From a virus: DNA of 34,867 nucleotides. The stretch is from IMG/VR virus record IMGVR_UViG_3300007345_000121, positions 1 through 34,867 of that record. One strand, written 5' to 3'. The translations under genes were made by a program, and so were the position numbers. How positions within the stretch are numbered: the stretch's first letter is position 1; every line of letters begins with the position of its first letter. Positions 1 through 34,867 of the stretch are shown in pieces. Below the pieces are notes generated by a model. That model saw only the letters and a program-made list of their open reading frames with translations, made no database searches and was not told the origin of the DNA.

Positions 1-340
1 GAGCGGGTGTCGCGGGCTTCGGGCGAGTTTCTGTGTTTTCCGACTTGAACTCGGTTACGCTAGCCTCGATCAGCAGGCCGAGCCTCATCTTGAAGCCAGG
101 CAGGATCCGACGCATTTCCGCCAACAGGATGTCGTCGGGTTCTGAACCGTCCGACTCGATCCAGACGTTCCAAGTTACCTCAAACTCTTCTTCTGTTGGA
201 TACTTTTCAATATAGATATGGAATCCTTCGTATCCAGATACTAAAGGTTTCTTGTCAACAATAACAATTTTTGAGGCTGCAGCTCGAATAATCGAGTTAC
301 CGCCGAGTAGTTGCAGAATATCGGCGGAGCTAAAAATCAT
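1..340 (-). CDS. Hypothetical protein, 3' end outside window
   Basis: The frame is open from an ATG at 338-340 to the left edge of the window, so at least 113 codons are visible and the C-terminus is missing. The N-terminus begins MIFSSADILQLLGGNSIIRA, followed by an alternating hydrophobic and acidic stretch (about residues 25-60, ending in a VTWNVWIES-like segment) that looks like a compact alpha/beta protein. I do not recognise the family. The gene diverges from the small plus-strand operon starting at 406. The 65-bp gap holds one TAGGNANNCTA element in each orientation, which supports this start. Any function would be a guess. Confidence 0.75.
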   Translation of the reverse strand, partial: MIFSSADILQLLGGNSIIRAAASKIVIVDKKPLVSGYEGFHIYIEKYPTEEEFEVTWNVWIESDGSEPDDILLAEMRRILPGFKMRLGLLIEASVTEFKSENTETRPKPATPA

Positions 341-361
341 TGCACTTGACTGCCTCAGAGG

Positions 362-372
362 TAGGATTCCTA
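362..372 (-). promoter_or_regulatory. TAGGNANNCTA element upstream of gene at 340
   Basis: Coding-strand sequence TAGGAATCCTA. The core ends 22 nt before the ATG at 340. It sits three bases from an oppositely oriented copy (375-385), as expected for a divergent promoter pair. Confidence 0.6.
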
Positions 373-374
373 CA

Positions 375-385
375 TAGGTATTCTA
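375..385 (+). promoter_or_regulatory. TAGGNANNCTA element upstream of plus-strand operon
   Basis: Plus-strand sequence TAGGTATTCTA. The core ends 21 nt before the ATG at 406. It is the only plus-oriented copy seen, and it precedes the only multi-gene plus-strand operon, so the element is directional. Confidence 0.65.
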
Positions 386-405
386 CGGCAGTTCAAGTAT
401 TTCCA

Positions 406-582
406 ATGGAGTTCGCCGCTCTCGCAGGCCTGTTGTTGTTCCTGTCATCTGAAGTCATTAGCTATTTGCCTATCCGTGAAAACGGTGTGCTTCAAGCAAT
501 CCTTGGCAGCCTCCAGAAAGCATTCCCCAAGCCCGACAAGGATGCGTTTATCAAGGAGGAAGAAGAGAAGGAAGAAGAGTGA
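406..582 (+). CDS. Small membrane protein, holin-like candidate
   Basis: 58 residues from the ATG at 406. The upstream in-frame TTG at 340 would place the regulatory element inside the gene, so it is rejected. The first ~22 residues (MEFAALAGLLLFLSSEVISY) form one hydrophobic segment, followed by a short linker and a very acidic C-terminus rich in Glu (residues 50-58). Small single-span proteins with charged tails are common in phage lysis modules, and similar short 'LLxSSEVIxxLP' proteins are known to me from cyanophages without a proven role. Its stop overlaps the GTG start of the next gene. Calling it a holin is an inference from topology only. Confidence 0.7.
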   Translation: MEFAALAGLLLFLSSEVISYLPIRENGVLQAILGSLQKAFPKPDKDAFIKEEEEKEEE

Positions 583-842
583 ACTGGCGAGCGATCGTCG
601 TAGATGCAATTAAAGGGCTTTGGGATAGAGGCATCCGAAACATGGATGTTTTCCTGAGGCCCCTTTATGATGCGTGGTTTGACGACTGGGTTGACTGGAA
701 AACACAACAAGCAATGGAAGAACTCGACAAGCAAATTGAAGAGATCCTTGAGGCAAGCGAAGACCTGGACTCTCCGGTGTATACTGAAGACGGAGAAGAG
801 ATCAGACTGACGGCACCTTGGTATGACAGAACTGACGATTAG
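579..842 (+). CDS. Hypothetical acidic protein
   Basis: 87 residues from a GTG at 579 that overlaps the preceding TGA (GTGA), with a purine-rich Shine-Dalgarno region (GGAGGAAGAAGAGAAGG) inside the end of the upstream gene. The sequence has a Trp-rich amphipathic N-terminal half (W3, W15, W33, W37, W40) and a helical Glu-rich stretch (QQAMEELDKQIEEILEASED), then an acidic end. No transmembrane segment and no family recognised. Middle gene of a translationally coupled three-gene unit. Confidence 0.7.
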   Translation: MNWRAIVVDAIKGLWDRGIRNMDVFLRPLYDAWFDDWVDWKTQQAMEELDKQIEEILEASEDLDSPVYTEDGEEIRLTAPWYDRTDD

Positions 843-1017
843 ACAAGCTTGCGATTTGCTTTACAGAGGAAAAAGTAATGTGCCGAATGCCGCCAGGATG
901 TGTGGCCTGCCCAAAGAAGAGCTGTTTAGAGTTTTCTCCGAATACGCAAAAGCCATCCCCATTGACGAGGATGACTGGCGTAGCGACGTCGAGCCGGGCT
1001 GGCCTTATATCACTTAA
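823..1017 (+). CDS. Small helix-turn-helix-like protein
   Basis: 64 residues from an ATG that overlaps the end of the preceding gene by 20 nt. The middle segment (about residues 7-41; DLLYRGKSNVPNAARMCGLP then EELFRVFSEYA) reads like a short helix-turn-helix with a 'NAARMCGLPKEEL' recognition turn, as in small phage DNA-binding proteins. The C-terminus is acidic. It ends three bases before the stop of a convergent minus-strand gene. A regulatory role is possible but inferred from the helical pattern alone. Confidence 0.65.
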   Translation: MTELTIRQACDLLYRGKSNVPNAARMCGLPKEELFRVFSEYAKAIPIDEDDWRSDVEPGWPYIT

Positions 1018-1020
1018 GGA

Positions 1021-1173
1021 TCACTTCTTGCCGTAAGGCTTCTTGGCGCCCTTCTTCGGAGCAGCTTTGCCGCCGAAGGGGGGCTTTTTGCCAGCGGCTT
1101 TGGGATCCTTCTTAGCATCCTTCCCTTTCATCTTAGCCAGGAAGGCAGGAGGCATTTTCTTTTTGGCGGCCAT
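1021..1173 (-). CDS. Lys-rich 50-residue basic protein
   Basis: ATG at 1171-1173, stop TGA at 1021-1023, 50 residues. The sequence is dominated by Lys, Ala, Pro and Gly (starts MAAKKKMPPAFLAKMKGKDA), consistent with a small DNA- or RNA-binding or capsid-internal protein. It has its own TAGGGATCCTA element 23 nt upstream, whose TAG is the stop of the preceding membrane-protein gene. It resembles the other Lys-rich proteins of this cluster (1613-1921 and 2143-2466) in composition. No enzymatic motif. Confidence 0.7.
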   Translation of the reverse strand: MAAKKKMPPAFLAKMKGKDAKKDPKAAGKKPPFGGKAAPKKGAKKPYGKK

Positions 1174-1195
1174 TGAAGTAAAGGCAAATACCCAC

Positions 1196-1206
1196 TAGGA
1201 TCCCTA
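1196..1206 (-). promoter_or_regulatory. TAGGNANNCTA element upstream of gene at 1173
   Basis: Coding-strand TAGGGATCCTA, core 23 nt before the ATG. The first three bases are the stop codon of the gene at 1204-1443. Confidence 0.6.
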
Positions 1207-1443
1207 AAAGAAGAGCACTGTAATAATCTTATACAAAGACGCTAGGCCGAATACCAGGCTGGCTCCAATGGTTGTCCACGATCGCGCCCTGACGCTATGG
1301 GGCGTAAGAAAAAACTCGCCGATCAGGTAAAGGGTAGCACCTACAAATACTTTGTCGAACATCAGCAAAACATAGCCCGACAGAAACAGGACATTTGCTA
1401 TGTCGCGCAAGTTGTCGGTATAGTCCTTATGGTATGGTTTCAT
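1204..1443 (-). CDS. Small integral membrane protein
   Basis: 79 residues. After a charged N-terminus (MKPYHKDYTDNLRD) there are two or three hydrophobic segments: about residues 15-33, 34-46 (GATLYLIGEFFL) and 58-78. The start ATG overlaps the stop of the upstream membrane-protein gene (ATGA), so the two are translationally coupled. Two adjacent small membrane proteins fit a holin/antiholin or other envelope function, but there is no family-specific motif and no endolysin in the window. Confidence 0.65.
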   Translation of the reverse strand: MKPYHKDYTDNLRDIANVLFLSGYVLLMFDKVFVGATLYLIGEFFLTPHSVRARSWTTIGASLVFGLASLYKIITVLFF

Positions 1444-1619
1444 TTAGGAGCCAGTGGCGTCATCAACGCCAGCAGAATCGCGACGTAGGTTTCCGCCGCC
1501 CTCTGAAAGATGACAGGATCTTTTGCCCTAAAACCCAGGAAAGTAAGATGGGAAACCATCAAGATGCCGAGCAGTGTCAGTACAGCGCCTTGACGGCTGG
1601 GCAGGCCAGGTTTCACCAT
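1440..1619 (-). CDS. Small membrane protein, 59 residues
   Basis: ATG at 1617-1619, TGA at 1440-1442. The start overlaps the 3' end of the basic-protein gene (stop at 1613-1615) and the stop overlaps the next ATG, so it sits in a coupled string of genes. Two hydrophobic stretches are visible: residues 10-30 (QGAVLTLLGILMVSHLTFLG) and 47-58 (TYVAILLALMTPLA). Topology would suit a small holin or antiholin paired with the 79-residue protein downstream. The gene is inferred from perfect fit between neighbours rather than from homology. Confidence 0.6.
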   Translation of the reverse strand: MVKPGLPSRQGAVLTLLGILMVSHLTFLGFRAKDPVIFQRAAETYVAILLALMTPLAPK

Positions 1620-1921
1620 TTTGCTCGGTCCGCCCAGTAAGCGGCTGACATTTTGCCCTTGGCGATGTTTTTGGCATGACGCGCCTTGAAGCTTGCACGC
1701 TTCTTCTTCATAGCGGCGGACTCGCCCTTCTTGGGCTTGCCAGCGGTTTTGGCGCCCTGTTCGCCAAAGCGAATAAGCTTGGTCTTGCCTCCTTCTTTTG
1801 CAAGTACCACATGACTCTTGGTGGGATGGCCAGGAGTGCGCTTTGGCTTGTTATAACCCGACAGGCCGTTCTTAGCGAGCCTTGGATCCTTTTTTGACCC
1901 CTTTGGTTTTCTTGCCGCCAT
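1613..1921 (-). CDS. Conserved basic phage protein (RFG.QG family)
   Basis: 102 residues, strongly basic. Recognisable features are GYNKPKRTPGHPTKSHVVLA (residues 22-41), KLIRFGEQG (48-56) and a C-terminal SFKARHAKNIAKGKMSAAYW block. I recognise this pattern from a widespread family of unknown function in cyanophages and other aquatic phages. It is probably a nucleic-acid-associated protein. The start at 1921 lies 22 nt downstream of an AAGACT core of the intergenic element. It is followed by the two coupled membrane-protein genes. Confidence 0.85.
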   Translation of the reverse strand: MAARKPKGSKKDPRLAKNGLSGYNKPKRTPGHPTKSHVVLAKEGGKTKLIRFGEQGAKTAGKPKKGESAAMKKKRASFKARHAKNIAKGKMSAAYWADRAKW

Positions 1922-1941
1922 TTGCCTTACTGGAAGTCTTT

Positions 1942-2055
1942 TTAGTCTTCCCAGTCATCTGAGCTGTCACGAGAGGGAGCGCCATTTTGCTTTACAAGTA
2001 AGAGGACAAGTATTAAAGAAAGGGCAGTCAGACCTCGTGCAAGGAGACTCTGCAT
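1942..2055 (-). CDS. 37-residue single-span membrane protein (overlapping frame)
   Basis: ATG at 2053-2055 and TAA at 1942-1944, read in a different frame from the Cys-rich gene at 1967-2146, which it overlaps by 89 nt. Residues 3-22 (LLARGLTALSLILVLLLVKQ) form one transmembrane helix, followed by a short acidic tail ending in DDWED. The stop lies inside the TAGG-type element for the next gene, as happens for several certain genes here, which favours it being real. It is short and has no recognised homologue in my knowledge. Confidence 0.4.
   Translation of the reverse strand: MQSLLARGLTALSLILVLLLVKQNGAPSRDSSDDWED
1943..1953 (-). promoter_or_regulatory. TAGGNANNCTA-type element upstream of gene at 1921
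   Basis: Coding-strand TGGGAAGACTA, core 22 nt before the ATG. The CTAA end provides the stop of the 37-residue frame. Confidence 0.5.
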
Positions 2056-2146
2056 GTCCGAGTAATTGGCAGCTTTGGGCCGCAGCAATATTCAGCTTTT
2101 CCTCAAGGCTGTCAAGGTAAGCGAGAACAGAGTTTACCGGGGTCAC
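1967..2146 (-). CDS. Small Cys-rich protein
   Basis: 59 residues from a GTG at 2144-2146 that overlaps the preceding TGA (GTGA). The N-terminal half is helical (VNSVLAYLDSLEEKLNIAAA). The C-terminal half holds five cysteines (C26, C36, C41, C47, C51) spaced C-x9-C-x4-C-x5-C-x3-C within HAESPCTRSDCPFFNTCPLT, consistent with a small metal-binding site. Translational coupling to the basic protein upstream supports the start. Function unknown. A zinc or iron-sulphur knuckle is an inference from spacing. Confidence 0.65.
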   Translation of the reverse strand: MTPVNSVLAYLDSLEEKLNIAAAQSCQLLGHAESPCTRSDCPFFNTCPLTCKAKWRSLS

Positions 2147-2466
2147 GATTTTCTTGGCCTGTAACCAGGCTTAGACTTCCTTGTTCCCTTACCATTCGCC
2201 AACCTTCCATTCTTGCCGTGTCCGTTTCTTGCTCGATTTTTTGAACTATTCTCCAATTTGAAGCCGCCGCCAGCGACATGGCTGACATCCGGACCACCCT
2301 TGCCCATAATGCCGCGAGCGCGGCGCTCTTTACCAAGTTCCGCCCGATACTTCTTGGCTTTACTGGTCGAGTTGCGCTTTTTGTCGTAGGCAAGTTTTTT
2401 CTTGTACGACTCAGGATTGCTCTTGTAGAAATCAGCGGTGCTCCGCTTTCTCTTTCTCTCAGCCAT
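2143..2466 (-). CDS. Conserved basic protein (SKNRARNGHGKNGR family)
   Basis: 107 residues from the ATG at 2464-2466. A longer in-frame version starting at 2556 would lie almost wholly inside the upstream gene. The sequence has YKSNPESYKKKLAYDKKRNS near the N-terminus, KKYRAELGKERRARGIMGKG in the middle and SSKNRARNGHGKNGR near the C-terminus. I recognise this arrangement from T4-like cyanophage and other aquatic-virus proteins of unknown role. The strongly basic composition suggests binding to packaged DNA. The start overlaps the stop of the coiled-coil membrane protein upstream by 8 nt. Confidence 0.8.
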   Translation of the reverse strand: MAERKRKRSTADFYKSNPESYKKKLAYDKKRNSTSKAKKYRAELGKERRARGIMGKGGPDVSHVAGGGFKLENSSKNRARNGHGKNGRLANGKGTRKSKPGYRPRKS

Positions 2467-2761
2467 TTTTGTAATCCTCGTATTTAGAAAGCCGGCCGCG
2501 AAGTTTTTGGATGTCTTCTGCTTGGTGGAATACGTGGTAGTCAAGCTTTTCTTCAAAACGAGCCAAGGTCTTGAAAAGTCGCTCCATATTCAGTTCAAAC
2601 TCTTCTTTGGTGAGATACTTTTCCGCTAACTTAAGTTCAAGTTTGTCGGTAGCACCTTCGGCCCTCAAGGCAATCTGAACCGCGTTTTCGGCTCTACGCC
2701 AAGTAAAGCCACCCCAGCCAAGAATGGCGGTCAATGCAAAAACGAGTACATACTCAGGCAT
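2459..2761 (-). CDS. Membrane-anchored coiled-coil protein
   Basis: 100 residues if started at the ATG at 2761 (MPEYVLVFALTAILGWGG), 107 if started at the ATG at 2782. I prefer 2761 because the TAGGTAGCCTA element then ends 24 nt upstream, as elsewhere, whereas 2782 leaves only 3 nt. Residues 4-20 form one transmembrane helix. The remainder is a long charged helix (YLTKEEFELNMERLFKTLAR, then EEKLDYHVFHQAEDIQKLRG) typical of a coiled coil. This resembles small phage membrane proteins with a cytoplasmic or periplasmic coiled coil, including spanin-like proteins, but no lipoprotein partner is visible. Confidence 0.75.
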   Translation of the reverse strand: MPEYVLVFALTAILGWGGFTWRRAENAVQIALRAEGATDKLELKLAEKYLTKEEFELNMERLFKTLARFEEKLDYHVFHQAEDIQKLRGRLSKYEDYKNG

Positions 2762-2784
2762 TAACAGAATCTTGACTGACATTG

Positions 2785-2795
2785 TAGGCTACCTA
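2785..2795 (-). promoter_or_regulatory. TAGGNANNCTA element upstream of gene at 2761
   Basis: Coding-strand TAGGTAGCCTA, a perfect match. Its TAG is the stop of the gene at 2793-2969. The core is 24 nt before the ATG at 2761. Confidence 0.6.
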
Positions 2796-2969
2796 GAGAT
2801 CGCTACCGTCAAGGTTCTTCTGTCCTGGTTCATAGCCAATTCCGCCAAGCCCTGTTACGGGATCATCAATTTCCAGCTCTGCTTGCTTCTTGGGAAAGCT
2901 CGCATCCACGTCTTGATCAATATTAACCCCATCAATGTAGCGAGGGCCAACCGAGTAAGTGATTTCCAT
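2793..2969 (-). CDS. Hypothetical 58-residue protein
   Basis: ATG at 2967-2969, TAG at 2793-2795. Acidic, starting MEITYSVGPRYIDGVNIDQD, with a Gly-rich C-terminal half (DDPVTGLGGIGYEPGQKN). No hydrophobic segment and no recognised family. Its own element (AAGGTACCCTA) lies 22 nt upstream inside a strong inverted repeat, and the stop codon is embedded in the next element. This tight fit between signals supports the gene despite its size. Confidence 0.65.
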   Translation of the reverse strand: MEITYSVGPRYIDGVNIDQDVDASFPKKQAELEIDDPVTGLGGIGYEPGQKNLDGSDL

Positions 2970-2974
2970 TAAAA

Positions 2975-2997
2975 TACCCCAGCATAATGCTAGGGTA
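2975..2997 (-). terminator. Inverted repeat next to start of 2969 gene; terminator-like or operator
   Basis: TACCCCAGCAT (2975-2985) and ATGCTAGGGTA (2987-2997) pair over 11 bp with one mismatch and a one-base centre. On the minus strand the hairpin is followed by TTTT and then immediately by the ATG at 2969. One arm contains most of the TAGG-type element. It could terminate transcription from the HeH gene upstream or bind a dimeric regulator. The short loop fits a DNA palindrome better than an RNA hairpin. Confidence 0.45.
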
Positions 2998-3001
2998 CCT
3001 T
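2991..3001 (-). promoter_or_regulatory. TAGGNANNCTA-type element upstream of gene at 2969
   Basis: Coding-strand AAGGTACCCTA, core 22 nt before the ATG. It overlaps the inverted repeat at 2975-2997. Confidence 0.5.
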
Positions 3002-3026
3002 TTGTTAATCAATACCGCTTAAGCGA

Positions 3027-3374
3027 TCAACCCTTAGCCTGGTAATCTTTGCAAATCTCTAAGATTTCAAATTTAGGCTGATTTGGCTTGAACTCAAGAC
3101 CGTGCTCTTCTGCGTATTCAATCAATTCGATTTTGGTCATGTCGTCAAGAGTCTCTCCGACTACTTCGACCGCAGTCTCGAAATCGAAAGCATCGCCACC
3201 GACTTCGACGGCCACCTCAGGCAGCTTCTTCTCGACCTTTGGAGGCTTGGGCAGCTCAGCGCCCTCTTCGACAAAACCTTGTTCCCGGAGTTCTCGTGCT
3301 TGAATGGTAAAGAAAGCTTCACGCCGCACCCCATCTTTCACGAAGTAGGTGGGCCTCTTACGTAGATGTGCCAT
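3027..3374 (-). CDS. Phage protein with C-terminal HeH/SAP-like domain
   Basis: 115 residues. The N-terminus (MAHLRKRPTYFVKDGVRREA) is followed by a Pro/Glu/Val-rich linker (about residues 40-70). The last ~40 residues (TKIELIEYAEEHGLEF, then PKFEILEICKDYQ) show the helix-extended loop-helix pattern of HeH/LEM or SAP-like domains. Such domains occur at the C-terminus of small head or connector proteins next to phage capsid genes. Its start codon directly follows the T-run of a terminator, and no TAGG element is seen, which is unlike its neighbours. Confidence 0.75.
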   Translation of the reverse strand: MAHLRKRPTYFVKDGVRREAFFTIQARELREQGFVEEGAELPKPPKVEKKLPEVAVEVGGDAFDFETAVEVVGETLDDMTKIELIEYAEEHGLEFKPNQPKFEILEICKDYQAKG

Positions 3375-3400
3375 AAAAAAAGGGGCCGTATAGACCCCTT
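3375..3400 (-). terminator. Rho-independent terminator downstream of HNH gene
   Basis: On the minus strand AAGGGG, a loop containing TCTATACGG, then CCCC and seven T. It lies between the HNH gene stop (3425) and the next ATG (3374), with the T-run abutting the ATG. Confidence 0.7.
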
Positions 3401-3424
3401 ATGATTCCGAATTAAGCTAGAGAT

Positions 3425-3916
3425 TTATCGGCGGTCTTCCTGGATCGCTTGCCAGGCCTCTTCTTCGGTGCGGAATGTACCCAGGTATTTTTTCCTACCT
3501 CTCCTTCCAGATCCTGGGACATGGTACTGGACCTGCCAGCGTCCAGAGCTTAACAAGGACACCCCAGGGTATCGAGACGTTCCCCCTCTCCATCGCTGGT
3601 TCTGAGCCTGAAGATAGCTATCGGCCAGTCGGAGATTGGATGCGCTATTGTCGCCTTTTTCTCTATTTTTGTGGTCTACGGTCAGGCAGGGGTTAGCCTG
3701 ATTTTCTAGGGCCCACACAACGCGATGGCATCTGTAATCCTTACCCTGTATGCGGATCTTCCAGTAGCCCTTCTGTCCGAGGGAGCCAGCCATCTGGCCA
3801 AGCATGCGCTTCTTATTGCTGGCAGGGGCTTTCTTCCAGCGCAGTCCGCTGCCAAGCTCGGGAGCCAATTCCAGGTGCTCATTAACCCAGGTGAGGGGGA
3901 TAGGGATGAAAGGCAT
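3425..3916 (-). CDS. HNH homing endonuclease with AP2-like DNA-binding domain
   Basis: 163 residues. The HNH_3-type core is visible as YRCHRVVWAL (H64), LTVDHKNREKGDNSASNLR (D81-H82, N90/N94). The C-terminal part SRYPGVSLLSSGRWQVQY followed by RKKYLGTFRTEEEAW (about 115-158) is an AP2-like DNA-binding domain. Free-standing HNH/AP2 proteins cut DNA at specific sites to spread themselves. The gene is bracketed by terminators (3375-3400 and 3939-3960) and lacks the TAGG element that precedes native genes, which fits insertion as a selfish element into the capsid cluster. Confidence 0.93.
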   Translation of the reverse strand: MPFIPIPLTWVNEHLELAPELGSGLRWKKAPASNKKRMLGQMAGSLGQKGYWKIRIQGKDYRCHRVVWALENQANPCLTVDHKNREKGDNSASNLRLADSYLQAQNQRWRGGTSRYPGVSLLSSGRWQVQYHVPGSGRRGRKKYLGTFRTEEEAWQAIQEDRR

Positions 3917-3938
3917 TGTCGTTGATGTATGGGGCCAG

Positions 3939-3960
3939 AAAAGGGGCTCAGTGGCCCCTT
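3939..3960 (-). terminator. Rho-independent terminator downstream of decoration-like gene
   Basis: On the minus strand AAGGGGC, CACTGA loop, GCCCCTT, then TT. It lies between the stop of the 111-residue gene (3989) and the HNH start (3916). Confidence 0.7.
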
Positions 3961-3988
3961 GACTGTATTCAGTTTAGGGGGCTAGCGA

Positions 3989-4324
3989 CTACCGACGCGG
4001 ACCATCAACCAGCTCATAGAAAACGCCACCCACGGTGCCAGCGCTCAGGGTGTAGACCACGTTGTTGTCAGCGGAGCAGAGTGCGCCACGGACATGGCCG
4101 ATCACCACGCCGTTGGGATCAGCGTCAGCTGCAGCCAGGACGATTGCCTCACCGCCCAGGGTCACGGTAGCGTCGCCACCAGCCAGGTTGACGGCGATCA
4201 CGCGGATGGTCTTGGCGTTGGTCAGGGTCACAGCAGCTGCTGCGGGGGTGGTCACGGGAATCTCGCACAGGGCGTCGAGATTAAAGCCTTCGCGGGGGAA
4301 AAGGCCAGTAGAACGTTGTGCCAT
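3989..4324 (-). CDS. Small structural protein, candidate capsid decoration protein (paralogue A)
   Basis: 111 residues, Ala/Val/Gly/Thr-rich and apparently all beta. The N-terminus MAQRSTGLFPREGFNLD and the C-terminal ELVDGPRR are shared with the 133-residue neighbour (4397-4798), so the two are paralogues. It has the strongest translation signal of the cluster (TAAGGAG, 9 nt before the ATG) and a 5' leader with a hairpin, which points to high expression as expected of a capsid accessory or decoration protein. Position two to four genes after the major capsid gene agrees. The decoration role is inferred; no family is recognised. Confidence 0.8.
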   Translation of the reverse strand: MAQRSTGLFPREGFNLDALCEIPVTTPAAAAVTLTNAKTIRVIAVNLAGGDATVTLGGEAIVLAAADADPNGVVIGHVRGALCSADNNVVYTLSAGTVGGVFYELVDGPRR

Positions 4325-4347
4325 TTAAGGAACTCCTTAGGAAAGAT

Positions 4348-4376
4348 GACCCCTCTCGTAGAGAGTAGAGCGGGTC
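4348..4376 (-). promoter_or_regulatory. Hairpin in leader of 4324 gene
   Basis: GACCC/GGGTC outer stem and CTCTC-gta-GAGAG inner stem lie between the TAGG element (4386-4396) and the strong Shine-Dalgarno sequence TAAGGAG (4333-4339). It could stabilise the mRNA of an abundant protein. There is no T-run, so it is not a terminator. Confidence 0.4.
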
Positions 4377-4385
4377 GTTACAAAA

Positions 4386-4396
4386 TAGTATGCCGA
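4386..4396 (-). promoter_or_regulatory. TAGGNANNCTA-type element, long-leader gene at 4324
   Basis: Coding-strand TCGGCATACTA directly after the stop of the 133-residue gene. It is 62 nt from the start codon, so here the element is not tied to the ribosome site. This favours a transcription signal. Confidence 0.55.
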
Positions 4397-4798
4397 TCAG
4401 CGAGCGGGGCTGTCAACCAGTTCGACTGCGATAAAGTCAAAAGTCAAGGACTGGCCAGTGCCAGTGTTGTCAGCGCCATCAGTGATGGTATAGACCGACT
4501 CGGTCGGACTTGTCAGGCCAAAACCGCGATGATGCGCGATGTAGGTACCATTGGCATCAAGCTTTGCCAGGAACTCGTCGATCGTAAAGCTGAAAACTTC
4601 GCCACCAATCTCATAAGAGAATGTGCCAGCTCCACCATCGCCCGTGGCCGCGACTTCCGCAGCATTAACGATAACTACACGAAAACTGCGAACATTAGCC
4701 AGGTTGACGGGTGTTACTGTTGAAACAGCAAAGATAGCAAATGAGTTGTCAAGATTGAACCCTTCGCGAGGAAAGATTCCAGTAGAACGAGCAGCCAT
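4397..4798 (-). CDS. Small structural protein, candidate capsid decoration protein (paralogue B)
   Basis: 133 residues, beta-rich. It shares the N-terminal motif RSTGIFPREGFNLD and C-terminal ELVDSPAR with the following 111-residue protein, with an insertion in the middle (about residues 55-110). The tandem pair therefore arose by duplication and divergence. A related RSTGIF motif occurs near the C-terminus of the head-completion candidate at 33976-34482, which hints that the motif is a docking segment. Role inferred from position beside the capsid gene. Confidence 0.8.
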   Translation of the reverse strand: MAARSTGIFPREGFNLDNSFAIFAVSTVTPVNLANVRSFRVVIVNAAEVAATGDGGAGTFSYEIGGEVFSFTIDEFLAKLDANGTYIAHHRGFGLTSPTESVYTITDGADNTGTGQSLTFDFIAVELVDSPAR

Positions 4799-4822
4799 TG
4801 AAGGGTACTATAGAATACTGCT

Positions 4823-4833
4823 TAGGTTGCCTA
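4823..4833 (-). promoter_or_regulatory. TAGGNANNCTA element upstream of gene at 4798
   Basis: Coding-strand TAGGCAACCTA, whose TAG is the stop of the 103-residue gene. Core 25 nt before the ATG. Confidence 0.6.
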
Positions 4834-5142
4834 CTGATCACCCCTGAACCATTTGCGCTTATTTTGGAACCAGGCAGCAAGGTCTGCTGGGTCCTGCGGG
4901 CCAACCAGATGATCAGAGGGGTCTGGCTCTCCCAGGTCCATCGCCTGACAGAATTCATCTAGACTTGTCGGCTCTTCCTCTTGAAAAGCTGCACGACGGG
5001 CCTGTCGTAGCCAGGTGGCTACAGTTGGGTTGCGATCTGCCCACTTTTGGATCCATACCATGTCCTCGTAAGCAACGTCAGCCTTCGCTCTAATTCTTGC
5101 GCAGATAAACTCAATTCGTTGCCTGGTCTGAGGAGTTAGCAT
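4831..5142 (-). CDS. Hypothetical protein (cyanophage-type, Trp-rich)
   Basis: 103 residues, mostly helical. Notable segments are MVWIQKWADRNPTVATWLRQ (about 28-47), LDEFCQAMDLGEPDPSDHLV (about 61-80) and a C-terminal AWFQNKRKWFRGDQ. I recall similar small proteins with the GEPDPS.HL.GPQDP motif from cyanophages, always without assigned function. It lies between the capsid cluster and the decoration-like pair and has its own upstream element variant, so it is probably expressed late. Confidence 0.75.
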   Translation of the reverse strand: MLTPQTRQRIEFICARIRAKADVAYEDMVWIQKWADRNPTVATWLRQARRAAFQEEEPTSLDEFCQAMDLGEPDPSDHLVGPQDPADLAAWFQNKRKWFRGDQ

Positions 5143-5157
5143 GTGTCACTCGCGTCG

Positions 5158-5171
5158 TAGTATTGTACCAA
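5158..5171 (-). promoter_or_regulatory. Element variant upstream of gene at 5142
   Basis: Coding-strand TTGGTACAATACTA. It keeps the GG and CTA ends but has three extra bases. It also contains TGGTACAAT, an extended -10-like sequence 19 nt before the ATG. Confidence 0.5.
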
Positions 5172-5178
5172 ATCAACC

Positions 5179-5337
5179 TCAAAGCTCTACAATGTTTACT
5201 ACCTCGTCTGCATGATGACGAGCGAAGACTTCTTCAACGGCCCAGCCAGGCCCGCAGTGAGTATGAATTTCGATACTTGTTTGCACCCCGTCGCGGATAT
5301 ACTCAACACGATAAGATTTTTTAGTGGAGTGTGCCAT
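5179..5337 (-). CDS. Hypothetical 52-residue protein
   Basis: ATG at 5335-5337, TGA at 5179-5181. The sequence starts MAHSTKKSYRVEYIRDGVQT and continues with a two-strand, one-helix pattern (SIEIHTHCGPGWAVEEVFAR). It resembles small phage proteins with a YRVxYxRDGV...AEEVxxRH.A pattern that I know only as hypothetical. It has a good upstream element (GTGGAATACTA, 19 nt) and lies just after the capsid-gene terminator, so it forms its own transcription unit. Confidence 0.7.
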   Translation of the reverse strand: MAHSTKKSYRVEYIRDGVQTSIEIHTHCGPGWAVEEVFARHHADEVVNIVEL

Positions 5338-5355
5338 GGCTTGCTAAAGTTTTGC

Positions 5356-5366
5356 TAGTATTCCAC
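5356..5366 (-). promoter_or_regulatory. TAGGNANNCTA-type element upstream of gene at 5337
   Basis: Coding-strand GTGGAATACTA, core 19 nt before the ATG. It starts 7 bases downstream of the capsid terminator's T-run, so transcription must restart here. Confidence 0.6.
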
Positions 5367-5372
5367 GGCATT

Positions 5373-5395
5373 AAAAAAAGCCCCCTTTCGGGGGC
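5373..5395 (-). terminator. Rho-independent terminator of the major capsid gene
   Basis: On the minus strand GCCCCC-GAAA-GGGGGC followed by seven T, 23 nt after the capsid stop codon. Confidence 0.9.
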
Positions 5396-5417
5396 CGGGT
5401 AACGTGGCTAATTGTTA

Positions 5418-6314
5418 TCAGGCGACGTCGGAGGTGATGTTGGCCAGGCGAGCAGCGGCGCGGCCGTTGATCAGAGCCATTCCGCAGTACCACTCAACGC
5501 GGGTGATCATTTGGGGCTGAGCATGATCCTCACCCAGTTCACGGACGTTCACGCCACCGTTCTGGATGCCGGTCAGGTGATCGTTGCCGAAGGACACGCA
5601 GTAAATGTCCTGAGCAGTGGTGTCGACGTTGCTGGCAGCTTCCAGGATAGGAGCGTTCAGGTTGTCGCGGTCCAGCTCAAGCACGGGCAGGCCCATGTAG
5701 TTGTACTGCTGGTAGCCGTACTCGTTACGGGTGATGTCGATCTGGTTGCTGCCACGAGCCAGGCGGGTCAGTGCGCGACGTGCAGACTTCGACATGACCA
5801 GATACTTGCGGCCGCCTTGTGCGTCCACAGAATCGATCAGCTCATCGAGCATATTCTCGGTGAGGGTAGCGCCACCATTGATGTACTGGCTGGAGCCAGA
5901 AGGAATGCGAGCGGCCAGGCCGTCGAACTCGGAAGGGGACTGGTTGGAATCGCCGTTGATGAACAGAGCTTCCCAAGCGAGGCGCATTGCGCGAACGCGG
6001 GACTGCACCTGATAAGCCTTGGCCTGAGCACCTTCCAGCTCGATGATGGCGCGATCAACCTTGATGTCGCCACCGAAGAGCTTCAGGCTCTCGGACTGTT
6101 GGCTCACTTCGCCGTAGCTCTCGGCCAGTGCGCCGTTGTAGTTACGGAAGCCCACATCGGGCAGGCTCTCTTCACGCTTCCAGAACAGGCCGTTGCCTTC
6201 GATGTTGCGGAAAGGAATAACAGACAGCAGTTGGCCAGCAGCCAGCTCAGTCACCACCGCCAATTCCTGGGGCGTACGAGCGTGCTTCTGGGCTTCCAGC
6301 AGGGTAAGTGCCAT
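5418..6314 (-). CDS. Major capsid protein (HK97 fold)
   Basis: 298 residues. The ATG is preceded by an excellent Shine-Dalgarno sequence (TTAGGAG, 8 nt). The pattern is that of HK97-fold capsid proteins lacking a protease or delta domain: an N-terminal arm and E-loop region (about 40-70, SLPDVGFRNYNG), the spine helix (about 88-120, VDRAIIELEGAQAKAYQVQS), GDSNQSPSEFDGLAARIPSG (about 120-140), and a beta-rich C-terminal A-domain (YMGLPVLELDRDNL). It lies directly downstream of the scaffold gene. It has its own terminator and a 127-nt leader, as expected for the most abundant protein. Identification is by pattern and synteny. Confidence 0.9.
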   Translation of the reverse strand: MALTLLEAQKHARTPQELAVVTELAAGQLLSVIPFRNIEGNGLFWKREESLPDVGFRNYNGALAESYGEVSQQSESLKLFGGDIKVDRAIIELEGAQAKAYQVQSRVRAMRLAWEALFINGDSNQSPSEFDGLAARIPSGSSQYINGGATLTENMLDELIDSVDAQGGRKYLVMSKSARRALTRLARGSNQIDITRNEYGYQQYNYMGLPVLELDRDNLNAPILEAASNVDTTAQDIYCVSFGNDHLTGIQNGGVNVRELGEDHAQPQMITRVEWYCGMALINGRAAARLANITSDVA

Positions 6315-6440
6315 GATGATCTCCTAAAGAAATGAATGAACGAAGATTGGGTGTTAGCGCCTTTGCTATTGTCACAACAGCTTCAGCAGTCGCACCCTTT
6401 CAGTCCACTCTATCTCAGAGTTTCCCTACGGGGCTGCTAT

Positions 6441-6454
6441 TAGTATAATACCTA
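6441..6454 (-). promoter_or_regulatory. Element variant at head of capsid transcript
   Basis: Coding-strand TAGGTATTATACTA, with three extra bases between GG and CTA. It is 127 nt before the capsid ATG and just after the scaffold terminator. It contains TATTAT and TATACT, both good -10 hexamers. Confidence 0.6.
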
Positions 6455-6460
6455 AATATT

Positions 6461-6482
6461 AAAAAAGGGGCCGAAGCCCCTA
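6461..6482 (-). terminator. Rho-independent terminator of the scaffold gene
   Basis: On the minus strand GGGGC-TTCG-GCCCC then six T. The TTCG tetraloop makes it very stable. It lies 7 nt beyond the scaffold stop. Confidence 0.9.
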
Positions 6483-6488
6483 AGTTAC

Positions 6489-7226
6489 TTAACCAAATGC
6501 TCGCTGGAACAATTGCTCTGGCGACAAACTAGTCATATCTTCAATAGTCATGCCGTTGGCGTCGGTACCGCCAAAGCCGATACCTGCCCCCGTACCCTTG
6601 GCTCCTTTGAAGAAGGTTCCAAAGACAGGGTGACGCTTGAAGCTGTTCATATACTCTTCTGGAGTAACGCGAGTGCCAGTTTCCTTATCAAGAACAGGGT
6701 CGCCAGCATGGTCGACAACAGTCAAAGCGCCATCTGGTTCGTGACGGAAAGAAGTACCTACCTGATCTGCCAAGAGATCAAAGAAAGAAACACCGTCTAC
6801 GGAATCAGTACGACCACCGGCGGCATTGAACACTTTTTCCAAAGCGTACTTCTTGCGATAAGCTGCAAGATTGCGCTCGGCGGCTTCTGCCTTACGGATA
6901 GCCTCCTGCGCCTGGCCGGAGTACTTGTTCTCCATTGCATCCCGAACCTCTCCCCATTGAGCCTGCAGGCGAGCGGCTTCAGCTGCCTCCTGCTGTAGCT
7001 TGTGATACTCGTCTGGGTTGATCTCTGCAAACTTCTCAAGCTGGCCCTTGCTTTCCTTAAGTTCCCGCTCGTATTGCTTGCGGGCCTCGCGTTCCGCCTT
7101 GAGGGCTTTAAGAAGGTTCTCCGCCTCAGAGCGAGGCATAAGATCTTCGTTCCCGCCAGCGGCAGGAGTTGCTTCGGCTGCAGGAGCCTTGACTTCCGTC
7201 TCGGGAGCCTTGTTTTCTTCTGACAT
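6489..7226 (-). CDS. Capsid scaffolding protein
   Basis: 245 residues. A disordered Ala/Glu/Pro N-terminus (residues 1-28) is followed by a long charged coiled coil (about 35-125, e.g. SEAENLLKALKAEREARKQY), then a globular region with FFDLLADQVGTSFRHEPDGA and a Gly-rich stretch (about 205-225). The C-terminal helix is MTSLSPEQLFQRAFG. This is the architecture of phage scaffolding proteins, which template procapsid assembly and are then removed. Position immediately before the capsid gene supports this. The start has no Shine-Dalgarno sequence and follows a perfect hairpin. Confidence 0.85.
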   Translation of the reverse strand: MSEENKAPETEVKAPAAEATPAAGGNEDLMPRSEAENLLKALKAEREARKQYERELKESKGQLEKFAEINPDEYHKLQQEAAEAARLQAQWGEVRDAMENKYSGQAQEAIRKAEAAERNLAAYRKKYALEKVFNAAGGRTDSVDGVSFFDLLADQVGTSFRHEPDGALTVVDHAGDPVLDKETGTRVTPEEYMNSFKRHPVFGTFFKGAKGTGAGIGFGGTDANGMTIEDMTSLSPEQLFQRAFG

Positions 7227-7233
7227 TTAATCT

Positions 7234-7250
7234 ACAGGCATCACGCCTGT
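7234..7250 (-). promoter_or_regulatory. Hairpin before scaffold start codon
   Basis: ACAGGC-5 nt-GCCTGT, a perfect 6-bp stem ending 8 nt from the ATG at 7226, where a ribosome site would be. A translational control role is possible. There is no T-run. Confidence 0.45.
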
Positions 7251-7262
7251 TAAAGTTCGGCG

Positions 7263-7273
7263 TAGTATACCTA
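7263..7273 (-). promoter_or_regulatory. TAGGNANNCTA element upstream of scaffold gene
   Basis: Coding-strand TAGGTATACTA, a perfect match directly after the stop of the 184-residue gene. Core 37 nt before the ATG, the extra length being the leader hairpin. Confidence 0.65.
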
Positions 7274-7828
7274 TTACCACTTTTGAAGTGGACACTGAGC
7301 GCCAGGAATTGCGGTCTTAATTCGCATAAAGCAACCGCATCGTTTGCATCGATCTAACGGCAAAAGCTCTGGACATTTCTTACAAAGAAGCATTCGGCGC
7401 TCTGCTTCATTCTTGGGCATATGTTGCACGTCAACCTTCTGCGGCGGAATGGGCTTGAGAGGAGGAAGCGGTCCGTAAGGGCCTCCATCCGGATGAATCA
7501 TTTTGCTAGTTTTATGTACTGGATAAGCTGCTTTTCTTCCATCAGGTAGCTTTGTAAAGTTTTCCCGATGATACTTCATCGGCTCGTGGGTCTTAAGACT
7601 ATCCGGATCTTCAAGCTCCTGGGAAAGACTGTCCATACGCTTGCGGTTTTTCCGCAATCTCTCGGCTTGCTCTAGGCGCTTCTCTTCTGCTCGTTGAGCT
7701 AAAATAGCCTCCTCTCTTTCCTGCCTTTGTATTTCTTCAGGATTAACAGGCCTGGAAGGGTTTGGATTGGTTCGACGGCTAAAGATGTTGCTGTCACCAC
7801 CGTTGGCGGAGTTTCGAATGTCGTTCAT
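7274..7828 (-). CDS. Structural-module protein with C-terminal zinc-binding motif
   Basis: 184 residues. The N-terminal half is a charged coiled coil (about 30-75, EEIQRQEREEAILAQRAEEK). A Pro-rich linker follows (about 115-135). The last 36 residues contain six cysteines (C149, C152, C161, C164, C166, C179) in a C-x2-C-x8-C-x2-C-G-C-F-M...CPLQKW arrangement, which I recognise as a zinc-binding tail shared by many cyanophage structural-region proteins. Its start overlaps the stop of the last fibre gene (TAATG), so it is coupled to the fibre array. Exact role unknown. Confidence 0.8.
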   Translation of the reverse strand: MNDIRNSANGGDSNIFSRRTNPNPSRPVNPEEIQRQEREEAILAQRAEEKRLEQAERLRKNRKRMDSLSQELEDPDSLKTHEPMKYHRENFTKLPDGRKAAYPVHKTSKMIHPDGGPYGPLPPLKPIPPQKVDVQHMPKNEAERRMLLCKKCPELLPLDRCKRCGCFMRIKTAIPGAQCPLQKW

Positions 7829-8505
7829 TACAGGGCAGCGATACGGGTTTTAAAGTCTGCAAAATCAATAGAAGCGGCAACTTCTGTCTTTAATGTTGCC
7901 AAAGGAATATACTCAACCCAGCTGCAGATGCCAGTCCCATCTGTAGTCAAAGCTTCGCCGACATTGCCGGCAGTTGGAGGAACCGTAATTGCATAGCTAG
8001 TAAGAAGAGTAGCGGCCACCGGCACGGTCAGAGTGACTTGATTGCCGTTGGCTTCTTCTTTCAGAACAATGCCTGCCGGAATAGTACCGGTACCTTCTAC
8101 TACCACTCTGCCGGTACCGTTTGGCAACAGGGTAACATCCGCGTTAAGCGTAGTGGTTGTGATCTTTCTGGTGCCTACTTCTAGATCGCCTCCCAGTATT
8201 GGAGTGGCATCATCCTGAATAGATGTCAAAGCATTGCCTGGCTCCCATACGACTCCGTCGTACACCAGGAACTGACCGGTAGTAGGAGGAGTGGTAGCAG
8301 TATCTACATCGGTAATGTCATTCAGTACTGTCGCACTCAGGTCGGGTTGAACCGAAACAAGGACGCCGCCCTCTTTAACATAAAGGCGATCTTCGTCCTT
8401 GGCATAGCAAACTTCTCCCTCGGCAATATTGGCCAGTTCCGCATTGAGATTTGCGTATGTTCCCCGCGCAATTCTGACAGGGATTCGATTACCAGGGGCG
8501 GCCAT
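7828..8505 (-). CDS. Tail fibre-like protein, class II (short)
   Basis: 225 residues. The N-terminus carries the class II module NRIPVRIARG...EGEVCYAKDEDRLYVKEGGV (residues 6-50), shared with the genes at 10452 and 14234. One DITDVDTATTPPTTGQFLVY repeat follows (about 62-95). The next part, DDATPILGGDLEVGTRKITT onward with TLTVPVAATLLTSYAITVPP (about 95-195), matches the 'GGNLDVNG..TLTLP' fibre segment found also in the 1455-residue protein. It is the last fibre gene and is coupled to the zinc-cluster gene. It may be a fibre tip or connector subunit. Confidence 0.8.
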   Translation of the reverse strand: MAAPGNRIPVRIARGTYANLNAELANIAEGEVCYAKDEDRLYVKEGGVLVSVQPDLSATVLNDITDVDTATTPPTTGQFLVYDGVVWEPGNALTSIQDDATPILGGDLEVGTRKITTTTLNADVTLLPNGTGRVVVEGTGTIPAGIVLKEEANGNQVTLTVPVAATLLTSYAITVPPTAGNVGEALTTDGTGICSWVEYIPLATLKTEVAASIDFADFKTRIAAL

Positions 8506-8524
8506 TTCAGAATCAAAGCTGGAC

Positions 8525-8535
8525 TAGGATACCTA
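8525..8535 (-). promoter_or_regulatory. TAGGNANNCTA element upstream of gene at 8505
   Basis: Coding-strand TAGGTATCCTA, extended to a dyad GACTAG-GTATC-CTAGTC. Its TAG is the stop of the class I fibre upstream. Core 20 nt before the ATG. Confidence 0.65.
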
Positions 8536-10428
8536 GTCAAAATCTCCAGCATCAAATATATCGTTGGCTACAGGAGTATCTTCGGTGGCTGTGTCAAAAT
8601 CGCCGCCGCCATAGATGCCGTCAACGGATGGCACGCTAACGGTAGTTGTATCGAAATCGCCGCCGTCGCCTCGGCCGTTATCTTGAGCCGTTGAAGATGG
8701 CGTCCAGTAACCCATCGCTCCGTCCCATCGCAATACGTCTCCGTCACTTGCTGTAGTTTTGTATGTCGTATTAACGTCATAAAGCATGTCAATACTGCCG
8801 CCGGCTTCGCGACCGTAACCACGAGAGGGTGCAGCAGGAAGATTGAATTCTGTAGCGTTTGGATAGAGAACAGTGTTGCTATAGAATTGAAGATCATCTA
8901 TCGCTCCATCAAAATGCATATCCCGTTCGGCGGCATTAAAATATGGGAAAAATCCTCCAATCCTCCACTCGTCAAAATCTATGGGACTAAAGTTAATTAG
9001 CTCAGTCAGGGTGCGGCGCATTTGCAGCTTACCATCAAGAAAGGCGGAGTACGTGTAGTCATCTTCTCTTTGGAAACAACAATGATGCCACTCCCCGTCC
9101 ATTCTGGCGTCCGATTCTTGATTGCAGCCCACGATATAGCCATCGCCAGACGCATCATTCGTTCTTTGCCAAAGAGTCATTGCCGGCGAGGCTGCGAAGA
9201 ATTGCGGCTCTCCCGAAAGATCCGTTGGATGGTAGTAGGTCTGAGGGCCTTCAGTTCCGGTGTTTCTCCTGCGAGGAATTGCGATCCTGAAGCCGGTTTG
9301 ATCCGGATCGTAGTCGGGAACAGCGCTGCTTGCGCTTGAAATAACAAAGTCGGTGTCAATGCTACCAAAGCTAGGCGGGTAAAAATTATCATCTCTTCCT
9401 AGGAACCAAAATTGTACAGTCCAAGGCTGAGTTGTAATTTTGGGAATATTACGCACAATTAACGGGCCGGTGGTCAGACTGAAGTTCATTCCACCGGTCC
9501 CGAACTTGAAAACACTCGTGTCAGGGTAGGAGTAAGGTCCGTATTCAGAAGTATCGACCTCGGACTCCCTACCGGCCGGCGTATCAGGCTCGGAGCTTAC
9601 GTACAAATCGCTGTAGACAACAAGCGGATCTTTTGCAGCTATATGAGGACGAGGAGACCAGGTATTGTTGACACGTTCAAGCGAATCGCCTTCTTTTAAG
9701 CCAGTCGCAGAAACGTCGCCAAGGTTAGCTACCGTATTTGGAATATTGACAAAAGTGCTCAGAGTTTGGTCATAAACAAGAGAGTCACCTTCCGCCGGAG
9801 TGGTGATGGCGACATCGTCAAGAGAAGACAGGCTTCCCTCAAGAGCGATCCATTTACTATTTGCCGAATCATAAGCAAGCCTATAGTTATCGGCTAGTGT
9901 AATTCCGGTAAAATCAATATTTCCAAAGTCGCCTACGTTATACGCTGAAGTCCATCGAGAATTTATGTCGTCCCAGGCAAGAACTGATTTGTCAGGAATG
10001 TTTGCGCCAACCTTTGTAACAGTACCGCTATCGGCGGAAACTGGCAATGTTACGCTTGGACCTGCAAATATTACCTGTGTCGTTGAAGGCGTGCCCGTAA
10101 CTTCCCAGGTGCCATCGAGTACAGTGTTTATAGTTGCCGCTACCGTTGCGTAGTTTCCTACGATAAGACCATGAGCAGTATTTGTAGTTATCGTTACGTT
10201 TCCAATGCCATCGGCTTCTACGAATGTAATTGTAGTTGGCACATTGGAGGCGATAAAGACATCTCCAATATCGCTAAGAAAGTCCGGAGCGTCAATTGTT
10301 ACGCCACCAAGAGTAAGGCCATCGCCAACATAAAACTTCTTGGTATCAGTTGCATAGACCGGCTCTCCGGCGGCAAAAACAGTAGTCAGCCGCTCGGCAT
10401 CAGTGCCACGCCGAATTTGGAGAGCCAT
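8533..10428 (-). CDS. Tail fibre, class I, with LamG-like domain
   Basis: 631 residues. Domain order: an Mtd-like N-terminal module (1-48, MALQIRRGTDAERL...YVGDGLTLGG); a beta module with NTAHGLIVGN...DSGTVTKVG (about 70-140); several 'LDDVAITTPAEGDSLVYDQT' repeats (about 150-260); a laminin-G/concanavalin-like domain (about 300-545, with TVQFWF, GEWHHCCFQRE, SAFLDGKLQMR and FDGAIDDLQFYS); and the shared C-terminal module GRGDGGDFD...IYGGGDFD...DAGDFD (587-631). The LamG-like region is a plausible glycan-binding receptor domain. It is followed by a class II gene. Confidence 0.88.
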   Translation of the reverse strand: MALQIRRGTDAERLTTVFAAGEPVYATDTKKFYVGDGLTLGGVTIDAPDFLSDIGDVFIASNVPTTITFVEADGIGNVTITTNTAHGLIVGNYATVAATINTVLDGTWEVTGTPSTTQVIFAGPSVTLPVSADSGTVTKVGANIPDKSVLAWDDINSRWTSAYNVGDFGNIDFTGITLADNYRLAYDSANSKWIALEGSLSSLDDVAITTPAEGDSLVYDQTLSTFVNIPNTVANLGDVSATGLKEGDSLERVNNTWSPRPHIAAKDPLVVYSDLYVSSEPDTPAGRESEVDTSEYGPYSYPDTSVFKFGTGGMNFSLTTGPLIVRNIPKITTQPWTVQFWFLGRDDNFYPPSFGSIDTDFVISSASSAVPDYDPDQTGFRIAIPRRRNTGTEGPQTYYHPTDLSGEPQFFAASPAMTLWQRTNDASGDGYIVGCNQESDARMDGEWHHCCFQREDDYTYSAFLDGKLQMRRTLTELINFSPIDFDEWRIGGFFPYFNAAERDMHFDGAIDDLQFYSNTVLYPNATEFNLPAAPSRGYGREAGGSIDMLYDVNTTYKTTASDGDVLRWDGAMGYWTPSSTAQDNGRGDGGDFDTTTVSVPSVDGIYGGGDFDTATEDTPVANDIFDAGDFD

Positions 10429-10451
10429 GCCGTGTCAAAAAAAAATCTAGA

Positions 10452-11621
10452 TTAGGATTCCAGCTCCCTGATGCGCGACTCCAGATGACTGACTTGCTGA
10501 GAAAGCTCCTGGATCGCGTTGACCAAAATAGGAAGCAAGGAGTCAGAGCGAAGGCGAAGTTTTTCTGGAGTTTCGTTATCAACAACGACCGGATTTTCCT
10601 CCCCTTCGATTTTAAGGATGTCCTGAGCCTTGAAGCCATAGCGCACTGGTCCGTGGGCTTCTTCGGAATCCCTGTTCTTCCGGAACTGATAACTAACTGG
10701 CTTGAGAGCATTAACAAAGGCTAAACCGTGATCAACGTAGCCAAAGTTTGTCTTGTCTCGTTCGTCGGAAACAGCCGTCCAGGCAACTTGAATGTACGCA
10801 TTGGTAACAGCGGTGCTACCCATGACGATACGATTGTCAGTATTGGCAGCAAAAACGGGATTCCATGTTCCAGTGGCGTCTCTGCCGCCGATGCAGATAT
10901 TGCCGTCACCACTTGACCAGCCATTCTGCCCCCCGGAGGGATCGTGCCCAGCGCTCTCACCGATGAAAGTATTGTAACTCCCTGAGGCAAGCCTTCCGCC
11001 GGCGTTGTAGCCAATTATGGTGTTCTTCTCTCCCGTGGTTGCAACAATTGCAGCCTTTGATCCGACTACAGTGTTCTGAGTCCCAAGAGATGCGTTGGCG
11101 GCATTTAGCGCATTGTAACCGATGACTACGCAGTCAGCCCTGTTTGTAGTCAAGGCCATCGCGCCGTTGCCGATGACTACGTTTTGATTGCCGCCGGTGT
11201 TAAGCTCACTGGCCTGATAACCGATAGAGATGCAATCATCCTGTGTTTGATTATCTTGATTCGCGTGGTAACCAATGCCAATATTCCTTGCACCGGTAGT
11301 AACCGCATTGTTTGCATTTACGCCAATCTCAAGGTTGTCGTTGGCGACGCTACTAGGAACCCAGTTGGCGCCATCGTAAGCCAAGAGACTAGAGATTCCA
11401 GGGACGGCTGTAGTTGTGTCAACGTCCGTCAGATCGTCGATAACTGAAACTGATGTTCCGATCCCTGCAAGAACTAAGACACCGCCCTCTTTTACGTAGA
11501 GCCTGTTCTCGTCGGTAGAGTAACAAATCTCGCCTTCGTAAAGATCTCCAACGCTTGCATTCAAATCAGCGATAGCGCCTCTCGCAATACGGACCGGTAC
11601 GCGATTCTGAGGAGTAGCCAT
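10452..11621 (-). CDS. Tail fibre, class II, with YadA-like head repeats and S74 chaperone domain
   Basis: 389 residues. The class II N-terminus (NRVPVRIARG...EGEICYSTDENRLYVKEGG) is followed by one DDLTDVDTTTAVPG repeat, then a run of 'NxxIGYxA' beta-roll repeats (about 100-265, e.g. NVVIGNGAMALTTNRADCVV) as in trimeric autotransporter heads. The C-terminal 105 residues are a Peptidase_S74 intramolecular chaperone: it begins SDERDKTNFGYVDHGLAFVN (S285), then YGFKAQDI and a terminal coiled coil (QELSQQVSHLESRIREL). Such domains help trimerise the fibre and then cleave themselves off before the Ser, leaving about 284 residues. Confidence 0.92.
   Translation of the reverse strand: MATPQNRVPVRIARGAIADLNASVGDLYEGEICYSTDENRLYVKEGGVLVLAGIGTSVSVIDDLTDVDTTTAVPGISSLLAYDGANWVPSSVANDNLEIGVNANNAVTTGARNIGIGYHANQDNQTQDDCISIGYQASELNTGGNQNVVIGNGAMALTTNRADCVVIGYNALNAANASLGTQNTVVGSKAAIVATTGEKNTIIGYNAGGRLASGSYNTFIGESAGHDPSGGQNGWSSGDGNICIGGRDATGTWNPVFAANTDNRIVMGSTAVTNAYIQVAWTAVSDERDKTNFGYVDHGLAFVNALKPVSYQFRKNRDSEEAHGPVRYGFKAQDILKIEGEENPVVVDNETPEKLRLRSDSLLPILVNAIQELSQQVSHLESRIRELES
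10453..10463 (-). promoter_or_regulatory. TAGGNANNCTA-type element upstream of gene at 10428
   Basis: Coding-strand CTGGAATCCTA. The following A completes the TAA stop of the S74 fibre. Core 25 nt before the ATG, with a run of nine T between. Confidence 0.55.
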
Positions 11622-11640
11622 CTTAATACAAAAGCTGAGT

Positions 11641-11651
11641 TAGTTTACCGT
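11641..11651 (-). promoter_or_regulatory. TAGGNANNCTA-type element upstream of gene at 11621
   Basis: Coding-strand ACGGTAAACTA, core 20 nt before the ATG. The downstream flank CTAACTCAGCT is nearly identical to that of the 12451 site, as expected if this intergene was duplicated. Confidence 0.6.
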
Positions 11652-12451
11652 CAGAACTGACCAGCATCTAGCAGTCCGTCGAATTCAACAGGTTCGTCGT
11701 TAAGGGTATTAGCGAAATCTCCTCCGCCATAGACGTTAAGAGCAAAAACATGCGCAATTGGCGTAGTAAAGTCGCCGCCATCACCTCTGGTTGTACTTCC
11801 GGGGGCGGGGACCCAATTGACTCCATCATAGGTAAGAGAAAGGCCTACGGCAGGAGGAGTTGTTACGAAGTCTGTGTCACCAAGAGCTGCAAGAGTATAC
11901 GGTTTCTCTTCCCAAAGCTGTGTGCCTGTATTGAAGGAAAAAGCAGAGTTGTCAACAGTTGGTGGCTCCAACTGCACCCATTTAGTCAAGGCAGCACTAT
12001 AAACTAACAGTGCCCCTGTGTTTATATTATATCCACTTCTGATTACTGTTCCGCTGTCCGGGGTAGAGGCAATGTCTCCGGATAACGTCGGCACTTCAAG
12101 TACGTTTGCACTAGGAGTTCCCGAAACAGTATAAACCCCGGTCAGGGACGTGTTAGAAGTACTGGTAAACTGGACTTCAAGTCCACCACTAAGCGCATGA
12201 GGCGTTGCTGTTGTAATAGATAAAGTCCCGGAAGAAACTGCAATAGAGGTTACACTTAGGGCCGCAAACGTAGGAAGAGATACGTCTGAAACTTGCCCGA
12301 TGTCTCCAGCGCTTATGGGATTGCCGCCAGCGGTTACACCATCCCCAATATAAACAGTATTCAGTGTAGTGTCATAGATAGGCTCTCCAGCTGCAGGTAC
12401 GAACCCGTTAAGTCGATCACTTTGAGGCCCGCGCCTAAACTGGAAAGCCAT
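11651..12451 (-). CDS. Tail fibre-like protein, class I (short)
   Basis: 266 residues. It has the class I Mtd-like N-terminus (MAFQFRRGPQSDRLNGF...YIGDGVTAGG, 1-47), the beta module (ITTATPHALSGGLEVQFTST...DSGTVIRSG, about 65-135), two repeat units (ALLVYSAALTKWVQLEPP and LAALGDTDFVTTPPAVGLSL, about 145-215) and the C-terminal module TRGDGGDFT...VYGGGDFA...DAGQF (220-266). It lacks any large binding domain, so it may be a structural scaffold or adaptor version of the class I fibres. Confidence 0.82.
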   Translation of the reverse strand: MAFQFRRGPQSDRLNGFVPAAGEPIYDTTLNTVYIGDGVTAGGNPISAGDIGQVSDVSLPTFAALSVTSIAVSSGTLSITTATPHALSGGLEVQFTSTSNTSLTGVYTVSGTPSANVLEVPTLSGDIASTPDSGTVIRSGYNINTGALLVYSAALTKWVQLEPPTVDNSAFSFNTGTQLWEEKPYTLAALGDTDFVTTPPAVGLSLTYDGVNWVPAPGSTTRGDGGDFTTPIAHVFALNVYGGGDFANTLNDEPVEFDGLLDAGQF

Positions 12452-12470
12452 TTCTACATCAGAGCTGAGT

Positions 12471-12481
12471 TAGTTTTCCGT
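12471..12481 (-). promoter_or_regulatory. TAGGNANNCTA-type element upstream of gene at 12451
   Basis: Coding-strand ACGGAAAACTA, directly after the stop of the class III fibre. Core 20 nt before the ATG. Confidence 0.6.
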
Positions 12482-12482
12482 A

Positions 12483-14204
12483 TCAGAGCTTGATTCTAAG
12501 CTCACCGGTAGATGTCTTATAGATGTCTCCAGTGACCAGGCCACCAGATCCTGCAGCAGTGTCGTCCGCATAAGTTGGACAAGAGGCTGCGGCAAGATTG
12601 ATAATGCCGTCATCTTTGATCGTCATGCGTCGTGACGGAATTCCGCTGTCGGAAGTGCCAGCCGTTTCGAAGCCAAGCTCAGCGTACACCTCATTGTTAA
12701 TGGCAGTACCTGTAGACTTGCTTACAATCTTTGCTCCAGCCTGGCTTAGGTCGCCCTGCCCTTCGGTGCCCCTGAATTCGATCTCACCAAGGATGTCGTT
12801 TGCAATAACCGCATTGCCAGCCCTGGTATTTGCGAATTGAAGTATTGGCCCAGTAGAGCCTAGGGCGGTATTGGCAATCAGCACCTGACAGCCGTCATAA
12901 CTTGAGCTAGCAACCTGGAAAGCAGGCTCGGCTACAATTGTATTGAAGGGAGCAGTTTCCGTATCACTAACCAACAGAGGGCCTTCTCCAATCAGGTCGT
13001 CTGCCTGGAACCTGCTATTGACCCAGGCAGTGCCATCGTATCTCAGGATGTCTCCAGCAGTTGGAGCAGTAGTGGTAGTATCTACGTCGGTAAGAGAATC
13101 AATACTATACACTTCCGCGAACTGGATATTGATCATCTGATGGTTTGAATCAGGGTTCTGAGTCGTGGTGGTAGTGTAATGCTTAGATACCACCGTTGTC
13201 CCCTCAGTCGTATAGCCCATGGACAGCCTGGCGTTCGCAACGATTCCACCAGGATTCTGATGAACCTCGGTAAGGCCGGGCGCTGATTGAGAATGGGTTT
13301 CTACTGCAGGATCGGAATAGATCCAGGTCGCGAATGTGACGTTCAACTTTTCAGCAACGGTAGCAATCGTCGCGGTATCACCATTCCCCGTATTCGTCGT
13401 AACGGATTCAATTCCAGTTACGCCAGGAACACTGAATATCGCATAACCGACACTGGCCCCCGTGTCCTGAAATGCGTAAGGACGGGTCTCGCTTGCGGTA
13501 GCTGTTCTGGTGTAAACTTTAAGTACTTGATCGTTTGCTCCGTTCGTAATATTCAGATAGGTTCCTTGCAGAGCCCAGCCAGCTGGTGGGGTTGTCGTTC
13601 CATTGGTTACCGTCATTAGGACAATAACAAGGAAGTCTCCTTCATTGATAGTCGTAAGATCTACGTTAAAGTTAGAGGTAGTTACATCGTGGTCAATGTT
13701 TGCATCACCGATGGCAGGTGGTGTCGAAAGGATAGACCTGTCCTTGGCAGGCACAAAGTTTGTGCCATCGTACTTGAGCGTTTCAGCAGTCACAGGAGCC
13801 ACTGTTGTCAAGTCGGCTGGGATACCACCAGAATTATCCGTGTCGTTGATCCATGCCGAGCCATTGTACTTCAATACCTGACCAGTAGTTGCAGACGTGA
13901 TGGTTACGTCGCTAAGATCATTGATTGCGCCGCCACCAGAATTATCCGTGTCGTTGATCCATGCTGCGCCGTCATACTTTAGCACCTGACCCGTGGTTGC
14001 AGACGTAATGGTTACATCGCTAAGATCATTGATTGCGCTGGCACCACCACCGATTTGAACAATCGAATTATCTGTGTGCTTAGTCCACATCAAGCCATCA
14101 GCCGTATTGATAGCAATCTCTGCTACCTCAAGGTCATTGGCCTGCGGGACTTCCGAAGCAGTACTACTCTTCTTTGGCTTAATAGGAGCGGTAAAATCAG
14201 CCAC
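12483..14204 (-). CDS. Tail fibre, class III
   Basis: 573 residues from a GTG (14202-14204), 22 nt after an element. The N-terminus is different from the other fibres: NDLEVAEIAINTADGLMWTK...IVQIGG (about 24-55), a segment seen at the start of many aquatic-phage fibres. Two nearly identical 36-residue repeats follow (INDLSDVTITSATTGQVLKY...AWINDTDNSGG), then a beta-rich domain (about 170-365), another DVDTTTTAPTAGDILRYDGT repeat, a C-terminal domain (about 410-540) and the terminal segment GGLVTGDIYKTSTGELRIKL. Probable receptor-binding or side-fibre protein. Confidence 0.85.
   Translation of the reverse strand: MADFTAPIKPKKSSTASEVPQANDLEVAEIAINTADGLMWTKHTDNSIVQIGGGASAINDLSDVTITSATTGQVLKYDGAAWINDTDNSGGGAINDLSDVTITSATTGQVLKYNGSAWINDTDNSGGIPADLTTVAPVTAETLKYDGTNFVPAKDRSILSTPPAIGDANIDHDVTTSNFNVDLTTINEGDFLVIVLMTVTNGTTTPPAGWALQGTYLNITNGANDQVLKVYTRTATASETRPYAFQDTGASVGYAIFSVPGVTGIESVTTNTGNGDTATIATVAEKLNVTFATWIYSDPAVETHSQSAPGLTEVHQNPGGIVANARLSMGYTTEGTTVVSKHYTTTTTQNPDSNHQMINIQFAEVYSIDSLTDVDTTTTAPTAGDILRYDGTAWVNSRFQADDLIGEGPLLVSDTETAPFNTIVAEPAFQVASSSYDGCQVLIANTALGSTGPILQFANTRAGNAVIANDILGEIEFRGTEGQGDLSQAGAKIVSKSTGTAINNEVYAELGFETAGTSDSGIPSRRMTIKDDGIINLAAASCPTYADDTAAGSGGLVTGDIYKTSTGELRIKL
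13831..14046 (-). repeat. 108-bp tandem direct repeat in class III fibre
   Basis: The sequence starting at 13831 (GAATTATCCGTGTCGTTGAT) recurs at 13939, exactly 108 bp (36 codons) later, and adjacent bases match closely over the unit. The repeat preserves the reading frame, so unequal recombination would lengthen or shorten the fibre without breaking it. Confidence 0.75.
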
Positions 14205-14225
14205 GGAATCTCAAATAAGCTAGGC

Positions 14226-14236
14226 TAGTATTCCTA
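14226..14236 (-). promoter_or_regulatory. TAGGNANNCTA element upstream of gene at 14204
   Basis: Coding-strand TAGGAATACTA within a perfect dyad GGCTAG-GAATA-CTAGCC. Its TAG is the stop of the class II fibre upstream. Core 22 nt before the GTG. Confidence 0.65.
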
Positions 14237-15940
14237 GCCGCTACCGAAAGTGCCGCCGGTAAAGGAACTAATTTCGCCCTGAGCATATGCCCTGACAGTC
14301 AGTGTTGCGTTGGCCGCAACGCCGCTTGTGTCCCTGACTGCAGCGTAGATAGTTTCGCTAGTAGGTGCATCGTTATTGAAGTAACCCATGGCAGGTGTCA
14401 GATTGGTCGTTTGGCCTGCGGGTATATAGATGTCAAGTAGTACACCATCCCCAGGGACCGGGTCTGTAATGAATTGTCTGCCGCTGTCAGCAGTGCGTTC
14501 TGCAGCAGTGGAATAGAACGTAACCCACGCATTGATGTCAGAGGTGATGGATACGAATGTACCCGAAACTCCAATGGCGGTGAAACTGGCTACGCCACCA
14601 GCTGCTGTCTGTATCTCTGTCGTGCGAGTAGTTCCACCTACGCCAAGGGCAGGTGCTGTTTGCTTGTAAGCCTTCAGGGTAATTTGAGCATCTGCGTTTG
14701 CGCCTGCTGGCGTTCTAACGGCGGCATAGATCGCATCAGCTGCAACCGTGTCGTTGTTGTAATAGTATGTGCCAGGAGAGGCGATAACGGTACCAGCTGC
14801 TGAGATGAGGAACTCGGCAAGAACCCCAGAGCCGGGAGATGGATCTAAGCCATAGTTGCGACCAGCATCGGCGGTTCTGGCGGCGGCGGTTGGATAGAGA
14901 ACGACCCATGCTTCGATATCAGAGCTGCCGCTAACCAGAACACCAGACTGGCCAAGATTAGCAAACGTAGCAGCACCACCAGATGCTACTTGAACTTCGG
15001 TTACCTGGGTGACACTTCCAAAGCCTACAGTTGCGCCAGAAAGGCCTACACTAGCTGGAATCCAGTTGACTCCATTCCATTGCAGTGTTTGGTTTGCAGT
15101 GGGACCAGAGGTGGTGGTGTCTACATCGCTAAGCTCGTCAATGCTTCGATTGAAAGTAGTATTGACCCAGTTGCTACCATTGTACTGAAGATCCTGGCCA
15201 GCAACGGCTCCACCAACAGAAACATCAGTAAGATCTCCCAGGTTAGCCGCGACGTTATCGTTGATCCAGTTTCCGCCGCTGTAGATTAAAGCTTGTCCAT
15301 TCTGAGGATTAGAGATAATCGTGTCAGTAAGGTCGGTGACGTTGGCAGCCGCGTCCCCAGGCTCCCACTCGCTATTGGTGTTATTCCACTTTAGTACTTG
15401 CCCGTCTGTAGGCGGAGTCGTAGCAGTGTCTACATCGGTCAGATCATTGATAGCGGCAACCAGAGCAGGAGTACCACTGAGGTCTGCGTAATCAAGTTGA
15501 GCGTCTACCCAAGCAGAACCATTGTAACGCAGCACCTCCCCGGTAGCAGCTGCAGTGATCGTGACGTCGCTAAGGTCTCCAATCGGCTCTGCTGTGACGT
15601 CCGAGATGTACCCAGAATCATTCGTAAAAGTGCTGACGTTTGTTGGAGTGCCGCTAAGATCTGCGTAATCAAGCTGAGCATTTACCCAGTCAGCGCCGTT
15701 GTAACGTAGCACCTCGCCAGTAGCGGCACTTGTAATTACAACGTCACTAAGTTCATCAATAGTTGATGCTGAAGGGTTCGCTGAGGTTGGAATTAAAGCA
15801 CCACCCTCTACAATATAAAGTCGATCTTCATCCTTTGCATATAAGACTTCGCCTTCAAGAAAGTCTGCTAGATTTGCAGTAAGGGCTGCCTTGAGGCCGC
15901 GAGCAACCCTTACTGGTACACGGTTTGCAGGTACAGCCAC
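14234..15940 (-). CDS. Tail fibre, class II, with duplicated C-terminal domain
   Basis: 568 residues from the GTG at 15940. An in-frame TTG at 15949 is possible, but the GTG aligns with the M-A-x-P-x-N-R start of its paralogues and sits at the normal 21-nt distance from the element. The class II N-terminus (NRVPVRVARG...LYAKDEDRLYIVEGG) is followed by about seven 'DLTDV...GEVLRYNG..WV' repeats (about 55-300). The C-terminal ~250 residues are two copies of a ~115-residue domain beginning SVTQVTEVQVASGGAATFAN and TTRTTEIQTAAGGVASFTAI. Such repeats usually build long trimeric shafts. Confidence 0.87.
   Translation of the reverse strand: MAVPANRVPVRVARGLKAALTANLADFLEGEVLYAKDEDRLYIVEGGALIPTSANPSASTIDELSDVVITSAATGEVLRYNGADWVNAQLDYADLSGTPTNVSTFTNDSGYISDVTAEPIGDLSDVTITAAATGEVLRYNGSAWVDAQLDYADLSGTPALVAAINDLTDVDTATTPPTDGQVLKWNNTNSEWEPGDAAANVTDLTDTIISNPQNGQALIYSGGNWINDNVAANLGDLTDVSVGGAVAGQDLQYNGSNWVNTTFNRSIDELSDVDTTTSGPTANQTLQWNGVNWIPASVGLSGATVGFGSVTQVTEVQVASGGAATFANLGQSGVLVSGSSDIEAWVVLYPTAAARTADAGRNYGLDPSPGSGVLAEFLISAAGTVIASPGTYYYNNDTVAADAIYAAVRTPAGANADAQITLKAYKQTAPALGVGGTTRTTEIQTAAGGVASFTAIGVSGTFVSITSDINAWVTFYSTAAERTADSGRQFITDPVPGDGVLLDIYIPAGQTTNLTPAMGYFNNDAPTSETIYAAVRDTSGVAANATLTVRAYAQGEISSFTGGTFGSG
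15440..15760 (-). repeat. Fibre-shaft DNA repeats (class II gene)
   Basis: Two copies of a module of about 180 bp encoding DVTITAAATGEVLRYNG.AW...AQLDYADLSGTP. They match the larger repeat block in the neighbouring 1455-residue gene, so the two genes share recombinable homology. Confidence 0.7.
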
Positions 15941-15960
15941 AGACGTCAATCAAGCTAGGC

Positions 15961-15971
15961 TAGGATGCCTA
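15961..15971 (-). promoter_or_regulatory. TAGGNANNCTA element upstream of gene at 15940
   Basis: Coding-strand TAGGCATCCTA. Its TAG is the stop of the 1455-residue fibre. The following AGCCTAGCTT resembles the flank of the 14204 site. Confidence 0.65.
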
Positions 15972-18900
15972 AGTGATCTCCCCTCCATCGACGTCGTAGG
16001 TTACGAACTCGATCGGATCGTCCTGAGAGGTAGTATCGATGTCCCCTCCACCATAAACGCCAAAGACGAATGCGCTGTCTACTGTTAAAGCATCTACGTC
16101 TCCGCCATCGCCACGGCCGAGGGAGGCCGAACCACCGCCACCAGAGATATCGGTATCAGGTACCCAGTTGGCGCCATCCCATTTAAGTACCTGGCCAAGA
16201 GTGGGTGGCGTTGTTGAGGTATCAACATCGGTAGCATCATCGATACTAAACGTGCCACCGCCGGATTCGTTTTGAGGTACCCAATTAGCACCGTTCCACT
16301 TAAGTACTTGGCCGCTTGTTGGGGCGGCTGTGGTTGTATCTACATCTGTAAGATCATCGATCGAAGCTGGAACAGTAGGCTTGTTGGTTAGGTCGTTATA
16401 GTCACCAGAGGTGGCTACAGGGGCCAGGGAGGGAGTTCCAGACAAGTCCGAGTAGGCCAGCTGCGCATCTACCCAAGCAGAGCCGTTGTAGCGCAATACC
16501 TCGCCAGACGCGGCTGCTGTAATGGTTACGTCAGTCAGATCATTCAGTGCCACTGGCCCAGCACTGACGGTGCCTGGTTCCCAGTTGCCGGAAGTCGAGT
16601 TCCAGATCAGGCCCTCGCCATTGGACGGAGCGCTAGTGGCCGTATCTACATCATTGAGAGCGTTGATGGAGCTGCCAGAAATGTCTGCTGGAGGAGCAGC
16701 AGAATTAACCCAGTTGCTACCGTTGTAGCTAAGAACGTCTCCAGTTGTTAGGCTGGCTAAGGAAACATTCGAGAGGTCCCCAATTGGCTCTCCGGTAATA
16801 TCAGTAAGATAACCAGCGTCATTGGTAAAACTGCTAACGTTGGTAGGCGTGCCGCTCAGGTCGGTATAGGCCAGTTGGGCATCTACCCAGGCGGTACCAT
16901 TGTAACGAAGAACTTCTCCTGCAGCAGCTGCTGTAATAGTTACATCAGAAAGATCGTCGATGGCACTAACAAGTGCTGGCGTTCCGGTCAGGTCGCTATA
17001 GTCGAGTTGAGCATCGACCCATGCAGAACCATTGTAACGAAGGACTTCTCCGGAGGCCGCTGCGGTGATGGTAACATCACCTAGATCTCCGATGTTTGCG
17101 GGCACTGTTGGAGTGCCTGACAAATCACTATAAGCTAGCTGAGCATCAACCCAAGCGGTTCCGTTGTAGCGAAGTACTTCGCCGGTGGCTGCAGCTGTAA
17201 TAGTTACATCGCTAAGATCGCCAATCGAGTTTCCGGAAATATCTGCAGGAGGAGCAGCAGAATTAACCCAGTTTGTTCCATTGTAGCTAAGAACATTGCC
17301 ATTGGCTGGACTGGTAAGTACAACATCCGAAAGGTCGCCAAGTGGTTCTGCGGTTATACCTGTTAGGTATCCGGCATCATTAGTAAAAGTACTGACGTTG
17401 GTAGGTGTACCACTCAGGTCGGTGTAGGCTAGTTGAGCGTCAACCCAAGCTGATCCGTTGTAACGCAAGACCTCTCCGGAGGCCGCTGCTGTAATTGTTA
17501 CATCGGTCAGATCGTCAAGAACAGAAGCCCCACCGCCTCCTCCAGCACTCCAGGAAAGGGTCCCTGTGCCGTCTGTAGTAAGGACCTGACCATTGGTACC
17601 AGCCGAGGTAGGCAGGGTTAACGTATAGGTCGCTGCAGCGGCGTGTGGAGGGCTCTTGATGGTTACGCCATGAGTATTTGCGCTGCAATTGAGCTTGATC
17701 GACCCGTCGTTAGTATTGCCTCGAACCTCCAGCAGGCCAGTGCCATTAGGGGCAATGCTTACGTTGCCATTGGCGGTACTGACAATGTAGTTACCGTTTA
17801 CATCAAGATTGCCGCCAAGCTGAGGAGTAACATCAAGAACGATGTCAGTAAGGTAGCCAGAGTCATTTGCAAAAGCTGAAACATTAGCAGGAGTATTCGC
17901 CAGGTCAGCGTAATCCAACTGTGCGTCAACCCAGGCACTGCCATTGTAGCGAAGCACTTCGCCGGCGGCTGCAGCGGTAATTGTTACATCGGTAAGATCT
18001 CCAAGTGCTCCACCACCGCCGCCGCCAGCGGGTGCATTGACCCAGTTGGCGCCATCGTATTGCAGTACCTCTCCGTTTGCAAGGTTGGTCAGTACAACAT
18101 CACCAAGAGTCTCTACTGTTGTAACAGGAGTAACTGGCTGCCATTTTCCGGCGGCATTGTTATAGGTAAGAACTTGACCGTCGGTAACATCATCTACGTC
18201 AATTTGTTCAATCTTGTTAAAATTGAATTCATAATAGCCGTCATAGCCTCCTGGGGCAGACTGGCCATAAAGAACAGCAAAACCTTTTCCCCATTCCTTT
18301 TCAGCAAAAGGACTTGTATCGAACGAGCCGTTTTGGGTGCCTTCGGCAGGGCCTTTTAAAGTTGCATCGTAAATTACGCTAGCAGTATTGTACTCCTGTC
18401 TCAGGTAACGCTCGCCATTGGTCAACCACTCGCCGCTACTTGTGGTCCCGGTAGTATCGAAGCCTGTGTACCATGGACCCATCAATGCGGCCCAAAAGTT
18501 AAAGCCTGAACTTTGTTCGGCGATACTAAGCTCTACGGGCCTGGTAAGGTAATACCTGGAAGCATCTTTTTGTCGCCAACGAATAACTAAAGTACGATTT
18601 CCGTCTGCCGCATTACCGGTAACCTGCCACATGCATTGATCGGCGCTTCCCCGTCCCCCGCATTCTTCAAAAGCGAAGTAAAGCTGGTTTGTTGCTCCAG
18701 CCCATCTTTCATCAATATTTTTAAACTCTTCATTTGTGCCGGTTGCATACAAGTAAGGATCTTGGCCGGCAGGCAGGAAAAGAATACCACCAGTGGAACT
18801 AAAAACAAAGCTATCGATGGTATATCCATATAATTCAATTGGAAACGGAACAGAGACTCGAAGATCTCCATTCGGATTTGTTGTTGGATAATAGTGAGCA

Positions 18901-20336
18901 CTAGAGGCACCAAAGTTACTGTACTGAACGACAGTCCATCCATCGGCCTCTGCCTGCGCAATATTCGCGTAACTGCCGCCGAAGGTCGCCTTGCCGACCA
19001 TCTTTGGAAGTCTGTTTTCGTTGTAATTCTGAGTGGGCCTAAGATGAACTTCGTCGTATGTAAAGAATGAAGTGCCATCGCCCTCTTGCGGGCCGGCTCT
19101 GCCCGTGCCGAACAAAGAGTAACTAGTCGGTGTATTGAACGTAGTGTAATCGCAAGTAACACTTGGATCACGCTTGAATCGCCAAGAACAATTCCCGTAT
19201 CTTACCTCATTGTCGTTTGTTTCCCACGAGGCATAGGCGGCAAAACTATCGTTATCATTAAGTTGAACCCATTCAAGCCATGGAATATCTGTATTGACGC
19301 GACTGTTTGGCTCGCCCCTGAAGTGAATGTTGTTTATCCCTGTCCCAGTATATGGATTGTTGTTGAGAATCCAGTCCCCATCCGTCAGAGCCGGATCTAC
19401 TTCGCAAACCTGCTCGTCGCCCTGGTTTAGTTCAATCCAGCCTCTGTAGTTCTCGAAGACAATGCTCTCGAGACGTTGGGGCGTCCACTCATAAGCCCTA
19501 ATCGGGCTAAAAGACTGGGAGTACTTAAAGCTCCATACGTCACGACTAGCAAAAGGATAACCGCTAGTAGTATAAACTACATTACTAGGCGCGTAAAGCC
19601 TATCTAATGGGTCGACTGATACTCCGCCACCACCAGACGCAACGTCACCATTGATCCAATCTCCGGTAGCGGAGTCGTATACAAGGGCTTGACCGTTACT
19701 GACGCCGCTTATGGTGACGTCTGCGTGATTCCCTAGAGTCTGAGCTGCTACGCCTGCGTCAATAGCAGCCTGCTGTGCAGTAGAGACAGGCTTGTCGATA
19801 TCGCTCGTGTTATCGACTTGGTCAAGACCTACGTCTGTTTTGTCAAGCAAACGAACAACAAATTTGTCTTTAGTTGCATCCCAAACAATCGTCGACGGCT
19901 CCACAAAAGAAGAGCCGTTTGCTAGCTTCCAGGTGCCGCGATCAGTCTGTAAAGATGTATCCGGACCTGGGTTGTAAACCCTGATAGTCGTGACACCAGT
20001 GCCGTTCGCCTCAACCGTAAAAATGCCATTGAAACTGGGATCATCAAGACCTGCAATTTCTACCTCTTCTCCACCTACAAGTCCATGCTCATACCTTGTA
20101 TTGTAAGTAGCATAACTACCAGTTCTTTGGTACGATTCAACTTCATAAAGATTAAGGAAGGTACCCTCGACCTCGAAGCTGCCAATCTTATTATTGACGA
20201 GAGTGCCGCCAGGGGTTATGCCATCACCAATATACAGGAATCCGTCATCATAGGTCCAAAGCAGCTCTCCAACCGCTAGTACTACACCGCTAAGGAGACG
20301 TTCTTGTGCAGTACCGCGGCGCAGTTGAAGAGCCAT
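15969..20336 (-). CDS. Giant tail fibre, class I, with tandem shaft repeats
   Basis: 1455 residues. Order: class I Mtd-like N-terminus (MALQLRRGTAQERL...YIGDGITPGG); beta module (NTRYEHGLVGGEEVEIAGLD, about 70-145); a large unique beta-rich domain (about 250-725, rich in Trp, Tyr and Cys, e.g. FAFEECGGRGSADQCMWQVT), the best candidate receptor-binding region; then about twelve shaft repeats of 35-50 residues (DLTDVTITAAASGEVLRYNG type, about 735-1400) interrupted by a QLGGNLDVNG...YTLTLPTSAG segment; and the C-terminal GRGDGGDVD...VYGGGDID module. It is the first fibre gene after the tail-tip genes and likely the main long fibre. Confidence 0.9.
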   Translation of the reverse strand: MALQLRRGTAQERLLSGVVLAVGELLWTYDDGFLYIGDGITPGGTLVNNKIGSFEVEGTFLNLYEVESYQRTGSYATYNTRYEHGLVGGEEVEIAGLDDPSFNGIFTVEANGTGVTTIRVYNPGPDTSLQTDRGTWKLANGSSFVEPSTIVWDATKDKFVVRLLDKTDVGLDQVDNTSDIDKPVSTAQQAAIDAGVAAQTLGNHADVTISGVSNGQALVYDSATGDWINGDVASGGGGVSVDPLDRLYAPSNVVYTTSGYPFASRDVWSFKYSQSFSPIRAYEWTPQRLESIVFENYRGWIELNQGDEQVCEVDPALTDGDWILNNNPYTGTGINNIHFRGEPNSRVNTDIPWLEWVQLNDNDSFAAYASWETNDNEVRYGNCSWRFKRDPSVTCDYTTFNTPTSYSLFGTGRAGPQEGDGTSFFTYDEVHLRPTQNYNENRLPKMVGKATFGGSYANIAQAEADGWTVVQYSNFGASSAHYYPTTNPNGDLRVSVPFPIELYGYTIDSFVFSSTGGILFLPAGQDPYLYATGTNEEFKNIDERWAGATNQLYFAFEECGGRGSADQCMWQVTGNAADGNRTLVIRWRQKDASRYYLTRPVELSIAEQSSGFNFWAALMGPWYTGFDTTGTTSSGEWLTNGERYLRQEYNTASVIYDATLKGPAEGTQNGSFDTSPFAEKEWGKGFAVLYGQSAPGGYDGYYEFNFNKIEQIDVDDVTDGQVLTYNNAAGKWQPVTPVTTVETLGDVVLTNLANGEVLQYDGANWVNAPAGGGGGGALGDLTDVTITAAAAGEVLRYNGSAWVDAQLDYADLANTPANVSAFANDSGYLTDIVLDVTPQLGGNLDVNGNYIVSTANGNVSIAPNGTGLLEVRGNTNDGSIKLNCSANTHGVTIKSPPHAAAATYTLTLPTSAGTNGQVLTTDGTGTLSWSAGGGGGASVLDDLTDVTITAAASGEVLRYNGSAWVDAQLAYTDLSGTPTNVSTFTNDAGYLTGITAEPLGDLSDVVLTSPANGNVLSYNGTNWVNSAAPPADISGNSIGDLSDVTITAAATGEVLRYNGTAWVDAQLAYSDLSGTPTVPANIGDLGDVTITAAASGEVLRYNGSAWVDAQLDYSDLTGTPALVSAIDDLSDVTITAAAAGEVLRYNGTAWVDAQLAYTDLSGTPTNVSSFTNDAGYLTDITGEPIGDLSNVSLASLTTGDVLSYNGSNWVNSAAPPADISGSSINALNDVDTATSAPSNGEGLIWNSTSGNWEPGTVSAGPVALNDLTDVTITAAASGEVLRYNGSAWVDAQLAYSDLSGTPSLAPVATSGDYNDLTNKPTVPASIDDLTDVDTTTAAPTSGQVLKWNGANWVPQNESGGGTFSIDDATDVDTSTTPPTLGQVLKWDGANWVPDTDISGGGGSASLGRGDGGDVDALTVDSAFVFGVYGGGDIDTTSQDDPIEFVTYDVDGGEIT
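16370..18010 (-). repeat. Fibre-shaft DNA repeat block in giant fibre gene
   Basis: About six near-identical units carrying the coding motif DVTITAAA.GEVLRYNG.AWVDAQL lie near 16470-16545, 16870-16955, 16995-17085, 17130-17215, 17430-17515 and 17915-18000, interspersed with divergent units of the same family. Silent differences between copies show they have persisted. The block is a hotspot for copy-number change. Confidence 0.75.
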
Positions 20337-20354
20337 GACATCCCTGTAATCAGG

Positions 20355-22808
20355 TTAGTTTTCCATACCTCTACCTGAAATAGTGCCAGGCTCAGTTCCA
20401 TACTTGGCGCCTGGTTGCTTGGTTTCGCCGTCTTCGTGCTTAAGACAGAGCCATAGCATTCCCTCAAATTCATTGGTCTCGTAAGGCTCCTCCGCTTCCG
20501 TCGTTGTTACACCCATTTGAGCAAGGGTTTCAGGAGTTGCGATTGGGCACACTATCGTTCCATCGTAATCATACACTCCATTGTAGCAATTTTGAACCCA
20601 TTTTTGAAACTCAGGCGTTTTCTCTTCCACGTTCTCTGGCTTAACCCAGTATCCCATATCATAGATGTAACCATCTGTGATCCTGTTATCGATGGCAAGA
20701 AAACTTTTGTATGCGCCAGCGTAGTTGCCGTCTTCGTCCTGTGCAATTCTCATTTGGTAACGCTGAAAATCCCATAGCCATTGCCTTACCGGATCATAGT
20801 GGTATTGTTCGTGATAAACCCTATCCTCTAGTGGGATACTAAAGGTTGGACCAGGATTCACAAAAAAACCAACGCCATCCGCTACGCGAGGATCGTCGTC
20901 CCACGCATATTCGAGCAAGGCCTCTGTACTTGCATCCTCGAATACAACGTCGCAAATAGTGCCTATACCATTTACGTCGGCCCTATAGTTGCCGTCTGGA
21001 CAGGTTGAAGTTGGAACATAATAAAACGTTTCGTACTCATACGTTTGATCAACTGTATTAACGCGCATTCTTGTAATACTCAGGAGAGGTTTGGTTCCAC
21101 TATCCCTGGGCTGCTTGTCTAATTGTATGCTTTCATCGTAAAAAAGACCGGGCACAGTGTCGGTCAAGTAGCGGTTTAAACCTTCACTGCCGGGGCCAAG
21201 TTGACCCTTGTAGTCCGGGTTTCCTGCACTAGTTCCCGACACGTCAAGCCAAGTGGCGTTATCTTTCGCTTGCAAAATGCCGCTCAAGTAATACCCCCAC
21301 CATTTGCCATTAAGGCTTGAGCAAAACTGCCATCTATCTCCCCCTACCACGCCATCGTAGGGCAACGTAAAGGGAAACTCTGAAGGAGGTAACGGGCGCT
21401 CAGTCCCGGTTCTTGGCTCTTTGGTTATCCAGGCACGCTTTCCGGCCTCTGTAGCAATCAACGAATCAGGGTTAACTTTATCGCTTCCCCAATGATCCAA
21501 GAAGTCATCCTCAGTCGGGAACATGATATCAGGAGGAGAGGCCTGTCCCATCATGAACCCGCTATTGTCGCTGGTAATTCCGGCCGGGCCGTGACCGGGC
21601 TGCGATCCAAAACATTTCCATTTAACATTAAACGGGCTGAAGGGACCGATAGGGCTGTTCCCGTCCTCGTTTACCAAAGTCGCTTGACCTCTAAGCACAG
21701 CAGGGCATCCCGTCAGGATAGCTCCCACGTAGGGCTGTCCGTAGCCTTCGTATTCCTGTGGAGCCCAACCAAAGGCGCCACCATAACAGCCCTCCTCGAA
21801 ATCAAGTTCTTTCACGCATTTGCGTTGAGGATGAATGTGAATCCAATCTCCTCCTTTGTAGCGATTCTCTCCGTTGGCACCGTTAGCATTATTCTTTGCA
21901 TCCTGAGGAGAACTACCAAGAGAAGGCCAGTCAAAAATAAGAGATCCATTATTTTGCTCGGCTGCAACTACAGCACCATAACCATAGCATTGCATTGCAA
22001 AAAAATGAATATCAGAAGTACCTTCTGGTTGAACCCAGCGAATATTCCATTCATCGGACGGCTGACCGTCTGGTCCCGAAGGCTCCTGATTCAAAGACAA
22101 CATGCTGTTGTCGGGAGAAAAGTAAATTTTAAATCTTTCGTCATGCTGCTTTACAAGCCTTGCTGTATTCAAATATGCCATCGAATGAGTATCGTCGGCA
22201 AAGGAGCCTCCGTATCCGTAGAATCCATGCTGAGGCCAAAAATACCAGCCGGTCGTATCATTGGTTGGCGCTGGCCAGCTTACAGCCCAGAAGTTGCCGG
22301 AAAGCATTTGTTGTGTTACTTGAGGGTAAGGCTCCTCCCACCACTTGTTAGCAGGTCTCTCCTGTCGAGCCGTAATTCGAATTTCTCCAGAAGGACCACT
22401 AATGATCCAGTCCTTGTACCAAGAGAAAAAGCCCCGACTTTTGATGCCAAACATTGTGCACGGAGGCAGGAACTCATCAGGGATTGGCAGCTCCGTGAAA
22501 TCCTCGGAGACATCAAATTCGGGATTTTTCTTTTTCTTTTCTATTGTTTCGTTAAGCGTAGGCGTGAGGTAGATCATCTTGCCATCAAACCAACACCTCG
22601 ATCCGATAGGAGAGTTTCGGGCTCCTCCATTAACCCTGGCGACCACAGTCCTTCCGCTGCTTTGCAAGCGGCATTTACCCCTGCCTCTATCGATACCTAG
22701 CCAGGTTCCTTCCTGGAACTTTTCAAGCCGGCTGTAAAACTCAATAGCCTTTGCCTCTAGCCACTCGTCAACTTTTTTCAGAAGCTCGCTATTGACAAGT
22801 GATTCCAC
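20355..22808 (-). CDS. Large tail-tip/baseplate protein
   Basis: 817 residues, unrecognised family. A charged helical N-terminus (1-35, MESLVNSELLKKVDEWLEAK) is followed by a small barrel-like part (about 36-82, GRGKCRLQSSGRTVVARVNG...SRCWFDGKMIY) that resembles the adjacent 87-residue protein. The rest is rich in Trp, Tyr, Pro and Gly with many beta strands (e.g. WYFWPQHGFYGYGGSF) and little repetition. Its start overlaps the stop of the preceding small gene. Position between hub and fibres suggests a tail-tip or fibre-attachment protein. Confidence 0.75.
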   Translation of the reverse strand: MESLVNSELLKKVDEWLEAKAIEFYSRLEKFQEGTWLGIDRGRGKCRLQSSGRTVVARVNGGARNSPIGSRCWFDGKMIYLTPTLNETIEKKKKNPEFDVSEDFTELPIPDEFLPPCTMFGIKSRGFFSWYKDWIISGPSGEIRITARQERPANKWWEEPYPQVTQQMLSGNFWAVSWPAPTNDTTGWYFWPQHGFYGYGGSFADDTHSMAYLNTARLVKQHDERFKIYFSPDNSMLSLNQEPSGPDGQPSDEWNIRWVQPEGTSDIHFFAMQCYGYGAVVAAEQNNGSLIFDWPSLGSSPQDAKNNANGANGENRYKGGDWIHIHPQRKCVKELDFEEGCYGGAFGWAPQEYEGYGQPYVGAILTGCPAVLRGQATLVNEDGNSPIGPFSPFNVKWKCFGSQPGHGPAGITSDNSGFMMGQASPPDIMFPTEDDFLDHWGSDKVNPDSLIATEAGKRAWITKEPRTGTERPLPPSEFPFTLPYDGVVGGDRWQFCSSLNGKWWGYYLSGILQAKDNATWLDVSGTSAGNPDYKGQLGPGSEGLNRYLTDTVPGLFYDESIQLDKQPRDSGTKPLLSITRMRVNTVDQTYEYETFYYVPTSTCPDGNYRADVNGIGTICDVVFEDASTEALLEYAWDDDPRVADGVGFFVNPGPTFSIPLEDRVYHEQYHYDPVRQWLWDFQRYQMRIAQDEDGNYAGAYKSFLAIDNRITDGYIYDMGYWVKPENVEEKTPEFQKWVQNCYNGVYDYDGTIVCPIATPETLAQMGVTTTEAEEPYETNEFEGMLWLCLKHEDGETKQPGAKYGTEPGTISGRGMEN
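20356..20366 (-). promoter_or_regulatory. TAGGNANNCTA-type element upstream of giant fibre gene
   Basis: Coding-strand ATGGAAAACTA, core 20 nt before the ATG at 20336. It contains the last codons and the TAA stop of the tail-tip gene (Met-Glu-Asn-stop). Confidence 0.55.
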
Positions 22809-23071
22809 TACCAGGTTCCGACAAACTTCCCGTTAGAATACCGGACAAGAATTTGAGAACCTTCAGGAACAGCTCTTGTAGCGATAATGCCACTCAGCTG
22901 GACCTCCTTGCCCTCTACTCTGGCGTAGTGGTTGGCATTTTTTGTGCCGCTCCATGTTGCCGTCCTTGTTTCTGATACGTATTTAAGCTGCCTTCTGTCT
23001 GCCTGATAGGCAGTGTTTTCTGAGCTTTTTTGAGCAAGATACTCAACAATAGACTGGTTAGCGCTGGCCAT
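22808..23071 (-). CDS. Small tail-tip accessory protein
   Basis: 87 residues. A helical N-terminal half (SIVEYLAQKSSENTAYQADR) precedes a small beta barrel-like half (HYARVEGKEVQLSGIIATRA then GSQILVRYSNGKFVGTW). The C-terminal half resembles a segment near the N-terminus of the 817-residue protein. Start and stop overlap both neighbours by a few bases, so the three genes 23730-20355 form one coupled unit. Function unknown. A tail-tip role is inferred from position. Confidence 0.7.
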   Translation of the reverse strand: MASANQSIVEYLAQKSSENTAYQADRRQLKYVSETRTATWSGTKNANHYARVEGKEVQLSGIIATRAVPEGSQILVRYSNGKFVGTW

Positions 23072-23730
23072 TAGCTTGTAGTACCTCCAGTGATAAACGC
23101 GGTCAAGCCTTCGTTGGCATTGATGTCAAGATCAGAGCCACTGGACTGAAAAGATACCAATTTATGGTTGGTATGAGTAATGGTGATTGTGTCGCCAGAT
23201 GCTCCGACTAGGGTCTGTTCTGTTAATTCAATTTGATTTGCAGTTACGGAAACAGCGGTAAAGAAACCGTTGTTAGCTGAATCTGCTGCACCGCTAACAA
23301 ATATAGTGTCGCCATCTGTAAACGCTGTGGTGAAGTCCGTAACACCGCTTTGAATTAGGTTAGGGGCAACGAAATTAACGTCAGTGGCTCCAGCAATAGT
23401 GTCAACAGTTGCATCATATTGAAAAACGACAATTCCATTTACCGTAAGAAGGTTAGTAGAAGTGTCTCTGGTAAAGTCAATCTGCTTGGATGCAAATCCA
23501 ACAGCGAAGTCGCCTCCATCGGCAATTACGTCGATGGGGGCCACCCCTAGATCCAGCCAAGCTGTACCAAGATAGCCCTCAGCGATGACGTAAGGTTCAA
23601 TGCTGCCCCATGTTGTCGTTGCATCCAGAGTCGCTGTTCCATCATCGTAGAACATTGCTACTTTAACTGTTGGCGTTGTAAACACAGAATTCACAACATC
23701 AGTCAAGAAAGACTGTGGCAGCGTTGACAT
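23071..23730 (-). CDS. Tail-tip beta-rich protein
   Basis: 219 residues, Thr/Asp/Val-rich and almost entirely beta. An N-terminal region (VKVAMFYDDGTATLDATTTW) is followed by a ~60-residue module with FVAPNLIQSGVTDFTTAFTD...NGFFTAVSVTANQIELTEQT, whose 'thing, limit, NGxFTVxxV, value' layout is similar to the beta module of the class I fibres. This could be an attachment or oligomerisation domain common to tip and fibres. It starts 20 nt after a good element and is the first gene of the tail-tip unit. Confidence 0.75.
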   Translation of the reverse strand: MSTLPQSFLTDVVNSVFTTPTVKVAMFYDDGTATLDATTTWGSIEPYVIAEGYLGTAWLDLGVAPIDVIADGGDFAVGFASKQIDFTRDTSTNLLTVNGIVVFQYDATVDTIAGATDVNFVAPNLIQSGVTDFTTAFTDGDTIFVSGAADSANNGFFTAVSVTANQIELTEQTLVGASGDTITITHTNHKLVSFQSSGSDLDINANEGLTAFITGGTTS

Positions 23731-23749
23731 GAGGCCCGATTGGCTGCGT

Positions 23750-23760
23750 TAGTCTTCCTA
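23750..23760 (-). promoter_or_regulatory. TAGGNANNCTA element upstream of gene at 23730
   Basis: Coding-strand TAGGAAGACTA. Its TAG is the stop of the hub gene. Core 20 nt before the ATG. Confidence 0.6.
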
Positions 23761-26700
23761 CGGCACGGCTACCGGCTCGACATAGTCAACAATGCCATTG
23801 AAGTCATAGTCTTTTGGATAGGGAGTATCTACAGTGCCAAGGTCAAGCGCCATGCCACCAGGAAGGCCAATACCACCATAGTTCCAGGTATAATTGCCCG
23901 ACTTAACAAGCAATACATCACAGTACATCCTAAACCCAACGCTAGTAACTATCGTAACGTCGGTTATGCCTTCTTGTGATGCGTCGTTCTCTGGAATGTC
24001 TCCAGGCGCAGGCTGACCACCGGCGCTGGTGACGAGCCCAGGGTCAACACCAAGGTAACCATTTACCAGGAAATTGTTTGGGTCATACGTAGGGCTGGGC
24101 GGCAGTGTAAACGTTGGCGCAAGCGGGTCTGGGCCTGTTGTTTCGTTTGAAACAACTTCTCCATTAGGAGGATACAGTTCAGTGCCGTATACAATCTCGA
24201 CCTGAGGCGCGTTATAGTTAAGAGTCTTATGTTTGATCAACTGCAAGTTGACGACAGACTGACTTTGATCAAATGCATAGGTTGCAGATTTAACAAAACC
24301 AACAAAGCCAGACTGAGCTGATTCAATCTGAACCTCAACGGGACTATAAGGCCTCATGTTGTAAAACTCAGGCCTCATTGATTCTGTAATGCTGCATCCT
24401 TCGGCAGCGCCGCCCTCTTTTGCTGACAAGATATTAGCATAGCTGATGCAAAGCCCCCAGGCAAGGCCCAGTCCTCCGCTTTTCGGAAAACAGCCGCCGC
24501 CAGAACTCTGCATTGTGTCGCCCCTAAAGGGCAAGGGGAAGCCGGACCGAAGAGTGTAGGGCCTGTTATTGCCTAGCCAGCCAACTGAATTTGAAGAGTA
24601 TGTTCTCTTGGACTTAGCATAGCCCCTCAAGAGTACGGAGCCGGTTTCCCCGGTACACTCAACAGGCGCCTGCACTCGACCAGTGCTTGAGTTAATATTG
24701 AAACCGTTCCACTGGCTCGGATAGGTTAAGTTTGCAAGGCTGCCATTGGTTTCTCCATCAAAGCTTCCAGAGCTAAACTGTCCAATCGTAACAGTAGGGC
24801 CTTCGTCGTAGGACTCGAATGGATTCAGATTAAGCGCTGCGGCACCTCCACCTGCTCCGTCTGGGTCTTTATATATCTGGTTTCCTTCAATGTCATAAAG
24901 AGGTTCGTTATTACCGGCTCCTCCGGGAGAGCCAACAAATGGAGTGGAATTGCTTCGGCCTTCCCCGTCCCATGAGTAACTAACCGAGTTGTTAACCGGA
25001 TTGAGAATGTCTTTAGTAATTTCGCAGACTGTAATAGAGCCGCCAGGATTGTATTTGTTTAATTTTTGTTTAACGCTAACCAGTGTAACGCCGGCAGTAT
25101 TATTATAAGCACTAAGAGGAACATTCTTAGTCCTGTCAATGGACTCAAGGACGCCTTTCTGATACTCGGGAAGAGTCTTAGAGTTCACGTACTCTTTTGA
25201 GACAACGCGAAGGACTTCGCCGCCCTTTCCATATTCGGTTTCTGTAGTAGACCTCTTAGACCATGCAACAGTACCGGCTCCATAATCATTTACGTTTCTG
25301 CCAATGTTCCACCATAACCTGGCTCGTGAAACCGCGTTATTCGCGGCTCCTAACCAATGACCGGCAATGCATTGGTAATACAAATACGCATTAGAATTTG
25401 TGGGGAAGCCGTCGCGGTTGCCATAGGCTGTATTTGCATTGCCAAAGCATTTATCTGCTATTGACTTGTATTCATTCGAAAATGCAAAAGCTTTGCTTGC
25501 GATAGAGTTAATCAAACTTCCGCCAACAACCTTCCAGGTTTGATATTCAAGAGTTTCGCTTGATTTTTCCTGACCGTTGTCATTGTACCATTTCGTCGTA
25601 GCGCTAGATGCTACTACTTTGTAAGTGTCTTTAGTTTTTACGCTTTCCCACTTTTCGATACCATAAGACCAGACCATTTCCTCTTCTTCCACGGGCTCAT
25701 CGTCTTCCCTCTCTCTGTAAAAGAATCCGCAATAAGCCTGATAAAGAGCGTCTTCGTCTTTCTTCTCTTGTTTCTTTTTCATTCCATTGAATATCTCCCA
25801 GTCCAAGTATTCATACCTGTCGTATTCTGCCTCGCCTTCAGTTTCTTTTTGACTCCATTTCTTGGACGGGCCTTTGTTGTCAACTTCATCGCCCGGTTGT
25901 ATTCTGTTTTGGACATTTCCGATGGTGCCACCACCACCGCCGGCACCACCTCCGCCACCTGGCCCGCCGAAGCCGCCACCAGCGCCGCTACTGCCGCCGC
26001 CACCGGCACCGCCACCACCGGCATCGTCATCTCCTGTTACTTCGTAGGCCCAGTCAATACCTTCAAATTCTGGTCTGCTTTGCCCCTCAGGGCCTCCGCT
26101 CAGTTCCGGCGGATCTAGATCGTAACCATTTTCTTCTTGGCCATTTCTGGAAAAGCTTGGTTCGTACTTATTGAAATCGGCTTCGACCAAAAAGGCCCTA
26201 GGGCTAATTTGGTTTGCGTCGTCAGTTAACTCGAAATCAATCGCAGTCTGAGTGTCGCTACAGATAACCCTGGGATTGTTGTACCTTTGGGCGCTTGTTA
26301 TGCTAAGCGTTTTAATTCGACCGTATTGATTTTGATAAATAACAGAACCAGTACAGGAAAGCGCGGAATCAAGCGTTCCAAGGTCCTGGGCATCCATGGT
26401 GCAGGCAAAGCGAACGCGAGCATCGATGAACGCCCACAGCTTTTTAACGCCTGTAGGGAAAGACTCTTCGTTCTCTGCAAGCATAGCAAGAGAGCAACCA
26501 AGAGAAAGGGTAATAGTTTTGTCTTTTAGATTGACAGTACTATTCATGACGTAAAGCAAACCGCGAGGATGCCTTACAATAGCTCCGTTCGGAAATTCCG
26601 TCGCGATAATGACAGCAGAACCAATAGGATATATGGTCTTATTCAGGTCAAGATTCGAACTTCCATCGGCATTGTACTGAGCAAGGACAAGCTCCCCCCT

Positions 26701-26829
26701 CGACGTCATGATAGACGAATTGAGGATATCGTCGTCTGAAACCGATCCTTGAATTAGCGCTGTTGTTACTTCTTTGTTGGCGACCCAGACGCGATTTTTT
26801 CTGGTAGTGTTGATGACTTTCGTAGGCAT
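23758..26829 (-). CDS. Tail hub/tip protein with Gly-rich linker
   Basis: 1023 residues from the ATG at 26829 (TGATG overlap with the previous stop). An in-frame GTG one codon earlier also exists. The N-terminal ~250 residues (WVANKEVTTALIQGSVSDDD, YPIGSAVII, NSTVNLKDKTITLSLGCSLA) resemble the hub domain of siphovirus tail-tip proteins. Residues ~267-305 are a low-complexity glycine linker. The middle and C-terminal regions are beta-rich, and the end contains DYDFNGIVDYVE, a dockerin/EF-hand-like calcium loop. Location right after the distal tail gene supports a baseplate-hub role. The family assignment is tentative. Confidence 0.8.
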   Translation of the reverse strand: MPTKVINTTRKNRVWVANKEVTTALIQGSVSDDDILNSSIMTSRGELVLAQYNADGSSNLDLNKTIYPIGSAVIIATEFPNGAIVRHPRGLLYVMNSTVNLKDKTITLSLGCSLAMLAENEESFPTGVKKLWAFIDARVRFACTMDAQDLGTLDSALSCTGSVIYQNQYGRIKTLSITSAQRYNNPRVICSDTQTAIDFELTDDANQISPRAFLVEADFNKYEPSFSRNGQEENGYDLDPPELSGGPEGQSRPEFEGIDWAYEVTGDDDAGGGGAGGGGSSGAGGGFGGPGGGGGAGGGGGTIGNVQNRIQPGDEVDNKGPSKKWSQKETEGEAEYDRYEYLDWEIFNGMKKKQEKKDEDALYQAYCGFFYREREDDEPVEEEEMVWSYGIEKWESVKTKDTYKVVASSATTKWYNDNGQEKSSETLEYQTWKVVGGSLINSIASKAFAFSNEYKSIADKCFGNANTAYGNRDGFPTNSNAYLYYQCIAGHWLGAANNAVSRARLWWNIGRNVNDYGAGTVAWSKRSTTETEYGKGGEVLRVVSKEYVNSKTLPEYQKGVLESIDRTKNVPLSAYNNTAGVTLVSVKQKLNKYNPGGSITVCEITKDILNPVNNSVSYSWDGEGRSNSTPFVGSPGGAGNNEPLYDIEGNQIYKDPDGAGGGAAALNLNPFESYDEGPTVTIGQFSSGSFDGETNGSLANLTYPSQWNGFNINSSTGRVQAPVECTGETGSVLLRGYAKSKRTYSSNSVGWLGNNRPYTLRSGFPLPFRGDTMQSSGGGCFPKSGGLGLAWGLCISYANILSAKEGGAAEGCSITESMRPEFYNMRPYSPVEVQIESAQSGFVGFVKSATYAFDQSQSVVNLQLIKHKTLNYNAPQVEIVYGTELYPPNGEVVSNETTGPDPLAPTFTLPPSPTYDPNNFLVNGYLGVDPGLVTSAGGQPAPGDIPENDASQEGITDVTIVTSVGFRMYCDVLLVKSGNYTWNYGGIGLPGGMALDLGTVDTPYPKDYDFNGIVDYVEPVAVP

Positions 26830-27254
26830 CACAACTCCATCAACACAGTACTAACAATAAGATACCTGCTACGACCTCGACCAAAGGTGCTATAGGCCGG
26901 AGGGCTACTAAAAGCGCAAGTGTATTCTGTCGTGTCTGCCGCTAGGAGCCCGTCTACAAGCGTTATAAACGCATCTCCCGACCCAGTAGCCCTGACAGCA
27001 TCCCAGGCCCCGTACAGGGCCTCCAGAGAGGCTCTAGAGGTAGCAGGAATGACTGCATTAACAGCCCACATTCTGCGCTGTCTCTGAGCGGGTCCAGTCA
27101 GATAAGCATTGCCATAAGAGGAGTAGTTGACCGCGGCCTGACTGATCCACTGACCGGGCAGTGTTTCATCGGCAAAGGTATCAAAGGAGAACGAGTATAA
27201 AGTGTTGGCGTTCTGCGTGTCGACAAAAGAAATGTCGAGGGTACCGTCTGCCAT
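26829..27254 (-). CDS. Distal tail or minor tail protein
   Basis: 141 residues, beta-rich, with a start overlapping the tape-measure stop (TGATG) and a Shine-Dalgarno sequence (GGAGGAGG) within the last codons of that gene. Visible features are FSFDTFADETLPGQWISQAA and ALYGAWDAVRATGSGDAFIT. Size, composition and place (tape measure, then this, then hub) match siphovirus distal tail or lambda M-like minor tail proteins that join tube to tip. No diagnostic motif was found, so the name is by synteny. Confidence 0.75.
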   Translation of the reverse strand: MADGTLDISFVDTQNANTLYSFSFDTFADETLPGQWISQAAVNYSSYGNAYLTGPAQRQRRMWAVNAVIPATSRASLEALYGAWDAVRATGSGDAFITLVDGLLAADTTEYTCAFSSPPAYSTFGRGRSRYLIVSTVLMEL

Positions 27255-30235
27255 CAGAACCTCCTCCGGTTGCGTTGCTTCATGACGTTGACCATAAGGT
27301 GAGATGCTTCCTGCGTCGGATTCACTGCGTTAATCGTAATGTTGTTAGTAATACGATCCATGGAAGCAGTGTTGCTACGAGAAGAGCGTCCCGCAGACAA
27401 AGGATTCCTAGCGACGTTTGGACTGGTATTCAGATTGACGCCCGTAGCAGGAATGTCCAGGTTCTTGGTAATATGAGCCGGAATCACCGTACCGGAGCTT
27501 GGCGCCCTCCATTCTCCCCAGGATTTGGCGTTAATTTTCTTGAGCATGCCGCTAGAGGACAAGAACGACTCCTGACCTAGTTCGTTAACTGTATACTTTT
27601 GACCGCCAGTAACGCTACCGCCAGCAAATCGGAGGTTTGGCACGTTGGGGGTACGGCCAGAGGCAATCCCTTCAACAGCTGCCATTTGCTCTGCAAGTTC
27701 TTTAGCTGCCTGCTGCGCAGTGTCGAACTGGCTAGTAATCTCTCTTGCGTTTTGGCTTGCGTTGTTGAGGGCTTGTCCGGCGGCATCGGTAGCGCTAACT
27801 TGATCGTTGAATGCTGTTGTGAGTTCTTCGGTACTTTGCGCAGCTTGAGTATACTTCGCTTGCAGTGCATCCGCTTCCTTTCGAACTGATTCAATTCTCT
27901 CCTTGTTTGCCTCGATTGCATTCTCCGCGGTTTCGATCTCGCCCTTGATTCCTTGCGCGTTCTCATCGTAAAGTTGCTTTGCGCTATCTAATTGTTGGAG
28001 ACGCTCCCCGTCAATTTGCTTAAGGTCTTCCGAGAATTTTTTGCTATCTGCCTTTTTCTGATTCATGATCTCTTGGCGCTTTTGGCGCTTGTCCATATTT
28101 TCGAGCTGTAGCAGAAGCTCGAGCCTTTCCTTTTCGGTTAAATCCTTAGACTTTAGTTTTTGCTCAAGCTCTTCCCTCCTGATATCATTTAATCTTTTTT
28201 GAACAGGACTGATTTCGTTTAGCTTGTCAAGTTCGATCTGGTAGCGCTCCATGACAGCGTCACGGATCTCCTCGATCTGGGTTTTCTCTTGTTCGTATCT
28301 GTCTTTGATGGCCTCTTTTGCTTCTTGATAGGCGTCTTTTTCGTCTTGGAGTTTATCCTTCAGCTTCTGAATTGTCCCTTCGATTTGCTCGTTTTCTTCT
28401 TCGTAGCGCTCGATAAGCTTTTCCTTGACTTCTCCAAGCTTTTCCATCTCTTCGTCAAGCTTTACCCTATATTCCTCTAACGTCTGCTTTGCTTTTTCTA
28501 CAGCCTGGTCAATAACCTTAATAGCCTTAGCGTCACCTGCCTGTTCTGCCTCGTCTTTTAGGCCCTTGATTCCTTCTGCGTATTCTTCAGCACTGATAGA
28601 GCCCTCCATGAACTGAATAGCCAGTTCTCGCGCTCTGGACTGATACTCAGCAAACTTAGAATTAGCATCGACCGCTGCATCTCCCAGGCTTAGCATTCTG
28701 TTGCCGAAACTTCTAAGCACACCCTCCCATCCTACCCACATTTTTGTCAATGGCTCGACTATACCAAGCTTGTCGGCGATCCAGCCAATCGCTTCTCCGA
28801 TTTCAATAAACACGCCAACGATCCTGTCCGCTGCATACAAAATCGCTTTTATTGTAACAAGAAGTACGCCCCATACGCCTTCGACAGCCCAGCCTACAAC
28901 GCTAAACAAGGCCTCGAACTGCTTCTTGATATAGGGAAGGTCATTAGTAATAGAAGCAAAGAACTGAGCGGTAGTAACGCCCATTTTCGCAAACGAACGA
29001 CCTAGATTATTGGTAGTTTCCGCTAACGATTCAAAGGCCATGGTATTGAGCGTTTGCTCAAGATTTTCCATCTGTTGGATGGTTATCTGAGTATCATTGC
29101 CGAGAAGCGACAAACGTTGCTGGATATCAGTAATCGAACCTGCCATGTTATCTTGCATCGTTTGGCTTACTGCCAGGAATCCTTCCCTGAACATTTCGGC
29201 CGTAATTTCGCCGTTCTTCATCGCCTCGTTGAGGTCCATGATGCCGTGCTCTGACGCAAAGTAACTTTGCAACTGACCACGCAATGCGCCGTCCAATTCA
29301 GAGAACTGCTGTGTAAGTTCTTCAGATTGCAGTTTACCTTTACCCATGACCTGGGCGAATGCTTCGATGTATCGACCGGTCTGCTCGGTATTCAAGCCCA
29401 AGGTAGTTGTTCGAGCAGACAGGGCGGCCATGACCTTCTCCGAATCGCCAAACGATCCACCGCTCTGCACAATCGCCGGAGTCAATCGCTTGAAGCCCTT
29501 TTCGACCTGGGTCAAGGATGCACCGTAAGTCAACGCAACACGCTTGGCGGCATCAACCACCTCAGCTGATTCGCTTGCGCTTGCGCCGAAGCCTTCCATG
29601 GCAAGCTTCAGCGATTCAATTTGCTTTGCGCGAGCAATAAGAGGTTTCAGCGCACCATCGATCAATTGCAGGACCTGAACAACCGAAGTCGCAATCATCA
29701 CGACCTGGTTGAATTGAGCGCCCAACTTCATTACCTGTCCAATGACAGGGAACTTTGCCTGAGCAACTTCAAAGATATTCCCGCCAGCCTTAGCCAGGGA
29801 GACGTTTGTTGCCTGGACCTGTTGGTTTGCAGCAGCCCATGCCTGAGAGATCTTGCCGGTAGCCGGGTCTATCTTGGCGATAGAATCCCTCATCTGAGCA
29901 TAATACCTTAGCTGACCTTTCAGGCTGGTCACAGAGCCTTCTTGGGCTTTTTCATTCTTCTTGATGAGCTTATTCATCTCATCGAGAACTGGTAGCACCT
30001 TCTTGGTTTGTTGTACAACCTCTCCGGCATTGCTGTCGTATATCAGCTTTGTTTCAGTTTTAGCTTTATATGTCTTACCTAGTTTCTTGGAAAGAGTCTT
30101 CTCAATTTGCTCGGCCAACTCTTCGTTGCCCTGCGCCATCAGCTCGACGCCTTTTCTGCCAAGGCGACTTACCGCATTCAAATATTCGCCCCGGTCGCTG
30201 ACTACAACGGAACCTTTAATTTCAAAATCAGCCAT
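27254..30235 (-). CDS. Tape measure protein
   Basis: 993 residues from the ATG at 30235 (MADFEIKGSVVVSDRGEYLN). An upstream in-frame start at 30280 would run through a terminator and the element. Residues ~190-390 hold the conserved tape-measure domain (FAQVMGKGKLQSEELTQQFS, then LNEAMKNGEITAEMFREGFL). Residues ~435-497 are hydrophobic (WAVEGVWGVLLVTIKAILYA, ADRIVGVFIEIGEAIGWIAD), as in proteins that enter the host membrane. A long coiled coil follows (~555-800). By the usual ratio of about 0.15 nm per residue the tail would be near 150 nm. The protein sets tail length and is ejected with the DNA. Confidence 0.95.
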   Translation of the reverse strand: MADFEIKGSVVVSDRGEYLNAVSRLGRKGVELMAQGNEELAEQIEKTLSKKLGKTYKAKTETKLIYDSNAGEVVQQTKKVLPVLDEMNKLIKKNEKAQEGSVTSLKGQLRYYAQMRDSIAKIDPATGKISQAWAAANQQVQATNVSLAKAGGNIFEVAQAKFPVIGQVMKLGAQFNQVVMIATSVVQVLQLIDGALKPLIARAKQIESLKLAMEGFGASASESAEVVDAAKRVALTYGASLTQVEKGFKRLTPAIVQSGGSFGDSEKVMAALSARTTTLGLNTEQTGRYIEAFAQVMGKGKLQSEELTQQFSELDGALRGQLQSYFASEHGIMDLNEAMKNGEITAEMFREGFLAVSQTMQDNMAGSITDIQQRLSLLGNDTQITIQQMENLEQTLNTMAFESLAETTNNLGRSFAKMGVTTAQFFASITNDLPYIKKQFEALFSVVGWAVEGVWGVLLVTIKAILYAADRIVGVFIEIGEAIGWIADKLGIVEPLTKMWVGWEGVLRSFGNRMLSLGDAAVDANSKFAEYQSRARELAIQFMEGSISAEEYAEGIKGLKDEAEQAGDAKAIKVIDQAVEKAKQTLEEYRVKLDEEMEKLGEVKEKLIERYEEENEQIEGTIQKLKDKLQDEKDAYQEAKEAIKDRYEQEKTQIEEIRDAVMERYQIELDKLNEISPVQKRLNDIRREELEQKLKSKDLTEKERLELLLQLENMDKRQKRQEIMNQKKADSKKFSEDLKQIDGERLQQLDSAKQLYDENAQGIKGEIETAENAIEANKERIESVRKEADALQAKYTQAAQSTEELTTAFNDQVSATDAAGQALNNASQNAREITSQFDTAQQAAKELAEQMAAVEGIASGRTPNVPNLRFAGGSVTGGQKYTVNELGQESFLSSSGMLKKINAKSWGEWRAPSSGTVIPAHITKNLDIPATGVNLNTSPNVARNPLSAGRSSRSNTASMDRITNNITINAVNPTQEASHLMVNVMKQRNRRRF

Positions 30236-30255
30236 GTCTGAGGTCCGGGTCGGAC

Positions 30256-30266
30256 TAGGTTTCCAT
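30256..30266 (-). promoter_or_regulatory. TAGGNANNCTA-type element upstream of tape measure gene
   Basis: Coding-strand ATGGAAACCTA, core 21 nt before the ATG at 30235. It begins as the terminator's T-run ends, so the tape-measure transcript would restart here. Confidence 0.6.
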
Positions 30267-30290
30267 AAAAAAGCCCCCAAATAGGGGGCT
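30267..30290 (-). terminator. Rho-independent terminator of the major tail protein transcript
   Basis: On the minus strand AGCCCCC-TATT-TGGGGGCT then six T, about 40 nt after the TAA at 30331. It covers both the short and the extended tail protein frames. Confidence 0.9.
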
Positions 30291-30307
30291 GTTAGTGCAT
30301 TTAGTTG

Positions 30308-30328
30308 CCTGTAAGTATCGGTTACAGG
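30308..30328 (-). repeat. Inverted repeat after extended tail-protein frame
   Basis: CCTGTAA-7 nt-TTACAGG, perfect 7-bp arms starting 3 nt past the TAA at 30331. It may protect the mRNA end ahead of the main terminator. Confidence 0.5.
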
Positions 30329-30330
30329 AC

Positions 30331-30588
30331 TTAGGCGACGGTAGCCACTCGGAAGGAGCCAACACCAGAACCAGCTGTTTCGGTAACGGTAATAATATCG
30401 CCGACCTGATAATTGGTTCCGGGGACGGTGATGGTAACGGCAATAATGTTGCCCGAACCATCTGTATCCACTGTTGCATCCGCAGTGGTACCAGAACCAC
30501 CGGCAAGATCCACGGCAAGACCAGTCTGAGAAGCCGTAAAGGCCAAACCGGTACCGTAGGTGTCGGTGGTTGCGATACCTCCAATCAG
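30331..30588 (-). CDS. In-frame C-terminal extension of major tail protein beyond amber codon
   Basis: 85 codons plus TAA, in the same frame as and directly after the TAG that ends the major tail protein. No ATG or GTG lies in the first part. The first conventional start is a TTG at 30546, more than 30 nt from the only Shine-Dalgarno-like sequence (GGAGG). The encoded sequence is a real beta domain: GLAFTASQTGLAVDLAGGSG, then SGNIIAVTITVPGTNYQVGD, then IITVTETAGSG, a pattern common in phage structural proteins ('TGxGY.VGD.ITV'). The simplest reading is occasional readthrough giving a 290-residue tail protein, comparable to the frameshift-extended tail proteins of other siphoviruses. A separate gene with a weak start cannot be excluded. 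Confidence 0.65.
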   Translation of the reverse strand: MIGGIATTDTYGTGLAFTASQTGLAVDLAGGSGTTADATVDTDGSGNIIAVTITVPGTNYQVGDIITVTETAGSGVGSFRVATVA

Positions 30589-31203
30589 CTAACTGCCAGC
30601 GTTCTCGTCCAGCTCAACAACATAGGGACCATAACCCATGATCTCCGACTCCCAGCTAACGATCGAGCCAGCCTCGATGGATTCGGTGTACCCGGAAAGG
30701 GTGCCGTAACCATACACGGTCTCAACGGTGCCGACAGGGCCCACGCGAGCAAACTTGATCCGAAGGCTATCGGCCACGGTGTTCTGCTCGGTGATACGCA
30801 TCACCTGGTAACCAGCATCCTTGAAGTCGGCCACGCCAGCAAGGGAAACGCTCCAGGACTTGGTGGTAGCCACAGACTGGATGAAGCCCTTTGCCTCGTC
30901 ATCATAGGTGATGATGTCTTCGGCGTTGGTGTCAGTTTCCAGCGAAGCGTTGGTCAGGCCAAAAAGGCGGAACGGATCGTCGGTGCCGTCCATTGCCATT
31001 GCAACGGGAGTAGCGCCGACAGAAAATACGCCAGAAGCGTAGGTAATCTTTTGAGTAGAAGCAACAACAGTAGTGGTGTCAATGAAGTTGCCGGCACCAG
31101 CGGCAACACCACCGGTGACACCAGTAAAGGTTACATCAACGGAAGAAGAAGCCAGGGGAACGATGTAAACATCATACCCGAAGGCAGCAGAGAAGTTTGC
31201 CAT
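30589..31203 (-). CDS. Major tail protein
   Basis: 204 residues (MANFSAAFGYDVYIVPLASS...), Thr/Val/Gly/Ala-rich and mainly beta, as for siphovirus tail-tube proteins. Features include DPFRLFGLTNASLETDTNAE and SYTLSG-like GTLSGYTESIEAGSIVSWES, the latter typical of the tube fold. Place between the tail terminator candidate and the tape measure supports the call. It has a structured 50-nt leader with no clear Shine-Dalgarno sequence. The frame ends in TAG followed by CTG and stays open for 85 codons more. Confidence 0.88.
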   Translation of the reverse strand: MANFSAAFGYDVYIVPLASSSVDVTFTGVTGGVAAGAGNFIDTTTVVASTQKITYASGVFSVGATPVAMAMDGTDDPFRLFGLTNASLETDTNAEDIITYDDEAKGFIQSVATTKSWSVSLAGVADFKDAGYQVMRITEQNTVADSLRIKFARVGPVGTVETVYGYGTLSGYTESIEAGSIVSWESEIMGYGPYVVELDENAGS

Positions 31204-31209
31204 AGTCGT

Positions 31210-31247
31210 TTTCGCGAAAGGGGACTATCTGAGAGGTAGTCCCTCTC
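31210..31247 (-). promoter_or_regulatory. Leader of major tail protein with alternative hairpins
   Basis: Two perfect stems compete: GGGACTA (31221-31227) with TAGTCCC (31237-31243), and GAGAGG (31231-31236) with CCTCTC (31242-31247). A 10-bp palindrome TTTCGCGAAA (31210-31219) lies just before the start. Mutually exclusive folds suggest mRNA-level control or stabilisation. Confidence 0.45.
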
Positions 31248-31253
31248 ATTTCT

Positions 31254-31264
31254 AAGGTTTCCAA
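31254..31264 (-). promoter_or_regulatory. Degenerate TAGG-type element upstream of major tail protein
   Basis: Coding-strand TTGGAAACCTT, directly after the stop of the terminator gene and 51 nt before the ATG. It keeps GG, A and CT but not the last A. Confidence 0.4.
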
Positions 31265-31696
31265 TTAAGGCACTATTGGCAAATCAGACTTGATGATAAT
31301 TTTGTTTTGAACTTTTGCTCCAATACCATCAGACGCAGCTACTGTCTGCATTGAAGACGATCCCATAAATCGTCTAAGTATGATTTCAGTAGCGGTTGTT
31401 AAATCCGCACCAGTTGCTCCATCCCAGCAAATTAAGAATACAGGAAAATGAATACAGAGCCGAGATGCGTCAGTCAAATATGGGAAATCCTCAATATTGC
31501 CCGTGTCGTGGATAACAATCTCAATACCAGTAACGCTTTTAGTTAAAGGTAAATCATCGCCGGGCGTTAAAACGCTCATGGCCGGCAATGTTGCCATATT
31601 GTTAAAAGTGTACTGTCCGACGTAAGGAGCCAAGTTTGCGTCTGCGGCAAGAACATCATAAATAGCCTGCGCTGTTGTAGGAAAGTTTTGAGCCAC
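31265..31696 (-). CDS. Tail terminator-like protein
   Basis: 143 residues from a GTG at 31696 (GTG GCT CAA AAC), 20 nt after an element. The pattern FPTTAQAIYDVLAADANLAP at the N-terminus (a first helix that ends in a loop), a beta core (IEIVIHDTGN, ICIHFPVFLICWDG-like) and EIILRRFMGS helix resembles the alpha/beta tail terminator fold that caps the tail tube. It directly precedes the major tail protein, the usual place for this gene. Assigned by fold pattern and synteny, not by a diagnostic motif. Confidence 0.7.
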   Translation of the reverse strand: MAQNFPTTAQAIYDVLAADANLAPYVGQYTFNNMATLPAMSVLTPGDDLPLTKSVTGIEIVIHDTGNIEDFPYLTDASRLCIHFPVFLICWDGATGADLTTATEIILRRFMGSSSMQTVAASDGIGAKVQNKIIIKSDLPIVP

Positions 31697-31715
31697 AAGA
31701 CTGCCGAGACTGCTT

Positions 31716-31726
31716 TAGTGTTCCTG
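31716..31726 (-). promoter_or_regulatory. TAGGNANNCTA-type element upstream of gene at 31696
   Basis: Coding-strand CAGGAACACTA, core 20 nt before the GTG. Confidence 0.55.
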
Positions 31727-31811
31727 CCTTGGGCATAATAGGTCAGCAACGTAAAACGCCTATGGCCTGCACCTGTTTTGCCTACAGTGTGAGCGTTGCC
31801 TGGGTCAGACT

Positions 31812-32231
31812 ATGAGCAACGTAGAGAAAGCACCTCTTCACGAGCGTCCATCCGACTACGTTTACGCCATGACAGCTTTAAATAGTGCGCAAGCTCGTCG
31901 CCAGTGGCGGGCAGGAATTCGTGCAGCGTGGAATGATCGCTGCGCTTATTGCGGTCAGCCACCTATCGACGAAGAGTCCCTTACAATCGATCATGTAAAA
32001 CCTCGCTGCAAAGGAGGAGAGGACCGGACATCCAATGTAATCCCGGCCTGTCGCTCTTGCAATCAAGCCAAGGGTTCAGAAGAATGGGTTTCCTGGTACA
32101 GCCGCCAAGCCTTCTATAGTATCTACGCAGAAGCTCGCATTAGAAAATGGATAGACAAAGGTACTGTCGATAACTACGAAGATACTACAGAAGATTCGGA
32201 ATGGCTTGATCAGGTTATCTCAGGATCCTGA
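31812..32231 (+). CDS. HNH endonuclease with two CxxC zinc motifs (inserted on opposite strand)
   Basis: 139 residues. The HNH core is complete: CAYCGQPP (C44, C47), LTIDHVKPRCKGGEDRTSNV (D60-H61, N75), and PACRSCNQAKGS (C80, C83, K87). It is the only plus-strand gene in the right half of the window, lies between chaperone and tail terminator genes, and overlaps the last 17 nt of the chaperone frame. It lacks the TAGG element. A weak promoter-like GGGCATAAT occurs about 70 nt upstream. Typical of a free-standing homing endonuclease that invaded a spacer. Confidence 0.93.
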   Translation: MSNVEKAPLHERPSDYVYAMTALNSAQARRQWRAGIRAAWNDRCAYCGQPPIDEESLTIDHVKPRCKGGEDRTSNVIPACRSCNQAKGSEEWVSWYSRQAFYSIYAEARIRKWIDKGTVDNYEDTTEDSEWLDQVISGS

Positions 32232-32841
32232 GCTGGAGGCCCTCCTCGGCTACGACCTTGGTATTAACTGGCGGCATCTGAATAAGTACCTCGCCAGAAC
32301 CGTCGGTAGCAGTCATGACGAGCCTCATCTCTGAGGCCTCTTCTTTTGCTATCAACAGGCCTTCTAGCATGCCTTCACCAGCAGTTCTTGGCGCTAGAAT
32401 GATCGCATTTTCATGCATCAGCGCCAAAAGGCTTGGGGGCGTGCTGTTTGCTGTTTTCATCAATCCCTGATAGCAGAACAGCGCCCACGGCGGAAGCTGA
32501 TTGAGTCTGATCAGTTCTGCCATAGCAGCACCAAAACGTCCCTCTGCCATTCCGTCCGAATCCAAACGCTTATAAAGGTAAAAAGCTTCAAGAGGAATCG
32601 GTTTCTTTTGTTTTTTCTGGTCTCTGTTAATATTGGAAAGAGTAGCGGTAAGGAGGGCAACCGGACGCTCGCTTAGATGCAATTCATCCAACTGCATCGT
32701 TTTAGCCTTTCTATAGGCTGTGAAAACATACTCAGAAGGAAGTTCCCAGAAGTTCTCGAGATGAAACTCGGGGTCTCCTGGGAACCATCTTTTCAGAAAC
32801 CAGTATGCTTCCTCAAAATCAAACGAAGCTGCCCTTAGGAC
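32215..32841 (-). CDS. Tail assembly chaperone, -1 frameshift extension (gpG-T like)
   Basis: This frame is open from the slippery site (GTC at 32839-32841) to the stop at 32215, 208 codons. It has no good independent start near its 5' end. The first ATG is at 32697, 48 codons in, with no ribosome site. The sequence begins VLRAASFDFEEAYWFLKRWF and contains NFWELPSEYVFTAYRKAKTM. Joined to the upstream frame through a -1 shift it gives a ~397-residue fusion (189 + 208), the layout of lambda gpG-T, which helps wrap the tape measure before tube assembly. Its 3' end is overlapped by the opposite-strand HNH gene. Confidence 0.8.
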   Translation of the reverse strand, partial: VLRAASFDFEEAYWFLKRWFPGDPEFHLENFWELPSEYVFTAYRKAKTMQLDELHLSERPVALLTATLSNINRDQKKQKKPIPLEAFYLYKRLDSDGMAEGRFGAAMAELIRLNQLPPWALFCYQGLMKTANSTPPSLLALMHENAIILAPRTAGEGMLEGLLIAKEEASEMRLVMTATDGSGEVLIQMPPVNTKVVAEEGLQLRILR

Positions 32842-33407
32842 TTTTTTTCCAGGTCTCCGACCGGATCGTCTTCCCCTGATTTTTCGATAACCTCAATCGC
32901 GTCCTCGTTTTGCTCCCGGAGACGCTCGTCGGAGCGGTTTTCTTCGTCCGTATATAGGTCAGCAAGTGCGTCGATAATATCGGGATGCAAATCAAGAACC
33001 TGATCAAAGTCAATTTTATCGTCTACTCGATAGATTAGCATGCAAAATGCCGTCACCAAGCGGCGACGCTCTTGCGTGGTAATCATTTCAGACATCAAGC
33101 TATCAATTTCTTCCTTGAATTGATCGGCTACTTCTTTACTTTCTTTGCTGAAGCTTCCAGTAATAACTTCCTGGAGAAGTGCATACGCTTTTTCTTGATC
33201 CAGCTTTTTTTCAAGAGCGACCTGACGGACAAGACTCAGCATTTGACGGGTAACGTTGTCAGAGGTCATCTGAGTCTGAAGAAAAGCCTTCTCACCCGCA
33301 CTGAGGTACCCACGACGTTCAATGGAAATATATCCGGCATCCTCGGAGCCTACAAGCTCTCTAATTGGCTTCCGACGCGGCTGGATTACAAAAGGAAGCT
33401 TTGCCAT
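32835..33407 (-). CDS. Tail assembly chaperone (gpG like)
   Basis: 190 residues, helical and acidic. It starts MAKLPFVIQPRRKPIRELVG; the middle is helical (TRQMLSLVRQVALEKKLDQE, and LVTAFCMLIYRVDDKIDFDQ) and the C-terminus is highly charged. It ends four codons after GAA AAA AAG TCC TAA. The A AAA AAG heptamer at its end and the long -1 frame beyond identify it as the short product of a frameshifted chaperone pair. Unlike lambda, it lies upstream of the tail terminator and major tail genes rather than just before the tape measure. It has a perfect element (ATGGTATACTA) 20 nt upstream and a TAAGG ribosome site. Confidence 0.85.
   Translation of the reverse strand: MAKLPFVIQPRRKPIRELVGSEDAGYISIERRGYLSAGEKAFLQTQMTSDNVTRQMLSLVRQVALEKKLDQEKAYALLQEVITGSFSKESKEVADQFKEEIDSLMSEMITTQERRRLVTAFCMLIYRVDDKIDFDQVLDLHPDIIDALADLYTDEENRSDERLREQNEDAIEVIEKSGEDDPVGDLEKKS
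32841..32847 (-). other. Programmed -1 frameshift slippery site A AAA AAG
   Basis: In the zero frame the codons are GAA AAA AAG TCC TAA, so the heptamer A AAA AAG is in the correct register for a -1 slip, two codons before the stop. A Shine-Dalgarno-like GGAG lies about 7 nt upstream (32855-32858), and a possible GCTTC/GAAGC stem lies about 10 nt downstream. Both are known stimulators. Confidence 0.85.
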
Positions 33408-33426
33408 AATAACCTTAAAAGCGAGC

Positions 33427-33437
33427 TAGTATACCAT
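33427..33437 (-). promoter_or_regulatory. TAGGNANNCTA-type element upstream of chaperone gene
   Basis: Coding-strand ATGGTATACTA, core 20 nt before the ATG. It reads TGGTATACT, which also matches an extended -10 promoter. Confidence 0.65.
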
Positions 33438-33976
33438 CACTCACCCTGACCAAGTCGGGACCTAAGATACGCAATAGCTGCCTGCCTTGCTATCTCAGCG
33501 CTTGGCATTGCCTGCAGCGCTTTGGTGACCCATGGTCTACCTGGTAGGTAAACCGGCCTGGCATGCGGGTTGCCGTATGGCTGAATGTAACCGCCTTCGT
33601 GAGTCAAGGCTGCGTACGGAGAACTGTAATTGATGCTAATACTGCCATCAGGCGCAAGGTTAATAGTAAGGGACCTCATTAAGGCGCCAGTTTTAACCGC
33701 TCCTGCCGACCTAATAGAGCTGTCCAGATAAGCTCTAACGGCATCGGCCAAGGCTCGCGCAATGGCCTGCTCCATGCCTCTATGTATAGAATCAAAATCT
33801 GCGTTGACCTGAGTTGGCTCTAGTTCAATCTGAGGAGCGACAGGCAAAGCACCAGGTAGGCCCGTAAACCCGTCAAACTCGACCTCTATCGTATCTTCTT
33901 TTCTGAGTTTAGCATCTACGGATTCGATTTCCCTGAAAAGATCCTCGAAATTATGGGTAACACCAACTTTAGCCAT
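33437..33976 (-). CDS. HK97-gp10-like tail completion protein
   Basis: 179 residues. The C-terminal half has the family pattern VKTGALMRSLTINLAPDGSI then SINYSSPYAALTHEGGYIQP and LPGRPWVTKALQ (about 95-160): a helix ending in the KTGxLxxS turn, a beta hairpin, and the final RPWxxxA segment. Members of this family help complete or join the tail. The start overlaps the stop of the upstream gene (ATG within TGATG-type junction), so both are translated together. Order with the terminator candidate fits head-to-tail connection. Confidence 0.88.
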   Translation of the reverse strand: MAKVGVTHNFEDLFREIESVDAKLRKEDTIEVEFDGFTGLPGALPVAPQIELEPTQVNADFDSIHRGMEQAIARALADAVRAYLDSSIRSAGAVKTGALMRSLTINLAPDGSISINYSSPYAALTHEGGYIQPYGNPHARPVYLPGRPWVTKALQAMPSAEIARQAAIAYLRSRLGQGE

Positions 33977-34482
33977 CAGTTCTGAACCTCGCCGGCGGTC
34001 AGTTGAAGTTGTACGCCACCAATCTCGCTATAAATGATCTCGTCAATACCCTGGCCACCAAAGATACCAGTAGAACGCTGAACCCTGGAAAGACTTTCTC
34101 TTTCGTCACCAAAGAAGAATCGAACCTCCATGTTTGGCATCAAAGCATCTAGTTGTCCCGTTACTGTGCTGAATACAACCAGGCTTTCATCGTCGACGGC
34201 AGGATCCCAATCAGCTGCTACCACGGCGTACTCAAGTGCATAACCACGGTAGTAGAACTGGTCACCACTGGCGCCTGGCATCATTTCACCATCCAGCTGG
34301 CTCTCTAGGGGGATCCTCTTAGAGCCTGATGAGACCCCCGTATATTGGATTCTTTTCATGAAGCAGCGGATAAGGTAGGTATCCCCTGCAGCGGCCACCA
34401 GACGGCCATTGACGACGCTTACAGCGCCTTCTGCGACCGCGATAACCCGAGAGTTGATATAGGGCGCTAGAGGAGAGGCCAT
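33976..34482 (-). CDS. Head completion/connector protein candidate
   Basis: 168 residues, mostly beta with few charged residues (MASPLAPYINSRVIAVAEGA; YLIRCFMKRIQYTGVSSGSK; YYRGYALEYAVVAADWDPAV). The C-terminal region contains RVQRSTGIFGGQGIDEII, sharing RSTGIF with the N-termini of the two decoration-like proteins at 3989-4798. Position immediately before the HK97-gp10-like gene is where head-closure (stopper) proteins lie. It has an element 22 nt upstream of the ATG. Assigned by position and composition. Confidence 0.7.
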   Translation of the reverse strand: MASPLAPYINSRVIAVAEGAVSVVNGRLVAAAGDTYLIRCFMKRIQYTGVSSGSKRIPLESQLDGEMMPGASGDQFYYRGYALEYAVVAADWDPAVDDESLVVFSTVTGQLDALMPNMEVRFFFGDERESLSRVQRSTGIFGGQGIDEIIYSEIGGVQLQLTAGEVQN

Positions 34483-34503
34483 TTACCCAGGTTCATGTCC
34501 TTC

Positions 34504-34514
34504 TAGTCTGCCAG
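34504..34514 (-). promoter_or_regulatory. TAGGNANNCTA-type element upstream of gene at 34482
   Basis: Coding-strand CTGGCAGACTA, core 22 nt before the ATG. Confidence 0.5.
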
Positions 34515-34526
34515 CGCCGTTAGCTT

Positions 34527-34539
34527 CCGGCTACGCCGG
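34527..34539 (-). repeat. GC-rich inverted repeat after zinc-ribbon gene
   Basis: CCGGC-TAC-GCCGG, a perfect 5-bp stem, lies in a GC-rich patch (34520-34556) also containing GAGCGCAGCGAACGAGCG on the minus strand. It has no T-run. It may be a transcript-end structure or a REP-like insertion. Confidence 0.4.
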
Positions 34540-34556
34540 TCGCTCGTTCGCTGCGC

Positions 34557-34742
34557 TCACTCCTTGAGTTTCAATCCACGGCATTTTGCGCAGGACTGAA
34601 TTTCACCATTAAGATGCTTAGCAAAAACGGCATTCATCTTACGAAATGCCTGGCAGCCATGACACCAGACATCAACAAGTTCTTGTTTGCCAAATTCTGC
34701 GAGTGTTTTACCTAGATCACCATCGATTTCAGGGTGGTTCAT
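34557..34742 (-). CDS. Small zinc-ribbon protein (start uncertain)
   Basis: 61 residues from the ATG at 34742. Four cysteines in two CxxC pairs (C27, C30, C51, C54; WCHGC and SCAKC) mark a zinc ribbon. The N-terminus MNHPEIDGDLGKTLAEFGKQ is helical. The frame stays open upstream to the window edge (with a TTG at 34775), so this could also be the C-terminus of a larger protein. I prefer 34742 because a TTGGTATACTG element sits 23 nt before it. It may be a regulator or structural zinc protein; function unknown. Confidence 0.6.
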   Translation of the reverse strand: MNHPEIDGDLGKTLAEFGKQELVDVWCHGCQAFRKMNAVFAKHLNGEIQSCAKCRGLKLKE

Positions 34743-34764
34743 GGTTTTCTCGTATAAGTCCACC

Positions 34765-34775
34765 CAGTATACCAA
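34765..34775 (-). promoter_or_regulatory. TAGG-type element upstream of gene at 34742
   Basis: Coding-strand TTGGTATACTG, core 23 nt before the ATG. The last base differs from consensus, and the upstream frame is open, so this is the least secure site listed. Confidence 0.4.
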
Positions 34776-34867
34776 TTGCTGCGCAATCAGGAGCGAATGA
34801 GGGGCGTGGAATGGTTGGAACCAGGTAGCATACCACCCATGCAGCTGCAGAATGCAAAGTATTGAGC
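34776..34867. other. Right edge of window, no separate gene assigned
   Basis: The 92 bases upstream of the zinc-ribbon gene are open in more than one minus-strand frame to the window edge. One of these continues the zinc-ribbon frame and another ends in TGA at 34787-34789. Either could be the end of a gene outside the window. Nothing more can be supported here. Confidence 0.3.

Follow-up and report, generated by a model that had tools for sequence, protein, structure and literature searches.

A short directional element, GGNANNCTA, recurs before most virion genes of the Synechococcus virus fragment analyzed here (IMG/VR record IMGVR_UViG_3300007345_000121; 34,867 nucleotides, hereafter the window). 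It is likely to be the late promoter of cyanosiphoviruses of the S-CBS2/S-CRES/P-SS2 kind, a promoter consisting of a −10-type element only and read by the SigF/SigB-like sigma factor that relatives encode beside terL. Both the transcription start and the identity of the reader are inferred, since transcript ends are unmapped and we know of no in vitro transcription data.

In the window, a first-pass annotation had listed 21 gene starts with an element ending 19–25 nt upstream, and GGNANNCT was indeed recovered on the gene's own strand, at that spacing, in 21/21 cases (Table 1). Several of its other positional claims also held: the 62-nt spacing of the copy before 4324, the plus-oriented copy serving the plus-strand operon (406), and the absence of the element before both HNH genes (3916−, 31812+). 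The capsid copy, placed at 127 nt, held as the variant TAGGTATTATA, in which A replaces C at position −8; relatives have GGTATTCTA, GGCATACTA or GGCATAATA at the corresponding site before the gene. The C in the fifth position of the −10-like core, supposedly invariant, proved nearly but not strictly so, and the suggested dyads failed, the complementarity of paired positions being no greater than expected; the apparent dyads are the product of independent column preferences. Copies beyond the 21 were found before 7226, 2146, 22808 and 1443. Among the 21, those at 377–384 (+) and 363–370 (−) form a divergent pair sharing a 65-nt intergenic region. An unseeded EM search of the 75 nt upstream of the called genes returned.aGG.At.CTA with a log-likelihood ratio (LLR) of 96, as against 36–44 in shuffles. 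Genome-wide counting of the whole pattern with one mismatch (35 matches vs 22 expected) was too weak to judge by and was dropped as a criterion; the signal resides in position and orientation rather than in genome-wide abundance. No Rfam family was found in the window at gathering thresholds.

Table 1. Promoter elements, terminators and leader in the window; promoter assignments are inferred, and distances run from the element to the start codon.
Feature	Position	Strand	Remarks
Late promoter core GGAATCCT	363..370	−	22 nt before start 340
Late promoter core GGTATTCT	377..384	+	21 nt before start 406
Late promoter core	1197..1204	−	23 nt before start 1173
Weaker candidate for a late promoter core, GGAAACCT	1487..1494	−	43 nt before start 1443
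Late promoter core	1944..1951	−	22 nt before start 1921
Late promoter core GGAAGTCT	2173..2180	−	26 nt before start 2146 (GTG)
Late promoter core	2786..2793	−	24 nt before start 2761
Late promoter core	2992..2999	−	22 nt before start 2969
Late promoter core GGCATACT	4387..4394	−	62 nt before start 4324; Shine-Dalgarno in a longer leader
Late promoter core	4824..4831	−	25 nt before start 4798
Late promoter core GGAATACT	5357..5364	−	19 nt before start 5337; intrinsic terminator directly 5'
Intrinsic terminator	5379..5396	−	directly upstream of 5357–5364 promoter
Structured 5' leader of capsid mRNA, conserved	6315..6440	−	three helices, compensatory changes in two
Variant late promoter TAGGTATTATA, major capsid gene	6444..6454	−	A at −8
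Intrinsic terminator	6466..6481	−	directly upstream of capsid promoter
Late promoter core GGTATACT	7264..7271	−	37 nt before start 7226 (scaffold protein)
Late promoter core	8526..8533	−	20 nt before start 8505
Late promoter core	10454..10461	−	25 nt before start 10428
Late promoter core	11642..11649	−	20 nt before start 11621 (tail fibre)
Late promoter core	12472..12479	−	20 nt before start 12451
Late promoter core	14227..14234	−	22 nt before start 14204
Late promoter core	15962..15969	−	21 nt before start 15940
Late promoter core	20357..20364	−	20 nt before start 20336
Weaker candidate for a late promoter core, GGTATTCT	22835..22842	−	26 nt before start 22808; within upstream gene
Late promoter core	23751..23758	−	20 nt before start 23730
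Late promoter core GGAAACCT	30257..30264	−	21 nt before start 30235 (tape measure); intrinsic terminator directly 5'
Intrinsic terminator	30273..30289	−	directly upstream of 30257–30264 promoter
Late promoter core	31717..31724	−	20 nt before start 31696
Late promoter core GGTATACT	33428..33435	−	20 nt before start 33407
Late promoter core	34505..34512	−	22 nt before start 34482
Late promoter core GGTATACT	34766..34773	−	23 nt before start 34742

The motif, its direction and its position were computed directly in a wider set of genomes as well. Unseeded discovery recovered GGNANNCTA both in the window and, independently, in the Synechococcus phages S-CBS2, S-CRES2 and S-CRES3 and the Prochlorococcus phage P-SS2 (for S-CRES2 and P-SS2, from their structural genes). 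Among 335 upstream regions of IMG/VR relatives the unseeded motif had an LLR of 775 (66 when shuffled), and it was also found in three further long contigs and then in one more. The annotation would have been refuted by a motif equally frequent within genes or in the wrong orientation; instead, the core occurs at 319 of 998 gene starts in the forward orientation and at 22 in reverse, with 15 expected from genic density. In G004–G006, three of four extended contigs, where the sigma factor is 58–67% identical, the core outnumbers its reverse control by 9:0, 6:1 and 10:1; unseeded discovery did not recover the motif there, perhaps a consequence of fragments that contain mostly early genes. In divergent lineages, de novo discovery near the sigma loci found no motif because the flanks are mostly early genes. 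The motif is absent from S-CBS1 (0/43), S-CBS4 (0/57) and KBS-S-2A (2/51), and so is the candidate terL-linked sigma factor.

The element has the layout G−14 G−13 N A−11 N N C−8 T−7 A−6. In 286 non-redundant copies the −35 region is flat (≤0.03 bit at −30 to −40) as against about 2 bits per position in the core, which was here selected by pattern; the unseeded search gives 1.6–1.9 bits. The criterion for a host sigma-70 promoter, a TTGACA-like −35 element 16–18 nt upstream of TATAAT, is not met. The distance from the element to the ATG rises sharply at 20 nt, and an initiator-like Y-R-R, a purine enrichment, lies 6–7 nt downstream, in agreement with the transcript starts predicted 6–8 nt downstream by the first-pass annotation, although no transcript ends have been mapped. 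Two further properties were computed directly: an intrinsic terminator lies immediately upstream of the element in 38/286 cases (0.7 in shuffles), and late genes (here structural, packaging and lysis genes) are favored over early ones with an odds ratio of 7.5 (p 1e-16), significantly so in each of four phages. A promoter for a single-subunit T7-type RNA polymerase was excluded, as no such enzyme (PF00940) was present in four relatives while that of the positive control P-SSP7 was detected. When the genes lacking the core were searched unseeded, the outcome was a mixed signal of terminators and a −10-like element, from which no clean early promoter emerged. Early upstream regions tentatively display an extended −10-like pattern, TGnTAnaCT, sharing A−11, C−8 and T−7.

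In relatives, terL is adjoined by the gene of a SigF/SigB-like sigma factor (phrog_36098). The window, a fragmentary record, does not contain this gene; its presence in the phage itself is an inference. The motif heads the terS-terL-sigma operon of relatives at 38 of 42 sigma loci. Sigma70_r2 was detected in 41/41 of the relatives' proteins (the window, as a fragment, is not included), and regions 2–3 have 8x6g_H, SigF (1l0o_C) and FliA (6pmi) as their best solved relatives; the best cellular matches are mostly proteins of Nocardioides, Kribbella and Streptomyces. Sigma70_r4 matched none of the 41 proteins, nor did a model of the C-terminal part find a sigma-4 match in Pfam or among folds, although absence from match lists is no proof and the model as a whole does align, if loosely, with full sigma factors in that part. 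Region 4 is undetected in most terL-linked sigma factors. The co-occurrence is directly computed: the motif is enriched in every tested relative that carries the terL-linked sigma factor. The reader is nonetheless assigned by correlation only, because another sigma factor, phrog_351, is present too in each of the four motif-bearing genomes that were checked.

In the mechanism we propose, host RNA polymerase equipped with the phrog_36098 sigma factor would most likely read the element and would start at the purine 6–7 nt downstream of its T. The resulting leaders would be very short, about 14 nt or more, and mostly devoid of a Shine-Dalgarno sequence. Since the sigma gene of relatives lies within an operon led by the element, self-amplification is implied. 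The first-pass annotation had left the choice between a phage-specific late promoter and an RNA processing site. The former is well supported by direction, spacing, upstream terminators, late-gene bias, the Y-R-R, sigma co-occurrence and absence in three cyanosiphoviruses.

The rival closest to this proposal accepts the promoter and changes its reader, which would be the RpoD-like phrog_351 sigma factor of the phage early region or a host sigma factor. Its support comes from the presence of phrog_351 in all the checked genomes of the motif lineage and from the partial resemblance of the early pattern to the late element. However, S-CBS1 and KBS-S-2A have phrog_351 without the motif, its P-SS2 and S-CBS2 versions are only 24% identical while the motif core is unchanged, and conservation is much higher in the terL-linked sigma factor; absence of the motif from other Synechococcus phages argues against a host factor. 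We consider this rival unlikely.

Processing of RNA, with an endonuclease cutting read-through transcripts at GGNANNCTA upstream of every gene, could explain the short fixed spacing to start codons, and an RNase III-like protein is annotated in the S-CRES phages. This half of the annotation's alternative is nonetheless disfavored, to the point of being very improbable: a terminator often directly precedes the element, divergent gene pairs (e.g., 340−/406+) are served by it, the downstream Y-R-R fits an initiator, there is no structure beyond column preferences, and the element's presence tracks a sigma factor. The palindromic TAGGNNNCCTA copies, several of them near-perfect, suggested an operator bound by a dimeric repressor or activator. 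This reading can be all but discarded, as symmetric positions are complementary no more often than independent columns would be, cores in reverse orientation are some 15-fold less frequent before genes, and the motif is asymmetric, with A−11 and A−6 requiring no partner.

An end of the form Q.[SDNA]LF is present in 41/56 sigma ORFs (47/56 in a looser form) as against 3/1380 other proteins, one of these three being a frameshifted part of the S-CBS2 sigma gene itself; P-SS2, L145–L147 and L153–L156 lack it. The QxSLF tag corresponds to the bacterial sliding-clamp-binding peptide, without binding data for these proteins. No phage DnaN-type clamp (PF00712) was found in four genomes, so that the host clamp would have to serve (the T4 clamp, gp45, belongs to a different family, outside this search), and no phage DNA polymerase A/III was found. 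The tag could point to T4-like, replication-coupled late transcription via the host clamp, although binding remains undemonstrated. Bolder still, and in our judgment slightly less likely than not, is the view that cyanosiphoviruses evolved such coupling independently of T4, with a region-4-less sigma factor, a −10-only promoter and a QxSLF tether to host DnaN on replicating phage DNA.

In the open-access PubMed Central literature searched, which leaves most subscription papers uncovered, we found neither this motif nor a sigma factor with a clamp tag described earlier for these phages. The proposal gives P-SS2's group 3 sigma factor an explicit target sequence and makes the late regulon of Synechococcus and Prochlorococcus siphoviruses readable directly from genomes and metagenomes. 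If true, clamp coupling here would add a second example, unrelated to the first and relying on the clamp of the host, and replication coupling of late genes would be a more general viral strategy; a single protein and a handful of promoter fragments suffice to test the idea.

The P-SS2 protein, ORF 003, was noticed as a group 3 sigma factor in 2009 (PMC2784084) and belongs to the same family as the terL-linked sigma factor; that promoter search covered sigma-70 promoters only, and the relevant sections give no target for ORF 003. The resemblance to cellular SigF/SigB-type group 3 factors lies in the sequence of regions 2–3, whereas the phage promoters have no −35 element and the phage sigma no recognizable region 4. 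In phiEco32, the sigma factor gp36 reads middle and late promoters (PMC8948821), also with a single element (tAATGTAtA), a start 6–8 bp downstream (for the present element, only predicted), late genes driven by a phage sigma factor (here inferred) and no region 4 (in the cyanosiphovirus protein, merely undetected). The promoter sequences are unrelated, however, phiEco32 has in addition the inhibitor gp79, and no clamp-binding tag is described for gp36 in the relevant sections of that paper. The gp55, gp33 and gp45 system of T4 (PMC2988020, PMC7892883) differs in promoter sequence; the cyanosiphovirus sigma factor, unlike gp55, is clearly SigF/SigB-like and has region 3, its tag is of the bacterial QxSLF form (lacking in P-SS2 and a few relatives), and the clamp, with no DnaN-type phage version found, would be that of the host. 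In T4 the late co-activator gp33, poorly conserved in sequence, binds the flap of RNA polymerase. With the late promoters of T4 the present element shares a −10-like motif standing alone, without −35 conservation, before late genes. The phage sigma factor likewise resembles gp55, a region-2 homologue with extra segments, a divergent linker, a C-terminal clamp-binding epitope and no region 4, with the reservation that in the cyanosiphovirus protein region 4 is only undetected and clamp binding is predicted.

The 34,867-base IMG/VR fragment contains the virion-gene module of a siphovirus, with nearly all of its genes on the minus strand; the virus has relatives in the Synechococcus phages S-CBS2 and S-CRES1-3, the Prochlorococcus phage P-SS2 being more distant. 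The first-pass annotation had placed GGNANNCT before 21 starts, on each gene's own strand and with 19-25 nt between its end and the start codon; this held in 21/21 cases, as did the exceptions it named, the motif-less genes including both HNH genes. An unseeded EM motif search of the 75 nt upstream of the window's called genes returned.aGG.At.CTA with a log-likelihood ratio of 96, against 36-44 in dinucleotide shuffles. Separate unseeded runs gave ..GG.A.cCTA in S-CBS2 and ..GG.AtACTA in S-CRES3, and those limited to structural genes gave ..GG.A..CTA in S-CRES2 and GGAA.gCT in P-SS2; over 335 non-redundant upstream regions from IMG/VR relatives the ratio was 775, versus 66 when shuffled. The motif also occurs in two P-SS2-like contigs of ~100 kb, in contig G007 and in a phage contig filed under the MAG UBA4457; in contigs G004-G006 the core outnumbers its reverse by 9:0, 6:1 and 10:1, yet was not recovered without a seed. 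Gene starts came from a simple caller, cross-checked against the annotated starts of S-CRES3; the loci share descent, and the only redundancy filter was one on shared words.

The forward core occupied the expected interval at 319 of 998 non-redundant gene starts, with 15 expected from its density inside genes; its reverse complement and mirror image were found there 22 and 21 times. The result that would have refuted the motif, equal frequency inside genes or in the wrong orientation, was therefore not obtained. The dyads that had also been proposed failed as a feature: complementarity at symmetric positions is about equal to the prediction from independent columns, and hence the preferences for TAGG and CCTA account for the palindromic copies.

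Across 286 copies, numbered so that the invariant A is -11, the motif consists of T-16 (59%), G-14, G-13 and a non-G base at -12, then A-11, A or C at -9, C-8, T-7 and A-6 (91%), with a pyrimidine-purine-purine 5-7 nt past its T. Positions -30 to -40 each carry at most 0.03 bit, and therefore there is no -35 element. P-SS2-like phages keep GGNANNCT, prefer A-12 and are relaxed at -6. The distance from core to start codon has a sharp onset at 20 nt and tails off by ~32, from which, without RNA data, leaders of ~14 nt or more are predicted. Fewer of the motif genes have a Shine-Dalgarno-like sequence (13% vs 32%); how genes mostly lacking one, with predicted leaders down to ~14 nt, are translated well is a question in itself.

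An intrinsic terminator lies directly upstream of 38 of the 286 copies (0.7 in shuffles), in the window before those of starts 5337 and 30235; divergent gene pairs have one copy per direction (e.g. 340 and 406), and the motif marks late genes with an odds ratio of 7.5 over four phages, significant in each. These terminators, divergent copies and late-gene bias, together with initiator-like downstream purines and a presence that tracks a sigma factor, argue for a promoter. The original observation is confirmed, and its reading as a phage late promoter is well supported. Although no RNA data exist, the element is most probably a -10-only late promoter used with a phage sigma factor, and a link to replication is plausible. 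Unseeded searches of the early regions of S-CBS2 and S-CRES3 gave, with weak statistics, patterns like TGnTAnaCT, which resemble an extended -10 and would form a second class of promoter; A-11, C-8 and T-7 are common to these patterns and the late motif.

The leader of the major capsid mRNA is long and itself conserved (see table). Both-side changes occur in 10/17 of its pairs, the covariation score is 0.525 versus 0.286 shuffled, and no Rfam family matches it; to judge from predicted fold and covariation, it is probably a structured 5' leader of a kind not yet described for a phage capsid gene.

Coordinates of the structured leader in the window
Feature	Position	Strand	Remarks
Conserved major capsid mRNA leader	6315-6440	minus	three helices; also in capsid leaders of about 30 relatives (A6)

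No T7-type RNA polymerase gene was found in four relatives (positive control, P-SSP7). The relatives encode two sigma factors, phrog_351 among the early genes and phrog_36098 adjoining terL; the window, a fragment, contains no sigma gene. Regions 2-3 of phrog_36098 resemble SigF, SigB and FliA, and between S-CBS2 and P-SS2 it is much more conserved than phrog_351. Three cyanosiphoviruses without phrog_36098 gave motif counts of 0/43, 0/57 and 2/51, and two of these carry a phrog_351 sigma factor. The authors of P-SS2 predicted a special regulon for its terL-linked sigma factor (PMC2784084), and the bearing passages name no target sequence. The operon running into the phrog_36098 gene is motif-led in 38/42 loci; in 11/42 (e.g. 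L098, L101, L117) the core directly precedes the gene, mostly as a conserved hybrid, CTGGTAGACT, that conforms both to the late motif and to an extended -10 element. This arrangement suggests that the late sigma gene would be triggered early, possibly via the hybrid copy, and would then amplify itself. Contig DGOV01000074.1 (L162, G001:C70), from a genome labeled Proteobacteria bacterium UBA4457, has the late motif as well as the terL-linked sigma gene; it probably comes from a cyanophage and was put into another organism's bin by mistake.

QxSLF forms the C-terminus of the terL-linked sigma factors in 41/56 ORFs (47/56 in a looser form), as against 3/1380 other proteins, of which one is itself the tail of the S-CBS2 sigma gene, split off by a frameshift; the stretch preceding QxSLF is poorly conserved. 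In S-CBS2 (L010:16832-17567) this frameshift interrupts the protein, annotated at 206 aa, and leaves the tail, ending QGSLF, in another frame; either the isolate's gene is truly truncated or the sequencing was at fault. The bacterial clamp-binding consensus is QL(S/D)LF (PMC9690074). Four of the phages encode no DnaN, PolA or PolIII alpha, which leaves the host clamp as the natural partner of the tag; the tag might tie the sigma factor to that clamp and so link late transcription to replication, an inference made without binding data. The tag is missing in P-SS2, L153-L156 and L145-L147, and so is not needed in every promoter-bearing member. Sigma70_r2 was present in 41/41 relatives' proteins, in none of which was region 4 detected; an AlphaFold model shows regions 2 and 3 followed by a three-helix segment without convincing match. 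This layout of sigma regions, no detected region 4 and a C-terminal clamp-type tag parallels that of T4 gp55.

What the first reader, a model, noticed from the sequence alone, without database searches (positions are those of the whole stretch)
7828..20336. Seven tandem fibre genes alternate between two protein classes
In transcription order the N-terminal types are I (1455 aa), II (568), III (573), I (266), II (389), I (631), II (225). Class I has an Mtd-like R-R-G...Y-[VI]-G-D-G start and class II has N-R-[VI]-P-V-R-[VI]-A-R-G...L-Y-x-x-E-G-G. Each class I gene is followed by a class II gene. This suggests a two-gene cassette duplicated three times, and perhaps that the two classes assemble as partners. 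A single tail with seven different fibre proteins could be multi-receptor or a source of host-range change.
Basis: partly seen in the sequence, partly recalled or inferred. Interest (0 to 1): 0.75.

Follow-up and report, generated by a model that had tools for sequence, protein, structure and literature searches.

The report
Phage fibre genes with matching connectors
Seven neighbouring fibre genes of a virus that infects cyanobacteria look like three multi-part fibres, because the end of one protein predicts the kind of start found on the next, a plug-and-socket pattern that recurs in many unrelated phages and may show how such fibres are put together.

Summary
The seven ORFs and the order I-II-III-I-II-I-II are real. 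The window is a fragment of an S-CBS2/S-CRES-type Synechococcus siphovirus. The 'two-gene cassette duplicated three times' reading is not supported: the class II starts fall in different parts of the tree. The partner idea is supported in a sharper form. In relatives and distant marine phages, the C-terminal tail of one fibre protein predicts the N-terminal class of the next gene: [DN]GGxF tails precede class II (89 of 102 distinct class II genes; 0 of 90 before other classes; 10 of 2,194 background genes); GGTFGSG precedes class III (18 of 18 loci found by class III); Pfam Phage_tail_C precedes class IV (17 of 17). Fetching by tail alone gave class II next in 56 of 57 distinct cases, the other at a contig end. 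In 27 multi-gene chains, 44 of 44 linked steps obey. The window then reads as three chains: 1455-568-573, 266-389, 631-225. Docking of tail to cap is inferred, not shown. The class II cap is predicted to be a trimerisation-type domain.

The parts
15969..20336 (-). chain 1, gene 1: class I (Mtd_N-type) head, 1455 aa
   Evidence: orthologous in position and tail to S-CBS2 gp030 and S-CRES3 gp93, which carry the Ib N-terminus instead
15972..16118 (-). T1 tail of the 1455-aa protein (49 aa, RGDGGD...YGGGD...DGGEIT)
14234..15940 (-). chain 1, gene 2: class II, 568 aa, orthologue of S-CBS2 gp031 / S-CRES3 gp94
15791..15940 (-). class II N-terminal cap (first 50 aa) of the 568-aa protein
14237..14269 (-). 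T2 tail GGTFGSG of the 568-aa protein
12483..14204 (-). chain 1, gene 3: class III, 573 aa, its start orthologous to S-CBS2 gp032 / S-CRES3 gp95; E1-type (terminal) C-end
11651..12451 (-). chain 2, gene 1: class I head, 266 aa
11654..11791 (-). T1 tail of the 266-aa protein; AlphaFold2 gives residues 215-266 pLDDT under 50
10452..11621 (-). chain 2, gene 2: class II, 389 aa, ends in Peptidase_S74 chaperone
8533..10428 (-). chain 3, gene 1: class I head, 631 aa
8536..8676 (-). T1 tail of the 631-aa protein
7828..8505 (-). chain 3, gene 2: class II, 225 aa, E2-type terminal C-end
2..340 (-). start of a further chain that runs out of the window: fibritin-like gene; in L120 (which holds window 1-60) it is 408 aa, ends DGGYFTP and is followed by a class II gene

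Best explanation
The cluster encodes three multi-part tail fibres, each a head-to-tail chain of separate proteins whose gene order is probably their assembly order. A head protein (class I here, Ib in relatives) presumably holds on to the tail by its N-terminus. Its C-terminal [DN]GGxF tail is a plug. The N-terminal cap of the next protein (class II) is the socket and probably also starts that protein's trimer. Other plug-socket pairs continue a chain: GGTFGSG to class III, Phage_tail_C to class IV. C-ends of other kinds (S74 chaperone, ...SSDYRLKS, ...FADFKTRIAAL) end it. In the window: 1455(T1)-568(T2)-573(end); 266(T1)-389(end); 631(T1)-225(end). Shown: the tail-to-next-gene rule and its breadth. 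Inferred: physical docking, trimer-on-trimer geometry, attachment of heads to the virion, and use for different receptors.
For: Upstream tail by class of the next gene, distinct pairs: class II T1 89 of 102; class III T2 21 plus T2b (DGGT[FYL]) 8 of 33; class IV T3 17 of 17; class I 0 of 11 and Ib 0 of 29 with any of these tails; background 12 of 2,194. After clustering: II 18 of 26, III 4 of 13 plus 5 T2b, IV 10 of 10; Fisher II-T1 against other classes 1.6e-12. Fetching by tail only: 56 of 57 distinct tails have class II next, the 57th has 22 bases left on its contig; about 32 of those 80 contigs had already come in by class II (my count from the lists). The same class II cap follows heads with very different starts: T7-tail-fibre anchor PF03906 (3 of 10 heads above cut-off, one below), Mtd_N, or no known family. 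In 27 chains headed by I or Ib, 44 of 44 linked steps obey; 20,000 shuffles gave a mean of 18.2 and a maximum of 31, and the upstream N-class does not predict the next class. All 10 distant genes tested upstream of class IV pass the Pfam Phage_tail_C cut-off. No II, III or IV cap was found inside any of 12,846 ORFs. Fused genes of relatives still obey: L015/L017 have a class II start with a class III-type end and are followed by class IV. In L218 and L221 the T1 gene and the class II gene are separated by one large gene yet both are present. The cap model resembles the collagen XVIII trimerisation domain (Z 6.3; 47 residues at 1.5 A for 9bnd) and Mtd (Z 4.5); the class I tail is predicted disordered on its own.
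Against: No interaction was measured and no complex was predicted. Adjacent segments can travel together by linkage. Tail classes were written down after looking at part of the data. Real exceptions: L183 (class II after a gene with a coiled-coil, S74-like end, judged by eye), L218 and L221 (class II not directly after its tail). Some tails are variants (ESGDFDP, DGGTAT, DAGNADS). GRGDGGD tails are followed by Ib-like genes in L218 and L221, and single DGGNF tails also precede another cap type, RIKRRAxGG. Within the DGGNF group tail and cap distances do not correlate (Mantel r 0.07, 111 of 1,000 permutations as high), so there is no fine co-variation. Z values under 8 can mean only a common arrangement.
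Confidence: 0.72

Rival explanations
1. Linkage only: the junction between two fibre genes is inherited as one DNA block because recombination falls inside gene bodies (repeats), and tail and cap do not touch.
For: Tails and caps are next to each other nearly always; long DNA repeats lie inside the 1455- and 568-aa genes; fusions exist (L015, L017).
Against: Within one joint type tail and cap distances do not correlate, unlike a block that moves as one; both ends stay recognisable across phages whose heads are unrelated; in L218 and L221 the pair persists when not adjacent.
Confidence: 0.17
2. One reading: a class I + class II cassette was duplicated in place to three copies.
For: Three I-II pairs; copies 2 and 3 are the most alike in both classes by pairwise identity (28/51 and 34/55).
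Against: Class II tree: the three window caps never form a clade (0 of 200 bootstraps), and the first groups with S-CBS2/S-CRES3, the third with other marine phages. Gene bodies differ in kind.
Confidence: 0.12
3. Seven independent fibres, each attached separately to the virion; the shared ends serve folding or trimerisation only.
For: The class II cap looks like a trimerisation domain; S74 on the 389-aa protein is a folding chaperone.
Against: It does not explain why the upstream tail predicts the downstream cap, nor why genes upstream of heads I/Ib carry no such tails (0 of 40).
Confidence: 0.1

Closest known systems
Anchor-branched receptor-binding protein systems (G7C, CBA120, K1-5, Klebsiella KP32-type; PMC6872550, passages read)
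   Same: Several fibre/spike proteins per tail, one anchored, others docked by conserved N-terminal elements; recycled standard parts across phages.
   Different: There the dock is a T4gp10-like domain of the first protein, with side branches; here the dock is the extreme C-terminus of the upstream protein, in line, with several tail-cap types and gene order matching.
Major tropism determinant (Mtd) of phage BPP-1, Pfam Mtd_N PF18454
   Same: Class I N-domain matches it in sequence (E 2e-5 to 1yu0); class II weakly by profile and fold.
   Different: No Pfam or PHROG sign of the C-type lectin part in the seven proteins; the joint tails are not part of the Mtd_N model.
Phage_tail_C (Pfam PF24243)
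   Same: It is the T3 tail; similar ends occur in 144 phage records by tblastn, 96 Mycobacterium and 34 Gordonia.
   Different: Pfam names it only as a phage tail tip domain; its pairing with a class IV start in the next gene was not found in the searches made.
S-CBS2 gp030-gp033 and S-CRES3 gp93-gp96 fibre loci
   Same: Same place, same head/II/III order, same T1 and T2 tails.
   Different: One chain there (Ib-II-III-IV), three in the window, with Mtd_N-type heads.
T4 long tail fibre gp34-gp35-gp36-gp37 (recalled)
   Same: A fibre made of several proteins end to end.
   Different: Recalled only, not compared here; no sequence link tested.

Membership tests
Mtd_N domain (PF18454) | Class I genes match above the curated cut-off of 26.3 bits | tested here: met
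   31.4, 35.1 and 36.6 bits
Mtd_N domain (PF18454) | Class II genes match above the same cut-off | tested here: not met
   389-aa gene 18.1 bits, the other two window class II genes none; class II is filed as a relative only
Mtd-type DGR target protein | C-terminal C-type lectin fold with a variable repeat, near a reverse transcriptase | tested here: inconclusive
   No such Pfam or PHROG match in the seven proteins; the window is about half a genome and no dedicated search for a reverse transcriptase was made
Anchor-branched RBP system | T4gp10-like docking domain in the anchored protein | tested here: inconclusive
   No Pfam match of that kind in the class I genes; PHROG 677 (baseplate wedge tail fiber protein connector) matches parts of the 1455-, 568- and 225-aa proteins; no structure search of those parts
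Peptidase_S74 chaperone-ended fibre | PF13884 near the C-terminus | tested here: met
   389-aa protein, residues 285-338, 38.3 bits
S-CBS2-type cyanosiphovirus | Homologous major capsid gene and synteny | tested here: met
   80.8-83.4% nucleotide identity over the capsid gene in 5 records; same gene order

The most novel reading that the evidence does not exclude
A general plug-and-socket code for phage fibres: a small set of C-terminal tails and N-terminal caps, shared by siphoviruses, T7-like podoviruses and probably actinobacterial and crAss-like phages, fixes which fibre protein attaches to which, lets distal parts be exchanged between unrelated phages, and makes the order of subunits readable from gene order.
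Probability: 0.55. Interest if true: 0.87.

Novelty: new variant of a known kind. Interest (0 to 1): 0.73.

Why it matters
If the rule is physical, the architecture of complex fibres could be read from sequence, which is now hard for the mostly unannotated fibre clusters of environmental phages. It would also explain how unrelated phages exchange receptor-binding parts: they share standard joints. It gives a directly testable interface (a tail of about 25-50 residues and a cap of about 50) and turns many 'hypothetical' genes into parts of a chain with a predicted neighbour.

Tried and rejected
Triplication of a cassette: tested by trees, not supported for class II, unresolved for class I; both trees rest on about 50 columns.

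Co-variation of tail and cap within one joint type: tested (Mantel, 51 pairs), r 0.07, not significant; reported as a negative result.

Solved structures: none found for the class II cap, the T1 tail or class IV (one search gave only a weak hit to a tail needle, E 0.16). The mycobacteriophage pair was tried as well: JHC117 gp5 no hit, gp4 collagens, collagen-like proteins and one phage hyaluronidase. The cr10_1 T3 gene gave only weak hits.

Class IV in bacterial genomes: one scan of genome contigs, 11 candidate stretches, none confirmed. The T3-class IV link in annotated phages: 12 regions read out of 60 rows listed of 144 records; the next gene looks class IV-like by eye in 11, but only 3 reach the inclusion threshold with my profile and 2 more are weak; phi17:2 does not fit.

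Homology of Ib and III caps to class II or class I by profile comparison: no support.

Papers: P-SCSP1u cryo-EM (passages) resolves only the fibre N-terminus; Douge cryo-EM (passages) gave nothing on this joint.
Full report
What the window is. The major capsid gene matches Synechococcus siphoviruses S-CRES1-3 and S-CBS2 at 80.8-83.4% nucleotide identity, and gene order agrees on both sides of the fibre cluster. The window is a 34.9-kb virus record, about half the 71-74 kb of those genomes. IMG/VR holds near-identical pieces of the same population (L013, L014, L026, L120).

The observation. The seven ORFs exist as stated. Class I is the Mtd_N domain by Pfam. Classes I and II are distant relatives.

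The locus in relatives. S-CBS2 gp030-gp033 and S-CRES3 gp93-gp96 lie at the same place. gp030/gp93 have the same C-tail as the window's 1455-aa protein but another N-terminus (MAVFPDRIVLKNSTD, here Ib). gp031/gp94 are class II and end in GGTFGSG like the 568-aa protein. gp032/gp95 are class III. gp033/gp96 begin with MGYxGSS...KxYxGxxLxWE (class IV). So class III belongs to the chain. The last four window genes have no counterpart at that place in those two phages.

The rule. Across relatives I noticed that the C-end of one gene goes with the start of the next, and tested it. Of 71 distinct class II genes with an upstream ORF, 59 had a [DN]GGxF-type motif upstream by a first regular expression. 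With better ORF picking, 62 of 74 did. The other 12 were: five ESG/TGG[DN]F variants, one DGGYF (Y not in the expression), two variants in L159, one wrongly picked ORF (L115, whose Ib gene does end in DGGELT), and three real exceptions (L183, L218, L221). In the largest set: class II T1 89 of 102, class III T2 21 of 33 plus 8 T2b, class IV T3 17 of 17, class I 0 of 11, Ib 0 of 29, background 12 of 2,194 distinct C-ends. At a laxer limit (E 1e-3) class III was 21 T2, 9 T2b and 11 neither of 41, several of the 11 being weak matches. Of the 10 background T1 genes, three are themselves upstream of a class II start cut short by the contig end (L144, L165, L255), one lies at a contig end, three precede another cap type (RIKRRAxGG), and three look like chance.

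Reciprocal test. I fetched loci by the tail DGGNF...DGGSF only (80 loci kept of 139 confirmed). Of 57 distinct tails, 56 have a class II gene next and one has 22 bases of sequence left. About 32 of these 80 contigs had been seen before through class II, so the test is only partly independent. For the GRGDGGD form (19 loci), the next gene is class II in 14; in L218 and L221 it is an Ib-like giant gene, with a class II gene after that; three loci (L210, L211, L214) gave no next gene. For class III, 18 of 18 loci have GGTFGSG upstream; for class IV, 20 of 20 loci have the T3 end upstream, 17 distinct.

Breadth. The head proteins that carry the DGGNF tail differ widely: 47 different 28-residue starts among those complete. 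Of ten scanned, three pass Phage_T7_tail (PF03906), one is just below, one is Mtd_N, one has only a fibre repeat (Phage_fiber_2), and the remaining four have no relevant match. One class II gene lies in an Autographiviridae record, overlapping the stop of the gene before it, and a contig of the same length is among the tail hits. T3 is Pfam Phage_tail_C. By tblastn similar ends occur in 144 phage records, mostly Mycobacterium and Gordonia. In 12 of those regions the following gene looks class IV-like by eye in 11, but only 3 by profile, so this extension is suggestive only. A further joint was seen in passing: class II proteins ending in ...RIDYVVRSSTSIHA...YS precede RSLRFN genes in 37 of 40.

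Grammar. In loci headed by I or Ib I found 40 chains, 13 of one gene and 27 of two or more. The 27 hold 45 steps; 44 follow a linking tail and all 44 obey T1-II, T2-III, T3-IV; one step follows a non-linking end and starts a new class I gene (389 to 631 of the window's own population, L026). Shuffling gave at most 31. The order of classes is free (Ib-II-III, Ib-III-II, Ib-II-II, Ib-III-III, Ib-II-III-IV), so position alone does not explain it. The E1 and E2 ends (8 and 4 cases) were not followed by II, III or IV. Applied to the window: 1455 T1 to II, 568 T2 to III, 573 E1 ends; 266 T1 to II, 389 S74 ends; 631 T1 to II, 225 E2 ends. A further chain begins at the window's left end and continues in L120.

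Structure. Foldseek puts collagen XV/XVIII trimerisation domains first (target TM up to 0.72, E 0.012-0.26) and Mtd lower; VIA-align gives Z 6.3 and 4.5. These are moderate scores. The class I model is poor (mean 59.5) and its tail is below 50. So the cap may both trimerise its own protein and receive the upstream tails; this is inference.

Origin. The tree of class II caps does not unite the window's three. The picture is of separately acquired chains placed side by side, perhaps helped by the repeats within the genes, rather than a recent triplication. Fused genes in relatives (L015-L017) suggest that recombination within the cluster happens and keeps the grammar.

Literature. Listings and passages read are named in Closest known systems and Tried and rejected. 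No description of this tail-to-cap rule was found in ten searches of the held library; most subscription papers are not in it, so novelty is unproven.

Verdict.

Noticed in passing
window 8525-8533, 10453-10461, 11641-11649, 12471-12479, 14226-14234, 15961-15969, 20356-20364 and elsewhere: GGNANNCTA lies 28-33 bases before the start of each of the seven fibre genes; 28 copies on the coding strand against 4 on the other (chance mean 14.3 for both strands). Seen also in S-CBS2 and S-CRES3. Candidate late promoter or processing site.
   Followed up: partly
window 20355-22808: 817-aa protein without Pfam or PHROG match, at the place where relatives have a gene of about 320-610 aa, often rich in Cys.
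   Followed up: no
window 7274-7828: Protein with a Cys motif of DUF6171 type; relatives have a similar Cys-motif gene after their fibre cluster.
   Followed up: no
L326 1366-3687 and L329 1390-3687: crAss-like phages cr52_1 and cr56_1: a T3-ended gene, then a gene annotated as similar to major tropism determinant, then a reverse transcriptase: a DGR target may sit on a standard joint.
   Followed up: no
L218 and L221: A T1-tailed gene and a class II gene separated by one gene of about 2,070-2,100 aa.
   Followed up: partly
class II genes of marine phages, e.g. L164 10001-14385: Class II proteins ending ...RIDYVVRSSTSIHA..YS precede RSLRFN genes in 37 of 40; the L164 one has DUF7483. A further likely joint.
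   Followed up: partly
L116 10001-10333, L117 9647-9970: Very small class II proteins (110 and 107 aa) that are little more than a cap and a tail, placed between a head and a large fibre: possible extension pieces.
   Followed up: no

Follow-up and report, generated by a model that had tools for sequence, protein, structure and literature searches.

A probable -1 frameshifted, lambda-like tail chaperone pair displaced from the tape measure gene in cyanophages

Gene layout around the overlapping frames

The window, that is, the whole stretch of DNA analysed here, is a 34,867-base virus record that carries two overlapping reading frames on its minus strand. The frames, the elements at their junction and the neighbouring genes are as follows.

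33976-33437, minus strand: Neck1 / tail completion-like gene, ahead of the pair (phrog_5, E 9.5e-8)
33407-32835, minus strand: zero-frame ORF, the putative gpG-like short tail assembly chaperone (190 aa; ATG at 33407, TAA at 32837-32835)
32858-32855, minus strand: SD-like GGAG, 7 nt ahead of the heptamer, a possible weak stimulator
32847-32841, minus strand: slippery heptamer A AAA AAG, in the zero-frame register
32846-32215, minus strand: -1 frame part of the predicted fusion (putative T-like domain), which would be translated after the slip
31812-32231, plus strand: HNH endonuclease gene, convergent, with a 17 nt overlap with the 3' end of the -1 frame
31696-31265, minus strand: putative tail terminator gene, its identity inferred from position, without a convincing family match
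31203-30589, minus strand: major tail (tube) protein, 204 aa, with a UAG stop (phrog_38654, PF06199)
30588-30334, minus strand: in-frame extension after the UAG of the major tail gene, 85 codons, a candidate readthrough domain (motif at 30592-30573)
30235-27254, minus strand: tape measure protein (PF20155, E 6.2e-20)

At its 3' end, the zero frame reads CTG GAA AAA AAG TCC TAA. After a slip by one base on the heptamer, 208 open codons follow in the -1 frame before a stop whose last base is 32215, and the predicted fusion is 397 aa long (187 + 210). The earliest ATG in the -1 frame, at 32697, lies about 50 codons in and opens an ORF of 160 codons. These coordinates and translations agree with the initial annotation, which had placed a gpG/gpG-T chaperone pair with an in-register heptamer and products of 190 and about 397 residues at 32215-33407; the span is correct, with both genes encoded on the minus strand. 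The 208 open -1 codons that it had described were likewise found, and its addition that this frame has no start of its own holds only as far as the ATG at 32697.

In addition to the heptamer at the junction, a second in-frame A AAA AAG occurs at 33210-33204 (minus strand), at codons 67-68 of the zero-frame gene. This internal site is the sole AAAAAAG in the 14,169 codon positions that precede the overlaps in the collected loci, and is found in the window only, being absent from the other nonredundant relatives. It is probably adventitious. Some slippage would be expected there as well, which counts against the best explanation, and the outcome would be a short dead-end product.

The order Neck1, pair, HNH (antisense), terminator, tail tube and tape measure was found in 41/41 testable nonredundant loci, namely those with enough flanking sequence, of which 39 had all of the genes detected and two had one gene undetected. 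The initial annotation had remarked that the pair lies ahead of the terminator and tail tube genes and does not adjoin the tape measure gene, and this arrangement thus extends to every testable locus. The convergent HNH gene was present in 82/82 nonredundant loci having over 700 b downstream, and this antisense gene looks fixed, not mobile. The pair is separated from the tape measure gene by about 2 kb in the window and by about 18 kb in P-SS2, where the homologues of the pair lie at 34537-35211 and 35232-35765 and the tape measure gene at 54104-59761. In the window, the listed tape measure ORF starts at TTG 30280, and the later ATG start given above is our reading of the sequence. A terminator-like hairpin with a T run (30290-30272, minus strand) was also noticed between the major tail region and the tape measure gene.

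Chaperone frameshift pairs are described in PMC3091744 as sitting between the major tail gene and the tape measure gene. The pair analysed here lies outside that interval, and therefore we do not file it as a member of the lambda G/GT class, but describe it as one that would work like that system.

Conservation of the -1 step and the origin of the long product

Using tblastn, the zero-frame protein matched S-CRES1, S-CRES2, S-CBS2 (two records) and S-CRES3, and the -1 part additionally matched Cyanophage PSS2; scans of IMG/VR provided many further relatives of both halves. The 162 sequences searched included the window and its own copies, and each half was matched in 161 of them. All of the locus records having both halves, 159/159 with the window not counted, showed the -1 relation between them. 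These records include the same contig fetched repeatedly; they contain 108 distinct junctions, which a further reduction brought to 85 nonredundant loci. A sequencing error or a pseudogene was ruled out as the origin of the -1 step, which is common to all 159 records.

The heptamers in the 85 nonredundant loci were AAAAAAG (46), GGGAAAG (33), GGGAAAA (4) and AAAAAAA (1), with none of these in one locus, so that A AAA AAR or G GGA AAR is present in frame within the overlap in 84/85. When the codons of each zero-frame gene were shuffled (500 shuffles), a mean of only 0.76 of the 85 loci had a listed heptamer in the overlap, with a maximum of 5, and a chance A-rich heptamer was ruled out by this comparison (0.76 expected versus 84 observed). 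Upstream of the overlaps, just four listed heptamers occurred in 14,169 codon positions, one of them being the internal site of the window. The remaining locus carries G GAA AAG, a sequence annotated as a -1 frameshifting site in phage LLS, although counting it as a site here would be a post hoc rescue. A search for conservation of A AAA AAG among relatives had been proposed as a check in the initial annotation; that heptamer was found in 46 of the 85 loci, and another listed heptamer in 38.

The identical junction type occurs in the cultured phages S-CBS2, S-CRES1, S-CRES3 and P-SS2, and PSS2, which stands outside the 85 loci, has G GGA AAG. In PSS2 (positions 5402-6630 of the stretch compared), the zero frame extends about 41 codons beyond the G GGA AAG, and in the record the downstream gene is called from a late TTG. 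The full gene order and an A AAA AAG were also seen in a MAG contig labelled Proteobacteria bacterium UBA4457, which is likely to be a phage contig binned with the MAG.

Both A AAA AAG and G GGA AAG are efficient -1 sites, and the re-pairing of lysine tRNA at A AAA AAG has been described (PMC5009743). Regarding stimulators, SD-like tetramers 5-18 nt upstream of the heptamer were present in 40/84 loci, compared with 23.7 +/- 3.9 in codon shuffles, a count reached by 1 of 1000 shuffles; the commonest spacing was 6-7 nt. No stable 3' RNA structure past the slip was found in the window (z -0.29), nor any strong conserved structure across the loci. The minimum of the averaged folding just past the slip was a weak signal, no deeper than at another offset, and a stable 3' structure was dismissed as a stimulator on the basis of the window z value and this matched minimum. 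Rfam and tRNA scans of the window gave no matches.

The initial annotation had set one alternative against the frameshift, namely separate translation of the downstream frame from ATG 32697; the two frames would then be separate genes, with the downstream one translated by coupling. That ATG does begin a 160-codon ORF, and the GenBank records of S-CBS2, S-CRES1 and S-CRES3 give the downstream gene a late start. However, the approximately 50 residues ahead of the ATG are better conserved than those behind it (71% amino-acid identity between the slip and ATG 32697 versus 65% after that ATG), and the differences among relatives in this segment fall mostly at third positions (0.213/0.163/0.492 by codon position). 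The protein-level conservation of the stretch from the slip to this ATG cannot be accounted for by a separate start there. ATG, GTG and TTG are absent from the -1 frame before the slip in 81/84 loci and present in 3/84, and the first possible -1 start after the slip lies a median of 37 codons on (84 loci). Separate genes would furthermore leave the slippery sites unkept, yet 84/85 loci have them. The evidence is thus strongly contrary to two separately translated genes, which we consider extremely improbable. A long product arising from RNA polymerase slippage on the A run, instead of ribosomal frameshifting, would accord with the seven A that precede the G in the window, but 37/85 loci have GGGAAAG or GGGAAAA, without a long A run, and the frame register of the heptamer is maintained throughout; we give this reading hardly any credence. 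Taken together, the conserved frame relation, the interchange of the A AAA AAG and G GGA AAG sites among relatives and the protein-level conservation past the slip support frameshifting, and, as judged from comparative sequence analysis, the long product is almost certainly made by programmed -1 frameshifting of the lambda G/GT type.

A candidate UAG readthrough in the major tail gene

The 85-codon extension that follows the UAG of the major tail gene has counterparts among the relatives. For this comparison 74 loci were parsed, and one misparsed locus was set aside, leaving 73. The major tail gene ends in TAG in 25 of the 73, with 81-187 in-frame codons beyond the stop in 25/25. At the loci ending in TGA or TAA, 45/48 have 36 or fewer in-frame codons after the stop, and the other three have 62, 94 and 122 codons, which are seemingly unrelated. 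In 30 distinct cases, selected as having a TAG followed by 75 or more open codons, the bases after the TAG, CTG A(C/T)T GGA GG, are nearly invariant, third positions included, and 7/30 of the extensions are free of any ATG, GTG or TTG. A scan of the whole of IMG/VR with the exact 20-base pattern TTAGCTGAYTGGAGGNATYG returned 40 stretches, every one of which (40/40) is located where a major tail gene ends and is followed by an in-frame extension of 81-89 codons. In S-CBS2, most of the extension corresponds to gp20, which is labelled 'structural protein' in the record.

The simplest reading of the major tail extension is UAG readthrough, which the major tail gene probably uses. We regard it as reasonably likely that two recodings would operate in the cyanosiphovirus tail operon, an unlinked -1 frameshift in the chaperone pair and, in about one-third of the group, a UAG readthrough driven by a conserved element (U UAG CUG AYU GGA GG) and adding a surface domain of 81-187 residues to some of the tube subunits. 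In the open-access literature, we recognised no report of UAG readthrough in a phage major tail protein, and the readthrough candidate supplies a compact, well-defined element open to testing in cultured S-CBS2.

Role of the pair and comparison with known systems

The predicted structures of the two halves were of high confidence, with AlphaFold2 mean pLDDT values of 90.5 for the zero-frame protein and 93.1 for the -1 part. Foldseek against the PDB gave no match with E up to 0.001 for either model. The best VIA-align matches, an ion channel for the zero-frame protein (Z 6.4, rmsd 2.3, 75 aligned) and a match at Z 3.5 for the -1 part (rmsd 6.5, 65 aligned), were taken as uninformative. A match to YqbN (3klu), which we take to be a member of a chaperone family, had Z 4.0 and an rmsd of 4.8 over 93 aligned residues. 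By sequence, solved structures gave no match to the -1 domain and two unconvincing matches to the zero-frame protein. In BFVD, the sole significant match was F4YCJ6 (42% identity, E 4e-17); rank 4 was the 'pre-tape measure frameshift protein G' of Xylella phage Sano (E 0.11) and ranks 20-22 were three tail assembly chaperones (E 1.8-1.9), none of these being significant.

The family searches gave a similar picture for the -1 part. All 72 members of the -1 family matched phrog_34388, a family of unknown function, and 22 of the 72 had weak matches to Pfam Phage_tail_T (PF06223) at E up to 0.1, the best being 0.0017; when ten members were re-scanned, three matched at 13.2-15.7 bits, below the cut-off of 25.9. 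The zero-frame protein had no consistent match in Pfam, PHROG or NCBIfam. Homology to lambda G and T was sought by profile comparison with hhalign and was not found, with no significant similarity between the -1 domain and a lambda T profile of 8 sequences (probability 1.3) or between the zero-frame protein and a lambda G profile of 6 sequences (probability 0.03). The names gpG and gpG-T therefore apply by analogy only. Since the homology to lambda G/T is not significant, the case for a chaperone role rests on the design of the pair, its neighbours and the virion data.

As to the last of these, Table 2 of PMC2784084 lists virion peptides of P-SS2 from ORFs 061-063 (32988-34499) and 066-068 (36202-42854). 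The homologues of the pair, which by position are ORFs 064 and 065, are missing from that virion table. This fits with assembly factors, although small or scarce proteins can be missed in such a list. In the S-CBS2 record, gp13, 14, 18, 19 and 20 are labelled structural, and gp15 and gp16 hypothetical.

We propose that the two overlapping frames would act as a single gene. Most ribosomes would end at the UAA (32837-32835) and release the 190-residue protein, and a minority would slip back by one base on A AAA AAG (32847-32841), where the lysine tRNA would re-pair with AAA in the -1 frame, to produce the 397-residue fusion. By analogy with lambda gpG/gpGT, the short form may coat the tape measure protein, the extra domain of the long form may recruit tail-tube subunits, and both forms may depart before the virion is completed.

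A frameshift that is real could still serve a different step, for instance at the neck or in head-tail joining, near whose genes the pair sits. The pair does come after the Neck1-like gene and apart from the tape measure gene, and it shows no homology to any known chaperone when curated cut-offs are applied. Against such a role, the short/long -1 design and the heptamers, which include lambda's own, are typical of tail chaperones; there are weak T-family matches (22/72 relatives, best E 0.0017, those re-scanned being below the cut-off); the BFVD ranks include a frameshift protein G and three tail assembly chaperones, though none is significant; and no other frameshift pair was noticed from the tail tube to the tape measure gene in the window. 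We regard a role outside tail chaperoning as unlikely, and a tail chaperone role as quite likely. Of the chaperone pair proposed initially, the frameshift is upheld by the comparison among relatives, and the chaperone role is likely from analogy and context. In this virus, which infects marine cyanobacteria, a single gene very probably gives rise to two helper proteins for tail building through a -1 slip of some ribosomes, and the explanation as a whole, a frameshifted, lambda-like tail chaperone pair displaced from the tape measure gene, is in our judgement quite likely to be correct.

The G/GT frameshift is a textbook case, and the mechanism here is a known one; the pair is a variant of it by its location and by the absence of detectable homology. 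In the open-access literature, we recognised no report of the frameshift in S-CBS2/P-SS2-like phages. A large, mostly marine phage group here retains the frameshift with the pair elsewhere, and this retention despite displacement argues that adjacency is unnecessary for tape measure coating. The finding also suggests a function for two protein families to which none has been assigned, phrog_34388 among them, and the frameshift would explain the late-started downstream genes in the S-CBS2, S-CRES1, S-CRES3 and P-SS2 records.

Among known systems, in E. coli dnaX the shift makes the short product, whereas here the frameshift would yield the long one. The A AAA AAG heptamer is shared with dnaX (PMC5009743), and SD-like sequences lie upstream in 40/84 loci here; the window is without a stable 3' hairpin (z -0.29). 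P2 E/E+E' and other conserved tail pairs follow the same logic of a short product and a -1 extended one, and differ in their location, which is between the major tail gene and the tape measure gene, and in the heptamer TTTTTTG (PMC3091744). From lambda gpG/gpGT, the pair differs in preceding the terminator and tube genes and in having no significant G/T homology. It shares with lambda a short zero-frame protein and a -1 fusion about twice as long as the short form, with the heptamer shortly before the zero-frame stop, and lambda's own site, read with the same code, is GGGAAAG, as in many of the relatives here.
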